Source: Gracilibacillus orientalis (lineage in GTDB: Bacteria > Bacillota > Bacilli > Bacillales > Amphibacillaceae). Taken from it: DNA of 64,000 bases. Below, one piece after another: positions 1-64,000 of the stretch. The notes beneath the pieces were generated by a model. That model did not search any database, had not been told where the DNA came from, and was given only the letters and a program-made list of their open reading frames with translations. A program made the position numbers and the translations under genes. Numbering within the stretch: position 1 is the first letter of the stretch; each line of letters opens with the position of its first letter. The stretch covers positions 124,001-188,000 of the forward strand of contig NZ_FOTR01000004.1 of assembly GCF_900114645.1 (NCBI RefSeq), given 5' to 3'.

Positions 1-723
1 CGTCCAGCAGATGGTCGTTATGGACAAAACCCAAACCGATTATATCAACACCATCAATTCCAAGTCATTATGAAACCTTCTCCTGACAATATTCAGGAGC
101 TATATTTGGAATCATTAGAAAAGTTAGGTATTGACCCAGCGTATCATGATATTCGTTTTGTTGAAGATAACTGGGAAAATCCAACACTAGGTGCAGCAGG
201 ATTGGGATGGGAAGTTTGGTTAGATGGTATGGAAATAACACAATTTACTTATTTTCAGCAAATTGGCGGTTTGGAAGCGAATCCTGTAGCCGTGGAAATA
301 ACTTATGGGCTTGAACGTTTAGCTTCCTACATTCAAGATAAGGAAAATGTATTTGATTTAGAATGGACAACAGGTGTAACAGTTGGAGATATCTTCTATC
401 AGCCAGAGTATGAACACTCAAAATATACATTTGAGGAATCCAATACCGAGATGCTTTTTGAATTATTCTCTACATACGAGGGAGAAGCAAAGCGGGCAAT
501 GGAAAAAGATTTAGTTTTTCCTGCTTACGATTACGTTCTGAAGTGCTCTCACACCTTTAATTTATTAGATGCGAAAGGTGTTATTTCGGTAACAGAACGA
601 ACAGGATATATTGGACGTGTCCGAAATTTAGCGAGAGAGATTGCTAAACTATATGTAGCAGAAAGAGAAAGACTTGGATTCCCCATGTTGAAAGGAGAAG
701 AAAATAGTCATGAAAACAACTAA
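1..723 (+). CDS. glyQ: Glycyl-tRNA synthetase alpha subunit (5' truncated)
   Basis: Alpha chain of the bacterial alpha2-beta2 class II glycyl-tRNA synthetase, which charges tRNA-Gly in the cytoplasm. The reading frame is open from base 1, and the first codons encode [19 protein letters not shown], a conserved core segment of GlyQ. The gene therefore begins outside the window; about 240 residues are visible and roughly 50-60 N-terminal residues are missing compared with the usual length of about 295. The internal ATG at 70 is not the start. The 3' end overlaps glyS by 14 bp, the usual arrangement of a translationally coupled glyQS pair. Any T-box leader would lie upstream of the window. Confidence 0.97.
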
Positions 724-2809
724 TGTTTTGTTTGAAGTTGGTTTAGAAGAAATGCCAGCTCGTTTTATGAATGATACCGAAAAGCAATTAAAGAATAAAA
801 CGATCGACTGGCTGAAAAATATTCGATTAGCTTATCAAAATCTAACAATATATATTACACCAAGGAGATTCGCTGTATTAATTGAAGGGTTAGCTTATAA
901 ACAAGCAGATCAAGAAGAAGAAGCAAAAGGACCTGCTATGAAAATTGCCCAGGATGATGCTGGTAATTGGACTAAAGCAGCGATCGGTTTCTCTAAAGGT
1001 CAAGGGAAGTCTGTAGATGACCTTTATGTAAAAGAAGTTAACGGAACGAATTATATTTTTGTGAACAAATTTTTAAAAGGCAAAACACAAGAAGAGTTGT
1101 TACAAGATTTTAAAGATATTATTCTAAGTTTAAACTTTCCTAAAAATATGCGTTGGGCTGATCAAAACTTACGTTATATTCGCCCAATAAAATGGCTTGT
1201 GGCATTACAAGATGAAAAAATTATTCCTTTTGAGATAGCTGGTGTACACACAAGTAATGTGAGCTTTGGACACCGATTTTTAGGAGAAAAAATAACAATA
1301 AATACTCCATCTTCATACGCCAAACTATTAAATGACCAATATGTGATTGCGGAAACAACGAAGCGAGAAAAAATGATTACAGACGGTATTAAACAACTGG
1401 AACAGGAAAAGGGATGGAAAATTCCGGTTGATGATGATTTGTTAACAGAAGTAACTCATCTAGTAGAGTATCCAACTGTATTTTTTGGCCATTTTAGTGA
1501 GCAATTTTTGCATATACCACAAGAAGTACTTATTACATCCATGAAAGAACATCAACGCTACTTCCCTGTACAAACTGAAGAAAATCAGTTATTGCCATAC
1601 TTTATCGGGGTGCGTAATGGTACAAGTGATCACATTGAAACGGTAGCAAGAGGTAATGAGAAGGTATTACGGGCGAGATTACAGGATGCACAGTTTTTCT
1701 ATGAAGAAGATCAAAAACAATCGATTGACCATAACTTAAAACAATTAGATCGCATGGTTTTCCAGGAAAGCCTTGGTACAATTGCCGATAAAGTAAAACG
1801 TGTAACAGAAATATGCGAAATAATTGCAGAGGAATTAGACCTCTCTGAGCAAGAAAAGACTCAAGTTGACAGAGCTGCTAAGATAAGTAAATTTGATCTG
1901 GTTACTAACATGGTTAATGAATTCACGGAGCTACAGGGTACAATGGGAAGAAAATATGCCACCATATTTGGTGAAGATGATGTAGTAGCACAAGCAATCG
2001 AAGAACATTATATGCCAAGAAATGCCTATGATGAATTGCCAAATAGTGTTGTAGGATCTGTTGTGAGTATTGCGGACAAAATTGATACCATTGTCGGATG
2101 TTTTGCGGTAAGGTTGATACCTAGTGGTTCTCAAGACCCTTATGCTTTAAGAAGACAAGCATTAGGAATCTTGCAGATCAATCAACATAGTAGTTGGGAT
2201 TTAAATATTAATCAATTACTCGAAAAGGTATTTGAATTATTTGATGCAAAAGATATTTCAAAAGCTGAAAAATCTCAGGTATTAATTCAATTAGAATCAT
2301 TTTTTAAACAACGTGCTGCATATATTATGAAAGAAGCAGACATTGAAGCAGATATCATTGATGCGGTTCTTGTCAGTGAATTGTCCGATTTCTCTTTACT
2401 GTTAGAAAAAGCCCAATTATTGAAAGACAAACGTGCAGATTCTAATTTTAAAGACAAACAAGAAGCTTTTGTCCGTGTATTGAATTTAGCAACTAAAGCA
2501 GAAGGGCATATTGTTGAATCTAGTCTTTTTGAACAGGATGAGGAATATAAGTTGTATCAAACATATTTAGATATAAAAGATTATTATCAGAGTGCACTTG
2601 CCAAAAAAGATGCAAAAGCAGCGCTGGATCAATTAACACCATTAGTAAAGCCTATCCATCATTTCTTTGATAATACAATGGTAATGGCTGATAATGAAAG
2701 GATTCGTCATAATCGTTTAGCATTATTAAAAGTAATTGCCAATGAAATTAATAAATTTGCAGATTTAACCAAAGTCCAATGGAAACAAACGCAGATCGTA
2801 ACGGACTGA
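710..2809 (+). CDS. glyS: Glycyl-tRNA synthetase beta subunit
   Basis: Beta chain of the tetrameric glycyl-tRNA synthetase. It provides tRNA recognition, including the anticodon-binding C-terminal domain, and works with the alpha chain encoded just upstream. The 699-residue length is normal. The N-terminus contains the family signature [12 protein letters not shown], and the HQRYFPV segment near residue 280 is characteristic. The ATG at 710 has an AAGGAGAAG ribosome-binding site inside the glyQ 3' end. It is followed after only 16 bp by the PPDK regulator gene; in B. subtilis the repressor gene ccpN sits at this junction, and it is absent here. Confidence 0.97.
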
Positions 2810-2825
2810 GGAGGACATCACGTTC

Positions 2826-3665
2826 ATGGAAAAAGCAATCATTTATGTTGTTTCTGACTCCGTCGGAGAAACAGCAGAATTTGTTACAAAGGCAGCACTC
2901 AGTCAGTTTATGAGTGAAAATGACTATGATTTATATCGCATACCATATGTAGAGAATATTGAAGTTTTGCGTGGTGCAGTTTACCACGCAAAACAATTAG
3001 GTGCGATGATTGGCTTTACGTTAGTCAACCCAATGTACAGAGAGTTTTTAATTCAGGAAGCCACCAATAAAAATGTCGAATGTGTTGATATAATGGGACC
3101 GATGCTTCAGGCAATGGAACGGAAATTTCAAAAGAAACCAAAACAAGAACCAGGACTTATTCATAAGTTGGATGAAGATTATTTTAGAAGAGTGGAAGCG
3201 ATAGAATTTGCAGTCCGATATGATGATGGTAGAGACCCAAGAGGAGTAGAGCAAGCCGATATCATATTAATAGGGGTTTCTAGAACGTCTAAAACACCGT
3301 TATCACAATATTTAGCACACAAGCAATTAAAGGTTGCGAATGTCCCGATCGTACCAGAAGTAGAACCACCATCTTCATTATTTAATATTCCATCCCATAA
3401 GTGTATAGGATTAAGAATTAGTCCCGAAAAATTAAACAGCATTAGAAAAGAGCGATTAAAAAGTCTTGGATTGGACGATCAAGCTGCATATGCGAATCTA
3501 GACCGCATTGAATCTGAATTAGATCATTTTGATAAGATCATTCATCAACTTGGGTGTCCAGTTATCGATGTGTCGAATAAAGCTGTCGAAGAAATCGCTA
3601 ATATCATTTTAAATTTGATCAATCAACCTTATTGGGATTTACATGATAATAAGGCGAGTGATTAA
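2826..3665 (+). CDS. yqfL: Pyruvate,phosphate dikinase / PEP synthase regulatory protein
   Basis: DUF299/PpsR family bifunctional kinase and pyrophosphorylase. Characterised members inactivate pyruvate,phosphate dikinase or PEP synthase by ADP-dependent phosphorylation and reactivate it by Pi-dependent phosphorolysis. The protein is 279 residues long, the normal size. The N-terminal [12 protein letters not shown] and the P-loop-like [11 protein letters not shown] at residues 150-160 are hallmark segments. The GAGGA ribosome-binding site lies just before the ATG. It follows glyS at 16 bp and is probably co-transcribed. The dikinase target gene is not in this window, so the substrate is inferred from the family. 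Confidence 0.92.
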
Positions 3666-4109
3666 ATAAGCTAAGATGTTGGAAATTAATATGAATATAT
3701 ATTATAATTATATTTTGTGAAAATGTTTATATTATTAATAAAATGTACATTACTGACTAATATAATAAACTTTAGTTAGTTATTTCAACATTTGATGATA
3801 AATAAAAATGTTACAACATTGTGTTATGTTTCAACATTTTTTCAAAAAAACTTTGAATCAAGCAGGAATTTGCGGTTTTGTGTAGAATAATGTAACGAGT
3901 AAGATCTTTTGTTATTCGACATTTTTTAACTCAGTGTCATCATATAAATAATGTTAATTATATTAATATGGTGTTTATATCATCTAGGTTGGAGGTATTA
4001 TCTTAACAAGAGGCTGTTTAGCATAACACAGTGATAGATGTGTTTATACCAAGAATGAGAAAAATGTCGAACTTTTGAATTGAGAAGTTTTGAGAAATGG
4101 TGGTAAATA
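3666..4109. other. 444-bp AT-rich intergenic region upstream of dnaG
   Basis: No convincing gene. It contains a SigH-type promoter (separate entry) and three copies of CAACATT at 3786, 3814 and 3832. The middle copy forms an inverted repeat with AATGTT at 3807-3812, separated by AC. A GGAGG at about 3989 precedes no usable reading frame. I could not identify a good SigA promoter or a clear terminator for the glyQS-yqfL transcript. Confidence 0.6.
3862..3888 (+). promoter_or_regulatory. Putative SigH promoter of dnaG-sigA
   Basis: GCAGGAATT at 3862-3870 and GTAGAAT at 3882-3888 are separated by exactly 11 bp. This matches every defined position of the SigH consensus RNAGGAWWW-N11/12-RNNGAAT. 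It lies about 220 bp upstream of the dnaG start. In B. subtilis the sigA operon is known to have a SigH-dependent promoter that keeps SigA supplied at the onset of sporulation, which supports the call. The match is seen; the function is inferred. Confidence 0.65.
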
Positions 4110-5933
4110 GTGGCCTATCAAGTGTCAGATGAAACAATTGAATCGCTTCGTCATGCTAATGATGTTGTCGATATTGTTGGGGAATATGTTCAATTAAAAA
4201 AGCAAGGTCGTAATTATTTTGGGCTTTGTCCATTTCACTCAGAAAATACACCTTCTTTTTCCGTTAATCAAGATAAACAAATTTATCATTGTTTTGGATG
4301 TGGTAAGGGTGGCAATGTTATTACATTTATTATGGAAATGGAAGGATACACTTTTCAACAGACTATTCGCTATTTAGCTGAAAAATCTGGTCAGTCTATT
4401 CCTGAATTAAAAGAATCATCAACTGAAAGGGTTAATAACGAGGAACAGGCGATTTTAGATGCTTACCAATGGTTAGTAAAACTTTATCATCATTTATTAC
4501 GCCATTCAAAAGATGGAAAAAAAGCTCTGGAATACCTATATGACAGAGGCTTTTCAGATGAGGCAATCGATCAGTTTCAAATTGGCTATTCACCAACATC
4601 AAGAGACTTTATTGCACAATTTTTAGAGAAAAAAGGTTTCCATAAACAAGTAATGGCCAATGCAGGATTATTAACTGCTGGCAATGAAGGAAACTATTAT
4701 GATCGGTTTCAAGCAAGAGTTATTTTTCCTATCCGTAATCATTTAGGTAAAACAATTGGATTTGTAGGAAGAACCATTACAGATCAGGAACCTAAATATC
4801 TAAATAGTCCTGAATCATCTTTGTTTAAAAAAAGCAAATTACTCTACAACTTTGATCTAGCTAGAAGTGAAATTCGGAAAAAAGGAGCAGTAATTCTTTT
4901 TGAAGGATCTGCAGATGTTATAGCAGCGCATCAGGCTGGAGTTATGAATGGTGTAGCATCGTTGGGAACTTCTTTAACAGAATCACATACCAGTCTTTTA
5001 AGAAGGTATGTCGATACAGTTTTACTTTGTTATGATGGCGATGATGCTGGCCAAAACGCTACTTATAAAGCTATTCAGTTATTCAAAAAAGTTGGTTGTA
5101 ACATAAAAGTAGCAGCATTACCTCATAATTATGATCCAGATCAATATATTCAAGAGTATGGAAGTGACAAATTCCGAGAACAGGTAATTGGAACTGCAGA
5201 TACAGAAATGGTCTTCTTAATGAAGTATTTAAAAAAGAATTTTAATTTAAAACTTGAAGGAGATCGACTGCAATATGTAGAAAGAGTAATTGGGGAAATT
5301 GCACAGTTAGAGAGTTCTATTGAACGGGATCATTATATTCGAGAATTAGCAGAAGAATTTAATCTCGCTTATGATGCTTTATCACAAGAATTAAAGTCTC
5401 GAATACGAAATATCAAAAAAAATGATGATAACCGGCAAAGGTTTGGTAATACTAATGGTGGAAATCAACAGAAATATGCACCAAAACCGTTAAATGCCTT
5501 ACCACCAGCATATCAAAATGCAGAACGCCGTTTGATTGCATTTATGTTACAAAATACTCACATTGCAGAAAAAGTCAGAGAAACGATTGGATCTAAGTTC
5601 AATTCAGAGCAACATCAAATTATTGTAACCCATTTGTACGGATATTATGAAGAAGGGAATTCACCTGATCCCAGTCATTTCTTAACATATCTGGATGATG
5701 CAAATCTTCAACAAACTGTTGTTGAATTATCAATGATGGATTATTCTTGGGAAATGTCAGAGAAGGAGCTCCAAGACTATATTCGTCTTATTCAATCAGA
5801 ACAGACAGAAAGCGAAAAAATAAAGCAACTACAACAACAAATGAAACAGTTAGAGAAAACAGATCCAAAAGAAGCAGCTAAGGTGGCAATGGAGATTATA
5901 AAGATAAAACAACAATCGAAAAATTGGAGTTAG
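4110..5933 (+). CDS. dnaG: DNA primase
   Basis: Synthesises RNA primers at the replication fork, working with the replicative helicase. The protein has 607 residues. The N-terminal CHC2 zinc-binding domain shows C40, H43, C61 and C64. It is followed by the primase core, with the TOPRIM segments [15 protein letters not shown] and [11 protein letters not shown] near residues 265-310, and a C-terminal helicase-interaction domain. The start is GTG, after a GGTGG stretch. It is the first gene of the conserved macromolecular-synthesis pair with sigA. Confidence 0.96.
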
Positions 5934-5953
5934 TTTTGGAAGGAGGGGCACTC

Positions 5954-7069
5954 ATGGCAGAAAACAAGCCATCACGTTCAAAAGAAGCTGAGTTAACTAT
6001 TGAGCAGGCCAAAGACCAATTATTGGAATTGGGTAAAAAACGTGGTGTATTAGCATATGAGGAAGTAGCAGAAAGATTATCAAATTTTGAATTAGAATCC
6101 GAACAAATGGATGAATTCTATGAGTACCTAAATGAACAAGGTGTAGAAGTGATAGGGGATTCAGATGAAGATCCTACCATGCAACAGCTTTCAAAAGAGG
6201 AAGAATTCGATCTGAATGACTTAAGTGTACCGTTAGGAATTAAAATTAACGACCCAGTTCGTATGTATTTAAAGGAAATTGGTCGAGTCGATTTATTATC
6301 TGCCTCAGAAGAAATAGACCTTGCCAAAAGAATTGAAGAGGGTGAGGAATACGCCAAAAAAAGATTAGCTGAAGCTAACCTTCGTCTTGTTGTAAGTATC
6401 GCAAAACGTTATGTAGGCCGTGGTATGTTATTTCTGGATCTTATTCAAGAAGGAAACATGGGGCTTATTAAAGCAGTAGAAAAATTTGATTTCCGTAAAG
6501 GATTTAAGTTTAGTACCTATGCTACATGGTGGATTCGACAAGCGATTACAAGAGCAATCGCAGACCAGGCGAGAACGATCAGAATTCCTGTTCATATGGT
6601 AGAAACAATTAATAAACTTATTCGTGTTCAACGTCAATTATTACAGGATCTGGGAAGAGAACCAACTCCAGAAGAGATTGCGAAGGACATGGAATTAACA
6701 CCTGACAAGGTAAGAGAAATCTTGAAAATTGCTCAAGAACCAGTATCATTGGAAACACCAATTGGTGAAGAAGATGACTCGCACCTTGGAGACTTTATTG
6801 AAGATCAAGAAGCTACATCTCCATCTGATCATGCAGCATATGAGTTATTAAAAGAGCAATTAGAAGATGTTTTAGATACACTAACAGATCGTGAAGAAAA
6901 CGTATTACGATTGCGTTTCGGTTTAGATGATGGCAGAACAAGAACATTAGAAGAAGTAGGTAAGGTATTTGGCGTTACCCGTGAAAGAATTCGTCAAATT
7001 GAAGCAAAAGCATTAAGAAAATTACGTCATCCAAGTCGTAGCAAAAGATTAAAAGATTTCTTGGAATAA
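5954..7069 (+). CDS. sigA: Primary RNA polymerase sigma factor SigA
   Basis: Vegetative sigma-70 factor of 371 residues that directs RNA polymerase to housekeeping promoters. Region 1.2 is followed by the near-invariant region 2, with [18 protein letters not shown] for -10 melting and recognition. Region 3 comes next, and region 4 ends in [15 protein letters not shown] and the -35 helix-turn-helix before the terminal [10 protein letters not shown] chose the ATG at 5954 because AGGAGG at 5941-5946 lies 7 bp upstream; an in-frame TTG at 5924 has no such site. It lies 20 bp after dnaG, in the same operon. Confidence 0.97.
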
Positions 7070-7086
7070 ATTTCTAAGTGTGATAG

Positions 7087-7125
7087 ATGAACTATCTTCT
7101 TTAAAAGAGGATAGTTCATTTTGAA
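7087..7125 (+). terminator. Rho-independent terminator after sigA
   Basis: ATGAACTATC and GATAGTTCAT form a stem of about 15 bp with one mismatch, a short AT loop and a T-rich 3' side, 17 bp after the sigA stop codon. Confidence 0.75.
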
Positions 7126-7203
7126 TTTTCACTAAGGCTATCAATGTTTCACATAATTATCCGATATAATGGTTAAAGTGAATCAGACTTGGAGATGGTA
7201 TTA

Positions 7204-7743
7204 ATGGACGAGGAACGTAAGCAAACAATTATTAATGAAATTAATTACTGGAAGAAATCTCAATTGTTACCAAATCAGTATTGTGATTTTTTACTAGCTC
7301 TATATACGGAAGGTGAAGGGGTTACTACAGAGGAAGATAAAGGAGCGAAGCAAACACCATATTACTTACTATTTTATTTTCTGGATACATTACTCATATT
7401 ATTACCTTTTTTAATATTTCAGGTTACAGATAATCTTCTTGCACAAATGATTGGTATCGTTCTCACATTATGTACTGCGTTTGTTATGATAAAACTTTTT
7501 TCACGACATGATGAATTGCAAGATTCTTATGCAGTTATGATATGCTTTGTAGTGTTTTTATTTTCTACTGTGTTATGGATGACTGATTATATACGTATAT
7601 CGGGAATAGTGTATATATGGATTTTTATCAATAGTATCTCTTGGATTACCTTTGGTAAGATAAAAAAACAATTTTTCTTGCAAATAGCAGGTGTTTTTAT
7701 TTTAATTATTCTAACAATCATGTTAGGTTTTCACTATTTTTAG
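7204..7743 (+). CDS. Hypothetical multi-pass membrane protein
   Basis: A 179-residue protein that I do not recognise. About 55 polar N-terminal residues, including a NYWKKSQLLPNQY segment of the kind seen at the start of DUF2157-type membrane proteins, precede five or six hydrophobic helices that fill the rest. The start is the ATG at 7204, with GGAG at 7191-7194; an in-frame TTG at 7189 would overlap that site. TATAAT at 7165-7170 is a likely -10 box. It stands between the sigA terminator and cccA and is probably a single-gene unit. Confidence 0.6.
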   Translation: MDEERKQTIINEINYWKKSQLLPNQYCDFLLALYTEGEGVTTEEDKGAKQTPYYLLFYFLDTLLILLPFLIFQVTDNLLAQMIGIVLTLCTAFVMIKLFSRHDELQDSYAVMICFVVFLFSTVLWMTDYIRISGIVYIWIFINSISWITFGKIKKQFFLQIAGVFILIILTIMLGFHYF

Positions 7744-7889
7744 ACAATTTCATGAATTTTAATGAGTATCACTTTTCTATTTGCTTATTTTGAAGTAAAA
7801 TAAAGATGGTTTTCCATTATACATATTTGAAACATTTATTGGGTTGTACAAACCAAATTTGACGTGTAATTGAAGGAGGAAAAAAAACG

Positions 7890-8249
7890 ATGAAAAAAAA
7901 TCCAATTATACCTTTTGCACTTATTGCTGTTCTTGGGATTTTAGCAATGATCATTTTATCCGTAGTGGGGCAAAATGAACAAGAAAAAATTGCAAATGGT
8001 GGGGATGAAGGAGAAACAACAGAAGCAGCAGATCCAGAAGCATTAATCCAAAGCTGTATCGGGTGTCATGGTGGTGATTTAGAAGGTGGAAGTGGTCCAT
8101 CTCTTAATGATGTTAATGAGAGACTAAGTGTTGAGGAAATTGAAAGTATGATTATTAACGGTTCCGATAATGGTAATATGCCTGGAGGATTAGTAAGTAA
8201 TGAAGAAGCTACAGTATTAGCTGAATGGCTGTCTGAAGGGCAAGAATAA
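7890..8249 (+). CDS. cccA: Membrane-anchored cytochrome c-550
   Basis: Small c-type cytochrome that carries electrons at the outer face of the membrane toward a terminal oxidase. Residues 5-27 form an uncleaved transmembrane anchor. An acidic linker follows (residues about 30-50), then one haem c domain with C56-x-x-C59-H60 and a likely axial Met97 in NGNMPGG. The length of 119 residues matches CccA of B. subtilis, which occupies the same place downstream of sigA. A strong GGAGG site precedes the ATG. A hairpin terminator follows directly. Confidence 0.9.
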   Translation: MKKNPIIPFALIAVLGILAMIILSVVGQNEQEKIANGGDEGETTEAADPEALIQSCIGCHGGDLEGGSGPSLNDVNERLSVEEIESMIINGSDNGNMPGGLVSNEEATVLAEWLSEGQE

Positions 8250-8255
8250 ATTTGC

Positions 8256-8289
8256 AAAAGCTTTCTGTCTCGACAGAAGGCTTTTTTCA
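8256..8289 (+). terminator. Terminator after cccA
   Basis: A stem with one mismatch between AAAGC-TTTCTGTC and GACAGAA-GGCTTT, a tiny loop, then a run of T. It starts 7 bp after the cccA stop codon. Confidence 0.8.
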
Positions 8290-8319
8290 TAAGACTATAT
8301 AGTTGTAACATATGCACAA

Positions 8320-8859
8320 AAACCATAAACTGCGCAGTAACTAATTGCGTAGATTTGCTTTCTTCCACCTTTTTGATGGTGAGTGCTGGGAAATGCTCCG
8401 GCAGAATACTTCGCTTTCACCCGAGGGCACAAGTGCGACATCTGTTCAACTTACAGTGTCTTCTATGCCACGGGCACGGCCTCAGCCTCCTCAGAAAACA
8501 AAGAACGTTTTCTTGTGGGGTCTTCGGCTCGCGCTGTTCCTGTAGGAGTCTGCGTATTCTGCCTCCGCTTTGCGTAGTGTTCTGATTATCGAAAGAAGTG
8601 AACTTTTGGGAATATATTCTGTGAATTCTTTCTTACTTGATAAGAAATACACACTAAGCTGCGGAAAAATGCGACACTCCTGGGGAAACAGTGCGAGCCG
8701 AAGATCCACTTGGTGAAGTGATTTTCTTCACCAAGTTAGCTGAGGCCGTGCCCCCGGAAAGGGAGTGTTTTTCCGCAGCGACGAATTAGCACACTCAACT
8801 TCAGAGGAATGGAAGAAAGCTCATTAAACAGAATTTTCACAACTTCGCAGTTTGTATCT
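8320..8859. repeat. Double-hairpin repeat element, copy A
   Basis: Non-coding element of 540 bp. Its ends are imperfect terminal inverted repeats around AAACTGCGCA (left 8327, right as CGCAGTTT from 8846). The first 23 bases are identical to copy C at 54507. The left arm is 8400-8563, closed by GGCAGAATAC pairing with GTATTCTGCC, with an apical hairpin at 8493-8513. The right arm is 8658-8779, closed by GCTGCGGAAAAA with TTTTTCCGCAGC, with an 11-bp apical hairpin at 8708-8736. The two arms are inverted copies of each other (shared gggcacggcctcagc and tcttcggctcg). About 50 bp of extra sequence sits in the left arm near 8425-8470. Short reading frames inside have no ribosome-binding site and reflect DNA conservation. 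Confidence 0.85.
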
Positions 8860-8883
8860 TTTGTGAATCAGAATAGAGCAGGG

Positions 8884-8908
8884 CCGGGTGGGTTTTATCC
8901 GGTTTTCT
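8884..8908 (+). terminator. Terminator-like hairpin to the right of copy A
   Basis: CCGGGT (8884) pairs with ATCCGG (8897) and is followed by TTTTCTT. Similar CCGGTTTT-type structures follow copies B and C. This one lies between the repeat and the trmK start, so it could also act as an attenuator of trmK. Confidence 0.4.
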
Positions 8909-8937
8909 TATCTTTAAATAGTGAAGGGACAAGAATC

Positions 8938-9633
8938 ATGTTATCAAAAAGACTAGAACAATTAGCTGACTATCTCCAGGAGCCTATATATTTTGCCGAT
9001 ATTGGTTCTGATCATGCTTATTTACCATGTTATGTTTGTGCACGGCATGAGAATGCAACTGCCATTGCTGGGGAGGTTAATCAAGGTCCGTTTGAAAGGG
9101 CAAAGCAAACCGTTAGAGAACAGGGGCTAGGCGATCGTATTGAAGTAAGAAAAGGAAATGGCTTAGAAGTAATTAGAGAAGAAGAAGAAGTCAATCAAAT
9201 TACCATTGCCGGTATGGGAGGTAAACTGATCCGTACCATTCTGGAGGAAGGTAAATCTAAATTATCTGGTGTTTCACGCTTAATTTTACAACCTAATATT
9301 GATGGCCCAATCGTCCGTAAGTGGTTAATAGAGCATCAATATCAGATTGTTGCAGAAGACATTATTTCAGAAGATGGCTATATTTATGAGATCATTGTCA
9401 GCGATTATCGAAATGCTCCTATTGAACTTTCGGGAAGAGAACAATTATTTGGTCCATATCTTCTGAAGAAAAAAAGTAATGTTTTTTACGAGAAATGGTT
9501 TAATGAGAAAGAGAAACGTATGAAGCTGATTAACCAGATGAACCAAGCAACTGACTTACCTATTGAAAAAATCAAAAAGTTAGAAATAGAAATGGAATGG
9601 ATAGAGGAGGTAATAGGAGATGACGACCGTTAA
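8938..9633 (+). CDS. trmK: tRNA (adenine(22)-N1)-methyltransferase
   Basis: S-adenosylmethionine-dependent enzyme that makes m1A22 in tRNA. The 231-residue protein begins MLSKRLEQLADY and has the family motif I segment FADIGSDHAYLP, then IAGMGGKLIRTIL. The C-terminal part is a coiled coil, as in the characterised TrmK. I chose the ATG at 8938, preceded by GAAGGG. A longer open frame from 8809 would add 43 residues that read through the end of the repeat element and a hairpin, and the family does not have them. It overlaps the next gene by 14 bp. The same pairing is found in B. subtilis (yqfN-yqfO). Confidence 0.92.
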   Translation: MLSKRLEQLADYLQEPIYFADIGSDHAYLPCYVCARHENATAIAGEVNQGPFERAKQTVREQGLGDRIEVRKGNGLEVIREEEEVNQITIAGMGGKLIRTILEEGKSKLSGVSRLILQPNIDGPIVRKWLIEHQYQIVAEDIISEDGYIYEIIVSDYRNAPIELSGREQLFGPYLLKKKSNVFYEKWFNEKEKRMKLINQMNQATDLPIEKIKKLEIEMEWIEEVIGDDDR

Positions 9634-10732
9634 GGATGTAATCCGTTTATTTGAAAAATGGGTTCCTAAGCACTACGCAGAGTCTTGGGATAACGTCGGC
9701 TTACAAGTGGGGGACAAAAATCAAAAAGTTAATAAACTAATGGTCACTTTAGATGTAATAGACGCTGTTGTAGATGAGGCTATTGAAAATAACGTTGATC
9801 TCATTATTGCGCATCATCCACTATTATTCAAAGGGTTAAAGAATATTGACTTTCAAGATCCCAAAGGGCGCGTAGTTAAAAAATTAATCCAGCATAATAT
9901 ATCCGTTTATGCTGCACATACCAATCTTGATGTAGTCAATGGCGGTGTGAATGACTTGTTGGCAGAACGATTAGAACTTACTATGACAAAGGTTTTAGTG
10001 CCAACAGTAGAGGAACAATTTTTAAAATTTATCGTCTATGTTCCGCAAACACACTTAAATGATCTGGTAGATGCTTTAGGGGACGCTGGAGCCGGATATA
10101 TTGGTAACTACAGCCATTGTACTTTCCGAACTACAGGAACCGGTGCATTCAAACCGTTAGAGGGAACTAATCCATTCCTTGGTAGACAAGGTGAAATAGA
10201 AGAAACCATTGAATATAAGGTTGAAACTATTATTAAAAAAACACAATTGTCTTCAGTCATACAGGTAGCAGAGAAGGCACATCCATATGAAGAAATGGCA
10301 TATGACTTAGTACCGCTCGCTAATAAAGGAAAACAAGAGGGATTAGGTCGTATTGGTAAGCTGCCTCAGCCGATGAAGTTATCAGAGTACGCTGAAGTCG
10401 TAAAACGCAATTTAAATATTTCGACATTGCGTTATATTGGGGACCAAGATCAAATGATTAAGAAAGTTGCTGTACTAGGTGGTAGTGGTAAAGGATTTAT
10501 CGATATAGCTCGTAATGCTGGTGCTGATCTATATATTACCGGCGATTTAACCTTTCACGAAGCACAAGACGCCGAAGAAGCTGGTCTTTGTCTGATTGAT
10601 CCAGGTCACCATGTGGAAGAAGTAATGAAAGAAGGGGTAAAAGATTATTTCTTAACAAACCTTGATGCTTTACCAGAAAAAATAGAGGTAGACATCTCAC
10701 GACTATCAACGGATCCATTTCATTATCAATAA
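9620..10732 (+). CDS. yqfO: Nif3-like dinuclear metal centre protein
   Basis: Member of the NIF3/GTP cyclohydrolase I type 2-like family, which forms a toroidal hexamer with two metal ions per active site. The physiological reaction is unknown. The length of 370 residues fits the long form, which carries a PII/CutA-like insert in the middle (residues about 130-235). Metal ligands are visible in IIAHHPLLF (H65, H66), in AAHTNLD, and in the C-terminal DPGHHVEE. It overlaps trmK and ends at a strong bidirectional terminator. Confidence 0.9.
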   Translation: MTTVKDVIRLFEKWVPKHYAESWDNVGLQVGDKNQKVNKLMVTLDVIDAVVDEAIENNVDLIIAHHPLLFKGLKNIDFQDPKGRVVKKLIQHNISVYAAHTNLDVVNGGVNDLLAERLELTMTKVLVPTVEEQFLKFIVYVPQTHLNDLVDALGDAGAGYIGNYSHCTFRTTGTGAFKPLEGTNPFLGRQGEIEETIEYKVETIIKKTQLSSVIQVAEKAHPYEEMAYDLVPLANKGKQEGLGRIGKLPQPMKLSEYAEVVKRNLNISTLRYIGDQDQMIKKVAVLGGSGKGFIDIARNAGADLYITGDLTFHEAQDAEEAGLCLIDPGHHVEEVMKEGVKDYFLTNLDALPEKIEVDISRLSTDPFHYQ

Positions 10733-10737
10733 TACTG

Positions 10738-10776
10738 AAGAAGCAAGCGCCATAATGGCGCTTGCTTCTTATTTTT
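10738..10776. terminator. Bidirectional terminator, yqfO / ispH
   Basis: A 14-bp perfect stem, AAGAAGCAAGCGCC with GGCGCTTGCTTCTT, 5-base loop, T run on the plus side. It separates two convergent genes and overlaps the end of ispH. Confidence 0.88.
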
Positions 10777-11713
10777 TAGCTTTTACTTTTGGTAAGATCT
10801 TGTCTTTCTGTACTTTCGAAGTGCGATCCCAAGTTTCAGGATCATTTGGGTTATATTGTTCGATAAATTTGATTACTTCTTTTGCGATTGGTGTCGGTGT
10901 AGAAGCACCAGCAGTAACGGCAACTTTGGAAACACCTTCTAACCATTCATATTGAATTTCAGATACATCAGCTATTCGATAAGCTTGAGTATCAGCTTTT
11001 TCAATGGAAACTTGAGCTAAGCGGTTGGAGTTATTACTGCGTGGATCTCCAACAACTAAAGTTAAATCGGCATCCTTTGCTTGTTCTGCTACTGCTTCCT
11101 GTCGAACCTGGGTTGCCATGCAGATTTCCTGTTCCAACTCTGTTTGTGGATATTTTTCTTGTACTCTTAACATCACATCATGAACATCCCATTGACTCAT
11201 CGTAGTTTGATTTGTTACTAATATTTTTGCTGAATCGATCTTAAGTTTTTCGGCATCTTCCTGATTTTGTATTAAATGAACATGGTCCGGTGCTACACCT
11301 ACTGCACCCTCAGGTTCAGGATGGCCTTTCTTGCCAATATAGACAATTTCATAATTATCTTTTACTTTATCGCGTATTAAATCATGTGTTCTCGTAACAT
11401 CAGGACACGTTGCATCCAGTACAGTCAGCCCTTTTTTTTCTGCACGATTTTTTACCTCTGGTGAGACACCATGAGCTGTAAAAATAACAGTACCGTCTTC
11501 AATGTTTTCTAAAAGCTCACCGCGATTATTTCCGTCTAATGTGTAAACACCTTGTTCTTGAAAGGCGTTGGTTACATGCGAATTATGAACAATCATACCA
11601 AGTATATAAATAGGGCGAGGTAGATTGGGATCTTTCACTGCATTTTGAGCAATTACCATTGCATCGACAACTCCATAACAATATCCTCTAGGAGCAATCT
11701 TAATTACTTCCAT
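10769..11713 (-). CDS. ispH: 4-hydroxy-3-methylbut-2-enyl diphosphate reductase
   Basis: Final enzyme of the MEP isoprenoid pathway, reducing HMBPP to IPP and DMAPP with a [4Fe-4S] cluster. The cluster cysteines are visible in APRGYCYG (C12), DATCPDV and EICMAT. The 314-residue length is normal. I start it at 11713, where GAGGGGG precedes the ATG by about 6 bp; a longer frame to 11749 adds a segment lacking in the family. Its pathway partner ispG is also in this window, at 16.0-17.1 kb, on the same strand. Confidence 0.95.
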
Positions 11714-11848
11714 CGTGGTTCCCCCTCTGTACTTTCTACTAGAGATCAAGTAAAATGTTAATAACGGACTTGAATTTGTCCAATACTTATATTATAAAGG
11801 TATTTGCTACAATTGACAAAGATATTTGCTAACTAGAAGGAGATTAAC

Positions 11849-13162
11849 ATGGAAAAACATTTATTTAAACAATACGCATTGGATGATTGGATGAATGAAG
11901 TGATTGGTAAGCTAGGATTTTATGAGCCAACTGCCATTCAAGCCAAGGTCATTCCAGAGGCTTTAAAAGGAAAAGACATTATCGGACAATCGGAAACCGG
12001 ATCAGGCAAGACTCACGCCTTTTTGATTCCATTATTGAATAAAATCGATATCGATCAATCCAAAACACAAATTGTGTTAACCGCACCAACTAGAGAACTT
12101 GCTACTCAAATATATGATGAAGCGAAAAAAATCATGCAATTATCTAATGATGAAGATAAGTGGCGTGCGAAACTCATTATAGGCGGCACAGATAAAAAAC
12201 GAATGGTGGAAAAAATGAAACAAGCACCACACATAGTGGTAGGTACACCCGGACGAATTTTAGATCTGGTTCAGGAAGGTGTATTAGATATTTATTCCGC
12301 AAAGTCTTTTGTAATGGATGAAACAGATTTAATGTTGGAATTAGGACTTATTGAAGAAATTGACCGGATACTTACAAATGCACATCCTGACATTCAAGTG
12401 ATGGTGTTTTCGGCAACTATTCCGGAAAGATTACAGCCTTTTCTCAAGAAATATTTACATGCACCTCTTTATGTCAATATTGATGATCGGTTAGCTCCTG
12501 AAAATCTGGAGCATCGTTTAATTGATCTTCGACATCGCGAACAAGCTGATGTCATTTTTGAAATTTCCAAGGTAATTCAACCGTATTTAGCTATTATTTT
12601 TACGAACGGAAAGGAAAATGCTAATCAGTTAGCAAAAAATTTACAGGCTAAAGGATTAGAAGTTGGTCTCATTCATGGTGGTCTTAAACAGCGAGAACGA
12701 AAAAGAGCCCTTAAAGAAATTCAGCAGCTAAAATATCAATATATCGTAGCGACAGATCTTGCTTCACGTGGTATTGATATTAAGGGTGTAAGCCATGTAA
12801 TTAATGCAAATTTACCAAAAGAGGAATCGTTCTATTTGCATCGTGTCGGCAGAACAGCTCGAGCGGGAATGGAAGGTACAGCGATAAGTCTTTACCATGA
12901 GGAAGATGTAGCACTTATTAAAAAATTAGAGAAAAAGGGATTAACTTTTACATTTTATGATGTCTCAAAAGGAGAATGGCGTGAAGCTAAAGCATGGAAT
13001 GTAAGGCAAAAGCGCGAAAGACAGGAAAATGACACGGAGAAAAAAGCGTGGCAACAAGTAAGAAAACCTCAAAAAGTGAAGCCGGCTTATAAGAAAAAAT
13101 TAAAAAAACAACAACAAAACGCAAAAAAGAAAATAGAAAGAAATCAATTTAAGAAAAAATAG
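11849..13162 (+). CDS. cshB: DEAD-box-type RNA helicase CshB
   Basis: ATP-dependent RNA helicase, linked in Bacillus to cold adaptation, RNA turnover and ribosome assembly. The protein has 437 residues with motif I SETGSGKT, Ia PTRELA, Ib TPGR, motif III SAT and motif [12 protein letters not shown]. Motif II reads DETD in place of DEAD. A lysine-rich tail (residues about 395-437) is typical of CshB and binds RNA. AGAAGGAG lies before the ATG. It is followed within 20 bp by nfo, as in B. subtilis (yqfR-yqfS). Confidence 0.93.
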
Positions 13163-13179
13163 AAAAGGTGAGAGGTATT

Positions 13180-14073
13180 ATGTTGAAAATTGGATCACAC
13201 GTATCATTGAGTGGAAAGAAAATGCTTTTAGGTTCAAGTGAAGAGGCAGTGTCATATGGTTCAACCGCCTTTATGATTTATACAGGAGCTCCACAAAATA
13301 CTAGAAGAAAACCAATCGAAGAGTTAAATATTGAATTAGGTAGTCAACATATGGAGCAAAACGGTATAGTCGATATGGTTGTCCATGCACCATATATTAT
13401 CAATATTGGTAATACGACAAAGAAAGAAACATTTGAACTAGGAGTAACGTTTTTAAAGAATGAAATTGATCGAACAGAAGCACTTGGCGCTAAACAAATT
13501 GTACTTCATCCAGGTTCACATGTTGGGGAAGGTGTAGATAAAGGAATAGCCAAAATTATTAAAGGATTAAATGAGGTATTGGATCCCAATCAAGATGTTC
13601 AAATTGCATTGGAAACAATGGCTGGTAAAGGGTCAGAAATTGGTCGCAATTTTGATGAATTAGCAAGAATTATCGATGGTGTAACACATAATGAGAAACT
13701 TTCGATCTGTATGGATACTTGTCACATTCATGATGCTGGATATCCGATTGTTGATGATTTTGATGGTGTCTTAAATGAATTTGATAAAATAATTGGTCTT
13801 GATCGATTAAAAGTAGTTCATATTAATGACAGTAAAAATGTACAGGGTGCCGGAAAAGACCGTCATGAAAATATTGGCTTTGGACATATTGGGTTTGAGA
13901 CGATTCATAATATTGTCCATCATGATCAATTAGCAGAATTGCCTAAGATTTTAGAAACTCCTTATGTTGGAGAAGATAAGAAAAATAAAAAACCTCCATA
14001 TAAATTTGAGATTGAAATGTTGAAGAATGGTTCTTTTGTTAAAGATTTAAAAGAACAGATTGTAAATCAGTAA
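13180..14073 (+). CDS. nfo: Endonuclease IV (AP endonuclease)
   Basis: Cuts DNA 5' to abasic sites in base excision repair, using a three-zinc TIM barrel. The protein has 297 residues. Zinc-ligand segments are present in order: [45 protein letters not shown] and [10 protein letters not shown] take the ATG at 13180 as the start, since [12 protein letters not shown] matches the family N-terminus; the GTG at 13168 lies within the ribosome-binding region. In B. subtilis Nfo acts on spore DNA damage during outgrowth. Confidence 0.95.
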
Positions 14074-14136
14074 TTTCTTAACCTGACTGGAATATATTCA
14101 CTTTCTAAATATCTTCCAGTTGCAATATTTAAGATT

Positions 14137-14174
14137 AGCCCCTTACATTTAAAATGAAAGGGGCTTTCTTTTCT
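14137..14174 (+). terminator. Terminator after nfo
   Basis: AGCCCCTT pairs with AAGGGGCT, extended by CATTT/AAATG, followed by a T-rich tract. Confidence 0.8.
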
Positions 14175-14285
14175 TTAATCACGGAGCTAATCTTACGTAA
14201 AACCACTCACTGATGGATGTCTCTTACTTTTTTGATTGAAGGAAACATCAATTAAATCACTTTTCGTGGATTGCGTTCTTCTTAA

Positions 14286-14570
14286 TTATTTGAAATAATC
14301 TTCTACTCCATATTCTTTAATCAATTTATGAAATAGTTGTTGGCAAGCTTTGGCGGTTTTGATGTCTGTAATTTGAGCTAGTTTTTTTAGCATTTGTGCT
14401 CGGTCTTCGGCAATTAACGGATCATAACTGCTCCTCTTTAAATGACCGGATATTAACTTCGCTTGTTCTTCAGTAATAGAAATGCGATATTTATTTGCAT
14501 ATTCTGTTATTTCCTTTGTACTGATTTTCTTCAATTTACTCACCATTATACGTTTAGTTAAACCGTTCAT
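14286..14570 (-). CDS. yqfT: DUF2624 family protein (YqfT-like)
   Basis: A small soluble protein of 94 residues, predicted helical, with no membrane segment. The segments STKEITEYANKY and ITDIKTAKACQQLF resemble DUF2624, represented by YqfT next to nfo in B. subtilis. The function is unknown. AAGGAG is found 8-9 bp before the ATG at 14570. It is transcribed against both neighbours and probably forms its own unit. Confidence 0.7.
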   Translation of the reverse strand: MNGLTKRIMVSKLKKISTKEITEYANKYRISITEEQAKLISGHLKRSSYDPLIAEDRAQMLKKLAQITDIKTAKACQQLFHKLIKEYGVEDYFK

Positions 14571-14754
14571 ATTAAAAACTCCTTTGTAGTCGTTTCCTTA
14601 TTTTATGCAATAATGTTTAAGTATTGTGCATATAGGTAATAAGAGTAGAGTGCGAATTGTTTGCAATAATCGACATTTTTCGCTAACATAAACCGCTGTA
14701 GATTAAAACTACAATGTCAAGCTATGCTTTGACAGCAAAGGAGTGTATTTTTAC

Positions 14755-15462
14755 ATGTCAAAAAAAATACAATGGATTAGCATTGTATTGGCTTTGGTGC
14801 TTATAGGTTCGAGCTATTATCAAGTAAATTCATATAAATCAGAAATGCAAGCACTGAAGAAAGATAAGGTTGAATTAAAGCAAGAGATGCAAAATGTGGA
14901 ATCTCAAGCTCAATATATCTTTAATCAAGCTAATCAAAAAGAAATTGAATTAACGCACGAAACTTGGCCAAAATATTTTGATATTGCAGAAGTCATGGTG
15001 GAGGAAAGCGATGGTAAATTCTTGAGGCCATGGGCCATTTATTTAGTAAAAGAAGCAGAAACGTATGGCATCGATCCATTTATCGTCTATGAACTGTTAA
15101 AAATTGAAACAGGCGATAATTTTGATCCAGAATTAGTTGGTCCGGAAACAAAATATGGCCATGCGTACGGTATGGCACAGTTTATGAAAAATACAGCACC
15201 ATGGATAGCAGATATGGCTGAAATGCCATATGAAGATGAGCTTTTATTTGATCCATATTATTCCATAAAATTATCTTTAGTCTATGTAGATTATTTATAT
15301 GAACAATATGACAATTGGGACGAAACATTGACAGCCTATCATCGTGGTATGGCAGGGTTGGAACAATATAAGCTTAAAAATGGCCATGCGAATAGTGAAT
15401 ATGCCACACGCATTCAAACTAATGCCCAAAAGTATAAAGAATTTGTAGCATATGCGCCGTAA
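14755..15462 (+). CDS. Membrane-anchored lytic transglycosylase-like protein
   Basis: Probable peptidoglycan-cleaving enzyme outside the cell membrane. The 235-residue protein has an N-terminal membrane anchor (residues about 5-24) and a coiled coil (about 28-55). An SLT-type lysozyme-like domain follows. The likely catalytic glutamate is in YELLKIETG, followed by the family segment YGMAQFMKNTAPW and a C-terminal YHRGMAGLEQY. I took the ATG at 14755, with AAAGGAG 11 bp upstream; the GTG at 14743 sits on that site. Confidence 0.8.
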   Translation: MSKKIQWISIVLALVLIGSSYYQVNSYKSEMQALKKDKVELKQEMQNVESQAQYIFNQANQKEIELTHETWPKYFDIAEVMVEESDGKFLRPWAIYLVKEAETYGIDPFIVYELLKIETGDNFDPELVGPETKYGHAYGMAQFMKNTAPWIADMAEMPYEDELLFDPYYSIKLSLVYVDYLYEQYDNWDETLTAYHRGMAGLEQYKLKNGHANSEYATRIQTNAQKYKEFVAYAP

Positions 15463-15549
15463 TTGGAAAGTAGAATTTACCACGTAAGACGAAAAAGAAA
15501 TAAGGCATACTAAAAATGTACCTCTAAAAGAAAGGGAGGGTATAACAGT

Positions 15550-15969
15550 ATGCCAGAGAATCAGGATCAACAGCAGCGTGTTGAGAATGCGCCCAAAATC
15601 GATAATGGTCATATCGATGAAGCGCCGCAGTCGAAACAATTTGTAAATACTGATGAATTGTATGCAGTAGATGAGGCATATAAAAGGGAAGCTGAGGCGT
15701 CTGCTGAGTTATCAGCAAATGAATTTAACCGTCCGATTGAGTCTGAAGAACAAGAAACCGAAATGCAATCAGATGTCAATACAGCATATGGTTGGGCAGG
15801 ATTAGTTTTAGCTTTAGCTTCCTTTTTTGTTTGGCCATTAATACTTGCTATTGGTGGTGTGGTCTTAGGGTTTATTTCTAAGCGACAAGGTGCCGATACG
15901 CTAGGTAATGCGTCTATCGTAACAGCGATTGTTTCTATATTAATATCGCTGATATTTGTACCGTTATAA
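15550..15969 (+). CDS. yqfX: DUF4190-type membrane protein (YqfX-like)
   Basis: A 139-residue protein with an acidic, polar N-terminal half (residues 1-78) and two transmembrane helices (about 80-103 and 115-138) joined by GFISKRQGADTLG, the signature of the DUF4190 domain. It matches YqfX of B. subtilis in position beside ispG. The function is unknown. A GGGAGG site precedes the ATG. Confidence 0.7.
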   Translation: MPENQDQQQRVENAPKIDNGHIDEAPQSKQFVNTDELYAVDEAYKREAEASAELSANEFNRPIESEEQETEMQSDVNTAYGWAGLVLALASFFVWPLILAIGGVVLGFISKRQGADTLGNASIVTAIVSILISLIFVPL

Positions 15970-15973
15970 TAAA

Positions 15974-16010
15974 GAAGGGCAAGCCTTTTAGTAAAAGGCT
16001 TGCCCTTTCT
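15974..16010. terminator. Bidirectional terminator, yqfX / ispG
   Basis: A near-perfect stem, AAGGGCAAGCCTTTT with AAAAGGCTTGCCCTT and a 3-base loop, between convergent genes. Confidence 0.88.
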
Positions 16011-16019
16011 CATGAAATA

Positions 16020-17129
16020 TTATACTTCCTGTGTTTCTTCTTCTTCTTTTTGTTTTTGTATAAATTCTTCTGCAATTTTATCGACTTCAATCTTAAGTTC
16101 CTCAACCATCGTATCTTCAGGTACTTTTCTAATAATTTCACCATGACGGAATAATAAACCTTCACCGCGAGCTCCTGCGATACCAATGTCTGCTTCGCGA
16201 GCTTCTCCTGGACCATTTACTGCACAACCAAGTACTGCTACTTTAATAGGTGCTTTTATGGTTGAAATATATTCCTCTACTTCATTTGCAATCTTAATAA
16301 GGTCAATTTCAATTCTTCCACAAGTTGGACAGGAAATTAAGGTTGCTGCATTAGATGCTAGACCAAAGGTTTTCAATAATTCTTTGGCAACTTTTACTTC
16401 TTCTACTGGATCAGCACTTAACGAAATACGCATGGTGCTTCCGATCCCTTTACTTAGGATGGCACCCATACCAGCGGCACTTTTTATACTCCCTGCAAAA
16501 AGAGTTCCAGATTCTGTGATACCCAAATGTAGAGGATATGGAATAACTTCTGCTGCTTTTTCATAAGCTTCAATTGCTAATTTTACATCTGAAGCTTTTA
16601 ATGATACAACAATGTCATGAAAATCTAGATCTTCTAAAATTTTAATATGATGAAGGGCACTTTCAACCATTCCTTCAGCTGTTGGATAACCGTATTTCTC
16701 TAGGATGTGGCGCTCAAGAGAACCAGCGTTTACTCCAATTCGCATTGGAATACCCTTTTCCTTAGCAGCATTTACTACTGCTTCCACTTTATCTCTTTTT
16801 CCAATATTACCTGGGTTAATACGAATTTTATCTGCGCCACCTTCAATTGCTTTTAGCGCAAGCTTATAATTAAAATGGATATCAACTACTAATGGAATGT
16901 TGATTCTTTTTTTGATTTCAGGAATTGCGTTAGCTGCGCGTTCGTCAGGACAAGCTACACGCACAATTTGACAGCCTGCCTCTTCAAGCCGTTCAATTTC
17001 TTTAACGGTTGCTTCGACATCGTGGGTTTTGGTAGTTGTCATGGATTGGATAACTACTTGATCTTTGCCTCCAACCATTACATTCCCAACTTTCAAAGGC
17101 CGTGTATCTTTCCGATGTATTAAAGTCAT
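16020..17129 (-). CDS. ispG: 4-hydroxy-3-methylbut-2-en-1-yl diphosphate synthase
   Basis: Penultimate enzyme of the MEP isoprenoid pathway, converting MEcPP to HMBPP with a [4Fe-4S] cluster. The 369-residue protein begins [15 protein letters not shown]. The cluster cysteines are seen in SCPTCGR and [14 protein letters not shown], with the catalytic glutamate in GPGEA. AAAGGAG precedes the start by 11 bp. The acidic C-terminal tail (EEETQEV) is not part of the core. Confidence 0.96.
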
Positions 17130-17376
17130 AAATAAAATCGCTCCTTTAATTCAGTTTCCCAAAATTCATGCATATAAAATGGCAAATCTCTGTTAGAGTT
17201 TATTATCAAACATTATCAGTGGCAGAAATTTATTACCATTGTCCATTATAAAGGTTAAAATAAAAAAAGAGAAGTACCAAACCTTATTCTTAAAGAAAAA
17301 ATAATAATTTGAAACGAATTAATATTTCTTTTCGTATGTTATGATAGATAGAAAAAAGCTGATTTGAGGTGAATAA

Positions 17377-18030
17377 ATGTTTCCGATAACTGCTGATTGG
17401 ATGAGTTTTGTCATCGTTGCTCTAGCAACCCTTTTTCTTATTGGTGAACTACTCGTCAGTACAAAAGGCATATTTAGTATTTTAGGTTTAGGTTTTATCA
17501 CTATCTATTTCGCTTCATTTTTAGATCCAGGTATGTTTTTCGTTATGATTATAATATATTTCTTTGGATTAATACTGATGATTATTGATGGAAAGATTTT
17601 AAATGATGGAACCTTGGCAGTAATTGGTCTTGTATGTATGTTCGTGTCTGTTGGATTTACCGCACCTAACATGGTTGCTGGCTTATACGCTGTAATAGGT
17701 GTGTTTATAGGTGGCATCAGTTCGTTTGCCTTTTTAAAAGTTTTTAAGAAGCGTCAAATGTGGACCAAAATAACGTTGTTTGATCAACTGACAGAAGAAG
17801 CAGGGTATTCAAGTATCAATCAATCGTACAAAGAGTTAGTCGGTAAAAGAGGAATAACAACGACAGATATGAGACCTATTGGTACGGTAATGATCGGTGA
17901 TGAAGAATATAGCGCAATTACACAAGGAAAATGGGTCGCGAAAGATACCGAAGTGGAAGTCATGGATGTAGACGGAACGAAGATACTGGTAAAGGATAGT
18001 GAAAAGTTACAAAAAAAGTCTGCTGATTAA
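17377..18030 (+). CDS. NfeD-family membrane protein
   Basis: A 217-residue protein with four to five transmembrane helices (residues about 10-125) and a cytoplasmic C-terminal OB-fold domain. The segment LVGKRGITTTDMRPIGTVMIGDEEYSA is cut here to its core, RPIGTVMIG, which is typical of NfeD proteins. These partner with flotillins in membrane microdomains; no flotillin gene is adjacent. It ends at its own terminator. Confidence 0.8.
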   Translation: MFPITADWMSFVIVALATLFLIGELLVSTKGIFSILGLGFITIYFASFLDPGMFFVMIIIYFFGLILMIIDGKILNDGTLAVIGLVCMFVSVGFTAPNMVAGLYAVIGVFIGGISSFAFLKVFKKRQMWTKITLFDQLTEEAGYSSINQSYKELVGKRGITTTDMRPIGTVMIGDEEYSAITQGKWVAKDTEVEVMDVDGTKILVKDSEKLQKKSAD

Positions 18031-18052
18031 AAGTAGACTTTTTTATTTTTGT
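18012..18052 (+). terminator. Terminator overlapping the end of the NfeD gene
   Basis: AAAAAGTCT pairs with AGACTTTTT; the stop codon lies in the loop, and a T run follows. Confidence 0.7.
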
Positions 18053-18498
18053 GCATTTTTGTTGTTTTAATCACCTCCGTTTACATAAACTAAACAGAAA
18101 CTTCACGTAATGTGGTTCTCTCCATGTTCTTTGAATAAGTGTTAACATCTTAAGTCCACATCTACTCAAGCAAGCTTTCGCAGTGTGTCCCTGTAGCCTT
18201 TGTTAGGAGGACTCGTGCTTCAGTGGAATAATAACAAAAATTTTGTCAAAAGGTCTGTTATTATGTCCGAATATTGTTATAATGAAATTGTTTGTTAAGG
18301 TTTTGTAAATTTTAAGAAAATTACTTTACAAACCCTCAACAAATCATTAATAATGAATTGGTATGCGTGAAAAGTGTTGTCTAATTTTGTCGGTGCAATC
18401 TTAGAAATATAGAAAAAACGGGAAAGAAGGCAATACTTTTGACACATTGGTGATAATACTAAAGAAAGATAATGTTTTGTGAGAAGGGATGAACACTG
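18031..18498. other. 468-bp intergenic region
   Basis: Beyond the terminator at its left end I find no gene. TATAAT at 18278-18283 could be the -10 box of a promoter for the downstream symporter, but its -35 box is poor. A TTGACA at about 18438 has no well-spaced -10. The stretch 18110-18230 is less AT-rich and looks like decayed sequence with no recognisable origin. Confidence 0.4.
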
Positions 18499-20136
18499 TT
18501 GGATGTAAATGTACAAACTATGATTTTTGAGTTTATCGGTGGTTTGGGGATATTTCTTCTTGGTATTAAGTATATGGGGGAAGGACTTCAAAAAACTGCA
18601 GGTGATCGGTTGCAGGAAATTTTGGACAAGACAACGAGTAATCCATTTATGGGGGTACTTGCAGGTATCTTTGTAACGGTTTTATTGCAAACAAGTACAG
18701 GGACAACGGTACTTACGGTAGGATTAGTTAATGCAGGGTTCATGACGTTGAGACAGTCTATTGGCGTTATTATGGGGGCAAATATTGGTACAACAATGAC
18801 TGCTTTCATTATTGGTATTGAAATTAAAGAATATGCATTGCCAATCCTTGCAGTTGGTGCACTTATGTTATTTTTCTTAAAAAGTAATAAATTATCTAAT
18901 ATTGGATTAACTATCTTCGGATTTGGTTCCTTATTCTTTGGACTAGATTTAATGGGATCTGGACTGAAGCCATTAAGACATATGGAAATGTTCCATGACT
19001 TAACCGTAAGTATGTCCGATACGCCTATACTCGGTGTTGTTATAGGTACAGTGTTCACTGTAATTGTTCAAAGTTCAAGTGCTACCATTGGTATTTTACA
19101 AAGCCTTATGACAGAAGGGGCAATTGAACTTAAGGCAGCATTGCCCGTGTTGTTCGGGGATAATCTTGGTACTACAATAACAGCAGTGATTGCTTCAATT
19201 GGTGCAACTGTTGCCGCTCGTCGTGCAGCATTAACCCATGTAATTTTTAATGTGATTGGAACAGTAATTGTGGTAAGTTTACTTACAGTATATACAGCTT
19301 TTATTTCCAATTTACAAGGATGGCTAGATCTTAATCCATCGATGACAATTGCGTTTGCGCATGGTATTTTCAACTTTAGTAATACGATAATTCAATTTCC
19401 ATTTATTGGATTATTGGCGTTGTTAGTAACAAAGATTATTCCTGGTGAAGATACAGCCATAAAATATAAGCCACAGCATTTAGATCCAATATTTATTAAC
19501 CAATCACCATCTATTGCCTTGGATCAAGCAAAGGCAGAAGTTATTCATATGGGTAAATACTCAATCAAAGGGCTTGAAGAAACAAGTATGTTTTTAAACA
19601 GCCATAATCAGAAGAATGCGGAGATGGCTTCACAGTTAGAAGGAGCATTAAATAATTTAGATCGTGAGATAACCTCTTATTTAGTAGAATTATCAGGTAC
19701 CAATTTTTCGGAAGTAGAACGAAATAATCATTCTGCCTTAATTAATTCTGTACGTGATATTGAACGAATTGGAGATCATTTTGAAAACATTACTGAATTA
19801 ATTAATTACAAAATATCTAATAAAGTGGATATTACAGAGCAAGGTATGATTGACCTAAACGAGATGTTTGATTTAACGATCAGCACAGTGAAAGAGGCTG
19901 TAAGAGCATTAGAAGACATGGATAGAGAAGCAGCATTAAATGTAGTACAAAAAGAAAATGAAATAGATAAAATGGAAAGAAGATATCGAAAAAAACATAT
20001 TATTCGCTTAAATGAGGGAGCATGTACCGGCGCGGCAGGTATTGTATTTGCAGACATTATTAGTAACCTTGAACGTATCGGAGATCATGCTGTCAACATA
20101 GCTGATGAAGTATTAGGAGAAAGACAAAAGCACTAA
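18499..20136 (+). CDS. Na+/phosphate cotransporter with C-terminal PhoU domain
   Basis: Type II Na/Pi symporter of the YjbB/NptA kind, in the cell membrane. The protein has 545 residues. The paired QSS-type repeats are visible: LLQTSTGTTVLTVG near residue 58 and IVQSSSATIGILQ near residue 190. About eight hydrophobic segments precede a PhoU-like helical domain (residues about 345-540, with NSVRDIERIGDHFENI and ERIGDHAVNIADE). The start is a TTG with GAAGGGATG upstream; the next ATG is seven codons later. It is a second phosphate route in addition to pst at 25.5 kb. Confidence 0.88.
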   Translation: MDVNVQTMIFEFIGGLGIFLLGIKYMGEGLQKTAGDRLQEILDKTTSNPFMGVLAGIFVTVLLQTSTGTTVLTVGLVNAGFMTLRQSIGVIMGANIGTTMTAFIIGIEIKEYALPILAVGALMLFFLKSNKLSNIGLTIFGFGSLFFGLDLMGSGLKPLRHMEMFHDLTVSMSDTPILGVVIGTVFTVIVQSSSATIGILQSLMTEGAIELKAALPVLFGDNLGTTITAVIASIGATVAARRAALTHVIFNVIGTVIVVSLLTVYTAFISNLQGWLDLNPSMTIAFAHGIFNFSNTIIQFPFIGLLALLVTKIIPGEDTAIKYKPQHLDPIFINQSPSIALDQAKAEVIHMGKYSIKGLEETSMFLNSHNQKNAEMASQLEGALNNLDREITSYLVELSGTNFSEVERNNHSALINSVRDIERIGDHFENITELINYKISNKVDITEQGMIDLNEMFDLTISTVKEAVRALEDMDREAALNVVQKENEIDKMERRYRKKHIIRLNEGACTGAAGIVFADIISNLERIGDHAVNIADEVLGERQKH

Positions 20137-20146
20137 ATATGATCAA

Positions 20147-20185
20147 GATGGAAGTAGTTTTTATGACTACTTCCTCCATTTTTCA
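20147..20185 (+). terminator. Terminator after the Na/Pi symporter
   Basis: GGAAGTAGT pairs with ACTACTTCC, then CTCCATTTTT. Confidence 0.75.
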
Positions 20186-20301
20186 TTCGTGAATAAGCTG
20201 TTTGTATAACTTTATTAGAAAAAAATCACACAAAACTATTGACGAATGTGTCCTGCTGTGATAAATTATTAAATGTCGCTTCAGTGATTACATAATTTTA
20301 T

Positions 20302-20376
20302 TCCACAGTAGCTCAGTGGTAGAGCAATCGGCTGTTAACCGATCGGTCGTAGGTTCGAATCCTACCTGTGGAGCCA
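20302..20376 (+). tRNA. tRNA-Asn (GTT)
   Basis: Complete cloverleaf with acceptor TCCACAG/CTGTGGA and anticodon GTT in CTGTTAA. The T-arm contains GGTTCGAATCC. G73 and an encoded CCA follow. It is the first of six clustered tRNA genes with no rRNA alongside. Confidence 0.95.
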
Positions 20377-20380
20377 TTAT

Positions 20381-20454
20381 GGCGGTGTAGCTCAGCTGGC
20401 TAGAGCGTACGGTTCATACCCGTGAGGTCGGGGGTTCGATCCCCTCCGCCGCTA
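20381..20454 (+). tRNA. tRNA-Met, elongator (CAT)
   Basis: Acceptor GGCGGTG/CGCCGCT and anticodon CAT in TTCATAC, with A73. The 5' end forms a G-T pair and lacks the C1-A72 mismatch of initiator tRNA, so this is the elongator form. Unlike its neighbours, the gene does not encode CCA (TTTATA follows), so the tail must be added by CCA-transferase. Confidence 0.93.
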
Positions 20455-20469
20455 TTTATAAGTAACGAT

Positions 20470-20546
20470 GGCGATCGTGGTGAAGAGGTTAACACATCGG
20501 ATTGTGGTTCCGACATGCGTGGGTTCGATCCCCATCGGTCGCCCCA
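20470..20546 (+). tRNA. tRNA-His (GTG)
   Basis: Anticodon GTG in ATTGTGG. The acceptor stem has the extra G-1 opposite C73 that marks histidine tRNAs. CCA is encoded. Confidence 0.95.
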
Positions 20547-20561
20547 TTAAAATAAAATACA

Positions 20562-20638
20562 GGACCCTTAGCTCAGTTGGTTAGAGCTATCGGCTCATAA
20601 CCGATCGGTCGCAGGTTCGAATCCTGCAGGGTCCACCA
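20562..20638 (+). tRNA. tRNA-Ile2 (CAT, lysidine-modified)
   Basis: Reads CAT in the anticodon, but the body (GGACCCTTAGCTCAGTTGG and acceptor AGGGTCC) matches the Bacillus minor isoleucine tRNA and not a methionine tRNA. TilS would convert C34 to lysidine so that it reads AUA. CCA is encoded. The isotype rests on recalled similarity to the B. subtilis gene. Confidence 0.8.
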
Positions 20639-20648
20639 TTTTTCAAAC

Positions 20649-20741
20649 GGAGGAGTACCCAAGTTCGGCTGAAGGGAGCGGTCTTGAAAACCGCCAGGGG
20701 CTTCATCGCCCGCGGGGGTTCGAATCCCTCCTCCTCCTCCA
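20649..20741 (+). tRNA. tRNA-Ser (TGA)
   Basis: Class II tRNA with a long variable arm (GGGC/GCCC stem) and anticodon TGA in CTTGAAA. The acceptor is GGAGGAG/CTCCTCC. The 3' end is CTCCTCC-T-CCA, so the discriminator base is U73. Serine tRNAs normally have G73, which SerRS recognises. See findings. Confidence 0.9.
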
Positions 20742-20771
20742 TACATATTTTTAAAGAAATACATATCTTTT

Positions 20772-20847
<76 letters not shown>

Positions 20848-20851
20848 TTTC

Positions 20852-20880
20852 AACAAGCTAACATAAAAGCTTGTTTTTTT
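20852..20880 (+). terminator. Terminator of the tRNA cluster
   Basis: AACAAGCT pairs with AGCTTGTT across an 8-base loop, followed by a long T run. Confidence 0.85.
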
Positions 20881-21010
20881 ATATCTGTTAAGATATAAGA
20901 AAACATAGACTGTGTAAATGCTAAATATTTGCATTTTATTTTAGTGTTTTGATACCATTTGCCATAGAGAGATTTTTATACTTTCTAATTAAATAATAGG
21001 AGGAATAAAC

Positions 21011-21622
21011 ATGGCAAACTTTACTTTACCAGAATTACCTTATGCATATGATGCATTAGAGCCTCATATTGATAAGGAGACAATGAACATTCATCACACA
21101 AAACACCACAATACTTATGTCACCAAATTAAATGCTGCATTGGAAGGCCACGATGATTTAGCAAATAAATCAATCGAAGACATTCTTGCAAACCTTGATG
21201 CTGTTCCTGAAAACATCCGTACTGCGGTAAGAAACAACGGTGGTGGACATGCTAACCATAGCTTGTTCTGGACGTTACTTTCTCCAAACGGTGGCGGTGA
21301 ACCAACAGGTGAACTTGCGGACAAAATCAATGCTGCTTTCGGTAGCTTTGATAAGTTTAAAGAAGGTTTTGCTGCAGCTGGTGCCGGCCGATTTGGTTCA
21401 GGATGGGCATGGCTAGTAGTAGACAACGGTAACCTTGAAATTACTAGTACTCCTAACCAAGACACTCCTATTTCAGAAGGTAAAGCTCCAATTTTAGGAT
21501 TAGACGTTTGGGAGCATGCATATTACCTTAAATATCAAAACAAACGTCCTGACTACATCGCCGCTTTCTGGAATGTAGTGGATTGGGATAAAGTAGCAAG
21601 CTTATATAACGAAGCGAAATAA
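21011..21622 (+). CDS. sodA: Manganese superoxide dismutase
   Basis: Converts superoxide to hydrogen peroxide and oxygen in the cytoplasm. The protein has 203 residues. Metal ligands are in [11 protein letters not shown] (first His), [10 protein letters not shown], and the [11 protein letters not shown] signature (Asp and His). The GGHANHS and SGWAWLV segments favour manganese. AGGAGG lies before the ATG. It sits beside yqgE and pbpA, as in B. subtilis. Confidence 0.96.
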
Positions 21623-21637
21623 TTAAAATTAATCAAG

Positions 21638-21676
21638 AAAGGGCTATAGTTTGAAAGCTATAGTCCTTTTATTATT
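21638..21676 (+). terminator. Terminator after sodA
   Basis: AAAGGGCTATAG pairs with CTATAGTCCTTT (one G-U), followed by T-rich sequence. Confidence 0.8.
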
Positions 21677-21834
21677 TATCCTTATCACCCTTTATGATTG
21701 CTCCATTTTCCTCTGAAATTTCTTCGATTTGCGCTTTTCAATCTGAGCATGACATTTTTTTCTTTAATTGATTAAATGTATATCTGCTATTATCTAGACC
21801 AAAATAAAGGTTAGATTGTAGTGAGGTGTAAAAG

Positions 21835-23064
21835 ATGAGCGAAATGGTGAAAAGTTCTAAAAAAACAATGCCGAATAGTAAAGATCTAAAATTATTATTA
21901 ACAATAGGCGGCTTATATGCACTAGCGACATTTTTATCCAATACATTTGTTAATATTTTCTTATGGAAACAATCAGGGGAATATATTGATATTGCTATTT
22001 ATAATTTGTTTGTTTATATACTGCAGCCAATATCATTTGTTATCGCTGGAAAGTGGGCAAAGAAAGTAGATAGAACCATTATTATTAGAACTGGCGTTAT
22101 AATTTTATCGATTTTCTATGTGACCGTATTATTAACAGGTGATAATGCTTCACGTTTTCCCTATTTGTTAGGTGCAATTTTAGGAATCGGTTATGGTTTT
22201 TACTGGTTAGCTTTTAATGTATTAACCTTCGAAGTGACAGAGCCTGAAACAAGAGATTTTTTTAACGGGATTTTAGGTACGTTGCAATCATTAGGTGGAA
22301 TGATTGGTCCATTTTCTGCAGGTTTTATAATCACTAGGCTTGATAATTTTCAAGGATATAGTTTGATTTTCTTTATATCCTTTTTTTTATTTTTAATTGC
22401 TGTAGTATGTTCGTTTTTTCTAAAGAAAAGAAAAGCAACTGGCAAATTCTTTTTTAAACATGTAGCATTAGAAAGAAAGACCAATCGAAACTGGCGTAAT
22501 ATTTTGTATGCGCATGTTTTCCAAGGGTTAAGAGAAGGCTTATTTATTTTTATGGTGGCTATTTGGGTCTACATTGCTACTAATAGTGAATTTGCCTTAG
22601 GTGGGTTTAATTTAGCTGTCTCATTGTGTTCTTTTATCGGTTATTTTATGGTAACCAAACTCTTAAAGGTGGAACATAGAAAACACGCCATTTTGCTTGG
22701 TGGAATATTGTTATATGCAGGAGTTGGCCTATTTGTATTTCAAACAGGTTATTGGATGTTACTAGTTTATGGAATAGTCGTAGGATTTGCATATCCTATT
22801 TTTAATGTTCCGTTTATTTCATTGACGTACGACATCATTGGAAAAGCGAAAGGTGCAAAAGATTTAAGGATAGAATATATCATTATAAGGGAATTATTTG
22901 TTAATTTTGGTAGAGTGTCAGCTATATTGATTTTTATAGTCGGTGTTAGCCTGGTTGATCCTGAAACCATGATTCCCATTCTTTTGCTGACTATTGGAGG
23001 AGGTAACTTTTTTGCTTATTATTTTGTGCGAAGAACAGATTCATCAATTTATACTGTTAAATAG
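21835..23064 (+). CDS. yqgE: MFS transporter (YqgE-like)
   Basis: Major facilitator superfamily permease of 409 residues with about 12 hydrophobic helices. The substrate is not known. It matches the position of yqgE between sodA and pbpA in B. subtilis. GAGGTG lies 7 bp before the ATG. A TFEVTEPETRDFFNGILG segment in the first half corresponds to a cytoplasmic loop of these proteins. Confidence 0.82.
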   Translation: MSEMVKSSKKTMPNSKDLKLLLTIGGLYALATFLSNTFVNIFLWKQSGEYIDIAIYNLFVYILQPISFVIAGKWAKKVDRTIIIRTGVIILSIFYVTVLLTGDNASRFPYLLGAILGIGYGFYWLAFNVLTFEVTEPETRDFFNGILGTLQSLGGMIGPFSAGFIITRLDNFQGYSLIFFISFFLFLIAVVCSFFLKKRKATGKFFFKHVALERKTNRNWRNILYAHVFQGLREGLFIFMVAIWVYIATNSEFALGGFNLAVSLCSFIGYFMVTKLLKVEHRKHAILLGGILLYAGVGLFVFQTGYWMLLVYGIVVGFAYPIFNVPFISLTYDIIGKAKGAKDLRIEYIIIRELFVNFGRVSAILIFIVGVSLVDPETMIPILLLTIGGGNFFAYYFVRRTDSSIYTVK

Positions 23065-23127
23065 ATAGTAAAGGTTTCTGGATCATGATATAATAGTTGG
23101 GATGTTTTTCATTAGGGGGAATGTAGG

Positions 23128-25266
23128 ATGAACCAGCATCCGGATTTAAAAAAGAAAAAGAAATTAAAAAAGAAAAAGGCTCAATTGCCTATTCGAATAA
23201 ATATATTATTTTTGAGCGTGTTTCTTGTTTTTTCATTGTTGATTGTACAATTAGGTGTTGTTCAAATACTTAATGGGGAAGAAGCACAACGACAGATTAA
23301 TCAAACAGAGAACACCCCATCTGAAAAGCCAGTACCAAGAGGTAAAATGTATGATAGTGATTATAACCTGATTCTAGATAATAAAGCGATTAAGTCGATC
23401 ACTTACACTCCTCCTAAAAATGGTGATACAGCAGAAGAACGGCTTGATTTAGCAGAAAATTTATCGAGATTTGTCACCATTATTAAAGATGAAGATGAAC
23501 TTGAAGAAGCGATTCGAGAGCGTGATAAAAAGGAATATTGGTATTTAAAAAAAAGAGATGAAGTCGCTGGTTTGTTAACAGCAGAAGAAAGAGAAAAGCT
23601 TGAAACTGGAGAGGAGTACCAGGCTGAGCTTGATGCAATTACCGAAGAAAATTTGGCTGAATTTGATTGGACTTCTGATTTACTGAATGTACTTGCCATT
23701 AAGAAAGAACTAGATGCTGCTTACGAATTATCACCACATGTTGTAGTAAATGATGGTTTAACAGAAGCAGAATATGCACAAGTGGCAGAACACTTAAATG
23801 ATTTATCAGGTATAGATGCAGTAATTGATTGGGACAGAGAACGATTGTATGAGGGAACGTTAAGTTCTTTCTTTGGTAATTTAACTTCATCTGACGAGGG
23901 TATACCACGTGAGAATAGCGATTTTTATTTATCAAATGGCTACACTTGGAATGATCGCGTTGGAACAAGTGGATTAGAAGAACAATATGAACACGTTCTG
24001 AGAGGAAGAAAGGAAAAAGTACAATATACAACGAATTCGCAAGGAGACGTGATTAACTCGGATGTTGTTGTTGAAGGTGAAAGAGGAAAAGACCTTGTCC
24101 TTTCTGTTGATATGGAATTTCAGTCTGAAGTGGATAAAATAGTCGAAGAAGAGCTTCGTACTGCTATAAATAATTCTTATAATAATACAGGGTACCTGGA
24201 GGATGCATTGGCAGTTGTGATGGACCCGCAAACTGGAGATATATTAGCATTGTCAGGTGTACGTTATGATGAGGATAACGATGAATACCTTAATCAGGCG
24301 TACAGAACCATCTATGACTCTCATGAGCCAGGTTCTGCAATTAAAGGTGCGACACTGTTAGCCGGATATCAGGAAGGTGTTGTTGATATTGGAACACATA
24401 TGGCAGATGGAACGATCCAAATAAAAGGGACACCACCATTTCAATCTCATAAAGACTTAGGACCCAGCATTTCTGATGTATATGCTATTCAAGAATCTTC
24501 CAACGTATATATGGCGAGAATTGCAATGGAAATAGCCGGAGCAACCTATCGATATGAAGAACCACTTTATAACTTTGATAACAGTGCGTTTGACACGATG
24601 AGAAATTACTATAGCCAATTCGGTTTAGGAGTAAAAACTGGTATTGATTTACCGTTTGAAGCAACTGGTGTAACTGGTGCTGATCCTGCCGAAGGGAACT
24701 TACTCCACTTATCTATTGGTCAGTATGATACTTATACAACCTTACAGTTGGCACAATATGTTTCAACTATTGCCAATGATGGATACAGAATGAAACCTCG
24801 TCTGGTTGAGGAAATCAGAGAAGCAGGTAATGGAGATGGTACACCAGGTAAGATTATTGAATCCTTTAGTCCAGAAGTGCTAAATCGTGTTGACATGGAT
24901 GATAAATATATAGAACGAGTGCAAGAAGGGTTTAGACGTGTATTTACAAATGGTACGGCTTCTAATCCGTGGAGTAATTTTCCTTATGAGGTGGCTGGAA
25001 AAACAGGTACAGCTCAGCGAACAAAGTATAAAGATATCGACGGAAAACCAGTGAAAGTCGATGAGACAGAGAATTTATCTTTAGTTGGGTATAGTCCTGC
25101 TGAAAATCCAGAGATTGCTTTTGCAGTCATAGTTCCTGAAAATGGAACAAATAGTAGCAGACATGCAGTTCACCATGCTATTGGTAAGAAAATTATCGAA
25201 GCCTATTATGAATTAAAAGATAAAAGTGACGAAGAAAAACAAGAACAAGTGGAAAATGATGAGTAA
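23128..25266 (+). CDS. pbpA: Class B penicillin-binding protein (PbpA-type transpeptidase)
   Basis: Monofunctional transpeptidase that cross-links peptidoglycan during cell elongation. The 712-residue protein has a lysine-rich cytoplasmic start, one transmembrane helix (about 25-47), a dimerisation domain, and the transpeptidase domain. The catalytic Ser is in PGSAIKG (SxxK); SSN and AGKTGTAQ (KTG) complete the active site. Length and neighbours match PBP2A (yqgF/pbpA) of B. subtilis. The C-terminal tail is acidic. A terminator follows. Confidence 0.92.
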   Translation: MNQHPDLKKKKKLKKKKAQLPIRINILFLSVFLVFSLLIVQLGVVQILNGEEAQRQINQTENTPSEKPVPRGKMYDSDYNLILDNKAIKSITYTPPKNGDTAEERLDLAENLSRFVTIIKDEDELEEAIRERDKKEYWYLKKRDEVAGLLTAEEREKLETGEEYQAELDAITEENLAEFDWTSDLLNVLAIKKELDAAYELSPHVVVNDGLTEAEYAQVAEHLNDLSGIDAVIDWDRERLYEGTLSSFFGNLTSSDEGIPRENSDFYLSNGYTWNDRVGTSGLEEQYEHVLRGRKEKVQYTTNSQGDVINSDVVVEGERGKDLVLSVDMEFQSEVDKIVEEELRTAINNSYNNTGYLEDALAVVMDPQTGDILALSGVRYDEDNDEYLNQAYRTIYDSHEPGSAIKGATLLAGYQEGVVDIGTHMADGTIQIKGTPPFQSHKDLGPSISDVYAIQESSNVYMARIAMEIAGATYRYEEPLYNFDNSAFDTMRNYYSQFGLGVKTGIDLPFEATGVTGADPAEGNLLHLSIGQYDTYTTLQLAQYVSTIANDGYRMKPRLVEEIREAGNGDGTPGKIIESFSPEVLNRVDMDDKYIERVQEGFRRVFTNGTASNPWSNFPYEVAGKTGTAQRTKYKDIDGKPVKVDETENLSLVGYSPAENPEIAFAVIVPENGTNSSRHAVHHAIGKKIIEAYYELKDKSDEEKQEQVENDE

Positions 25267-25272
25267 CAGGAT

Positions 25273-25309
25273 AAAAAAGCGGAACTAGTAATCTAGTTCC
25301 GTTTTTTTA
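25273..25309 (+). terminator. Terminator after pbpA
   Basis: GGAACTAG pairs with CTAGTTCC, extended by AAAAAAGC/GTTTTTTT. Confidence 0.85.
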
Positions 25310-25423
25310 TGCACTTATGTCAGTATAATTCCTTTTAAGTAGAGGAAATTATTAAATATCCTTACAATCTAGTATCCTTCGCTTTCATTGTCTCTACGTC
25401 TTAATTTAAATAATAATGTCGAA

Positions 25424-25477
25424 TTTACAATGTCTTAACATTGGGTTAATAGTAGGTTAATAGTTGTAAGTTACGAT
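25424..25477 (+). promoter_or_regulatory. Pho box array and -10 of the pst operon
   Basis: Four hexamers, TTTACA (25424), TTAACA (25435), TTAATA (25446) and TTAATA (25457), stand at an exact 11-bp period. This is the layout of PhoP-binding direct repeats (TT(A/C/T)A(C/T)A with about 5-bp spacers). TACGAT at 25472-25477 is a suitable -10 just downstream, as in known PhoP-activated promoters. Induction under phosphate limitation is therefore expected. Confidence 0.8.
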
Positions 25478-25482
25478 GTAAG

Positions 25483-25506
25483 AGAAGCTTAATTGACAAG
25501 CTTCTA
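25483..25506 (+). promoter_or_regulatory. Hairpin at the predicted 5' end of pstS mRNA
   Basis: AGAAGCTT pairs with AAGCTTCT across a 7-base loop. It would fall at the very start of the transcript if the -10 at 25472 is correct, and could protect the mRNA 5' end. Confidence 0.45.
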
Positions 25507-25538
25507 AATCATATTGGCTATATAGGGGGAAACAAAAA

Positions 25539-26570
25539 ATGAGTAAGTTCAAAATCATGTTGTTAGCTTTACTAGCTATCCTTACAATCGGGGTATTAGC
25601 TGCATGCGGAAGTGATTCAGAAGAATCTGACGACAATGAAGAAGCAAATGCAAGTGAAACAGACACTGAAGCAGAAGAAACAGAAGATACTGCTAGTGAA
25701 GAAGAAAATGCAGATGCTTCTGAAGAATTAGAAGGAAATGTTGTAATTGACGGTTCTGGTACAGTTTATCCGTTAATGGCAAGATTAGCAGAAGAATACA
25801 TGGTTAATGAACAACCAAATGTTTCTGTTGAAGTAAGCCGTGCAGGTACTAGTGCAGGTTTTGAAAAATTCTTAGTAGAAGATGGTACAGATTTCAATGA
25901 TGCATCACGTTCAATTAAAGACGAAGAACAAGCAAAAGCTGATGAACTTGGAATTGAAGTTATGGAAATTAAAACAGCTTTAGACGGTTTAACAATCGTA
26001 GTTAACCCCGAAAATGACTGGGCAACGGAATTAACTGCTGAACAAATTACCGATATTTTCGTAGGCAACGTAACAAATTGGTCTGAAATTAATTCTGACT
26101 GGCCAGATGAAAAAATCCAAGCGTATGGTCCGAATGAAAACCATGGTACTTACGAATTCTTCTATGAAGATATTTTAGAAGAACAAGATCTTGTTGGTGA
26201 TATTAACCTTCAACAAGAATATTCCACGCTTGTAACACTTGTTGCAGATGATGTTAATGGAATTGGATTCTTTGGTTTTGGATACTATGACAATAACCAA
26301 GACCAAGTGCAAGCTGTAGGCATTGACTTTGGTGATGGTGCCGTTACTCCTTCTCTTGAAACAATCGGAGAAGAGGGTCCTTATGCAGACTACACTCGTC
26401 CAGTATTCACTTATTTAAATGTTAATAATGCACAAGAAAAACCAGAAGTTTATGACTATGCGGTTTATGTTGGAGAAACCATCAATGACTTTGCTGGTGA
26501 AACTGGATTTGCTCCAATTCCAGATGAAGAACAACAAGCACAACTTGAAGAAATTCAAGCTATTCAATAG
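25539..26570 (+). CDS. pstS: Phosphate-binding lipoprotein PstS
   Basis: Extracytoplasmic phosphate receptor of the Pst ABC transporter, tethered to the membrane by a lipid. The 343-residue precursor has a signal peptide ending in the lipobox LAAC (residue 22). A strongly acidic, Glu/Asp/Ser-rich linker (25-65) follows, then the type II periplasmic-binding fold. Phosphate-loop segments are VIDGSGTVYPLM, SRAGTSAGFEKF and DASRSIKDEE. It is the first gene of pstSCAB-phoU behind the Pho boxes. Confidence 0.95.
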   Translation: MSKFKIMLLALLAILTIGVLAACGSDSEESDDNEEANASETDTEAEETEDTASEEENADASEELEGNVVIDGSGTVYPLMARLAEEYMVNEQPNVSVEVSRAGTSAGFEKFLVEDGTDFNDASRSIKDEEQAKADELGIEVMEIKTALDGLTIVVNPENDWATELTAEQITDIFVGNVTNWSEINSDWPDEKIQAYGPNENHGTYEFFYEDILEEQDLVGDINLQQEYSTLVTLVADDVNGIGFFGFGYYDNNQDQVQAVGIDFGDGAVTPSLETIGEEGPYADYTRPVFTYLNVNNAQEKPEVYDYAVYVGETINDFAGETGFAPIPDEEQQAQLEEIQAIQ

Positions 26571-26613
26571 AAGTAAGATTAGTATGTACTAATTATCATT
26601 AATATAATGGCTT

Positions 26614-26650
26614 CAATAAGATGGGGGCTTCATATGCTCTCATCTTATTG
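26614..26650 (+). promoter_or_regulatory. Stem-loop between pstS and pstC
   Basis: CAATAAGATG and CATCTTATTG form a 10-bp perfect stem, extended inward by GGGC/GCTC. No T run follows, so it is not a normal terminator. A processing or stability hairpin between pstS and the transporter genes is known in B. subtilis and leads to excess PstS. Confidence 0.6.
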
Positions 26651-26677
26651 TGAGTTTAAGAAGGAGTGCTCCAAGAA

Positions 26678-27634
26678 ATGGCAACGAACAGCGATTCAAA
26701 TGTAAACAAAGCTGTTAATGTCAGTGAATTGATTGCCAAAAACAAGAAAAAGAAAAGTATAAACAATTATATGGAAAAGTTAGTTCCCACCATTCTTTTC
26801 TTGCTTGCGTCAATTACGGTTCTGACTACTATCGGAATACTATATACACTAATTAGCGAAGCAGTTCATTTCTTTATGGAAGTTCCAATATTAGATTTCT
26901 TTACTGGAACTGAATTAAAGCCACTTAGTCAAAATCCTGAATTCGGAATCTTACCTTTATTAAATGGAACAATTATTTCGTCACTTATTGCGATTCTTGT
27001 TGCAGGTCCGATTGGATTAATGTCGGCTATTTTTTTAAGTGAATATGCTTCAGATAAAGTAAGAAGAATTATAAAACCATTATTAGAGATATTGGCCGGT
27101 ATTCCAACAATTGTTTATGGTTTTTTTGCATTCACTTTTGTTACTCCTTTAATTCGCACTTTTTGGCCACAGTTAGAGGCAACAAATATTCTAAGTCCTG
27201 GGCTTGTAATGGGAATTATGATTATTCCTATGATTGCATCTCTCTCTGAAGATGCAATGACTTCAGTTCCTAACGGGATTCGTGAAGGTTCGCTAGCAAT
27301 GGGAACAACAAAATTAGAAACAACCGTGAAAGTTGTTATTCCAGCTGCATTTTCAGGAATCATAGCCTCATTCGTGTTAGCTATATCGAGAGCGATCGGA
27401 GAAACTATGATTGTAACAATAGCAAGTGGTAGTTCGAAAAACTTTAGCTTTGATATCACAGAATCAATGCAAACAATGACAGCATTTATCGTGGAAGTTT
27501 CTGGTGGAGAAGCTCCCGCTGGATCAACTTTACATTATAGTTTATACGCTGTTGCTTTAACGTTATTTGTATTTACGATGATAATGAATCTATTAGCAAA
27601 ATATGTCTCTCGTAAATTCAGGGAGGAATATTAA
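26678..27634 (+). CDS. pstC: Phosphate ABC transporter permease PstC
   Basis: Membrane subunit of the high-affinity phosphate importer; it pairs with PstA to form the channel. The 318-residue protein has six hydrophobic helices and the permease EAA loop near EGSLAMGTTKLETTVKVV. I start it at the ATG at 26678 (AAGGAG 11 bp upstream); the GTG at 26666 lies too close to that site. The stop codon overlaps the start of pstA (TAATG). Confidence 0.94.
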   Translation: MATNSDSNVNKAVNVSELIAKNKKKKSINNYMEKLVPTILFLLASITVLTTIGILYTLISEAVHFFMEVPILDFFTGTELKPLSQNPEFGILPLLNGTIISSLIAILVAGPIGLMSAIFLSEYASDKVRRIIKPLLEILAGIPTIVYGFFAFTFVTPLIRTFWPQLEATNILSPGLVMGIMIIPMIASLSEDAMTSVPNGIREGSLAMGTTKLETTVKVVIPAAFSGIIASFVLAISRAIGETMIVTIASGSSKNFSFDITESMQTMTAFIVEVSGGEAPAGSTLHYSLYAVALTLFVFTMIMNLLAKYVSRKFREEY

Positions 27635-28518
27635 TGGAAAAGTTAGAAGCCTTACACCAAAATAATAAAATGAACGCACGTTTACGTAAAAATAGTATAT
27701 GGAAGTCAATATTTTTCCTCTCTACATTATTTGGATTAGTTGTACTTGCTATATTAATCATCCGGGTACTCATCCAAGGTTTAGAATGGATAGATTTGGA
27801 ATTCATAACCAGTCGATTATCGACACAGGCTGACAAAGCAGGTATTATGGGAGCTATTCTTGGTACATTATGGGTAATGGTAGTTGTTATTCCTGTCACA
27901 CTAATTATAGGAGTAGGTTCAGCCATTTATTTAGAGTTATATTCAAAAAAAGGTAAAATTCAATCATTTATCGAAACGAATATTGCTAATCTAGCTGGAG
28001 TACCATCCATTGTTTATGGTTTATTAGGGTTAACAGCTTTTGTTCGACTAATGGATTTAGGGAATGTGGTATTAGCAGGTGGTTTAACTTTAGCATTACT
28101 TGTTTTACCGATACTCATTGTATCTGCTCAGGAAGCATTAAGAGCTGTTCCTGGCCATTTATCTGAAGCTTCTTATGGCATGGGCGCAACCAAATGGCAG
28201 ACCATTCGAAAAATCATTCTACCCGCTGCTTTACCTAGTATTCTGACTGGTTCCATTCTAGCGTTGTCACGGGCAATTGGGGAAACAGCACCTTTGACAG
28301 TATTAGGGATCCCAGCATTATTAATTCCTTTTCCGCAAGGTTTATTAGATACATTTACAGCACTACCAATGCAAATTTATTATTGGACGCTTGATTCATC
28401 ATTAGTTGCTGAATATGCCAATTTAGCTGCTGCAACTATTGTTATATTATTACTAATTTTGTTTATATTAAATTCTATAGCAATTATCATTCGAAATAAA
28501 TACCATCAAAGAAATTAA
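27634..28518 (+). CDS. pstA: Phosphate ABC transporter permease PstA
   Basis: Second membrane subunit of the Pst importer, 294 residues, with six hydrophobic helices. The EAA loop is seen in EASYGMGATKWQTIRKIILP. GGGAGG in the pstC end serves as ribosome-binding site. The one-base overlap with pstC indicates translational coupling, which suits equal production of the two permeases. Confidence 0.94.
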   Translation: MEKLEALHQNNKMNARLRKNSIWKSIFFLSTLFGLVVLAILIIRVLIQGLEWIDLEFITSRLSTQADKAGIMGAILGTLWVMVVVIPVTLIIGVGSAIYLELYSKKGKIQSFIETNIANLAGVPSIVYGLLGLTAFVRLMDLGNVVLAGGLTLALLVLPILIVSAQEALRAVPGHLSEASYGMGATKWQTIRKIILPAALPSILTGSILALSRAIGETAPLTVLGIPALLIPFPQGLLDTFTALPMQIYYWTLDSSLVAEYANLAAATIVILLLILFILNSIAIIIRNKYHQRN

Positions 28519-28571
28519 CAGATTGAATGTTGCTGTTATTCAACAAGACCAATGTTAAGGAGTGGGGGAAA

Positions 28572-29405
28572 ATGAGTATAACTACTCAAAAGAAAGTTCA
28601 GATTGACGTGAAGAATAATGATACAACAACTGAAAGTAAAACAGAACAACCACGTGTTGTTTACGATACAAAAGATTTAAACTTATGGTACTCCGAAACC
28701 CATGCATTAAAAGATATTAATTTAGAAGTTACGGAAAATGAGGTAACAGCAATTATCGGCCCTTCAGGTTGTGGTAAATCAACCTATATTAAAACATTAA
28801 ACCGCATGGTTGAGCTTGTACCCGGTGTAGGGACAACAGGCACAATAGCGTATAAAGGGAAAAATATTTTAGATAATTCTATGAAAGTAGAAGATCTACG
28901 CACTCAAGTTGGGATGGTATTTCAAAAACCTAATCCTTTTCCAAAATCAATATATGAGAACGTAACTTATGGTCCTAAAATCCATGGAATTAAAAAGAAA
29001 TCGTTATTGGATGAAATTGTGGAGAATAGTTTAAGAGGTGCTGCCATTTGGGATGAAGTAAAAGATCGTTTAAATCAAAATGCCTATGGACTTTCTGGTG
29101 GACAACAACAAAGAGTTTGTATAGCCCGCTGTCTAGCGATAGAGCCAGATGTTATTTTAATGGATGAACCTACATCAGCTTTAGACCCTATTTCCACATT
29201 AAAAGTGGAAGAATTAATTAAGGAATTAAAGAAAAAGTATACGATAATCATTGTTACTCATAATATGCAACAGGCAGCACGAATTTCTGATAAAACTGTT
29301 TTTATGCTGAATGGTGAAGTAGTTGAGTTTTCGGAAACAGATCAACTTTTTTCAAATCCTAAAGATAAACGTACGGAAGATTATATTACTGGTCGTTTTG
29401 GGTAA
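28572..29405 (+). CDS. pstB: Phosphate ABC transporter ATPase PstB
   Basis: Cytoplasmic ATPase of the Pst importer, 277 residues. Walker [10 protein letters not shown], signature [13 protein letters not shown], Walker [13 protein letters not shown] and the switch His in [10 protein letters not shown] are intact. The first 35 residues are a polar extension before the ABC core. I use the ATG at 28572, with AAGGAG and GGGGG upstream; an earlier in-frame start at 28527 would add 15 unrelated residues. B. subtilis has two PstB genes here; this operon has one. Confidence 0.95.
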
Positions 29406-29462
29406 GTCAGCAGAATATTAAAATGTATCATATCAAGAAATGATAGGGAAAGGGAGTACAAG

Positions 29463-30122
29463 ATGGTAGGTAGAGAAGCATTCCAAGGTGAGTTACAACA
29501 TCTAGAGGAACTGATAATTGAACTAGCAAAGAAAACAAAAGAACAATTGAAAGCAGCTATCGACACCTTATATGAAGCAGATGTATTACAAGCAGAACAG
29601 GTCATTCAAAAGGATAAAGAACTTGATGACTTGGATATGAAAATTAATGAAGAAGCGATTGTATTGATAGCAAGACAACAACCTGTTGCGACAGATTTGC
29701 GCAGATTAGTTGTAGCTCTTCGAATTTCAAATGATCTGGAACGTATGGCGGATAACGCAAAAAATGTGGCAAAATCTGCTATTCACTTAGGAGAGAACCA
29801 CGGTATTCAAGTACATCCCTCTATTCAGGAAATGAAAAAAATAGCAGTAGAAATGATCGATTTAGCAATATTGTCATACGAAAATGAAGATATCACTTTA
29901 GCAAGGAAATTAGCCAGTTTGGATGATGTTGTTGATAATATGTATTCCACCATGTTGCGTGAATTATTAGAAGAGACCGCAACAAATCCACAAAAAATCC
30001 AACATATCATGCAAATGGCATTTAGTGGTAGGTATGTAGAACGAATTGGTGATCACGCAACAAATATTGGAGAAGACGTTATGTATTTAGTAAAAGGTGA
30101 ATCACTAGACTTAAATAACTAA
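29463..30122 (+). CDS. phoU: Phosphate transport regulator PhoU
   Basis: Helical-bundle protein that damps phosphate signalling and Pst activity, probably through PstB and the PhoR sensor kinase. The 219-residue protein has two repeated three-helix domains, with NDLERMADNAKNVAK and RYVERIGDHATNIGED as the metal-binding E/D-rich motifs of each half. GGGAG precedes the ATG. It closes the pst operon. B. subtilis lacks phoU in its pst operon, so the regulation is closer to the common bacterial arrangement. Confidence 0.94.
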   Translation: MVGREAFQGELQHLEELIIELAKKTKEQLKAAIDTLYEADVLQAEQVIQKDKELDDLDMKINEEAIVLIARQQPVATDLRRLVVALRISNDLERMADNAKNVAKSAIHLGENHGIQVHPSIQEMKKIAVEMIDLAILSYENEDITLARKLASLDDVVDNMYSTMLRELLEETATNPQKIQHIMQMAFSGRYVERIGDHATNIGEDVMYLVKGESLDLNN

Positions 30123-30129
30123 AATAAAA

Positions 30130-30172
30130 CAAAGAAAGAGGAGTAGGTTTAAGTTATCTACTCCTCTGTTTG
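30130..30172. terminator. Terminator between phoU and the convergent gene
   Basis: AGAGGAGTAG pairs with CTACTCCTCT across a 14-base AT-rich loop. It overlaps the 3' end of the minus-strand gene. Confidence 0.65.
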
Positions 30173-30634
30173 TCGTGTTAAAGTGTTAACCAATTCTTCC
30201 ACCGACATTCCGCTATTAAGGTTGAATTCCCCTGTCTGAATAAATGTACTCAGCTCATTTTCTTCCATATAAGTGACGAACGCATCCTCATCAGAAATTA
30301 GTTCATTTTCATCTAGTAAATCGACAATTTCTGGGAATGTCATACCTGATTCTATCATGATTGTTGCTTCTTCCACTACTGTTTCATCCGTTTGTTCTAG
30401 TTCACTAGTATTTTGTTGTGAATCTTCTATTTCTTGTTCTAACTGATCTACCTTTGCTTCTAAATCTTCTTCATATACATAATAGCCGTCATCTTCTATT
30501 TTTTTAATAGATTCATTAATAGTGGGAGTATAAGTAGATTGCGCTTGTTCCGGTTTCTCTACATAAAATATAACACCTATTATGACAGCTGCAACTAATA
30601 ATCCAAGAGAAAAGGCTCTAATGATTTGCTTCAA
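30158..30634 (-). CDS. Membrane-anchored protein with YceG/MltG-like N-domain
   Basis: A 158-residue protein with one N-terminal transmembrane helix (residues about 5-25), an acidic coiled-coil linker, and a C-terminal domain. That domain (MTFPEIVDLLDENELI followed by GEFNLNSGMSVEELV) resembles the LysM-like substrate-binding part of MltG/YceG endolytic transglycosylases. The catalytic domain of MltG is absent, so this is a binding domain at most. It lies where B. subtilis has yqzC/yqzD. The function is unknown. Confidence 0.6.
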   Translation of the reverse strand: MKQIIRAFSLGLLVAAVIIGVIFYVEKPEQAQSTYTPTINESIKKIEDDGYYVYEEDLEAKVDQLEQEIEDSQQNTSELEQTDETVVEEATIMIESGMTFPEIVDLLDENELISDEDAFVTYMEENELSTFIQTGEFNLNSGMSVEELVNTLTRQTEE

Positions 30635-30661
30635 AGTAATCCCTCATTCTTTTAGGCTAGT

Positions 30662-31006
30662 TTAAAATTGTTTAATGATGGATATGACATCATATTCATT
30701 CATATTAAGTTGTTCTGCAATATAATCTGTATCTTGTCCTTGATTATATAAATCTTTCACTTTTCTCATTATTGGACTTTGTTGCGTATTAGCAGAGTTT
30801 ATAGTTTGTTCAACTGAGAAATCATCAATCAATAATTCTTCTTCCAAAATATTTATTTTCTTTTTTAATTGATATGTTTCTTGTAAAGAAGAAATGGAGA
30901 ATTGCTCCAGTTGATCTTCTAATTGTTTAAATTTATCTTGCATAAAAAAAGATAAAACCCATAATATTATAGCTATAATAATTACAGTACCTATTGCATA
31001 AAACAT
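30662..31006 (-). CDS. Hypothetical membrane-anchored coiled-coil protein
   Basis: A 114-residue protein with an N-terminal transmembrane helix (about 3-22) and a coiled coil (about 24-60). A C-terminal helix-turn-helix-like segment ([20 protein letters not shown]) is of the kind seen in DUF6115-type proteins. I start it at 31006, where AGGAGG stands 6 bp before the ATG; a longer frame to 31030 has no such site. It lies directly upstream of the previous gene on the same strand, and the two probably form an operon of paired membrane proteins. Confidence 0.6.
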
Positions 31007-31080
31007 AACTTTCCTCCTAATTCTGACCATTATCTACATATACAGTTATACCATATTTTAGATTATAATAAAACATATAC

Positions 31081-31109
31081 TTGAAATTATCGCTGCTTTT
31101 TGCTATTAT
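31081..31109 (+). promoter_or_regulatory. SigA promoter of rpmG
   Basis: TTGAAA at 31081-31086 and TATTAT at 31104-31109 are separated by 17 bp. Each differs from consensus at one position. The start codon of rpmG lies about 60 bp downstream. Confidence 0.7.
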
Positions 31110-31170
31110 ATTCTAGGTAATGGTTCGATTTTGAAAAGAATGATGTATGATTTAGTTTGGAGGGAAAACC

Positions 31171-31320
31171 ATGCGCGTTAACATTACTTTAGCTTGTACT
31201 GAAACAGGTGACCGTACGTATATTACGACTAAAAATAAACGTAAACATCCAGAGCGTTTAGAGCTTAAAAAATATAGCCCACGCTTGAAACGACATACGT
31301 TACACCGTGAAACCAAATAA
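31171..31320 (+). CDS. rpmG: 50S ribosomal protein L33
   Basis: A 49-residue protein of the large ribosomal subunit, with [14 protein letters not shown] and [17 protein letters not shown] as L33 signatures. A TTGGAGGG site precedes the ATG. Zinc-binding L33 has two CxxC pairs; here only one cysteine remains (LACTE) and the second pair reads YSPR, so this is a zinc-independent form. It occupies the rpmGA position of B. subtilis, next to yqgN, and has its own promoter and terminator. Confidence 0.95.
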
Positions 31321-31332
31321 TCAAATGAATGG

Positions 31333-31373
31333 AAAAACTCTTACCACAAAATATTGGTAAGAGTTTTTCTTAT
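31333..31373 (+). terminator. Terminator after rpmG
   Basis: A perfect 13-bp stem, AAAAACTCTTACC with GGTAAGAGTTTTT, and T-rich 3' side. Confidence 0.85.
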
Positions 31374-31544
31374 ATAATGGAAGGTACAAAGTTTTGGGTG
31401 TGCTCGTGCAATACTAGGAGGAAGGTCTTGTAGACGTATTGAATTCGTGTTTAATTTGGTATAGATTCTTCTTTCATGATAGTTCTATTCTATCCAATTA
31501 TAATAGTGATCACACAATTAAAGTGAATTAGGCGGTGCAGATTG

Positions 31545-32123
31545 ATGGAAAGTTTACCATTTATAAAGGAACAGCAACGGAAAAATACATTGCAGCGATG
31601 GAAACTAATCATGAATAGGAAATTTATCGAGCATTCTATTCATACGAAATTAATGCAGACAGATGTATGGGATCAGGCACAGACTATTGGTGTAACGATT
31701 TCCAAAGGATTAGAGTGGGATACCGAATATTTAATCAATAAAGCTTGGCAGCAAGGAAAAAGGATCGTAATTCCAAAATCCAATCCACACAACAACTCAA
31801 TGGCGTTTTATCAATATCAAGCAGGAGACGAGTTAGAAAATGTCTGGACTGATATTTGGGAACCTTCCATATCAGATGCATTATGTATCGAGAAAAATCA
31901 AATTGACCTAATGATTGTACCAGGCGTCGTATTTAATAAGCAAGGTTTTCGGATAGGGTATGGTGGTGGTTTCTATGATCGCTATTTACAATGCTATACA
32001 GGTGCTACTGTGTCGCTCGCAGCAGATTTTCAGATTGTTGAAACGATAATTCCGGAAACACACGATAAACCAGTCGATATTCTGATATCAAACTTCGGTA
32101 AAATTTACTGTAATCATACATAA
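31545..32123 (+). CDS. yqgN: 5-formyltetrahydrofolate cyclo-ligase
   Basis: Converts 5-formyl-THF to 5,10-methenyl-THF with ATP, returning this folate to one-carbon metabolism. The 192-residue protein ends with the family motif GFRIGYGGGFYDRYL near residue 140. The start is the ATG at 31545; an adjacent TTG (31542) is in the same frame, but the AGGCGG site fits the ATG better. FolD, at the right end of the window, uses the product. Confidence 0.93.
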   Translation: MESLPFIKEQQRKNTLQRWKLIMNRKFIEHSIHTKLMQTDVWDQAQTIGVTISKGLEWDTEYLINKAWQQGKRIVIPKSNPHNNSMAFYQYQAGDELENVWTDIWEPSISDALCIEKNQIDLMIVPGVVFNKQGFRIGYGGGFYDRYLQCYTGATVSLAADFQIVETIIPETHDKPVDILISNFGKIYCNHT

Positions 32124-32172
32124 TATTTTCAAAGAAGAAAATACTTTTGATAACAAACACTAGGAGTGAATA

Positions 32173-32352
32173 ATGATGAAGGTATCAAAAGTTTTTTTCT
32201 TTTTGACTGCAATTGGAACCATTGGATATGTATTGCGTAACAGTATTATGAGTATGGTCATAAGAGTACCGATACTAAGAAGGTGGGGAGTACGAATAGC
32301 AATGAACATCCCGTTTATCCGTAATAAAATGATAGGTTCTATGTTTAAGTAA
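32173..32352 (+). CDS. Small basic protein (YqgO position)
   Basis: An unreported 59-residue reading frame between yqgN and the rhomboid gene. AGGAG stands 6 bp before the ATG at 32173, with a second ATG directly after. It begins MMKVSKVFFFLTAIG, giving one hydrophobic N-terminal helix, and continues with basic stretches (VRVPILRRWGVRI is part of it). B. subtilis has the short gene yqgO at the same place. The function is unknown. Good ribosome-binding site and synteny support it as real. Confidence 0.6.
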   Translation: MMKVSKVFFFLTAIGTIGYVLRNSIMSMVIRVPILRRWGVRIAMNIPFIRNKMIGSMFK

Positions 32353-32427
32353 ATTTCTAATCCTTATTATTATTCTAACTACTAATATTCATGATAAGAT
32401 AAGAATAGTGATGAGGCAGGTGTTGAC

Positions 32428-33978
32428 ATGTTTATCAGAAACCAATTTGTCCAAAATAAACTGGTACTTCATTTAATGGAAAAAGAAGAATATGAACTCT
32501 TAACAACTTCTTCTAATCAAGAAGAATATTTGTTGTGGAAGAGAAATAAAAGAAAGACAGATATAGTGAGAGTATCATTAAAACAATATGATTGGAAAAA
32601 AGAACTAGAAGTATCTGTACAACAGGTTGAAAAAAAGGTTATACAGAATATCAAACTACCGTTATTTCAACAAAATATTTCGTTTCATCATATTTTTATT
32701 GCTGAATATCAACCTGTAGATAGTTGGAGCGATCTCAAGAAAAGAGATGTATCAACTAATAAAATTGATACTTCGTTTGTTTATATGTGGAGTCAACATC
32801 AAGATGAAGAGTTTGCTCGATTTTTTCAGAAAGCACAACTAACTCATGCATTAACTTTTTCTATCCCAGACAATTTATTAGAATTGGAATATCAAACAGA
32901 GTTATTAAAGCATCGAATTCAACAAATACATAAAACTGCTGAAAAAGAAATTTTAGCAGTTTTTAATAGAGGAAAACCGTTTCTTTCATATATTTTAATA
33001 GCGATTAATATCATGATGTTTCTCCTGTTGGAGTATAGAGGCGGATCAACAAATCTGGACACACTCATTCAATATGGTGCCAAGTATAATGTAGGTATGA
33101 TAGAGGGAGAATGGTGGCGTATCATTACCTCCATGTTTTTACACATTGGTATACTTCATCTAGCTCTGAATATGCTTGCCTTATATTTTATTGGTACACT
33201 GGTAGAAAGAATTTACGGAAATATTCGGTTTATTATCATATATTTCTTTGCCGGTATTGCTGGAGGGATGGCTAGCTTTGCGCTAAATCCAAGCATTGCT
33301 GCCGGAGCTTCAGGGGCATTATTTGGTCTGTTCGGCGCACTGCTTTTCTTTGGAATCAAAAATCCGAGAATTTTTTTCAAGACAATGGGTATGAATGTCA
33401 TCTTTATAATAATTTTGAATATTATTTTTGGTGTGTTTGTACCACAAGTTGACAATGGAGCACATATTGGTGGGTTAATTGGAGGTTTTATTGCTTCTGG
33501 TATTGTGATGCTACCAAAGTCAAAAGTGTTTATGCAACAGCTTATCGCGATTGTGATCTATGTTTTTTATATATTTGGACTTTTGGCATATGGATTAACC
33601 AATGATGAAGTACAGTATAACGAAACTCTGCAATTACAGCGAATACAGCAACTTCTGGAAGCAGAACAATATAATGAAGTAACAAAAATTGTTACAGAGA
33701 CTTTACCATATGCAGAGCAATTAGAAGCAGAATTATTATTTTATAAGTCCTTTGCAAACATTCATTTAGAATCATTTGATCAGGCAAAAAGTGACTTAAA
33801 AAAAGTATTGGATCTAAAGTCTGATTTTGAAGAAGCATGGTATAATTTAGCTTTATTGTATCAACAAGAAGATGAATATGATAAAGCAATGGATGCCACG
33901 GAGCAATTGTTAGATCTGGACAGCGAAAATAGTAGTTATCAAGCATTATACCAAGAATTACAAAGAGCAGAAAATTAA
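32428..33978 (+). CDS. gluP: Rhomboid intramembrane serine protease with TPR tail
   Basis: Membrane protease of 516 residues, YqgP/GluP family; B. subtilis YqgP cleaves a magnesium transporter and partners with FtsH. The N-terminal soluble domain covers residues 1-185. Seven transmembrane helices follow, with catalytic Ser in GASGALFGLFG and His in NGAHIGGLIGG. HIGILHLALNMLAL carries the conserved HxxxN-type loop. The C-terminal 110 residues form tetratricopeptide repeats. It ends in a small hairpin terminator facing the next gene. Confidence 0.9.
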   Translation: MFIRNQFVQNKLVLHLMEKEEYELLTTSSNQEEYLLWKRNKRKTDIVRVSLKQYDWKKELEVSVQQVEKKVIQNIKLPLFQQNISFHHIFIAEYQPVDSWSDLKKRDVSTNKIDTSFVYMWSQHQDEEFARFFQKAQLTHALTFSIPDNLLELEYQTELLKHRIQQIHKTAEKEILAVFNRGKPFLSYILIAINIMMFLLLEYRGGSTNLDTLIQYGAKYNVGMIEGEWWRIITSMFLHIGILHLALNMLALYFIGTLVERIYGNIRFIIIYFFAGIAGGMASFALNPSIAAGASGALFGLFGALLFFGIKNPRIFFKTMGMNVIFIIILNIIFGVFVPQVDNGAHIGGLIGGFIASGIVMLPKSKVFMQQLIAIVIYVFYIFGLLAYGLTNDEVQYNETLQLQRIQQLLEAEQYNEVTKIVTETLPYAEQLEAELLFYKSFANIHLESFDQAKSDLKKVLDLKSDFEEAWYNLALLYQQEDEYDKAMDATEQLLDLDSENSSYQALYQELQRAEN

Positions 33979-33992
33979 TCTCTGCTCTTTAA
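33962..33992. terminator. Bidirectional hairpin, gluP end
   Basis: A perfect 10-bp stem, AAAGAGCAGA with TCTGCTCTTT, spans the gluP stop codon and the end of the convergent gene. Confidence 0.65.
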
Positions 33993-34858
33993 TTTTCTAC
34001 GGATAATTGTTGATATAGTGTTTCTAGTTGATTAGCTTCATTAGTAAAAAGTACAATTAAATGATCATTATTTTTATCAATCAAAATAAGAGGCATTATT
34101 TGATTGTTAGTTTTGGATTGATTAGCAATAGGTAAAATGTAGTTTTTATACAGTCCTTCCCAAAGTTGTCCGATAATACGATCAGTTTCTTCTTGACTCA
34201 ATCCACTTATGGGGTGTTCTTGAAATTGAATGATACTTGTTAAAGGATACAAATCATAATCATTTATCTCAATGCTTCCTGTATCAATCCAGTCTTTCCA
34301 TGCAAATTGCAACTGTTGTGATGTAGTTTTATCAATGGTTTCTTTCCATTCTTGTTGCATATGTGAATTAGGTTCTTGAAACGATTCTAATGCTGTATGT
34401 GGAGAATCAATCACATATAAATGATCATTCGACATTCTTTGAATACTTTTAATTTCATCATTTGGATAATGGATTTCACCATGATGGAAACTAATTGCTT
34501 GAAAATGACTACTATCACTTTCCTCAAAAACGACTTCTAACTCGATATCTTTCACCGATTCTTTCCATAAACCTTTTATTCCTTTCAGACGACCATCCAT
34601 ATATAAGAGAGAAACATCCTGTCGAAGATAAATTTCTTTGTCTAAACCGCTTCCGGCTGTCCATTTCACCATGTACTGGTCATTCCCTGTTTCTCTAAGT
34701 AAATTTAAATTTGTTTCAACAGCAGAAAATGAAATAGAGGAGTCTGGTGGAAAATACGTAATTGCTTCTTCTGTCGTACGTTGCGATAACAATAATAGTA
34801 ATAAAGCCAACATCATTAATAAGCAAGTAATAATATGTAATTTTCTCGATTTAATCAT
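33989..34858 (-). CDS. Hypothetical membrane-anchored extracellular protein
   Basis: A 289-residue protein that I do not recognise. One hydrophobic helix (residues about 6-26) is followed by a hydrophilic domain predicted to lie outside the cell. There is no lipobox, so it is probably a signal anchor. I start it at 34858, with GAGGG about 6 bp upstream. It is transcribed divergently from the SpoVAF-like gene at 34966, sharing a promoter region of about 100 bp, so a spore-related role is possible but not shown. Confidence 0.6.
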   Translation of the reverse strand: MIKSRKLHIITCLLMMLALLLLLLSQRTTEEAITYFPPDSSISFSAVETNLNLLRETGNDQYMVKWTAGSGLDKEIYLRQDVSLLYMDGRLKGIKGLWKESVKDIELEVVFEESDSSHFQAISFHHGEIHYPNDEIKSIQRMSNDHLYVIDSPHTALESFQEPNSHMQQEWKETIDKTTSQQLQFAWKDWIDTGSIEINDYDLYPLTSIIQFQEHPISGLSQEETDRIIGQLWEGLYKNYILPIANQSKTNNQIMPLILIDKNNDHLIVLFTNEANQLETLYQQLSVEN

Positions 34859-34965
34859 GATATCCCTCATTTTATTGCTTTCAACTTGTCCAAAATCATC
34901 CCGCATTAAACAGCTCATATGGAGTAGACTAAAAATAAAATGTGATGTAGAAAGAGGGAATGAGC

Positions 34966-36426
34966 ATGGAACAAGAGAAGCATTTGTATCATAACTATGA
35001 AAAAAATGTTCAATATATACATGATTATTTAGAGATTGATAAAAGCTTTGATCTCATTCACCTAGACGTGGAATACGCTGGAAAAAAGATGGCATTATTT
35101 TTAATTGATGGTTTAGTGAAAGATGAAATACTTCATTATCTAATGCGTTTTTTAGCAGAGTTAGAAGAAGGTGATTTAGAAGATCATACGTTGGATAAAT
35201 TAATTAAAAGAAACATTCCTTATGTAGAAATTGATGTGGAAAAGGATTTGAATAAAGCTGCAGAACTTGTACTAGCAGGTCCTACAGCTCTTGTGGTAGA
35301 AGGATTAAATCGTATTATCATGATCGATGCTAGAACTTATCCCGTCAGAGGTCCTGAAGAACCAGACTTGGAAAGGGTTGTTAGAGGCTCGAGAGATGGG
35401 TTTGTGGAAACCATTGTTTTTAATACTGCTTTAACAAGAAGAAGAGTAAGAGATAGATCATTACGGATGGAATATACGTCAATTGGTAGAAGGTCAAAAA
35501 CAGATATTTGTATTTGTTATCTTGAGGATATTGCTGATCCACGCAGAGTAGAAAAATTGAAAGAACACCTGGACAGGATAGATGTAGATGGATTACCAAT
35601 GGCTGAAAAAACGATTGAAGAGTATTTAAGCGGAAAAACGTGGAATCCATACCCAACAATCAGATATACGGAAAGACCCGATACTGCAGCAGAACATTTG
35701 TATGAGGGCCATATATTAGTAATCATAGATGGTTCTCCCAGTGTAATAATAACACCAGCAACTTTTTGGCATCATTTACAACATGCAGAAGAGTATCGTC
35801 AAAAACCTTTTATTGGAGTTTATTTGCGAATGGTACGTTTTATTGCTGTATTCGCATCCATTTTTTTATTGCCTTTTTATTATTTATTATCAACTGAAAT
35901 GGGATTACTGCCTGGAGAATTAGCATTTATTGGGCCCAAAGAGGTTGGTTTGATACCGCTAATTGTCCAATTTCTAGTGGCGGAAGTCGGGATCGATGTA
36001 TTGCGAATGGCTGCAATCCATACACCATCATCTCTAGCAACAGCATTAGGTTTAGTATCAGCGATTATCATCGGTCAGATAGCAGTTGAAGTGGGATGGT
36101 TTTCAAATGAAGTAGTATTATATCTTGCTGCTGTGGTAATGGGTACTTTTGCAACGCCTAGTTATGAATTAAGCTTGGCTAATCGTGTCACAAGAATTAT
36201 TTTACTCATAATTACAGCAATTTTTGGTTTGAAAGGTTTTATTATTGGAGTAACATGCTATATATTATATTTGACAAACCTCAAAACATTTTATATAGGT
36301 TATTTCTGGCCATTTATGCCCTTTGATGCAAAAGCCTTTCTTCAAGTATTAATTCGTCAGCCTGTACCAAACGATAACAAACGACCATCTTTTTTAAATC
36401 CACAAGATCCTGACCGTCAAGAATAA
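34966..36426 (+). CDS. SpoVAF/GerA-family spore germination protein
   Basis: Membrane protein of 486 residues, related to GerA-type germinant receptor A subunits and closest in character to SpoVAF of spore inner membranes. A cytosolic N-terminal domain (1-280) includes LIDGLVKDE and RRRVRDRSLRMEY. Five or so C-terminal helices include the conserved TPSSLATALGLVSAIIIG and FATPSYELSLANR. The ATG at 34966 has GAGGG 7 bp upstream; the ATG at 34960 lies too close. Here it stands alone, away from any spoVA operon. Confidence 0.78.
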   Translation: MEQEKHLYHNYEKNVQYIHDYLEIDKSFDLIHLDVEYAGKKMALFLIDGLVKDEILHYLMRFLAELEEGDLEDHTLDKLIKRNIPYVEIDVEKDLNKAAELVLAGPTALVVEGLNRIIMIDARTYPVRGPEEPDLERVVRGSRDGFVETIVFNTALTRRRVRDRSLRMEYTSIGRRSKTDICICYLEDIADPRRVEKLKEHLDRIDVDGLPMAEKTIEEYLSGKTWNPYPTIRYTERPDTAAEHLYEGHILVIIDGSPSVIITPATFWHHLQHAEEYRQKPFIGVYLRMVRFIAVFASIFLLPFYYLLSTEMGLLPGELAFIGPKEVGLIPLIVQFLVAEVGIDVLRMAAIHTPSSLATALGLVSAIIIGQIAVEVGWFSNEVVLYLAAVVMGTFATPSYELSLANRVTRIILLIITAIFGLKGFIIGVTCYILYLTNLKTFYIGYFWPFMPFDAKAFLQVLIRQPVPNDNKRPSFLNPQDPDRQE

Positions 36427-36479
36427 ATTTTTATTCCTTTTTAGACTTGTCTTTGGTATAATGTTTTAGGTGATATAGA

Positions 36480-36671
36480 ATGGATAATGTCTATGATTTA
36501 AGAAAATTACTATTAAAATTTGGAACGATCATCTACATAGGTGATCGTTTAGCTGATTTAGAACTAATGGAAGACGAAATTAATGAACTGTATCAAGTGA
36601 AGATGATCACAAAAGATGAGTTTCTTCAGGCAAAAATAATCATCACAACTGAAAAAGAAAAAATAAAATAA
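36480..36671 (+). CDS. yqgQ: YqgQ family protein (DUF910)
   Basis: A 63-residue helical protein with YDLRKLLLKFGTIIYIGDRL and the family segment LADLELMEDEI. Structures of this family show a small three-helix bundle thought to bind nucleic acid; the cellular role is not established. AGGTGAT precedes the ATG. It lies 12 bp before glcK, as in B. subtilis, and is probably co-transcribed with it. Confidence 0.85.
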   Translation: MDNVYDLRKLLLKFGTIIYIGDRLADLELMEDEINELYQVKMITKDEFLQAKIIITTEKEKIK

Positions 36672-36683
36672 AGGGTGGAAATA

Positions 36684-37643
36684 ATGGAGAAGGACTTACT
36701 AATTGGCGTTGATATTGGAGGAACAACGGTAAAGAATGCAATTATTTCCAATCATGGTGAACTGATTGCAAAATGGGAAATACCAACGAACTTGGCTAAT
36801 CAAGGGGAAAATGTTCCGAAAGATATTTGGTCGTCGATTGAGAATAAACTTTCTGAATTAAATGTAAAGAAAGAACGTTGCGCAGGTCTGGGTGTAGGTG
36901 CCCCAGGTTTTATTGAGCCAGAAACGGGTAAAGTAGCTATAGCAGTCAATATTGGCTGGGAAAATTTTCAGCTCAAAGAAATTCTAGAAAAATCATCTGG
37001 CTTAAACGTATATGTCGACAACGATGCTAATATCGCTGCATTAGGTGAGAATTGGAAAGGTTCAGGTAATCAAGTCGAAAATATGTTAGCAGTGACACTT
37101 GGTACTGGCGTTGGAGGAGGCATCATTTCAAATGGCCAGATTGTTAGCGGTGCAAATGGTACTGGCGCAGAAATTGGTCATATAACTGTAGAACAAAATG
37201 GTGCAGCATGTAATTGTGGGAGAAATGGCTGTCTTGAAACTGTAACATCTGCAACAGGAATTGTCCGACAGGCAGAGGAATTAATAGCTAAAGGTAAAGC
37301 AATTTCATTGAAGAAGCGAAAAGACACAAATGGAGTCATTACGACAAAAGATATATTTGAATTAGCTGCTGCGGGTGATAAAGAAAGTAAGGCGTTATTA
37401 GATCATGTATATGATGTACTTGGATTTACATTGGCTGCTGTTGCAATCACAGTTAATCCTGCGAAGATTGTAATTGGTGGTGGAGTTTCAAAGGCAGGAA
37501 ACGCATTGTTAGAACCATTAAAAAAAGCATTTGGGAAGTATACATTACCACGTACAAATGAAGCTTGTGAATTTGTTATTGCTCAATTAGGTAATGATGC
37601 AGGAGTTTATGGTGGTGCGTATCTAGTATTACAAAATAGTTAA
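36684..37643 (+). CDS. glcK: Glucokinase (ROK family)
   Basis: Phosphorylates free glucose to glucose 6-phosphate in the cytoplasm. The 319-residue protein has the ATP-binding VDIGGTTVKNA at the start, the substrate-binding GTGAEIGHITV, and the ROK zinc site CNCGRNGCLE near residue 175. I use the ATG at 36684, with AAAGGGTGG upstream; the GTG at 36675 lies on that site. It follows yqgQ in the same operon. Confidence 0.94.
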   Translation: MEKDLLIGVDIGGTTVKNAIISNHGELIAKWEIPTNLANQGENVPKDIWSSIENKLSELNVKKERCAGLGVGAPGFIEPETGKVAIAVNIGWENFQLKEILEKSSGLNVYVDNDANIAALGENWKGSGNQVENMLAVTLGTGVGGGIISNGQIVSGANGTGAEIGHITVEQNGAACNCGRNGCLETVTSATGIVRQAEELIAKGKAISLKKRKDTNGVITTKDIFELAAAGDKESKALLDHVYDVLGFTLAAVAITVNPAKIVIGGGVSKAGNALLEPLKKAFGKYTLPRTNEACEFVIAQLGNDAGVYGGAYLVLQNS

Positions 37644-37788
37644 CAATTATAGATTTATATGAATAATGTAAATTAATTGTAACTTTTTTTAAGATTTATG
37701 AAACTTCTGTGTGATGTTTATCGTCTATAATAAATAGAGAGAGAGAAAAATAGAATTAGGGTTGAATCATTTTGAGGAGGATAATCAC

Positions 37789-39684
37789 ATGTTAAATAAA
37801 AAGCTGCAGATGCCTTTATATGTAATCGCAGCATTATTATTTGGATTGAAAACTTATATCGTGTATCGATTTGTATTTGATATTTCACTAGAAAATGTAA
37901 TGCAAGAGTTAATTTTATTAATCAATCCATTTATAACTGCCTTTTTCATATTTGTATTAAGTATCTTCTTTAATCAAAGAAGACAATTGAAATATATTAA
38001 ATATGGGATACTTCTAGGATCAGTGATATTATATTTTAATATCGTTTTTTACCGTAACTTTTCAGATTTTATAACAATACCTCTTTTATTCCAAGGAAGC
38101 AATGCTGCTGACCTTGGTACTAGTGTACTAGGTTTATTAAAGTTATGGGATGTTACGTTATTCTTAGATGTTATCATCATATGGGTTCTGGCGAAGAAAT
38201 ACGGATCTGAATTAACAGCATCATTTACTAAAAGATATAAAAAAATGGCTTTTGCCTTATCAATCTTATTTATAATTGGTAACTATGCATTGGCTGAGGC
38301 GGAGCGTCCTCAATTGCTCCAGAGAACATTTGACCGGGAATATTTAGTCAAAAATATAGGTGTATTTTATTACCATGTTTATGATGCTGTATTGCATTCA
38401 AAATCAAAAGCACAACGCGTGTTTGCGGATGGTAATGAATTAACTGAGATTTCCGATTATATGAAGGAAGAAACAACCACAGATGGTAATGAAGAATTAC
38501 ATGGTATTGCTGAAGATAAAAATGTAATTTTTATTTCACTGGAATCTCTGCAAAGTTTTGTTATAGATAATACGCTTCACGGTGAAGAAGTTACACCATT
38601 CTTGAATAGTTTGATTGATGAAAGTTATTATTTTGAAAACTTCTACCATCAAACAGAACAAGGTAAAACATCGGATTCTGAGTTTATTGTGGAAAACTCT
38701 TTATATCCATCGCCAAGAGGTGCCGTGTACTTTACGCACGCACAGAATGACTATCATTCCTTACCAGAAATAATGGGCGAGAATGGGTATAATTCAGCTG
38801 TATTCCATTCAAATAATAAAAGTTTCTGGAATCGTGATGTGATGTATGACAATATAGGTTATGATCATTTCTATGATGAAAATGCATATGAAGTAACCGA
38901 TGAAAACTCTGTAGGATGGGGTTTAAAAGATAAGGATTTCTTTAAGCAATCAATTAAATATATGCAACAAATGGAAGAACCATATTACTCAAAGTTTATA
39001 ACTTTAACGAACCACTATCCGTTTGAGTTAGATGAAGAAGATGCTACAATTGAAAAATATGATTCTAATTCCAATACGTTAAATAGTTACTTCCAAACAG
39101 CTAGATATATGGATGAGTCTGTAGAAGAATATTTTGATTATTTAAAAGAAGCTGGGATATATGAAGATTCCATCATTATTTTAATGGGTGATCATTATGG
39201 TATCAGTGATTTTCATAAGAAAGCAATGATGCAATATTTAGATAAAGAAGAATATACGGATTATCTGCATGTGCAATTACAACGTGTACCATTCTTTGTT
39301 CATATTCCTGGGCAAGATGGTGAAGTGATGTCTAAAATTGCAGGACAAATTGATGTAAAACCTACTATTTTAAATCTATTAGGTATTGATGATAGTAATG
39401 ATCTATCATTTGGTACAGATCTATTTGACGAAGACCGTAAAGATTTTATTGCACTTCGTGATGGTAGTTTTATTACAGATGATTATGTTTATACGAAAGA
39501 TCAATGTTATAACCGCCAATCAGGTGAATTGATTGACAGTACGAATCAATTATCTGGTGAAGGTGAAGATTCTGTTTGCCAACCATATGAGGAACAAGTT
39601 AATAAAGAATTAAATTACTCAGATGAGATTATTTTCGGAGATCTATTCCGTTTCAATGACTTTGAAAATGAAAGCAATAAATAA
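37789..39684 (+). CDS. yqgS: Lipoteichoic acid synthase (LtaS family)
   Basis: Membrane enzyme that adds glycerol phosphate from phosphatidylglycerol to the lipoteichoic acid chain, acting outside the cell. The 631-residue protein has five N-terminal transmembrane helices (1-185) and an extracellular sulfatase-like domain. Metal-binding Glu is in FISLESLQSFV, the catalytic Thr in QTEQGKTSDSEF, and the C-terminal metal ligands in LMGDHYGISD. GAGGAGG stands 8 bp before the ATG. B. subtilis has four such enzymes; position matches yqgS. Confidence 0.92.
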   Translation: MLNKKLQMPLYVIAALLFGLKTYIVYRFVFDISLENVMQELILLINPFITAFFIFVLSIFFNQRRQLKYIKYGILLGSVILYFNIVFYRNFSDFITIPLLFQGSNAADLGTSVLGLLKLWDVTLFLDVIIIWVLAKKYGSELTASFTKRYKKMAFALSILFIIGNYALAEAERPQLLQRTFDREYLVKNIGVFYYHVYDAVLHSKSKAQRVFADGNELTEISDYMKEETTTDGNEELHGIAEDKNVIFISLESLQSFVIDNTLHGEEVTPFLNSLIDESYYFENFYHQTEQGKTSDSEFIVENSLYPSPRGAVYFTHAQNDYHSLPEIMGENGYNSAVFHSNNKSFWNRDVMYDNIGYDHFYDENAYEVTDENSVGWGLKDKDFFKQSIKYMQQMEEPYYSKFITLTNHYPFELDEEDATIEKYDSNSNTLNSYFQTARYMDESVEEYFDYLKEAGIYEDSIIILMGDHYGISDFHKKAMMQYLDKEEYTDYLHVQLQRVPFFVHIPGQDGEVMSKIAGQIDVKPTILNLLGIDDSNDLSFGTDLFDEDRKDFIALRDGSFITDDYVYTKDQCYNRQSGELIDSTNQLSGEGEDSVCQPYEEQVNKELNYSDEIIFGDLFRFNDFENESNK

Positions 39685-39689
39685 GCTAT

Positions 39690-39724
39690 AAAGGGATGAA
39701 CTGATATCAGTTCATCCCTTTTCT
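39690..39724 (+). terminator. Terminator after yqgS
   Basis: A 16-bp perfect palindromic stem (AAAGGGATGAACTGAT and its complement) with a T run. Confidence 0.85.
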
Positions 39725-39811
39725 AATAATTAAAGAAAGTATAAAATCCTTGGTATAACAGCGTTTTGTCTTATAGAAGCGAAATAAATAAAGAGTGTTT
39801 TGAAAGGTATA

Positions 39812-40222
39812 GAGTGCTGGGCACAGCTCCGGAAAAATGCTTCGCTTTCCGCGGGCATGGCTTCAGCTAATTTTTTAAAATAAAATTCATTTTATTTTAA
39901 AAAATGGATCTTCAGCTCATGCATTCTCGCGCCGTGAGTCTTCGCATTTTTCCTACGCTTTAAGGATAGGCTCTACACCTATGGTGACAGCTAATATTTT
40001 GGCTTTTTATAGCGATAGAAAATAGGGTTCTACATGATGCAGTAAACGCAAAAATGATTCTATATAATAAGTTGTAGAACATAACAATAGCGCAGGCCGA
40101 CCGTTTCGACTCCTGGGGAATTAGCGTGATCTGAAGATCCACTTTGAAAAGCGTTTTCCTTTTCAAAGTTAGCTGAAGAGCATGCCCCCGGAAAGCGAAA
40201 CGGTCAGCCGAAGCGGTTGCCG
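39812..40222. repeat. Double-hairpin repeat element, copy B
   Basis: Second member of the family. It opens with GAGTGCTGGG, shared with copy A at 8381. The left arm is 39831-39953, closed by GGAAAAATGC with GCATTTTTCC; its apical hairpin is a perfect 16-bp AT stem at 39870-39905. The right arm is 40099-40205, closed by GACCGTTTCG with CGAAACGGTC; its apical hairpin is 10 bp at 40141-40169. The spacer between arms is 145 bp, longer than in A and C. I do not see the AAACTGCGCA terminal repeats here. The right boundary is approximate. Confidence 0.8.
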
Positions 40223-40290
40223 TAGCAGATGAAAACATTTCATCATTTCTAACTTGGTTAGAGAACATTATCCTGGTTTATAAACGAAAG

Positions 40291-40317
40291 GACCAGGTGG
40301 GCTTTCCCGGTTTTTCT
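40291..40317. terminator. Terminator-like hairpin to the right of copy B
   Basis: ACC-AGGT-GGG pairs with CCCGGT and is followed by TTTTTCT. It is the counterpart of the structures after copies A and C. Confidence 0.35.
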
Positions 40318-40324
40318 AATACAC

Positions 40325-40353
40325 AAAAAAACGCCTTTATAAAGGCGTTTTTT
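40325..40353. terminator. Bidirectional terminator at the yqgW end
   Basis: AAAAAACGCCTTTATAAAGG begins a perfect palindrome that ends in CGTTTTTT; it adjoins the yqgW stop codon. Confidence 0.8.
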
Positions 40354-40531
40354 AGCTTTGGAATAATGGTCGAATTAATTCCCAATATAGAGTTGCAATA
40401 GAAAAGAATCCGAATACTAATACAGAGATAGCTGCAAAAGCTACACCAAACATATTTTTGGTTTTCAATTCACGAACCACTGCAAAGGCACATAAAATCG
40501 CTACCACAAGAATAATAAATGCTAATTCCAT
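40352..40531 (-). CDS. yqgW: DUF2759 small membrane protein (YqgW)
   Basis: A 59-residue protein starting MELAFIILVVAILCAF, with two transmembrane helices (1-20 and 30-50). It matches YqgW (DUF2759) in size, topology and position before yqgX. TAAGGGGGA lies just before the ATG on the minus strand. The function is unknown. Confidence 0.75.
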   Translation of the reverse strand: MELAFIILVVAILCAFAVVRELKTKNMFGVAFAAISVLVFGFFSIATLYWELIRPLFQS

Positions 40532-40683
40532 TTTAATCCCCCTTACCTAAGTTCCATCCATTTTCATTTTTCATTATCAACTATTAACGTTATAATATGT
40601 ATATAAAGTGAATCCATACTTATTTTAAAACAAAAAGAACGATTTGTCTATTAAAATATAGAGGAAAAGGAGTCGTACATAAT

Positions 40684-41307
40684 ATGAGAGTAGAGCAGAT
40701 GCCTTTAGGTCCATTAGCAACCAACTGCTATATAGTATCATTCGAAGAACAAGCCATTATCATCGATCCTGCTGGTGATGGAGATAAGATTATCAATAAA
40801 GTTATAGAAATGGAAGTGCAGCCCCTTGCTGTTCTATTAACACATGCACATTTTGATCATATAGGTGCATTAGAGCATGTTAGAGATCATTACCAAATCC
40901 CTGTATATATTCATGAACTGGAGAGCACATGGTTAGAAGATCCAAACCTGAATGGGTCATCATTATTTGATGTCGGTCAAGTAAAGGCAAAAAAAGCTGA
41001 CCATTTTCTGCATAATAAAGTGTATCAATTTGGAAGTATGTCCATAGAAATTCGTCATACACCTGGTCATTCACCAGGTGGGGTAGCTTTCGTCTTTCAT
41101 GATGAGCAATTTGTTATTGGTGGAGACAGTTTATTTGCTGGAGCAATCGGTCGAACTGATTTACCGGGAGGAAGTTTTGAACAATTGGAGGAGAGTATCA
41201 GAGAGCAATTTTATACTTTACCGGACGAGTATATCGTATATCCTGGCCACGGTTCGGAAACGAGTGTGAAAAAAGAAAAAGAAACGAATCCATTCGTTCA
41301 ATCATAG
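40684..41307 (+). CDS. yqgX: MBL-fold hydrolase (YqgX, glyoxalase II-like)
   Basis: Metallo-beta-lactamase-fold enzyme of 207 residues. The zinc motif THAHFDHIG (HxHxDH) and later HTPGHSPGG, GGDSLFAG and YPGHGSET supply the remaining metal ligands. Related proteins hydrolyse thioesters such as S-lactoyl conjugates; in Bacillus the natural substrate is not settled. AAAAGGAG lies before the ATG. Position matches yqgX of B. subtilis. Confidence 0.88.
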   Translation: MRVEQMPLGPLATNCYIVSFEEQAIIIDPAGDGDKIINKVIEMEVQPLAVLLTHAHFDHIGALEHVRDHYQIPVYIHELESTWLEDPNLNGSSLFDVGQVKAKKADHFLHNKVYQFGSMSIEIRHTPGHSPGGVAFVFHDEQFVIGGDSLFAGAIGRTDLPGGSFEQLEESIREQFYTLPDEYIVYPGHGSETSVKKEKETNPFVQS

Positions 41308-41308
41308 T

Positions 41309-41345
41309 CAAAACGCTCTGATCCTAAAAGATCAGAGCGTTTGTC
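41309..41345. terminator. Bidirectional terminator, yqgX / yqgY
   Basis: A perfect 15-bp stem, CAAAACGCTCTGATC with GATCAGAGCGTTTTG-like complement and a 6-base loop. Confidence 0.85.
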
Positions 41346-41347
41346 AT

Positions 41348-41590
41348 TTAATGACCAAAACCAGGAACAAGAATGAAGTTGGTATAGAAGGTAAAGCCTA
41401 TAAAGAAAACTGTGCAATAAGTAGCAAATAAGTACATATACATTCTTTCAGACAATTTTAAATACCCGACACCAAGGAAAAAGATCGTTTGTGCAAGGAA
41501 TAAATATGCCATTGTTTCCATATCACCAACATAAAACATTACTGTGAATATACCTGTCCAAAAAGCAAGCATACGGAAAACTCGATCCAT
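41348..41590 (-). CDS. yqgY: DUF2626 membrane protein (YqgY)
   Basis: An 80-residue protein with three hydrophobic helices, beginning MDRVFRMLAFWTGIFTVMFY. Size, topology and position between yqgX and comG match YqgY (DUF2626). AAAGGAGGGG precedes the ATG. The function is unknown. Confidence 0.8.
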   Translation of the reverse strand: MDRVFRMLAFWTGIFTVMFYVGDMETMAYLFLAQTIFFLGVGYLKLSERMYMYLFATYCTVFFIGFTFYTNFILVPGFGH

Positions 41591-41730
41591 TGTTCCCCCT
41601 CCTTTTTAAATCACTATGTATCAAACATATTATATACGAGTATTGCAAAAATGTAAATTATTCTAAGTTGTTAAAATAAAATTTTTCTTCTTTATTCATA
41701 ATATGTTTGAATTTAGAACATTTTATACAT

Positions 41731-42096
41731 TTAATCAGGAATTTCAACATGTACTTCTCTATAGCCACCTGTATCCGTGCTCATTTTAATTATATATATA
41801 TTCCGGTCCTGCTCATTTGTGGGTATTGTGATATTTATAGTTCCATCAGGAAATGTATAAGAATAGGGTGGTGCTTCCTGTTCTTCAAGTATAGATGCAT
41901 ATGCTTTCTGATAGAGCATTTCCAATTTGTACTGTTCGTCATTTAACTGGTGTATTCTTTTCTGATTTTGGATTTGTTGAATCTGATGATACGTAAATAA
42001 CAATAATAGTAAAATGAAAAAGCTTGTTAATGGAAAAATATATCCTTTCTCATTCCTGAGCTTTTTTGAGTAATATTTTTTCAATTTGTTCACCAC
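41731..42096 (-). CDS. comGG: Competence minor pilin ComGG
   Basis: Last gene of the comG operon. The 121-residue protein has a short basic start, KGYIFPLTSFFILLLLLF as a type IV pilin-like hydrophobic segment, and a hydrophilic C-terminal domain. It overlaps comGF by 47 bp. ComGG is required with the other pseudopilins for DNA uptake across the cell wall. Its divergent pilin motif (no Glu at +5 is evident) is normal for ComGG. Confidence 0.82.
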   Translation of the reverse strand: MVNKLKKYYSKKLRNEKGYIFPLTSFFILLLLLFTYHQIQQIQNQKRIHQLNDEQYKLEMLYQKAYASILEEQEAPPYSYTFPDGTINITIPTNEQDRNIYIIKMSTDTGGYREVHVEIPD

Positions 42097-42502
42097 TATC
42101 TGTAATAAGTTCTATAGCAATATCATCTCCACTGTCTGTTAAGTTAAAGTCTTTTATGTTCCGTAATATTTCTTCATGTCCACGGCTATTAACTCGCCTG
42201 CGTATTTTATCATTGTGATAGGAGATAGTGACTAAATCACCATTGGTTTGCATAAAATGAAGCTGATTATTTTTTGTTTCAATCGATAAGGCTGTCTGGG
42301 ATTCAAATTCGATTACATGATGAAAATGATAAACCATTGGCAACTGTTCCTTTTCATCATGTGTCCACATAAGTAAAATCTGTGTGTACCATGATACTAA
42401 TATAAATAAGAATAGAAGCGTCAGTAATGATTCCAGCAATATATAACCTCTTTCATTGAGGCATTGCATATTGACATATCGTTGTTTTCTTTTGTTTAAC
42501 AT
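42050..42502 (-). CDS. comGF: Competence minor pilin ComGF
   Basis: Pseudopilin of about 150 residues with the processing-type segment NERGYILLESLLTLLFLF. The start is uncertain. The open frame extends to a GTG at 42517, but the ATG at 42502 gives MLNKRKQRYVNMQC and a normal short leader. It lies inside the comGE reading region, overlapping it by about 50 bp. Confidence 0.82.
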   Translation of the reverse strand: MLNKRKQRYVNMQCLNERGYILLESLLTLLFLFILVSWYTQILLMWTHDEKEQLPMVYHFHHVIEFESQTALSIETKNNQLHFMQTNGDLVTISYHNDKIRRRVNSRGHEEILRNIKDFNLTDSGDDIAIELITDSGEQIEKILLKKAQE

Positions 42503-42800
42503 TATTCCAGCTGACACATCCTTCTATCAATGAGCTTGAATATGTGATAGTTAGGGTCAATGGTGAATTAGTAATATCTTTGTATATTTCCGAACCTTGG
42601 ATTGAATTTCCTAACAACGCTTCATGCATTTTGTTGGAGAGAAAATAGGTTGCTTTATCCTCTTCTCTGATAAGTTTTTTCTCGATTATTAGCTGATGTT
42701 GAATCGGCAATAAAGTAAGACAAGCTGTGAAAAAAATCATAATGGAAAGCAGGGTCTCTAACATGTAGAAACCTGCTTGGTTTTTATGTCGTTGCATCAT
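42453..42800 (-). CDS. comGE: Competence minor pilin ComGE
   Basis: A 115-residue pseudopilin with the prepilin segment AGFYMLETLLSIMIFF (Glu at +5 relative to the cut). It overlaps comGD by 17 bp and comGF by about 50 bp. It is part of the competence pilus together with ComGC, GD, GF and GG. Confidence 0.84.
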   Translation of the reverse strand: MMQRHKNQAGFYMLETLLSIMIFFTACLTLLPIQHQLIIEKKLIREEDKATYFLSNKMHEALLGNSIQGSEIYKDITNSPLTLTITYSSSLIEGCVSWNNVKQKKTTICQYAMPQ

Positions 42801-43224
42801 AACATCTGCCTTTGCCGAATGGGCATGTGATATAAAAAGTTTGAAACTTTGTTTTAATTCGCATGGTACCGGGCTTTTTTATATTACCTTTATGAGAAAA
42901 TTCAATGGGGAGATCCAGAGTGTTTGGTTCCACGATCCAATGTTCCGGATAAGTACGAACGAATACTTTAGTTCCAAATCCACCCTGACGAATGAGATAA
43001 CGGTTTTGTTGCCGGTCAAAATGAAGATAAAAATTATCATTCTGAGAGAGCGAGAGTTGCTGTAAATAAAGAATGTCCTGATGAAATTGTTTGATAAACT
43101 GTTTGTACTGTAGGGTTTCATACGTCCTTATTGCATAACTGCCACTTATAGCTAGAATAAGGGAGCTCAAAGCCAACGCAATTAAAAGTTCTGTTAAGGT
43201 GAATCCTTTATGATTATAAAACAT
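42784..43224 (-). CDS. comGD: Competence minor pilin ComGD
   Basis: A 146-residue type IV pilin-like protein with the cleavage and methylation motif KGFTLTELLIALALSS near its start, which the prepilin peptidase ComC would process. It starts 1 bp after the comGC stop codon. Confidence 0.88.
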   Translation of the reverse strand: MFYNHKGFTLTELLIALALSSLILAISGSYAIRTYETLQYKQFIKQFHQDILYLQQLSLSQNDNFYLHFDRQQNRYLIRQGGFGTKVFVRTYPEHWIVEPNTLDLPIEFSHKGNIKKPGTMRIKTKFQTFYITCPFGKGRCYDATT

Positions 43225-43225
43225 C

Positions 43226-43534
43226 TTAATTGATTTCCCGCGTTCTTAAGCCATCTTTTGCATTGTTATATTCTATAATAGTGTTACCATTATCACATTG
43301 TAATGTTTCAATATATTCTCCTTCTAATTCACTAAGGTTATCAGGCTTATTTCCATTATCCAGTTCATATGAAATTAATTGATTCTCGGCCATTTGTAAC
43401 AATGCATCACAACCTTGTTCATTTATATTTTCACTTTTATTCGCTAAATTAGGTATAAATAAAATTAACAGGATACTTATCACAGCTAGGACAATTAACA
43501 TTTCTATCAAGGTAAAACCTTTATTATTTTTCAT
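43226..43534 (-). CDS. comGC: Major competence pilin ComGC
   Basis: Main subunit of the competence pilus, 102 residues, with the canonical prepilin motif KGFTLIEMLIVLAVIS directly after a five-residue leader. Two cysteines (residues about 38 and 79) may form the intramolecular disulfide known in ComGC. AAAGGAG precedes the ATG. Confidence 0.93.
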   Translation of the reverse strand: MKNNKGFTLIEMLIVLAVISILLILFIPNLANKSENINEQGCDALLQMAENQLISYELDNGNKPDNLSELEGEYIETLQCDNGNTIIEYNNAKDGLRTREIN

Positions 43535-43549
43535 TATTTTGTTCTCCTT

Positions 43550-44599
43550 TTACATGTAATTCATATAGTCAAACATCGGCAGCATTAAAGCTAAATAAAC
43601 AAAAACAATAAATACAGCTAAAATACATAATAAAAATGGTTGTAAAAAACTGATCCACTTTTTTAGATAACTTTCGATTGATAAAATTAAATGTTCTGCG
43701 TAAATGTTAAGTTCTTTTTGAAGCTGGTCTTGATTTCGATCTTTCGACATTATTTGGGTTAATTGATCTTGTAATAATTGGCACTGGGGTAATATGGTGG
43801 AATAGTCATAGCCTTTTGCTAAATGATCACTAATGATAGTGGCATAGTAATGGATCAAATCAGCTTTTTGTTCTGATTTAATGACATCTAAGCTATCTTT
43901 TATGGTGAGTCCACTTGTTAGCAAACTGGAAAGGTGAGTAACCAATAGATAAGTGATCTGCATTCTCTTGTATTTGCTATAAATTGGGGTTCGTATAATA
44001 AGTTGGATCTTTGATTCGATCGTTATCTGTTGTTTCATAGTGATGCTGCATATGGTTAGAAAAATGGCCAACAATAAAACTGAAATTGTACCATAATAAA
44101 TCATGTTAATGGCAATTTCTGCATTTTGAAAGACACCCGTGATATTTTTATTAGAACCAAGTAATTGTGAAAATGATGGAAAGATCGAATTTTTCATGAA
44201 GTAAAGAATCAATAAAAAGAAAATGAAGAGAAAAAGTGGATAACGTGAAAGTTTGCTCAGTTTCGACATAAATTCTTTTCGTTGCTTCAGCATTTGACAA
44301 CAATGCTGTAATCCTTTTGAAAGGTTGCCATGTTGAATTGCAATGTTTAAGAAACTGATTATTTCTGGATTAAAGTGCACTTGTTCTAACGTTTCGGTAA
44401 AAGTTTCTCCACGCTCTAAAGCTTTTTTAATCGTAGTTACAATCGCAGTGTATTGTTTATCCCACATTAAAACATCCAAAGCATCATTAAGACTGTAACC
44501 ATGGCGAAATAGTTGTTCAAAACGGTATAATATCTGATATTGATCGTGAGTGGAAAGTTTATGTTTCCACTTAAAGATTTTTGATAAAACCATAAGCAT
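43550..44599 (-). CDS. comGB: Competence pilus platform protein ComGB
   Basis: Type II secretion GspF-like inner-membrane protein of 349 residues with three hydrophobic helices (about 125-145, 170-195 and 325-347). It is the membrane platform on which the pseudopilus is assembled. GGAG stands 8 bp before the ATG at 44599. It overlaps comGA by 29 bp. Confidence 0.92.
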   Translation of the reverse strand: MLMVLSKIFKWKHKLSTHDQYQILYRFEQLFRHGYSLNDALDVLMWDKQYTAIVTTIKKALERGETFTETLEQVHFNPEIISFLNIAIQHGNLSKGLQHCCQMLKQRKEFMSKLSKLSRYPLFLFIFFLLILYFMKNSIFPSFSQLLGSNKNITGVFQNAEIAINMIYYGTISVLLLAIFLTICSITMKQQITIESKIQLIIRTPIYSKYKRMQITYLLVTHLSSLLTSGLTIKDSLDVIKSEQKADLIHYYATIISDHLAKGYDYSTILPQCQLLQDQLTQIMSKDRNQDQLQKELNIYAEHLILSIESYLKKWISFLQPFLLCILAVFIVFVYLALMLPMFDYMNYM

Positions 44600-45557
44600 A
44601 GGCTTTTCTCCTTAAATGATCAAAACGAAAGGATTCAACGCAAGGTTTCTCCTGAAGTATTTGACGAATATGCTGTAGTTCCAAAATTTCTAGTATTGCT
44701 GCTCTTCGGTTAGCCAGTTTGCTTAAATCAAGTGATAATAATTGCATGGAAGCCACCGCCATTAAATTATGTTCTATATCAATCGGTTTGATGCCCATTT
44801 CGAGCAGTCGGTGAATCGTACCCTGTGCACTGTTGGCGTGTAATGTTGATAAAACTAAATGTCCTGTATTCGAAGCGCGGAAAGCAAATTTCGCAGTTGT
44901 TTGATCTCTAATCTCCCCAACCATTATAATATCTGGATCATGTCGTAATGCTGCTTTTAAACCCACATCATACGTCATACCTGCTTTCTCATTAATCTGT
45001 ACTTGCAACACATTATCTAATGGTTTCTCGATTGGATCCTCTAACGTTATTGTTTGATAGTGATTTGTCTCCATAAATGCTTTGATAATAGCATATAAAG
45101 TTGTCGTCTTTCCTGATCCTGTAGCACCTGTAAGTAAAACGAGACCTGATTGAAAATATAACCAACTTTGAATGATTTGGAGTTGTTGAGGAAACAAAAA
45201 TAATTGATGCAAGGAATGTGTGTTTTGTTGGGGTAAAAGCCGGATAGCTAAGCTTTCTAAGTTATTAGCCGGTAATGTAGATAAACGCAATGAATATGTT
45301 TGATTCTGGTATTGGTAATGAATTGTTCCTTGCTGTGGAGTTCTATTTTCACCAATATCCATTTTTCCTGTAAACTTATAATAAGAAATGATCATCATAT
45401 ATTGTTTTTTGGTTAATGACGTGTGAAAATTTCGCTTACCATTGCATCGAAAGAAAATTTGGATATCACTAGTTTGGGGGATAAAGTGGATATCTGAGGC
45501 ATGAGCCTCGATCGCAGCCTGAAGAATACGATTGGATATGGCTGAAGCATTATTCAA
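44571..45557 (-). CDS. comGA: Competence traffic ATPase ComGA
   Basis: GspE/PilB-type ATPase that drives the competence pilus from the cytoplasmic side. Walker A is GATGSGKTTT, with the Asp box ITLEDPIEKPLD and the Walker B segment IIMVGEIRD. I chose the TTG at 45557: GGAGGTGA lies 8 bp upstream, and it places 20 residues before SDIH, the same as I recall for B. subtilis ComGA. An ATG at 45575 overlaps the ribosome-binding site. It is the first gene of comGA-GG. I could not find a convincing ComK box upstream. Confidence 0.92.
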   Translation of the reverse strand: MNNASAISNRILQAAIEAHASDIHFIPQTSDIQIFFRCNGKRNFHTSLTKKQYMMIISYYKFTGKMDIGENRTPQQGTIHYQYQNQTYSLRLSTLPANNLESLAIRLLPQQNTHSLHQLFLFPQQLQIIQSWLYFQSGLVLLTGATGSGKTTTLYAIIKAFMETNHYQTITLEDPIEKPLDNVLQVQINEKAGMTYDVGLKAALRHDPDIIMVGEIRDQTTAKFAFRASNTGHLVLSTLHANSAQGTIHRLLEMGIKPIDIEHNLMAVASMQLLSLDLSKLANRRAAILEILELQHIRQILQEKPCVESFRFDHLRRKAYAYGFIKNL

Positions 45558-45668
45558 ATAATCATTCACCTCCATTTTTTATCATGGTACAATACTTATA
45601 TTCGACATCAATTGGTTAATTCCTGCAAAATACAAAAAAGTTTTCAAAAAATGTGGAGGACGTTAAAT

Positions 45669-46166
45669 ATGAGAAGCATTTATTTAGTCGGTTTTATGGG
45701 TAGTGGAAAGACAAGTATTGCAACACATCTGCAATCAGAATTAAAATGGACTGTTCAAGATACTGATCAAATGATTGAGGACTATTATCAGATGAACATA
45801 CCATCCATATTTAAAGAAAAAGGGGAAGAAACATTCAGAGAATACGAAACAAACATTTTACATCAAACAAATATAAAAAAGACAATTGTTGCTACAGGTG
45901 GGGGAATAATTGAAAAAGAAGTAAACCGGGAATGGTTACAAACGAATGGGACTGTTGTTTTTCTGCAAACGTCCTGGGAAGAAATAGAACGAAGATTAGT
46001 GGAGGACCATTCACGTCCGATATGGAACAATCAATCACGAGATAAACAAAAGCTACTGGAAGAGCGATTACCAAAATATTTTGAAGTGGCAGATTACATA
46101 ATATATACAGATAGTAAAAGTGTTGAGGAAATAGCCACTGAAATTATTTCACAAATCAATGCATAA
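45669..46166 (+). CDS. aroK: Shikimate kinase
   Basis: Phosphorylates shikimate in aromatic amino-acid synthesis. The 165-residue protein has the P-loop GFMGSGKTSIA, the DTDQMIED shikimate-binding Asp, and ATGGGIIE. GGAGGACG precedes the ATG at 45669; an upstream open frame from 45612 is not part of the family. It diverges from comGA. AroQ of the same pathway lies at 52.3 kb. Confidence 0.93.
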   Translation: MRSIYLVGFMGSGKTSIATHLQSELKWTVQDTDQMIEDYYQMNIPSIFKEKGEETFREYETNILHQTNIKKTIVATGGGIIEKEVNREWLQTNGTVVFLQTSWEEIERRLVEDHSRPIWNNQSRDKQKLLEERLPKYFEVADYIIYTDSKSVEEIATEIISQINA

Positions 46167-46217
46167 AAAAATGATTGTTGGAAAAAATGACAGTAAAATG
46201 ATAAAGGTGTGATTCTG

Positions 46218-46400
46218 TTGGCTAGCAATGAATATGTGAAATACATGACACAAAGAATTGTGAAATATATGGATACACCGAAAGATGAACGGAAAAAACT
46301 AAAAGACGAAAGAAAACAACAGGAGATAACATACTCTAATAAATGGTTCGGTGTGTTGCCATTTGCGTTTCGGCTTTTCATTCAAAAAAGAAAAGACTAA
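46218..46400 (+). CDS. yqzE: YqzE family protein
   Basis: A 60-residue basic protein with NEYVKYMTQRIVKYMDTPK and WFGVLPFAFRLF, matching my recollection of YqzE, which lies beside comG in B. subtilis. The start is a TTG at 46218 with AAGGTG 8 bp upstream; a GTG at 46209 is inside that site. The function is unknown. Confidence 0.75.
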   Translation: MASNEYVKYMTQRIVKYMDTPKDERKKLKDERKQQEITYSNKWFGVLPFAFRLFIQKRKD

Positions 46401-46440
46401 AACATCAGTAGTCAGAGCTACTGATGTTTTAGTCTTTTAT
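46391..46440. terminator. Strong bidirectional terminator, yqzE / yqhG
   Basis: A perfect 21-bp stem with a 6-base loop; left arm 46391-46411 starts AAAAGACTAAAACATC, right arm 46418-46438. The stop codons of both convergent genes lie inside it. Confidence 0.9.
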
Positions 46441-47226
46441 AATAAGTTGACTGGCTTCTTCAGTCAAATAAAACAGTCCTGCATTAATAATTTCTATTTC
46501 AATACGGGGTTGTAAGCGTTCGGTTAGTCTTTCTTGTTCTTTCTCAAGAATTTCTTTATTTTCTTCCTGTTGATGAAAGAAATAGTCCAGTAATTGTATT
46601 TCTTCATTTAAAGCATCTGTGGATTGTTTTACCCAACCCATATCTTCTTCAAGTAACTCATTTTCCAAATAGTGAAAAATCCTTCTAAACCCACTAACAG
46701 GTTTTATAATGGGTGAGATAGTAAAACTGTAATCACTCATTCTACGATCCATTGATAATCCATCCATATGGTTCATCATATCAGTTTTCATCACACCATT
46801 AATTAATTGAACTCCAATTGAATGGACGGATTCTTTTTTTTGTTTTCCGCAATAATGAACCATAATATTAGTAACTAACCAAGGATGTAGTGCAGTTTTT
46901 GTATCACCATCAGTTTCTTCATATAAAATGGTGAAACGGGCATTTGTTTTAATGTGATGGAATATTTGTTGAAGACGTGGACTTCCAAAATGAATCCATT
47001 CTCTGTTGTTATCTTTATTTTCTGTGCTTGTATCTAAATATAAGGACATCGGTTCTCCTTGACGGCCGATTTTGTCCATATAGTGCCAATAAAAGGGGCG
47101 ATTCATTAATACCTGATCTAATTCACGATTAAGTCTTATTGTCATTTCCGTTTGGTTTTCTGTAAGAACTTCACAATCATGAATGGTAAAGTATTGATGT
47201 AAGAAGTTGTGTAAATTAGTAATCAT
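46429..47226 (-). CDS. yqhG: YqhG family protein
   Basis: A 265-residue soluble protein matching YqhG of B. subtilis in length and place, directly after the helicase gene and overlapping it by 4 bp (ATGA). Recognisable features are a FHQQEENKEILEKEQERL coiled coil near the C-terminus and YYC-type polar regions without motif. AAGGAG lies before the ATG. Coupled translation suggests that it works with the helicase; its function is unknown. Confidence 0.75.
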   Translation of the reverse strand: MITNLHNFLHQYFTIHDCEVLTENQTEMTIRLNRELDQVLMNRPFYWHYMDKIGRQGEPMSLYLDTSTENKDNNREWIHFGSPRLQQIFHHIKTNARFTILYEETDGDTKTALHPWLVTNIMVHYCGKQKKESVHSIGVQLINGVMKTDMMNHMDGLSMDRRMSDYSFTISPIIKPVSGFRRIFHYLENELLEEDMGWVKQSTDALNEEIQLLDYFFHQQEENKEILEKEQERLTERLQPRIEIEIINAGLFYLTEEASQLIIKD

Positions 47227-48875
47227 AGTAAATTCTCCTTGGCTTCGTCGGCTTGTTGATAAGATTGAATCACAGATGTTAAATTGTTTAACTTTATTTT
47301 AGATTCGCCAACCGATCTAGACTCTTCAAAAATCTGTTCTACTTCTCTTTCTAGATTGGGAAGATGCAAATCACTTAGAATTTGTTCAAGATTACCGATG
47401 ACATTCTCGAATAAATGAATTTTATTGTACAACAAATTCATTACATGTTCATCCACTGTATTTTTTAAGGCAAAATTATAAATTTTTACATCGTTTTCCT
47501 GGCCAAAGCGATGGATTCTTCCAATTCTTTGTTCAAGACGCATTGGGTTCCAAGGCAAATCATAGTTAATTAAACGATGGCAAAATTGAAGGTTTATTCC
47601 TTCTCCGGCAGCTTCTGTTGCGATCATAACTTGTGCGTGATGTTGAAACAACTGACGCATCCAATCTTTTTTGCCTTTTTTAAATCCCCCTCGATAAATG
47701 ACAGATGGAATCTTTTCTTGTTGTAAGAGCCACTGCAAATAAATTTGGGTAGCACGGTATTCTGTAAATACAATGAATTTTTCATCTGATGATTTGAGTA
47801 ACTCTACTAATTTTAATGCTTTAGCGTGATGTGGCAGTTGCTCAATAGATGATAATAATTCGTTTGTTTCTGGAAGTTCAACGTTGTCCTGTTGCTGCAC
47901 CCATTTTTTTATGGAAAGGTAACAAGCTTCACGAGAGCTACAGAATTCCCTTACATAGGTGATGGCAGAAATAGCCGTGTTATGTTTAAAAAATCGTTCA
48001 ACATGATGATAAGTATCCATCTCTTGGTCTGTAAAAGGCACCCAAATGGTTTCAATTTCACGCTTTGTCCAATGAACTCCTGTATCAGCTCTTCGGTTAC
48101 GGACCATTACTTTACTGATTAATTGTTTTAAATAAGGATCTTCATCCACTTTTCGTTTTTCTTCTCGATGTTGTTTGATGAAGTCATCATAAGTTCCAAG
48201 ATAGCCTGGTTTTAATAGACTGATTAAATTAAAGATATCGGTTAATTTATTTTGAACAGGTGTAGCGGTTAATAACAGGCAATATTTTTTGGATAACTGT
48301 TGGACAAAGTGAAAATTTTTTGTTTTATGGTTTTTTAATTTGTGTGCTTCATCGACAATAACAAAGTCATAGTCCTGTTCAAGAATTGTTTGACGATGCC
48401 TAGCTGATTTAGCTGTATCTAATGTACTAATCAGAATATTAGTATTTTGCCAATCGACACGTTTTCCAGACGTCACTGTAGGGATTAGAAATTTCTGATT
48501 CAATTCCAATGCCCACTGGTTAACAAGTGAAGCTGGAACTAAAATAAGCACTTTTTGAACTAAACCTCTTAACATATACTCTTTTAAAATCAAACCAGCT
48601 TCAATTGTTTTCCCTAAGCCAACCTCATCTGCTAACAAGGCTTTGCCGTTCATATGTTGAATGACTTTTTCAGCACATTTTATTTGATGTGGTAAAAATT
48701 CTAAATGTGGTAAAAACTTAGGTGCGACAAGATCTTTGAAACTAGGTACTTTCATGGTTTCAGCAATTTGATAAGATTGCTTAAATAATTGCCAATCTGC
48801 TAACTGAGACGGGGTTTTGATTGCTTCCTCATACTCTTGTATAAATGTTTCATCTCTCAAAATTGGTATACTCAT
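47223..48875 (-). CDS. yqhH: SNF2-family helicase (YqhH)
   Basis: Superfamily 2 DNA/RNA translocase of 550 residues, RapA/HepA-like core. Motif I is DEVGLGKTIEAGL, motif II DEAH, motif III LLLTATPVQN, and the C-terminal half has ATEAAGEGINLQFC and RIGRIHRFGQ. No accessory domains are evident. I start at 48875, with AGGA 8 bp upstream; an ATG three codons earlier is too close. In B. subtilis the gcv operon lies just beyond it; here it does not. Confidence 0.88.
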   Translation of the reverse strand: MSIPILRDETFIQEYEEAIKTPSQLADWQLFKQSYQIAETMKVPSFKDLVAPKFLPHLEFLPHQIKCAEKVIQHMNGKALLADEVGLGKTIEAGLILKEYMLRGLVQKVLILVPASLVNQWALELNQKFLIPTVTSGKRVDWQNTNILISTLDTAKSARHRQTILEQDYDFVIVDEAHKLKNHKTKNFHFVQQLSKKYCLLLTATPVQNKLTDIFNLISLLKPGYLGTYDDFIKQHREEKRKVDEDPYLKQLISKVMVRNRRADTGVHWTKREIETIWVPFTDQEMDTYHHVERFFKHNTAISAITYVREFCSSREACYLSIKKWVQQQDNVELPETNELLSSIEQLPHHAKALKLVELLKSSDEKFIVFTEYRATQIYLQWLLQQEKIPSVIYRGGFKKGKKDWMRQLFQHHAQVMIATEAAGEGINLQFCHRLINYDLPWNPMRLEQRIGRIHRFGQENDVKIYNFALKNTVDEHVMNLLYNKIHLFENVIGNLEQILSDLHLPNLEREVEQIFEESRSVGESKIKLNNLTSVIQSYQQADEAKENLL

Positions 48876-49140
48876 AACACCCATCCTATCATTGATACAT
48901 GTTGTATTGTTATTGTGGTCAGATTAGCCAGAGTTATACATATTGATTGTCAAGAATTTCTTTAGTTAAAGAATATTAAATAACACTCTCTACAAAAAAG
49001 AATGGAAGGGAGCAAATCCTATACAGAGTTATTTCGTAGTTTATGTTTACTGTGGTTGGTGGTATAAAAAGAGAATGTATAACAATGGGGAATTAATGAA
49101 AATCAGTAAATTTACGTTAACATTTGCTTGTCATGTAAAT

Positions 49141-49172
49141 AAAAAAGTCGAGTGTAGACACTCGACTTTTGC
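49141..49172. terminator. Terminator at the yqhL 3' end
   Basis: AAAAGTCGAGTGT pairs with ACACTCGACTTTT; on the minus strand it follows the yqhL stop codon. Confidence 0.8.
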
Positions 49173-49568
49173 TTAATAATCTAATTTTTTGGTTTTCTTA
49201 ATTTTGCCTGTCCATTTTTTATATCCGCCTTGTAATTGATAGAGGTCTTTATATCCTTGTTTATTAAGGATTAATGCCGCTCTCGTAGAACGTGAACCAT
49301 TCTGGCAATATAAGTAAACAGGTTTATCTTGCCTTAATTCTGTTAAACGCTGTTTTAATTGAGTTAGAGGAATGTTTCTGGCACCAAGAATGTGACCACC
49401 GTCATATTCCTTCGGTTCTCTTACATCAATAAGCTGTGCTTTACGATAACCTTCACGAAATTCATTTTCCGATAATGGTTTTAGTATTTTTTTTTGTTTG
49501 AAATAGCGGTATACGGTAAATAAAATAAAGGCAATTAATATACCGATTAGAATGTATAATTCTGTCAT
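49173..49568 (-). CDS. yqhL: Membrane-anchored rhodanese-like protein (YqhL)
   Basis: Sulfurtransferase-like protein of 131 residues with an N-terminal transmembrane helix (about 4-20) and one rhodanese domain. The active-site Cys is in VYLYCQNGSRST. AQLIDVREPKEYDGGHI is the typical entry of the domain. The start at 49568 has GGGGGA about 8 bp upstream; an in-frame TTG at 49583 overlaps that site. The sulfur acceptor is unknown. Confidence 0.85.
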   Translation of the reverse strand: MTELYILIGILIAFILFTVYRYFKQKKILKPLSENEFREGYRKAQLIDVREPKEYDGGHILGARNIPLTQLKQRLTELRQDKPVYLYCQNGSRSTRAALILNKQGYKDLYQLQGGYKKWTGKIKKTKKLDY

Positions 49569-49741
49569 TTTTGAATCCCCCAATGTTTTTCTAAAAAATC
49601 CTCTAAAAAGGATTATACCATTTAATAGTGTGAAATAAAGAAAAAAATTTTAAAGATTGGATTTTAAGAGATGTCTTGTCTCACCTGTGATTCTATTGTA
49701 TGCTTTTATTTACATAATATATATAGTAATGGAGGATGTAT

Positions 49742-50155
49742 ATGCCTACACCCACAATGGAAGATTACATAGAACAAATTTATATACTCATGGAAACAAA
49801 AGGGTATGCAAGAGTTTCAGCAATAGCTGAAGCTTTACAAGTACAACCGTCATCTGTGACGAAAATGGTACAGAAATTAGATCGGGATGCCTATTTGAAT
49901 TATGAAAAGTATCAGGGGCTTATCTTAACTTCGAAAGGAAAAAAAGTAGGGGAAAGATTAGTATATAGACATGAATTATTGGAAAAATTCCTAAGGATCA
50001 TTGGTGTTGATGAAAAAAATATTTATACTGATGTTGAAGGAATAGAGCATCATCTCAGCTGGAATTCAATAGATCGTATTGGTAATCTGGTGCAATTTTT
50101 AGAAGATCCTGAGCGCTCCAAGGAATTAAAGGATTTTCAGTCTAAAAAGGATTAG
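49742..50155 (+). CDS. mntR: Manganese-responsive repressor MntR
   Basis: DtxR-family regulator that, with Mn(II), represses manganese uptake genes. The 137-residue protein keeps all six metal ligands of the B. subtilis protein: D8, E11, H77, E99, E102 and H103. The winged helix (residues about 20-60) contains [12 protein letters not shown] as recognition helix. The ATG at 49742 stands 6 bp after GGAGG; the ATG at 49736 abuts that site. Confidence 0.95.
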
Positions 50156-50224
50156 GTTAACAAGTTCTATCTACTGGTACAAATGTATATATATAATGTG
50201 ATACCAGTTAGATAGGGTGATATC

Positions 50225-51118
50225 ATGAAAATTGATGGGGTTTTCTCAGGTGGTGGTGTTAAAGCTTTTGCGTTTTTAGGTGCGATCCAGGCATTTGAAG
50301 AAAAGAACATACAATTTGAAAGAGTCGCTGGTACATCTGCAGGAGCCCTCTTTGCTACGTTGATTGCGGCTGGTTATACAGCAAAAGAAATGAAAGAGAT
50401 TTTTTTAGAGTTACCCCTTGAAAATTTCCTTGATCAATCGAAATGGAGTAGTTTGCTTCCTTTTTTAAAATGGTTAACTTTATATAACACCATGGGATTA
50501 TATCGAGGTAATTATTTTGAAGATTGGTTGAATGAAAAATTGATGGAGAAAGGTTTGTCTTCTTTTTCAGATCTGCCACCAGGGAAATTAAAGATCGTTG
50601 CTGCAGATTTAACGTTAAATCGTGTTGTGGTATTTCCGAATGATCTGATGAAAAATTATCATATAGAAGCAGATTATTTTTCTATCTCGAGAGCAGTTCG
50701 TAGCAGTATCTCCATACCTTATTTTTTTCGTCCTTCTAAAATTATCAATCCTCTCACAAGACAAAAAAGTATTATTGTCGATGGTATGATTTTAAGTAAT
50801 TTCCCATTATGGTTATACGATCGAGGTAATAAAAAGCGAGATCGCCCGATCTTAGGTTTGCAATTAACAGACCCTGCACAATATTATTATAATCAGAAAA
50901 TCAAGAATGCTATTGATATGTTAAAGGCAGTGATAGGTACGATGAGAAAAGCCTATGATACAAGATACATTGCAGAAAATGTAGCGAAAGACATTTTGTT
51001 TTTTCCTATCGATGATGTAAGTGCTACAGATTTTGATATTACATTGGATAAAAAGCAAGAATTAATGGAATTAGGGTATCAACGGACGATGCAATTTTTA
51101 TCTAAGTGGTCCTTATAA
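50225..51118 (+). CDS. yqhO: Patatin-like phospholipase (YqhO)
   Basis: Probable lipid acyl hydrolase of 297 residues. The oxyanion loop GGGVKAFAFLG, nucleophile Ser in GTSAG (residue about 40) and the catalytic Asp in VDGMILSN form the patatin Ser-Asp dyad. No signal peptide is seen, so it is cytoplasmic or peripheral. It stands between mntR and yqhP, as in B. subtilis. Confidence 0.88.
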   Translation: MKIDGVFSGGGVKAFAFLGAIQAFEEKNIQFERVAGTSAGALFATLIAAGYTAKEMKEIFLELPLENFLDQSKWSSLLPFLKWLTLYNTMGLYRGNYFEDWLNEKLMEKGLSSFSDLPPGKLKIVAADLTLNRVVVFPNDLMKNYHIEADYFSISRAVRSSISIPYFFRPSKIINPLTRQKSIIVDGMILSNFPLWLYDRGNKKRDRPILGLQLTDPAQYYYNQKIKNAIDMLKAVIGTMRKAYDTRYIAENVAKDILFFPIDDVSATDFDITLDKKQELMELGYQRTMQFLSKWSL

Positions 51119-51163
51119 AAAAAGAACAGAGCGCACGTATTATAACGACGCTCTGTTCTTTTT
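51119..51163. terminator. Bidirectional terminator, yqhO / yqhP
   Basis: A perfect 15-bp stem, AAAAAGAACAGAGCG with CGCTCTGTTCTTTTT, 15-base loop. Confidence 0.82.
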
Positions 51164-51529
51164 CTTTTGTTTATTACCCTCGATAACCCTCAAGTGTGTG
51201 TGATTTTTTCTAGTTTTTAATGGTCGAGGTGATTTCTTAGTTGCTACATTATGTTTGATAGGGCTAGGTTGCATACGATTATTATTTTGTTGGTATTTAT
51301 ATTTTTGTTTCGATTGTTTCACAGCTTTACGATATTTTCTGAGTTCATTAGGTGTTCGTCTTCTTAAAAAGAAGAAGTACACTAAACCAAACATTGCTGC
51401 ACCGATTAACAAGGATATAAATAGGAATTTTAGTAAACCGAGTGTGTCAGTAATTAGGAATGAGATAAAACCGAACACAGCTAAACCGATTAATGCATAA
51501 ACAACGATAGAACCTATGTTTCGATTCAT
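51140..51529 (-). CDS. yqhP: YqhP family membrane protein
   Basis: A 129-residue protein with two N-terminal transmembrane helices (7-27 and 31-53) followed by a very basic tail rich in Lys, Arg and Asn. Size and place match YqhP (SA1362 family). AAAGGAGGA precedes the ATG. The function is unknown. Confidence 0.75.
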   Translation of the reverse strand: MNRNIGSIVVYALIGLAVFGFISFLITDTLGLLKFLFISLLIGAAMFGLVYFFFLRRRTPNELRKYRKAVKQSKQKYKYQQNNNRMQPSPIKHNVATKKSPRPLKTRKNHTHLRVIEGNKQKKKNRASL

Positions 51530-51751
51530 TTTAGCTTCCTCCTTTACATAAAGTATACACGAATTAAAGTACTTTCTATAGTTATACCCGTTATTTGCTG
51601 GATTTTATACAAGAAATTTAAAATTACTTTAAACAATGGTATTAAAGCGCTTTATTTTTATTGTATTAGAAAGAAAGCAAAATAACTAGAGTTTAAGGAC
51701 ATTTAGCATGAAAAAATTGATTTTGGTTAGCCTATTTTTGAGGTGATAATA

Positions 51752-52240
51752 TTGAGACGTGTGAATCATAGAAAAAATCAACATGATGAAATTTCTTTAA
51801 TTCCAAAAACAATTAGTATTGGAATTTTTGGCGGGCTTATCTGGGCGACAGTAGCTGCGGTTGCCGGTTACTTTAGCTTTACGAAGGTAACTCCCAAAAG
51901 TTTTGTGTTACGGTCATGGTTGCAAACAAAATGGTCTGATCAATGGCTAGGGGAAGTTATTTCAATATGTATTATTAGTTTATTATCCATTGGATTAGCA
52001 TTATTATATTATGTTGTATTAAAAAAGTTTCCAGGAATATTACCAGGTATAATGACGGGAATTGTCTTATGGTTTATTATTTTTTGGTTATTTGAACCGA
52101 TTTTTACCAATATACCACCTTTTTATGAATTAGATAGTGATACAGTGGTTACTACGGTTTGTTTATTCATTTTATATAGTGTGTTTATCGGGTACTCTAT
52201 TTCTTTTGCTTATCAGCAGCACAGGGGTGAAAATAATTAA
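51752..52240 (+). CDS. yqhR: YqhR family membrane protein
   Basis: A 162-residue protein with four transmembrane helices and a basic N-terminus (MRRVNHRKNQ). GGIWATVAAVAGYFSF and PGIMTGIVLWFIIFW resemble YqhR of B. subtilis, which precedes aroQ there. The start is a TTG at 51752 with GAGGTGAT 8 bp upstream. yqhQ, usually beside it, is missing. Confidence 0.78.
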   Translation: MRRVNHRKNQHDEISLIPKTISIGIFGGLIWATVAAVAGYFSFTKVTPKSFVLRSWLQTKWSDQWLGEVISICIISLLSIGLALLYYVVLKKFPGILPGIMTGIVLWFIIFWLFEPIFTNIPPFYELDSDTVVTTVCLFILYSVFIGYSISFAYQQHRGENN

Positions 52241-52291
52241 ATAACTATGTTAATATAGTGAAGAAAGCTTGTTGGAGATGGAGTGAAGGAA

Positions 52292-52726
52292 ATGGGAAAG
52301 TTACTTTTATTAAATGGACCGAATTTAAATCGTTTAGGTAAAAGAGAACCAGATGTATATGGCAGTGAAACATTAGAGGATATTGAGAAAAAAGTACGAA
52401 GTGTGCTGGAACCATATCAATATCAATTAGATTCTAGCCAATCCAATCATGAGGGAGAATTAATTGATTGGATCCATGAGGCAGAAGGAAAATATCATGG
52501 GATCATTTTTAATCCCGGGGCATATACACATACTAGTATTGCGCTAAGAGATGCAATCAGCTCTATTACAGTTCCAGTTATCGAGGTACACATATCTAAT
52601 GTACATAAGCGAGAGTCATTTCGTCATACTTCCATGTTAGCTCCTGTTTGTAGCGGTCAAATTGTAGGTTTAGGTACAAATGGATATCGTTTAGCAGCGA
52701 TGTATTTTTTAGAAAGTAATTTATAG
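52292..52726 (+). CDS. aroQ: Type II 3-dehydroquinate dehydratase
   Basis: Converts 3-dehydroquinate to 3-dehydroshikimate in the shikimate pathway. The 144-residue protein has LLLNGPNLNRLGKREP at the start, the QSNHEGELIDW loop, NPGAYTHTS, and EVHISN with the catalytic His region. GGAG stands 8 bp before the ATG at 52292; the GTG at 52283 is less well placed. The protein is a dodecamer in characterised members. Confidence 0.95.
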   Translation: MGKLLLLNGPNLNRLGKREPDVYGSETLEDIEKKVRSVLEPYQYQLDSSQSNHEGELIDWIHEAEGKYHGIIFNPGAYTHTSIALRDAISSITVPVIEVHISNVHKRESFRHTSMLAPVCSGQIVGLGTNGYRLAAMYFLESNL

Positions 52727-52740
52727 AAAGGGAGTTTGGG

Positions 52741-53811
52741 ATGAAACGTCTTGAGAAATTATGGAATTTATTAAAACATGAAAGAATGGATGGCTTATTA
52801 ATAACCAGTCCGGTTAATATTCGATACCTCACTGGTTTTACTGGCACCTCAGGTGTAGCACTTATTACCAATAACGATGCTTTCTTTGTTACTGATTTCC
52901 GCTACACTGAGCAAGCGAGTGATCAGGTTATAGGGTTTGACATTAAGGAACATAAAGGACCAATTCAAGACGAAGTCGCAGAATTAGTAAAGTCATTGTC
53001 AATCGAATCTGTTGGGTTTGAAAAAGAGGGCATGACTTACGGTCTGTATGAAAAATATAATAAAGCAGTAAAAGCAAACTTGATTCCCTCAGGCGGATTG
53101 ATTGAGAAATTACGCTTGATTAAAGATCAAGATGAGATTAGTATAATAAAAGATGCTTGTAAAATTGCCGATGATGCGTTTGACCATATTTTAGATTACA
53201 TAAAACCGGGAGTAAAAGAGATCGACATTTCCAATGAATTAGAATTCTTTATGAGAAAGCAAGGCGCTACTTCATCAAGCTTTGATATTATAGTAGCCTC
53301 CGGTTATCGTTCTGCATTACCGCACGGTGTAGCATCATCAAAAGAAATTCAGTCAGGCGAATTAGTAACATTGGATTTTGGTGCGTTATATGAAGGATAT
53401 GCTTCAGATATTACGAGAACGATTGCCGTTGGGGATATATCAGAAGAATTAGCGACGATCTATAATACAGTTCTTGAAGCACAAGTAAAAGGTGTAGAAG
53501 GAATAAAAGCGGGAATAACTGCAAAACAAGCTGATGCCTTAACAAGAGACCATATTGATCATAAAGGCTACGGCAAATACTTTGGTCACTCTACAGGCCA
53601 TGGACTGGGACTAGATGTGCATGAAATGCCCGGACTATCATTTCGCTCTGATGCTGTGTTGGAACCGGGGATGGTAGTAACTGTTGAACCAGGAATCTAT
53701 GTTCCAAACGTTGGTGGATGCCGCATTGAAGATGACATTATAATAACCGAAGATGGCCATGAACGATTAACACATTCACCTAAGGACTTAATTCGCTTAC
53801 CAGTATCGTAA
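52741..53811 (+). CDS. yqhT: Xaa-Pro aminopeptidase / prolidase (M24)
   Basis: Metallopeptidase of 356 residues with the pita-bread fold, probably cleaving X-Pro peptides. Metal ligands are visible in LDFGALYEGYASDITRT (two Asp), GHSTGHGLGLDVHE (His), TVEPGIY (Glu) and CRIEDD (Glu). AAAGGGAG lies before the ATG. It sits directly upstream of efp, a coupling conserved in Bacillaceae. Confidence 0.93.
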   Translation: MKRLEKLWNLLKHERMDGLLITSPVNIRYLTGFTGTSGVALITNNDAFFVTDFRYTEQASDQVIGFDIKEHKGPIQDEVAELVKSLSIESVGFEKEGMTYGLYEKYNKAVKANLIPSGGLIEKLRLIKDQDEISIIKDACKIADDAFDHILDYIKPGVKEIDISNELEFFMRKQGATSSSFDIIVASGYRSALPHGVASSKEIQSGELVTLDFGALYEGYASDITRTIAVGDISEELATIYNTVLEAQVKGVEGIKAGITAKQADALTRDHIDHKGYGKYFGHSTGHGLGLDVHEMPGLSFRSDAVLEPGMVVTVEPGIYVPNVGGCRIEDDIIITEDGHERLTHSPKDLIRLPVS

Positions 53812-53832
53812 ACATTTTAGAGGAGGAATTAG

Positions 53833-54390
53833 ATGATTTCAGTAAATGATTTTAAAACAGGTTTAACAATAGAGGTAGATGGAGGTATTTGGCAAGTAAT
53901 GGATTTCCAACATGTGAAACCGGGTAAAGGTGCTGCATTCGTTCGTTCCAAATTGCGAAACCTCCGTAGCGGTAATATTCAGGAAAAAACGTTCCGTGGT
54001 GGGGAAAAAGTAAACAGAGCACATATTGAAAATCGTAAAATGCAATACTTATATGGTTCTGGTGATACCCATACATTTATGGACACTAAGTCATTCGAAC
54101 AAACAGAGCTCCAAGCAGATCAGATTGAACGAGAACTACAATTTATTAAAGAAAACATGGAAGTAAATATTTTAACATATGAAGCAGAAACTATCGGAGT
54201 AGAATTACCTAATAACGTTGAACTCACTGTAACAGAAACAGAACCTGGAATAAAAGGTGATACAGCGAGTGGAGGAACCAAGCCAGCAACACTAGAAACA
54301 GGTTTAATAGTTCAAGTACCTTTCTTTGTTAATCAAGGAGATGTATTAGTAATCTCTACAGCAGAAGGTAAATATATTTCCCGCGCTTAA
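53833..54390 (+). CDS. efp: Elongation factor P
   Basis: Relieves ribosome stalling at polyproline stretches. The 185-residue protein has the three-domain form. The modified residue is K32 in the loop [11 protein letters not shown]; in Bacillus this lysine carries 5-aminopentanol. The C-terminal signature is present around [20 protein letters not shown] precedes the ATG. A strong terminator follows. Confidence 0.96.
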
Positions 54391-54409
54391 TTTACTACAT
54401 AGGAACCAT

Positions 54410-54445
54410 AACTACTAAGTGATAATCACTTAGTAGTTTTTCTTT
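54410..54445 (+). terminator. Terminator after efp
   Basis: AACTACTAAGTGAT pairs with ATCACTTAGTAGTT around a single base, then TTTTCTTTT. Confidence 0.85.
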
Positions 54446-54506
54446 TATTGACAAACTTTATCCAAATAGATCCATTATTATCTAGTAAGCACATAATCGT
54501 GAACAG

Positions 54507-54981
54507 AAACCATAAACTGCGCAGTAACTCTATAAAGAACTTCCTTCCATTCTGCATTTTGATGATTGCTACAATACGCGCTACGGCAAGATACTTCGCT
54601 TTCCACGGGCACGGCCTTAGCCTCCTCAGAAAACAAAGAACGTTTTCTTGCGGGGTCTTCGGCTCGCGCTGTTCCCGTAGGAGTCTACGTATCTTGCCTC
54701 CGCTTTGCGTAGTGTTCTGATTATCGAAAAAAGAGAACTATGGAATGATATTCTATGGATTTCTTCTTGCATGATAAAAATGCACACTAAGCTGCGGAAA
54801 AATGCGACACTCCTGTGGGAACAGCGCGAGCTGAAGATCCCGCAGCGAACGTATGTGAGCGAGGAAGCTGAAGCCGTGCCCACGGAAAGGGAGTATTTTT
54901 CCGCAGCGATGTCTAGCACTCCATTTCCGAAAGAAAGGAGGCTTACCAAAGAAAATTTTCACTAGTGCGCAGTTTGTATCT
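54507..54981. repeat. Double-hairpin repeat element, copy C
   Basis: Third member, 475 bp. Terminal inverted repeats are exact over AAACTGCGCA (54514-54523) and TGCGCAGTTT (54966-54975). The left arm is 54585-54698, closed by GGCAAGATAC with GTATCTTGCC; its apical stem is AGAAAAC/GTTTTCT (54628-54648). The right arm is 54791-54907, closed by GCTGCGGAAAAA with TTTTTCCGCAGC; its apical part is only weakly paired. The central spacer (54699-54790) resembles that of copy A. It fills the efp-spoIIIAA gap where B. subtilis carries yqhV. Confidence 0.85.
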
Positions 54982-55005
54982 ACTACGTAATATGAGGTAT
55001 GGAAT

Positions 55006-55032
55006 CGGGCAGTTTATTGTCCGGTTTTTTTG
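55006..55032 (+). terminator. Terminator-like hairpin to the right of copy C
   Basis: CGGGCA pairs with TGTCCG (one G-U), followed by GTTTTTTTG. It is the best of the three copies as a Rho-independent terminator. Confidence 0.5.
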
Positions 55033-55121
55033 TTTTATGAGTTCATAGATTATGGTATACGGGTTTTTGACGTATGGACTTGGGAAGACTTAGTTTTTCT
55101 AATGCTCTTATCTATCTTTGG

Positions 55122-55149
55122 TTATATCTACTAGTGGCTCGCATAGAAT
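55122..55149 (+). promoter_or_regulatory. Putative SigE promoter of the spoIIIA operon
   Basis: TTATATC at 55122-55128 and CATAGAAT at 55142-55149, spacer 13 bp, resemble the SigE pattern (about TCATATT and CATACAAT). It is about 37 bp before the spoIIIAA start. The spoIIIA operon is SigE-controlled in B. subtilis. Confidence 0.6.
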
Positions 55150-55185
55150 GTTTATAGAAATAGCTTATGAAAAGAGGAAATGTTT

Positions 55186-56103
55186 ATGGATAGTGTTTTA
55201 AAAATACTTCCGAGCCACATCTCTGAACAAATTGACTTTTTTCTAGGTAAGGAAGAGATAGATATACAGGAGATTAGACTAAGAGTGAATCAACCAGTTG
55301 AGTTAAATGATGGCAAGGATGTGACGTGGTTAAAACAGACATTTTTTAGCCAATCAGATGCAAAAATGTTCCTCAACAAAATTAGTGACTTTTCTTTATA
55401 TCGACTAGAAGAAGAGTTGAGACATGGATTTATTACTATTCAAGGTGGCCACCGAATTGGTATTTCAGGTTCTGTCATATTAGAAAATAAACAAGTAAAG
55501 GCGATACACCATGTGAGTTCCTTTAATATAAGGATTGCAAAACCTCAATTCGGTATCATTCAGCCTTATCTATCTTATCTTATGACAGATACCGTTCAAA
55601 ACACATTAATTATAGGTCCACCGCAATCAGGGAAAACAACATTTTTAAGAGATCTTGCGAATTATTGTGCAAGTGCTAGTTCAAAGCTCGAACTTAAAAC
55701 AGCGATTGTCGATGAACGATCTGAAATATGTGCTTCTATCAATGGTGTCCCACAGCATTTATTAGCACCAAGAATTGATGTACTAGATCGCTGTCCAAAG
55801 GCGGAGGGAATGATGATGTTTGTTCGCTCCATGTCACCTGATGTCATTATTGTTGATGAAATTGGAAGTGAGCGGGATGCGGAAGCTATTGATGAAGTCA
55901 TCCATGCGGGTGTTCAACTAGTTTGTACCGTTCATGGTAGGTCATTGTCTGATATTAGCAAACGACCAACGATTCAAAATTTACTGCGGAAAAACATATT
56001 TCAGCGATTTGTTGTCCTTTCCAATCAGCGTAAAGCAGGAGAAGTTACAGAAATTTCAAATGATAAAGGACAACCTCTTTATCAGAGAAGTGTGATGTTA
56101 TGA
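55186..56103 (+). CDS. spoIIIAA: Stage III sporulation ATPase SpoIIIAA
   Basis: Cytoplasmic ATPase of the mother-cell SpoIIIA-SpoIIQ channel that feeds the forespore. The 305-residue protein resembles type II/IV secretion ATPases, with Walker A GPPQSGKTTFL near residue 145 and Walker B VIIVDEIGSERD. GAGG stands 8 bp before the ATG at 55186; an ATG two codons upstream is too close. It is the first gene of an unbroken eight-gene operon. Confidence 0.95.
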   Translation: MDSVLKILPSHISEQIDFFLGKEEIDIQEIRLRVNQPVELNDGKDVTWLKQTFFSQSDAKMFLNKISDFSLYRLEEELRHGFITIQGGHRIGISGSVILENKQVKAIHHVSSFNIRIAKPQFGIIQPYLSYLMTDTVQNTLIIGPPQSGKTTFLRDLANYCASASSKLELKTAIVDERSEICASINGVPQHLLAPRIDVLDRCPKAEGMMMFVRSMSPDVIIVDEIGSERDAEAIDEVIHAGVQLVCTVHGRSLSDISKRPTIQNLLRKNIFQRFVVLSNQRKAGEVTEISNDKGQPLYQRSVML

Positions 56104-56615
56104 TCAAGTTTCTGGCGTGTGTATTCATCATAGGATCTTTAACCTGGATTGGACATGAGTATGCCAAAAACCTTGCTAACCGACCCAGGTTCATTAGATT
56201 GTTCAAAAATGCATTACAAATCCTGGAGGCTGAAATTGTCTATAGTCAGGCAACCATTAAAGAGTCTTTAACTTCTGTATCTGAACAGATACCAAACCCG
56301 ATTTCCACTCTTTTTAAAAATATTGCAGGAGATATTCAACAGGATAAAGAACAGCTCTATCCTATTTGGGAAAAACACGTGGATAAGTTTTATAACAAAC
56401 ATCCACTACAATTAGAAGACAAAGAAATTCTTCAACAATTTGGCAGAACGTTGGGACAGCATGATATTATCCAGCAACAAAAATATATTCGCTTAACGAT
56501 TAACCACTTAGAAAGAAAGCTGACAGAGGCAGAAGAAAGGAATCATCGCTATGGGAAAATGTCAAGAAGTGTTGGATTTCTGGTTGGTACATTTATCGTT
56601 TTACTCTTGCTATAG
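56100..56615 (+). CDS. spoIIIAB: Stage III sporulation protein SpoIIIAB
   Basis: GspF-like membrane protein of 171 residues with an N-terminal and a C-terminal hydrophobic helix flanking a helical cytosolic domain. It overlaps spoIIIAA by 4 bp (ATGA), giving coupled translation. It is part of the feeding-tube complex in the mother-cell membrane. Confidence 0.93.
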   Translation: MIKFLACVFIIGSLTWIGHEYAKNLANRPRFIRLFKNALQILEAEIVYSQATIKESLTSVSEQIPNPISTLFKNIAGDIQQDKEQLYPIWEKHVDKFYNKHPLQLEDKEILQQFGRTLGQHDIIQQQKYIRLTINHLERKLTEAEERNHRYGKMSRSVGFLVGTFIVLLLL

Positions 56616-56629
56616 AGAGGAGATATCAC

Positions 56630-56836
56630 GTGATTGGAGATACAAGTGTTTTATTTCAAATTGCAGGCATCGGAATTATCGTTGCGATGATTCATACTAT
56701 ATTAAAGCAAATGGGGAAAGAGGAATATGCTCAATTTGTAAGTTTGGTTGGTTTTATTATCGTTTTGTTATTTGTGCTTAACAGTATTTCGGATTTATTC
56801 CAGCAGATAAGAGCTGTATTTTTTCTAAAAGGATAA
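56630..56836 (+). CDS. spoIIIAC: Stage III sporulation protein SpoIIIAC
   Basis: A 68-residue membrane protein with two transmembrane helices; the segments LFQIAGIGIIVAMIHTILKQ and FVSLVGFIIVLLFV are typical. The start is GTG at 56630 after GAGAGGAG. Position and length match SpoIIIAC. Confidence 0.92.
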   Translation: MIGDTSVLFQIAGIGIIVAMIHTILKQMGKEEYAQFVSLVGFIIVLLFVLNSISDLFQQIRAVFFLKG

Positions 56837-56842
56837 TGGTTT

Positions 56843-57235
56843 ATGGAAATCTTTGAAGTAATCAGTGTAGGAATTATAGCATCAGTTCTGTTTTTATTAT
56901 TGAAGGACAAGCAGCCCAGTATTGCATTTCTTATTATTGTTTTAACTGTTCTCTATTTTTTTGTTTTTGTTATTCAGTATGTACAGGAAATTCTTCATCT
57001 CATTACTTATTTAGGTGAAGAGGCAAACATTAATGAAATATATATCAAGACCATACTTCAAATCATTGGGATTTCCTATATTACAGAAATTGGAGCAAAC
57101 ATTGTAAAAGATGCTGGTTTAGAATCAGTAGCTGTCAAAATTGAAATGATAGGAAAAGTGTTTATCCTCATTTTGGCTATTCCTATATTCAAATCATTAA
57201 TTGAAACGATAATAAATATTTTTCCGATCACATAG
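56843..57235 (+). CDS. spoIIIAD: Stage III sporulation protein SpoIIIAD
   Basis: A 130-residue membrane protein with four hydrophobic helices, related to SpoIIIAC in its C-terminal half (ISYITEIGANIVKDAGLESV). AAAGGA precedes the ATG. It is a channel component. Confidence 0.92.
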   Translation: MEIFEVISVGIIASVLFLLLKDKQPSIAFLIIVLTVLYFFVFVIQYVQEILHLITYLGEEANINEIYIKTILQIIGISYITEIGANIVKDAGLESVAVKIEMIGKVFILILAIPIFKSLIETIINIFPIT

Positions 57236-57250
57236 TTAGGAAGGATATAT

Positions 57251-58414
57251 ATGAACTTTACTAGAAAACTTACTTTCATTATGGTACTTTTCTTTTTTAT
57301 TATTCCTGTACAACTTTCAGCAGAAATCACCAATCAAACAGATGCCTACCAACAGATGATTGAAGGGAGCGAACTAGAGGGGTATTGGGATTACTTAGGG
57401 GATGAATATCAAGATGCACTTCCAGAACTCAATAAAGAAAATATATGGTCTATCGTAAAAGGAGATGGAAGTCTCTCCATTAAAGATTGGTTAGAAGGAT
57501 TTCTCCGTTTCTTCTTTTATGAGATTGTGGAGAATGGTAAATTACTAGCGACATTAATGCTACTAACATTATTTTGTTTGATGTTACAAACCATTCAAAA
57601 TGCATTTGAAAATCAAGTCGTTAGTAAAGTAGCATACGCGATTGTTTATACAATGTTGATCATTATAGCACTGAAAAGCTTCCAGCTGGCCTCTAGTTAT
57701 GTACTTGATACAGTGGAAATGGCCCAAAATTTTTTAATTGCTTTATTGCCGCTGTTGTTAGGAATATTAGCTTCTCTTGGAAACCTTGTTACCATATCAT
57801 TTTTCCATCCTATCATTATTTTTCTAATTCATACCAGTGTACTTGTGATCTCCAAGATTGTTATTCCGTTAATATTAATCTCAGCGATTCTTCATATTGT
57901 AAGCACCATTAGTCCAGAGTATAAAGCAACAAAATTAGCTAATTTAATAAAAAATATAGCGATTAGCTTAATGGGGATCCTTCTAACGGTTTTTCTTGGG
58001 GTTATATCAGTACAAGGAGCTGCAAGTGCGATTCAAGATGGTATTGCGATGAAAACTGCTAAATTTGTAACCGGTAATTTTATCCCGGTGATCGGCAGGA
58101 TTTTCACAGATGCCACCGATACTGTATTAAGTGCAACCATTTTAATTAAGAATGGCATTGGCATGATTGGTGTAGTGATTTTAATTGGGATCGTATTGTT
58201 CCCAGCAATCAAGATTTTTACGATCTCTTTAATGTATAGAGTAGCTACTGCTATTTTACAACCTATTGGTGACGGACCAGTCATAGAATGTTTGGACATT
58301 ATTGGTAAGCACATCCTTTACTTATTTGCTGCGCTATTATTAGTTACATTTATGTTTTTCTTTACTATTGTAATTCTTATTATATCCAGTAATTTGACTA
58401 TGATGGTGAGATAG
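57251..58414 (+). CDS. spoIIIAE: Stage III sporulation protein SpoIIIAE
   Basis: Polytopic membrane protein of 387 residues with an N-terminal signal-like helix (1-24), an extracytoplasmic stretch, then six to seven helices. It is the putative permease core of the SpoIIIA complex. GGAAGGA precedes the ATG. The stop codon TAG (58412) lies directly before the G-rich site that serves spoIIIAF. Confidence 0.93.
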   Translation: MNFTRKLTFIMVLFFFIIPVQLSAEITNQTDAYQQMIEGSELEGYWDYLGDEYQDALPELNKENIWSIVKGDGSLSIKDWLEGFLRFFFYEIVENGKLLATLMLLTLFCLMLQTIQNAFENQVVSKVAYAIVYTMLIIIALKSFQLASSYVLDTVEMAQNFLIALLPLLLGILASLGNLVTISFFHPIIIFLIHTSVLVISKIVIPLILISAILHIVSTISPEYKATKLANLIKNIAISLMGILLTVFLGVISVQGAASAIQDGIAMKTAKFVTGNFIPVIGRIFTDATDTVLSATILIKNGIGMIGVVILIGIVLFPAIKIFTISLMYRVATAILQPIGDGPVIECLDIIGKHILYLFAALLLVTFMFFFTIVILIISSNLTMMVR

Positions 58415-58426
58415 GGGGGGAGAATC

Positions 58427-59047
58427 ATTGAATACCTATCAGGTTGGATATTGCAAATTATAATTTATATGATTCTAGCAATGATAGTTGATCTCATTCT
58501 TCCCAGTTCCACCCTAAAACAATATGTGAAATTGGTAGTGGGGTTATTACTTATTTTAATTATTCTGCAACCATTGCTTTCTATTTTTAATGTAGATGTT
58601 CATAAAATGGTAGATCAATTAATTGCAACAAATAGCGACCCATCTGTTGAATCCAAAATAGAAAATGGAATGAATCAGCAGAAAAGTGAAATAGAACAGA
58701 TACAATCTGCATATGTATTAGAAGAGATGGTTGTCCAAATGGAAAATATAGTAGAGGAGGAGTTGCAAGAAACGTACAATTATCAAATTGTGGATCTGGA
58801 AGCAAATTGGGCAAGTAATCCAACTTCTGAAGAAAATGAACTGGAGCGTATATATGTAAAACTTGCCAACAAAGATGATACTTCTGCCAGAGTTGAAGAG
58901 GTGAATATACAAATTGGCGACTCATTACCTCAGGCTTCTGAATCTCCACCACAGGATATAACAGAAATAAAAAATTTCTTAGCTGATCAGTGGGGAGTTG
59001 AGGAGGATATAATTCATATCGGATGGAAGGAGGAATTAGGTGCCTAA
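58427..59047 (+). CDS. spoIIIAF: Stage III sporulation protein SpoIIIAF (ATT start)
   Basis: Membrane protein of the SpoIIIA complex with two N-terminal helices and a soluble domain (residues about 65-206). I infer an ATT start at 58427. From there the sequence EYLSGWILQIIIYMIL aligns without gaps with the B. subtilis N-terminus as I recall it, and GGGGGGAG stands 4 bp upstream. The only ordinary in-frame start is a TTG at 58451, which would remove eight residues of the first helix and has no good ribosome-binding site. The frame is closed at 58412 by the spoIIIAE stop. It overlaps spoIIIAG by 8 bp. Confidence 0.85.
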   Translation: MEYLSGWILQIIIYMILAMIVDLILPSSTLKQYVKLVVGLLLILIILQPLLSIFNVDVHKMVDQLIATNSDPSVESKIENGMNQQKSEIEQIQSAYVLEEMVVQMENIVEEELQETYNYQIVDLEANWASNPTSEENELERIYVKLANKDDTSARVEEVNIQIGDSLPQASESPPQDITEIKNFLADQWGVEEDIIHIGWKEELGA

Positions 59048-59684
59048 ATGGATGGAAAAGTTTCTGTCAAATCTAAAAACGAAAGACAAACGACCAACAA
59101 AAATGCAGTATATTGCTTTGCTGGTGTTAATAGCAGTTTTCATATTGTTAATTAGCAATATATTCAGCTCCAACCAATCAGATAATCAATCAACTGATCC
59201 TCCAAGAATGATTCAATCATCATCAGACGATGAAGAAAGTGAAACATGGAAACAATCAGATGCTTCTGATGCAACTTCAAAGATAGGAGATTTAGAAGCC
59301 TCATTTGAAAATGACTTAATCCAACTACTTGAAAAAATCACAGGTGTATCAGGAGTTGAAGTAATGGTCAATCTAGATGCCACAAATGAACAAGTATACG
59401 AGAAAAATTTAGTGATAGGTTCGCAAATTACAAATGAAACAGATCAAAATGGCGGTACGAGAAAAATTGATGATGAAACTAGAGAACAAACCGTTGTTGT
59501 CATTCGTCAAGGTGAACAAGAAACTCCGTTATTAGTTCAGACCAAAAAACCTCAAGTTAGAGGTGTACTGGTAGTTGCGGATGGCGTGGACAACCTAGAT
59601 GTGAAAAAGTGGGTATTAGAAGCCGTATCCAAAGTGTTGGATGTACCGGCTCATCGAGTTTCGGTAATGCCGAAAAACACATAG
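59040..59684 (+). CDS. spoIIIAG: Stage III sporulation protein SpoIIIAG
   Basis: Ring-forming protein of the SpoIIIA complex, 214 residues. A transmembrane helix (residues about 22-41) follows a basic cytosolic start. A Ser/Asp-rich linker leads to a ring-building-motif domain with LLEKITGVSGVEVMVNLDA. The start is GTG at 59040, with GGAGG 6 bp upstream inside spoIIIAF. Confidence 0.93.
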   Translation: MPKWMEKFLSNLKTKDKRPTKMQYIALLVLIAVFILLISNIFSSNQSDNQSTDPPRMIQSSSDDEESETWKQSDASDATSKIGDLEASFENDLIQLLEKITGVSGVEVMVNLDATNEQVYEKNLVIGSQITNETDQNGGTRKIDDETREQTVVVIRQGEQETPLLVQTKKPQVRGVLVVADGVDNLDVKKWVLEAVSKVLDVPAHRVSVMPKNT

Positions 59685-59704
59685 ATTTATTAGGAGGGGA
59701 AACT

Positions 59705-60337
59705 ATGTTAAAAAAGCAAACAGTTTGGTTGTTGACGATGTTAAGTTTAATGATTGTGTTAAGTGTGTATTATTTAAATGCACCATCTGAAGGAGATTTG
59801 GCATATTTTGATGCAGATCAGGAGCAAGACCAGGATCAAACGACATCATCATCCAACGTAGATCAAGTAACTGATGAATCGATTTTAGAGGGTACAGAAG
59901 AGACTGGAATAGAGGGTATGGAAACAGAAAATATGGAAGCAGAAGATACAGAAACGGATAGCTTAAATACATCATCGATTAATTCTGAAGAATATTTCGC
60001 AGCAGTACGTATGGAAATCACCACTCAAAGAAGTAGGGAAAAAGAAAGACTGGAATCAATTGTTGCTTCAAGTGAAAGTAGTTCAGACGAGAAAAATGAA
60101 GCGTATGAAGCAATGAAAGAAATTGAAGTGGTAGATAAAAAAGAAAGTATACTCGAGGAAACATTGAAATCTCTTAATGGTTATGAAGAAGTGCTTGTTC
60201 GCAATGTATCAGACAATAATATCGTCGTAACTGTTCAAGCAGACAGTCTTTCAACGACAGAAGCGAATGAAATAATTCAACACGCAAAAGATGAATTTGG
60301 TGAAATAAAAATCGATGTCAGCTATAATCCAAGTTAA
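59705..60337 (+). CDS. spoIIIAH: Stage III sporulation protein SpoIIIAH
   Basis: Mother-cell half of the SpoIIIAH-SpoIIQ bridge across the intermembrane space. The 210-residue protein has an N-terminal transmembrane helix (residues 6-24), an acidic low-complexity linker (about 35-90), then a YscJ/FliF-like domain with EEYFAAVRMEITTQRSREK. GGAGGGG stands 5 bp before the ATG at 59705. It ends the operon, at a terminator. Confidence 0.95.
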   Translation: MLKKQTVWLLTMLSLMIVLSVYYLNAPSEGDLAYFDADQEQDQDQTTSSSNVDQVTDESILEGTEETGIEGMETENMEAEDTETDSLNTSSINSEEYFAAVRMEITTQRSREKERLESIVASSESSSDEKNEAYEAMKEIEVVDKKESILEETLKSLNGYEEVLVRNVSDNNIVVTVQADSLSTTEANEIIQHAKDEFGEIKIDVSYNPS

Positions 60338-60370
60338 GCCTAGTGTCTATCGTTTCAATATACGTTTACT

Positions 60371-60409
60371 TGTCCTTGAGATTTCTCGAGGACATTTTTT
60401 ATTTTTTTC
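60371..60409 (+). terminator. Terminator of the spoIIIA operon
   Basis: TGTCCTTGAG pairs with CTCGAGGACA (one T-G), then a long T run. Confidence 0.85.
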
Positions 60410-60453
60410 GTAGTTAGAATTTTTACGATCTTTCCTTACAATAAAAAGAAAGG

Positions 60454-60482
60454 TTGCAGTTTCTAGATCTATTGCGTAAAAT
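60454..60482 (+). promoter_or_regulatory. SigA promoter of accBC
   Basis: TTGCAG at 60454-60459 and TAAAAT at 60477-60482 are separated by 17 bp, about 58 bp before the accB start codon. Confidence 0.6.
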
Positions 60483-60540
60483 GTTAAAAGGAGTTATTAG
60501 TACCTGTTATTAATTGTAACAAAGTTGAAGGGGTGCAAAA

Positions 60541-61035
60541 ATGTTAACAATACAAGAAATCAATCAATTAATTGACAAATTAGATCAATCAACTATTGAC
60601 GAATTCTCTTATGAAGCTAATGGAGGAAAAATTAAACTTAAAAAAAATACAGGTGATACAAGACAAGTAACGTCACAACCTGTAGTACAATCGCAAGAAT
60701 CAGTACCACAAGTAAATGTGGAATCAACAACAAAATCTGAAGTTTCAACAGAAGAGACAGAAACAAAAGAAGAAGCACAACCAAAAGCAGATTATGATCA
60801 TGAAATTGTCTCACCTATGGTAGGAACATTCTATAGTTCACCATCACCTGATAAACCAGTATTTGTCCACGTTGGTGATCAAGTAAATGATGATGCCATT
60901 GTATGTATCGTAGAAGCGATGAAATTATTTAATGAAATAGAAGCAGATGTAACAGGAACGATAACAGAAATACTAGCAGAAAATGGTGAATTAGTGGAAT
61001 ATGGACAACCATTATTCCGAATCAAGAAGGCATAA
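60541..61035 (+). CDS. accB: Biotin carboxyl carrier protein of acetyl-CoA carboxylase
   Basis: Carries the biotin that shuttles CO2 in acetyl-CoA carboxylase, the first step of fatty-acid synthesis. The 164-residue protein has an N-terminal helical domain, a Glu/Thr-rich linker (about 40-85), and the biotinyl domain with the modified Lys in [17 protein letters not shown] precedes the ATG. accC follows after 12 bp. Confidence 0.96.
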
Positions 61036-61047
61036 GGGGATGACATT

Positions 61048-62409
61048 GTGATTAAGAAACTGTTAATTGCTAACCGTGGAGAAATAGCAGTCAGAATTAT
61101 TCGATCTGCCAAAGAAATGGGAATAGATACGGTGGCAGTATACTCAGAAGCTGATAGAGATGCATTGCATGTACAATTAGCGGATGAAGCTTATTGTATC
61201 GGGCCGAAATTAAGTACGGACAGTTATTTAAACTTTACTAATATTATGAGTGTGGCAACATTAACTGATACCGATGCAATTCATCCCGGTTACGGATTCT
61301 TATCAGAAAATGCTGATTTTGCTGAGATCTGTGATGCATGTAATATAACGTTTGTTGGTCCTAGTGCCTATGCTATTCAAAAAATGGGTACAAAAGATGT
61401 TGCAAGAGAAACAATGCGAGAAGCAGGTGTACCAGTGGTACCGGGGTCAAATGGTATAATAGCAGATGAAGAAGAGGGACTTAAAGTAGCCAACGAAATA
61501 GGATTTCCTGTTATTATTAAAGCAACTGCTGGCGGCGGAGGCAAAGGTATTCGCGTTGCCCGTACGGAGGAAGAGCTATTAAAAGGTATCCGTGTAACCC
61601 AGAATGAAGCAGAAAAAGCATTTGGTAATCCGGGTGTATATTTGGAAAAATATATTGAAGATTTCCGTCATGTAGAAATTCAGGTTCTAGCAGATAATCA
61701 TGGCAATGTGATACACCTTGGCGAACGTGATTGTACCGTTCAAAGGAGATTGCAAAAATTAATTGAAGAAACACCATCACCAGCAATTGATGAAGATATG
61801 CGAAAAAAGATGGGTGAAGCTGCAGTTAAGGCTGCAAGAGCCGTTCAATATTCTGGTGCAGGAACCATTGAATTTATTTTCGACAAAAAAGAAAATAGCT
61901 TTTATTTTATGGAAATGAATACACGTATCCAGGTAGAGCATCCTGTTACTGAAATGGTTACAGGTGTAGATCTAATTAAAGAACAAATCAACATTGCTAA
62001 TAATGAGAAACTTAACTATAAACAGGAAGATATTACTTTTAATGGATGGGCAATGGAATGCCGTATTAATGCAGAAAACCCTGAAAAAGATTTTATGCCA
62101 TCTGCAGGTAAGATAGAAATGTATTTACCCCCAGGTGGTTTAGGTGTAAGGGTCGATTCAGCGGTATATCCGGGCTATCAAATTCCACCTTATTATGATT
62201 CGATGATTGCAAAATTAATTACTTATGGTAAGACACGAAAAGAAGCGGTTGATCGGATGAAACGTGCACTGGATGAATTTGTAGTAGAAGGTGTTCATAC
62301 AACGATCCCATTCCATAGAAAAATGATGGTGCATCCTGTATTTGTTAATGGTGATTTTAATACAAGTTTTTTAGAGAACTATAGTATAATGGAAGAAGAG
62401 CAAGACTAA
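61048..62409 (+). CDS. accC: Biotin carboxylase subunit of acetyl-CoA carboxylase
   Basis: Carboxylates the biotin of AccB with ATP and bicarbonate. The 453-residue protein has [13 protein letters not shown] at the start, the glycine-rich ATP loop [25 protein letters not shown] and the catalytic [14 protein letters not shown]. The start is GTG at 61048 with AAGGGGA upstream. It is co-transcribed with accB. Confidence 0.97.
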
Positions 62410-62433
62410 TCTTAGTTAAAAGGGGTGTTTATC

Positions 62434-62826
62434 ATGGTTGAAAACCAATTACTTAATGTTAGTGAATCTACTCCTTTAGGAAAAGTCGAAATTGCACCAG
62501 ATGTATTAGAGGTGATTGCAGGTATTGCAACTACTGAAGTACTAGGTGTATCAAGCATGAGAGGTAATTTTGCATCAGGAGTGGCAGAACGGTTAGGGAA
62601 AAAAGCACATGGTAAAGGAATTAAAGTAGAACTGAAAGAAGATATTGTGTCCATTGACGTATATATAGTTGTGGATTATGGACATTCTGTTCCGACTGTC
62701 GCTGAAAAAATACAAGTGAACGTAAGGCAAGGAATAGAAAATATGACTGCAATTCAAATTAAAGAAATTAATGTGCATGTTGTAGGCGTTCAAATGGAAC
62801 AAGATATTGATGAAAAAGATGAGTAA
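62434..62826 (+). CDS. yqhY: Asp23/Gls24 family protein (YqhY)
   Basis: A 130-residue protein of the alkaline-shock family, with GKVEIAPDVLEVIAGIATTE and the VDVYIVVDYG type beta segment. B. subtilis YqhY lies after accC and its loss disturbs acetyl-CoA carboxylase balance, which fits the position here. I use the ATG at 62434, with AAGGGG upstream; a GTG at 62425 overlaps that site. Confidence 0.9.
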   Translation: MVENQLLNVSESTPLGKVEIAPDVLEVIAGIATTEVLGVSSMRGNFASGVAERLGKKAHGKGIKVELKEDIVSIDVYIVVDYGHSVPTVAEKIQVNVRQGIENMTAIQIKEINVHVVGVQMEQDIDEKDE

Positions 62827-62849
62827 TGTTTGATACTGAAGTGAATGAA

Positions 62850-62883
62850 GGTCCTACAGAAATATCTGATAGGACTTTTATTC
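62850..62883 (+). terminator. Terminator after yqhY
   Basis: GTCCTA pairs with TAGGAC, extended inward by AGA/TCT, then TTTTATT. Confidence 0.6.
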
Positions 62884-63035
62884 ATTATTACATCTTTACA
62901 TATAAGTAATTACCTTATCTTGCTGGTATCAATATTTTTTGTCGAGGGATGATAAGATTTAATGGCAATCGAAAAGATAACATGGTATCATTTGAAAGTG
63001 AAGAATATGACCGTGATAAGGAGAAGAAGAAGTAC

Positions 63036-63416
63036 ATGAAACGAAGAATTGCACGTGAGAAAGCATTACAAATTTTATTTTCATTGGATACTGAGGAATA
63101 TGATTTAGCAACTACCGTGGAACATACATTGGATGAGGATGAACATGACCCGTTTATATTAAATGTGGTTAATGGTGTTGCCACGAACAAACAAGAGATT
63201 GATGAAAAAATCAAAGGTCATTTAGAAAAATGGTCTTTGGAAAGAGTTGCCTTAGTGGAGAGAACATTACTTCGTATGGCTGTTTATGAATTATTTTATT
63301 TTAAAGATGCACCTGAAAGTGTGGTAATCAATGAAGCGATTGAGATTGCGCATGTTTTCGGTGATGATAAATCAGGTAAGTTTATCAATGGTGTATTATC
63401 AAAAATGATAAAATAA
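63036..63416 (+). CDS. nusB: Transcription antitermination factor NusB
   Basis: RNA-binding helical protein that, with NusE (S10), allows antitermination in rRNA operons. The 126-residue protein begins MKRRIAREKALQILFSLD and ends with FGDDKSGKFINGVLSKM, both family hallmarks. I start it at 63036. The open frame runs back to 62949 but those 29 residues are highly charged and absent from NusB. AAGGAG stands 12 bp upstream, a little far. Confidence 0.94.
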   Translation: MKRRIAREKALQILFSLDTEEYDLATTVEHTLDEDEHDPFILNVVNGVATNKQEIDEKIKGHLEKWSLERVALVERTLLRMAVYELFYFKDAPESVVINEAIEIAHVFGDDKSGKFINGVLSKMIK

Positions 63417-63428
63417 GGGGGAGCTATT

Positions 63429-64000
63429 GTGTCTGCAGAAGTTATTTATGGTAGTGAGCTAGCACAATCTTTAAGAGACGAGATGAAGGAAGAAGTAAAC
63501 GGGCTTCGTAATAAAGGTATTATTCCGGGGTTGACAGTGGTATTAATAGGTGAAGATCCGGCCTCGAAATCTTACGTGAGAGGGAAGCAAAAAGCGTCTG
63601 ATTACGTTGGAGTTGATTCAGAATTAATTGAGTTACCAGAATCCACTACACAAGAGGAGTTATTATCTCTAATTGACACACTAAATAATAAAGATTCGGT
63701 CCATGGAATCTTAGTACAGTTGCCTTTACCAGCTCAAATTGATGAAGAAGTAATCATTGAAGCGATTTCGCCAGAGAAAGATGTCGACGGTTTTCACCCG
63801 ATAAGCATCGGTCGTATGATGACTGGAAAAGATACCTTCTATCCTTGTACACCTTATGGTATTATTCAAATGATGAAATCAAAAAACATTTCGTTAGAAG
63901 GAAAGCATGCTGTTGTACTTGGGAGAAGTAATATTGTCGGGAAACCTGTAGGGCAATTACTTTTAAGTGAAAATGCAACGGTTACCTATTGTCACTCTCG
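63429..64000 (+). CDS. folD: Methylenetetrahydrofolate dehydrogenase/cyclohydrolase (3' truncated)
   Basis: Bifunctional enzyme that interconverts 5,10-methylene-THF and 10-formyl-THF with NADP. About 190 of the usual 285 residues are present. Catalytic-region segments are visible: SYVRGKQKASDYVG (active Lys), VQLPLPAQID, KDVDGFHP, PCTPYGI, and the nucleotide-binding VLGRSNIVGKPV. The start is GTG at 63429 with AGGGGGAG upstream. It follows nusB by 12 bp and runs off the window. Confidence 0.96.
   Translation, partial: MSAEVIYGSELAQSLRDEMKEEVNGLRNKGIIPGLTVVLIGEDPASKSYVRGKQKASDYVGVDSELIELPESTTQEELLSLIDTLNNKDSVHGILVQLPLPAQIDEEVIIEAISPEKDVDGFHPISIGRMMTGKDTFYPCTPYGIIQMMKSKNISLEGKHAVVLGRSNIVGKPVGQLLLSENATVTYCHS

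What the first reader, a model, noticed from the sequence alone, without database searches (positions are those of the whole stretch)
8320..54981. Three-copy family of double-hairpin elements whose basal stems show compensatory change
Copies A (8320-8859), B (39812-40222) and C (54507-54981) each contain two inverted arms, six in all. The arms are related in sequence, yet the outer 10-12 bp differ and are always perfectly complementary: GGCAGAATAC/GTATTCTGCC, GGCAAGATAC/GTATCTTGCC, GGAAAAATGC/GCATTTTTCC, GACCGTTTCG/CGAAACGGTC, and GCTGCGGAAAAA/TTTTTCCGCAGC (twice). Paired changes at both sides of a stem mean that the fold is under selection or is renewed by the copying mechanism. The layout recalls REP/BIME pairs but is much larger. 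No protein gene lies inside. From memory, similar GC-rich intergenic blocks occur in other Bacillaceae genomes, but I know of no description of their structure.
Basis: seen in the sequence. Interest (0 to 1): 0.78.

Follow-up and report, generated by a model that had tools for sequence, protein, structure and literature searches.

The report
Paired mobile DNA hairpins in Bacilli
The three blocks are copies of a non-coding jumping element made of two large hairpins whose base sequences differ from copy to copy yet nearly always match each other, so it is the folded shape rather than the letters that appears to be kept.

Summary
The six arms lie where stated. The own genome holds at least 133 such hairpins; 54 of 61 genomes, own included, and 99 of 398 sampled from its class have them. 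Change is paired: over 258 distinct hairpins the 10-bp basal stem has 8.5 Watson-Crick pairs on average, 5.5 with mates shuffled. Copy A is a 619-bp mobile unit, absent at that site in eight of nine relatives fetched. At older shared insertions the hairpins differ between species. The two hairpins are head to head and almost never share a stem (1 of 90 pairs, itself a chimera; null 23.0). A RAYT partner is not supported. The same hairpin sits inside IS1182-family insertion sequences (ISSau3; L400 and L412), a family with members reported to target stem-loops. No such transposase was found in the own genome, so the mover of copy A is unknown. Best reading: a new variant of non-coding mobile element, selected for its fold, probably at the DNA level.

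The parts
8291..8909 (+). copy A, whole mobile unit (619 bp), with AT at 8289-8290 and 8910-8911 as probable 2-bp target duplication
   Evidence: cccA-trmK spacer of G002, G009 and G015 runs ..TTTTTTC-AT-CTTT.. without it; spacer also short (59-94 bp) in G001, G011, G012, G013, G016
8327..8338 (+). left terminal core AAACTGCGCAGT, copy A
   Evidence: inverted match to 8842-8853; seen by eye in many of the 40 places
8395..8568 (+). hairpin 1 of copy A, basal stem GGCAGAATAC/GTATTCTGCC, with a side arm of about 50 nt from 8419
   Evidence: model match 8449-8568, 77.1 bits
8658..8779 (-). hairpin 2 of copy A, reversed, stem GCTGCGGAAAAA/TTTTTCCGCAGC
   Evidence: 120.3 bits
8842..8853 (-). right terminal core ACTTCGCAGTTT, copy A
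8881..8909 (+). terminator-like hairpin GGGCCGGGTGGGTTTTATCCGGTTTTCTT, right end of copy A
   Evidence: inside the inserted stretch by comparison with empty sites; terminator by eye
39731..40319 (+). copy B, approximate bounds by likeness to other copies of its subfamily; no empty site seen
   Evidence: L294, L297, L299
39826..39958 (+). hairpin 1 of copy B, stem GGAAAAATGC/GCATTTTTCC
   Evidence: 91.5 bits
40090..40214 (-). hairpin 2 of copy B, stem around GACCGTTTCG/CGAAACGGTC
   Evidence: 103.6 bits
54580..54703 (+). hairpin 1 of copy C, stem GGCAAGATAC/GTATCTTGCC
   Evidence: 139.5 bits
54791..54907 (-). hairpin 2 of copy C, stem GCTGCGGAAAAA/TTTTTCCGCAGC
   Evidence: 113.8 bits
54514..54526 (+). 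left terminal core of copy C
   Evidence: 92% inverted match to 54963-54975
54963..54975 (-). right terminal core of copy C
55006..55032 (+). terminator-like right end of copy C (by eye)
   Evidence: sequence; like position to copy A

Best explanation
The blocks are copies of a non-coding (MITE-like) transposable element of about 0.6 kb: asymmetric ends with a short shared inverted core, two copies of a ~125-nt hairpin module placed head to head, an AT-rich spacer, and a terminator at the right end. SHOWN: high copy number, insertion of copy A and of the L035 copy into sites empty in relatives, different hairpins at shared old insertions, paired change in the helices, and unlike stems in neighbouring hairpins. 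INFERRED: the module is read as a folded DNA hairpin (extruded or single-stranded) by a transposase supplied from elsewhere, so pairing and some core letters are constrained while the basal stem may drift or be swapped. Two identical hairpins facing each other would pair with one another, or be lost as a long palindrome, so only unlike neighbours persist. The module is shared with IS1182-family insertion sequences, a family with members that use stem-loops as targets, so an enzyme of that kind is the likeliest past mover; which enzyme moved copy A is not known.
For: Mobility: copy A present in own genome, absent in 8 of 9 relatives fetched out of 16 searched (the ninth, G007, has another, decayed block); L035 site empty in G002, G009, G015; a G009 copy absent in own genome and G002. 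Structure: 41 own hairpins, 92.3% of cells paired vs 82.2 shuffled, covariation 0.297 vs 0.118; 121 from named genomes, 93.3 vs 74.6 and 0.444 vs 0.134; 22 distant ones, 94.7 vs 66.6 and 0.604 vs 0.137, all 10 basal pairs changed on both sides; slid controls at most 0.092. Unlike neighbours: 1 of 90 pairs with the same stem (a chimera), within-genome null 23.0, least 10 of 2000; one pair per genome and stem combination, 1 of 61 against 11.8, least 1; inner bodies at least 90% alike in 0 of 62, null 12.9%. Each double element keeps the module in both orientations, which suits DNA better than one transcript. Wobble pairs are rare: of 2345 cells in the first 7 basal pairs 2221 are Watson-Crick, 53 GT, 33 AC. 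IS1182 link: ISSau3 has the hairpin between left end and transposase (60.9 bits, E 1.5e-14); L400 and L412 likewise, by eye.
Against: No enzyme is tied to the double-hairpin element: PF13751 has no match in own genome, G002, G009, G011, G013 or G015, all hairpin-rich; 24 of 30 IS1182-type loci examined have no hairpin, some of them cut by contig ends. Ends of copy A (AAGA..TCTT) are not IS1182 ends. The 2-bp duplication rests on one clean site. DNA versus RNA is not settled: GT exceeds AC in the largest set (53 to 33) but not in an earlier one (22 to 118, or 17 to 30 without two positions fixed in one stem class). Relatedness of copies inflates the shuffle tests. In three-hairpin copies L051 and L070 the two outer hairpins share a stem, with a third between. 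45 of 380 hairpins have fewer than 7 of 10 basal pairs.
Confidence: 0.6

Rival explanations
1. REPIN/BIME-type element moved by a RAYT (Y1 transposase).
For: Head-to-head asymmetric hairpins, intergenic, high copy.
Against: No intact Y1 gene found in own genome; no agreement of presence over 61 genomes; 1 of 36 Y1 neighbourhoods examined has a hairpin; hairpin is about 125 nt, not 20-40.
Confidence: 0.05
2. A structured RNA or 3'-UTR element kept for a host function (termination, mRNA protection); the copies are useful, not only selfish.
For: Of 37 classified own places 29 lie between tandem genes, 7 convergent, 1 divergent, by simple ORF calls (adjacent ORFs of the window: 44, 10, 10); right end holds a terminator-like hairpin; insertions at L058 and L045 are kept in four species.
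Against: Each double element carries the module in both orientations; wobble pairs are rare; orthologous sites are empty or hold other hairpins; no Rfam match at gathering score in the window or seven loci tested.
Confidence: 0.15
3. No selection on the fold: strand switching during replication of quasi-palindromes copies one arm onto the other, so stems stay complementary by mechanism.
For: Mostly Watson-Crick stems with few wobbles.
Against: Conserved non-Watson-Crick pairs in the inner hairpin are not corrected (T.G at columns 25/116 in all 41 rows; at 23/137 in all 22 rows); the core is kept over a class while stems are not.
Confidence: 0.15
4. Ectopic homologous recombination alone (no transposase) spreads and reshuffles the blocks.
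For: Different hairpins at shared insertions; chimeric stems.
Against: Insertion into sites with no prior copy (copy A, L035).
Confidence: 0.05

Closest known systems
IS1182-family insertion sequences (ISSau3; IS1272: PMC5678879 abstract and passages, PMC4923244 passages)
   Same: ISSau3 carries the hairpin; single-hairpin GGGACATAA blocks have ISSau3-like ends; IS1272 and, as cited there, some other members insert in palindromes; IS1182-derived MITEs are listed in Methanosarcina (PMC3852290, passage)
   Different: copies A, B, C have no transposase gene, two hairpins and other ends; no PF13751 match in own genome
REP/BIME/REPIN with RAYT
   Same: asymmetric hairpins in head-to-head pairs, intergenic, high copy
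   Different: hairpin several times larger; no RAYT association; own ends and terminator
Other small mobile repeats such as bcr1, RUP, EFAR (passage of PMC3733652) and BOX (table passage of PMC2267715)
   Same: non-coding, dispersed, folded; details of these families are recalled
   Different: core shared over many genera, unlike-stem rule, module found in several element backbones
Bhal-1 stem-loop family of B. halodurans (PMC2267715, passages)
   Same: 74 bp, 36 copies, marked type I, conserved structure
   Different: sequence not in the text I saw; identity untested

Membership tests
REP/REPIN-RAYT | RAYT gene in genome, flanked by the repeats | tested here: not met
REP/REPIN-RAYT | pairs of hairpins in opposite orientation | tested here: met
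   114 of 119 distinct close neighbours
REP/REPIN-RAYT | 20-40 bp unit with GTAG or CGTC tag | tested here: not met
   unit about 125 nt; family features from title and abstract start of PMC3733652; tag not searched for separately
MITE | no coding capacity, high copy, inserted at empty sites | tested here: met
MITE | terminal inverted repeats and target duplication matching an autonomous IS | tested here: inconclusive
   short inverted ends and one AT duplication; no matching IS seen, and no systematic search for one was possible
IS1182-derived element | ends of an IS1182 element | tested here: not met
   ends of copies A, B, C differ by eye; met by eye for single-hairpin GGGACATAA blocks
IS1182-derived element | shares internal non-coding hairpin with autonomous IS1182 members | tested here: met
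   ISSau3 60.9 bits; L400 42.8, L412 60.5 bits
IS1182-derived element | IS1182-type transposase in the same genome | tested here: not met
   own genome 0 PF13751 matches
Rfam RNA family | match at gathering score | tested here: not met
   weak matches only, e.g. tsr24 19.2 vs 50 bits

The most novel reading that the evidence does not exclude
The hairpin module is the true mobile unit and lands inside existing stem-loops, as reported for IS1272: the variable basal stem is what is left of the target palindrome, so stems are complementary by birth and record where each lineage landed. It is then carried by several unrelated element backbones. Support: in some distant single hairpins the stem runs on into arbitrary flank (L383 CTGTTG/CAACAG, L385 GTTGATT/AATCAAC, also L376, L379, L382, L389, L390; mean 6.5 of 14 paired vs 5.3 shuffled over 19 loci, 1 of 19 at 10 or more, a weak excess); at least four backbones carry it, by eye. 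Against: in many hairpins conserved letters (GCTNCG, CNNCGC) lie outside the variable stem.
Probability: 0.2. Interest if true: 0.85.

Novelty: new variant of a known kind. Interest (0 to 1): 0.66.

Why it matters
One folded module was found in 99 of 398 genomes sampled from the class and in dozens of copies in many near relatives, and no Rfam family matched the stretches tested. It is a natural experiment in selection on nucleic-acid shape: 91 different 8-nt stems among 335 hairpins, nearly all paired, with a second rule that neighbours differ. It joins two subjects, non-coding repeat pairs and IS1182-type insertion sequences that use stem-loops as targets, and makes the question of what reads a DNA hairpin testable in harmless soil and salt-lake bacteria.

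Tried and rejected
RAYT partner: tested and not supported. Known RNA: no Rfam match at gathering score in the window or seven loci, weak ones only for copy A. Stem capture from targets as sole explanation: weakened by conserved letters outside the stem. Strand choice from wobble pairs: inconclusive. A TA target as in IS630/mariner elements: the empty sites fit AT, not TA; the L035 junction is too AT-rich to read. Phages: no match to copy C. Plasmids: copy A matches one Radiobacillus record that carries chromosomal-type genes; a distant hairpin (L389) matches one Planococcus and the same Radiobacillus record. Core strings of 16-24 letters in papers: none.

Rows dropped before counts: A2 holds 41 of 47 distinct candidates; left out by hand were one empty row, three insert-bearing or shifted ones (L046, L051, L066), L061 with a misplaced start, and L059:2681-2804, a chimera whose stems do not match and which counts against the reading. 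One search leaves out rows under 100 nt. first gave 118 of 123 head to head and 1 same-stem pair of 94; four neighbour pairs were there twice because loci overlapped, and removes them (114 of 119, 1 of 90). Pairs in which either stem has fewer than 7 of 10 pairs are not scored (24 of 114). One search uses 62 pairs from five genomes with hairpins of 105-135 nt and does not remove doubles.
Full report
CHECK OF THE OBSERVATION. All six arm pairs are in the sequence at the places given. A covariance model built from 41 hairpins of the genome finds six hairpins in the window at E up to 1e-6, as three pairs: 8449-8568 (+; true arms 8400-8563, the arm carries an insert), 8658-8779 (-), 39826-39958 (+), 40090-40214 (-), 54580-54703 (+) and 54791-54907 (-). 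The second hairpin of each pair is of the first kind, reversed. Copies A and C fold far beyond shuffles. Three ORFs of 100-107 aa that overlap the blocks have no Pfam match; the neighbours are a cytochrome c and TrmK (A), a sulfatase-domain protein and a metallo-beta-lactamase-fold protein (B), EF-P and SpoIIIAA (C).

EXTENT. Copy A alone gives 118 BLAST pieces in the own genome, 40 places after joining. The model gives 133 hairpins, a lower bound since 150 of 1139 candidates were scored. Of 61 genomes of the neighbourhood, own included, 54 have it, in 38 of 45 genera. In an even sample of the class it is in 99 of 398 genomes and 34 of 145 genera at E up to 1e-6, with strict filters and at most 8 candidates scored per genome. 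A contig length shared by G015, of the own genus, and Gracilibacillus lacisalsi (360562) suggests that the window is from Gracilibacillus and its class Bacilli; this is inference.

ANATOMY. From 40 own places and 20 of G012 (by eye): left end with TAAACTGCGMAGTAA, a subterminal CTTCC motif in own copies, hairpin 1, AT-rich spacer, hairpin 2 reversed, right end with CGCAGTTTGTRTCTAC, and in many own copies a terminator-like sequence near GGACCGGGTGGGTTTTNCCCGGTTTTTCTTA. Each hairpin has a basal stem of about 10 bp, CGCTTTCC-NN-GGG facing CCC-NN-AGGAG, a middle helix and an apical hairpin. An optional side arm of about 50-60 nt sits at one place. A second subfamily (copy B) has other ends and the stems GGCTGACCGT and GGAAAAATGC. 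Some copies hold three hairpins (L044, L051, L059, L070).

PAIRED CHANGE. In 41 own hairpins 92.3% of cells pair, against 82.2 with partners shuffled, and the covariation score is 0.297 against 0.118 (0 of 500; slid controls at most 0.092). In 121 hairpins from named genomes the values are 93.3 against 74.6 and 0.444 against 0.134. In 22 distant ones they are 94.7 against 66.6 and 0.604 against 0.137, with all ten basal pairs changed on both sides. The last two alignments were fitted to the model, which leans towards the structure, and shuffles ignore relatedness. A count without the model's pairing on 258 distinct hairpins gives 8.51 Watson-Crick pairs of 10 in the basal stem against 5.46 with mates shuffled, highest shuffle 5.72. 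Over 380 distinct hairpins 335 have at least 7 of 10, with 91 different 8-nt stems. Of the 45 others, those I looked at are insert-bearing or damaged; real chimeras exist (L059, L069). Wobble pairs are rare: 53 GT and 33 AC in 2345 cells of the first seven pairs; an earlier set leaned the other way (22 GT, 118 AC). I take this as mildly favouring a DNA hairpin and not as proof.

UNLIKE NEIGHBOURS. After doubles are removed, 114 of 119 close neighbours are head to head (118 of 123 before). Of 90 such pairs with readable stems one has the same stem twice; that one (L069) has a chimeric hairpin. Re-pairing stems at random within each genome gives 23.0 on average and never fewer than 10 in 2000 trials. 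With one pair kept per genome and stem combination it is 1 of 61 against 11.8 (least 1), and in own, G002, G009 and G015 alone 1 of 34 against 6.6 (least 1). The bodies without stems avoid likeness too: 0 of 62 pairs are 90% alike, 12.9% in the null. In the three-hairpin copies L051 and L070 the outer two share GGCAGAATAC with an unlike one between.

MOBILITY. The cccA-trmK spacer is 686 bp in the own genome and 59-94 bp in G001, G002, G009, G011, G012, G013, G015 and G016; G007 has 811 bp with another, decayed block. The junctions with G002, G009 and G015 place the insert at 8291-8909 with AT on both sides. The L035 copy is absent in G002, G009 and G015, and a G009 copy is absent in the own genome and G002. 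In contrast, at L058 and L045 the four genomes own, G002, G009 and G015 share the junction at the right end but hold different hairpins: at L058, read left to right, GGCAGAACAC then GGCAAGATAC (own), a damaged GGCAGAATAC then a GGAAAAA-class stem (G002), GGAAAAACAC then GGCAGAATAC (G009), GGCTGCCCAC then GGCAGAATAC (G015). At the copy C spacer own, G002, G009, G012, G013 and G015 have elements with differing hairpins, while G001, G005, G010 and G014 have spacers of 160-226 bp without one. So hairpins are replaced or exchanged at resident sites. By simple ORF calls own places lie mostly between tandem genes: 29 tandem, 7 convergent, 1 divergent of 37 classified out of 40.

PARTNER. A Y1 (RAYT) partner is not supported. 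The best lead came from distant genomes: the hairpin also occurs singly inside other elements, by eye with ends GGGACATAA..TTATGTCCCAG, TCAGNCTGT..CTGA beside a duplicated terminator palindrome, and GGGGCTGTCCGAAAAG..TTGGACAGTCCC. A case from a genome of Staphylococcus size matched 108 plasmid records, 105 of Staphylococcus; 7 of the 15 listed rows are annotated with an IS1182 or ISSau3 transposase. In ISSau3 the hairpin lies between the left GGCTGGGACATAA end and the transposase start. Of 30 PF13751 loci 6 have a hairpin at E up to 0.1: in L400 and L412 it lies inside the insertion sequence, in L409 and L412 the insertion sequence sits inside a hairpin, and L410, L416 and L422 are remnants or neighbours (by eye). 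Published work, of which I saw abstract and passages, reports that IS1272 of this family inserts in stem-loops and replaces them, and models duplication as another outcome (PMC5678879, PMC4923244). But PF13751 has no match in the own genome or in G002, G009, G011, G013 and G015, so the mover of copy A is unknown; it may have been lost, may be another family, or may lie in a gap of the assembly.

HOW IT MOST LIKELY WORKS. Shown: a non-coding mobile element, two unlike hairpins head to head, pairing kept while stem letters vary, insertion, and turnover of hairpins at resident sites. Inferred: a transposase supplied in trans reads the folded hairpin, and unlike stems keep each hairpin folding on itself. 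Not shown: the enzyme, extrusion of the hairpin in cells, and any function for the host.

NOVELTY. Searches of a full-text library of open papers for REP/RAYT in Bacillus, Bacillaceae and Bacillales repeats, MITEs in Bacillus, palindromic repeats of halophilic genera, IS1182 with MITEs, and core strings gave no description in the listings; most subscription journals are not held. Bhal-1 may be a prior partial sighting. I file it as a new variant of non-autonomous mobile elements, neither a REPIN nor, by its ends, an IS1182 derivative.

Noticed in passing
L284, L285, L287, L340, L345 and L350: Another dispersed palindrome, built on CACTGATCATAGTCTCACTTTAT and its reverse complement, beside or around hairpin elements in Gracilibacillus-type genomes; looks like a separate mobile hairpin.
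   Followed up: no
L396, L400; also L377 and L391 without a transposase seen: Insertions flanked on both sides by copies of the same terminator palindrome, as expected if a stem-loop target is duplicated.
   Followed up: partly
L412 and L409: IS1182-type insertion sequences with GAGGCCACTGAAAAAG-like ends sit inside the arm or loop of one of these hairpins.
   Followed up: partly
window 8419-8470; L112, L113, L120: The optional side arm of the hairpin seems to show its own paired changes between species (GACA-CTG/CAG-TGTC against AACA-CTAC/GTAG-TGTT), by eye.
   Followed up: no
L375 213-683: Three hairpins in tandem, same orientation, period 189 bp, in a genome of about 2.4 Mb.
   Followed up: no
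G000 C5, C8, C10, C20 contig ends: Element copies lie at or near several contig ends, so the draft assembly probably breaks in them and copy counts are lower bounds.
   Followed up: no
L031: Y1 TnpA remnant of 35 profile positions beside a TnpB-like gene (by eye) in the own genome.
   Followed up: no
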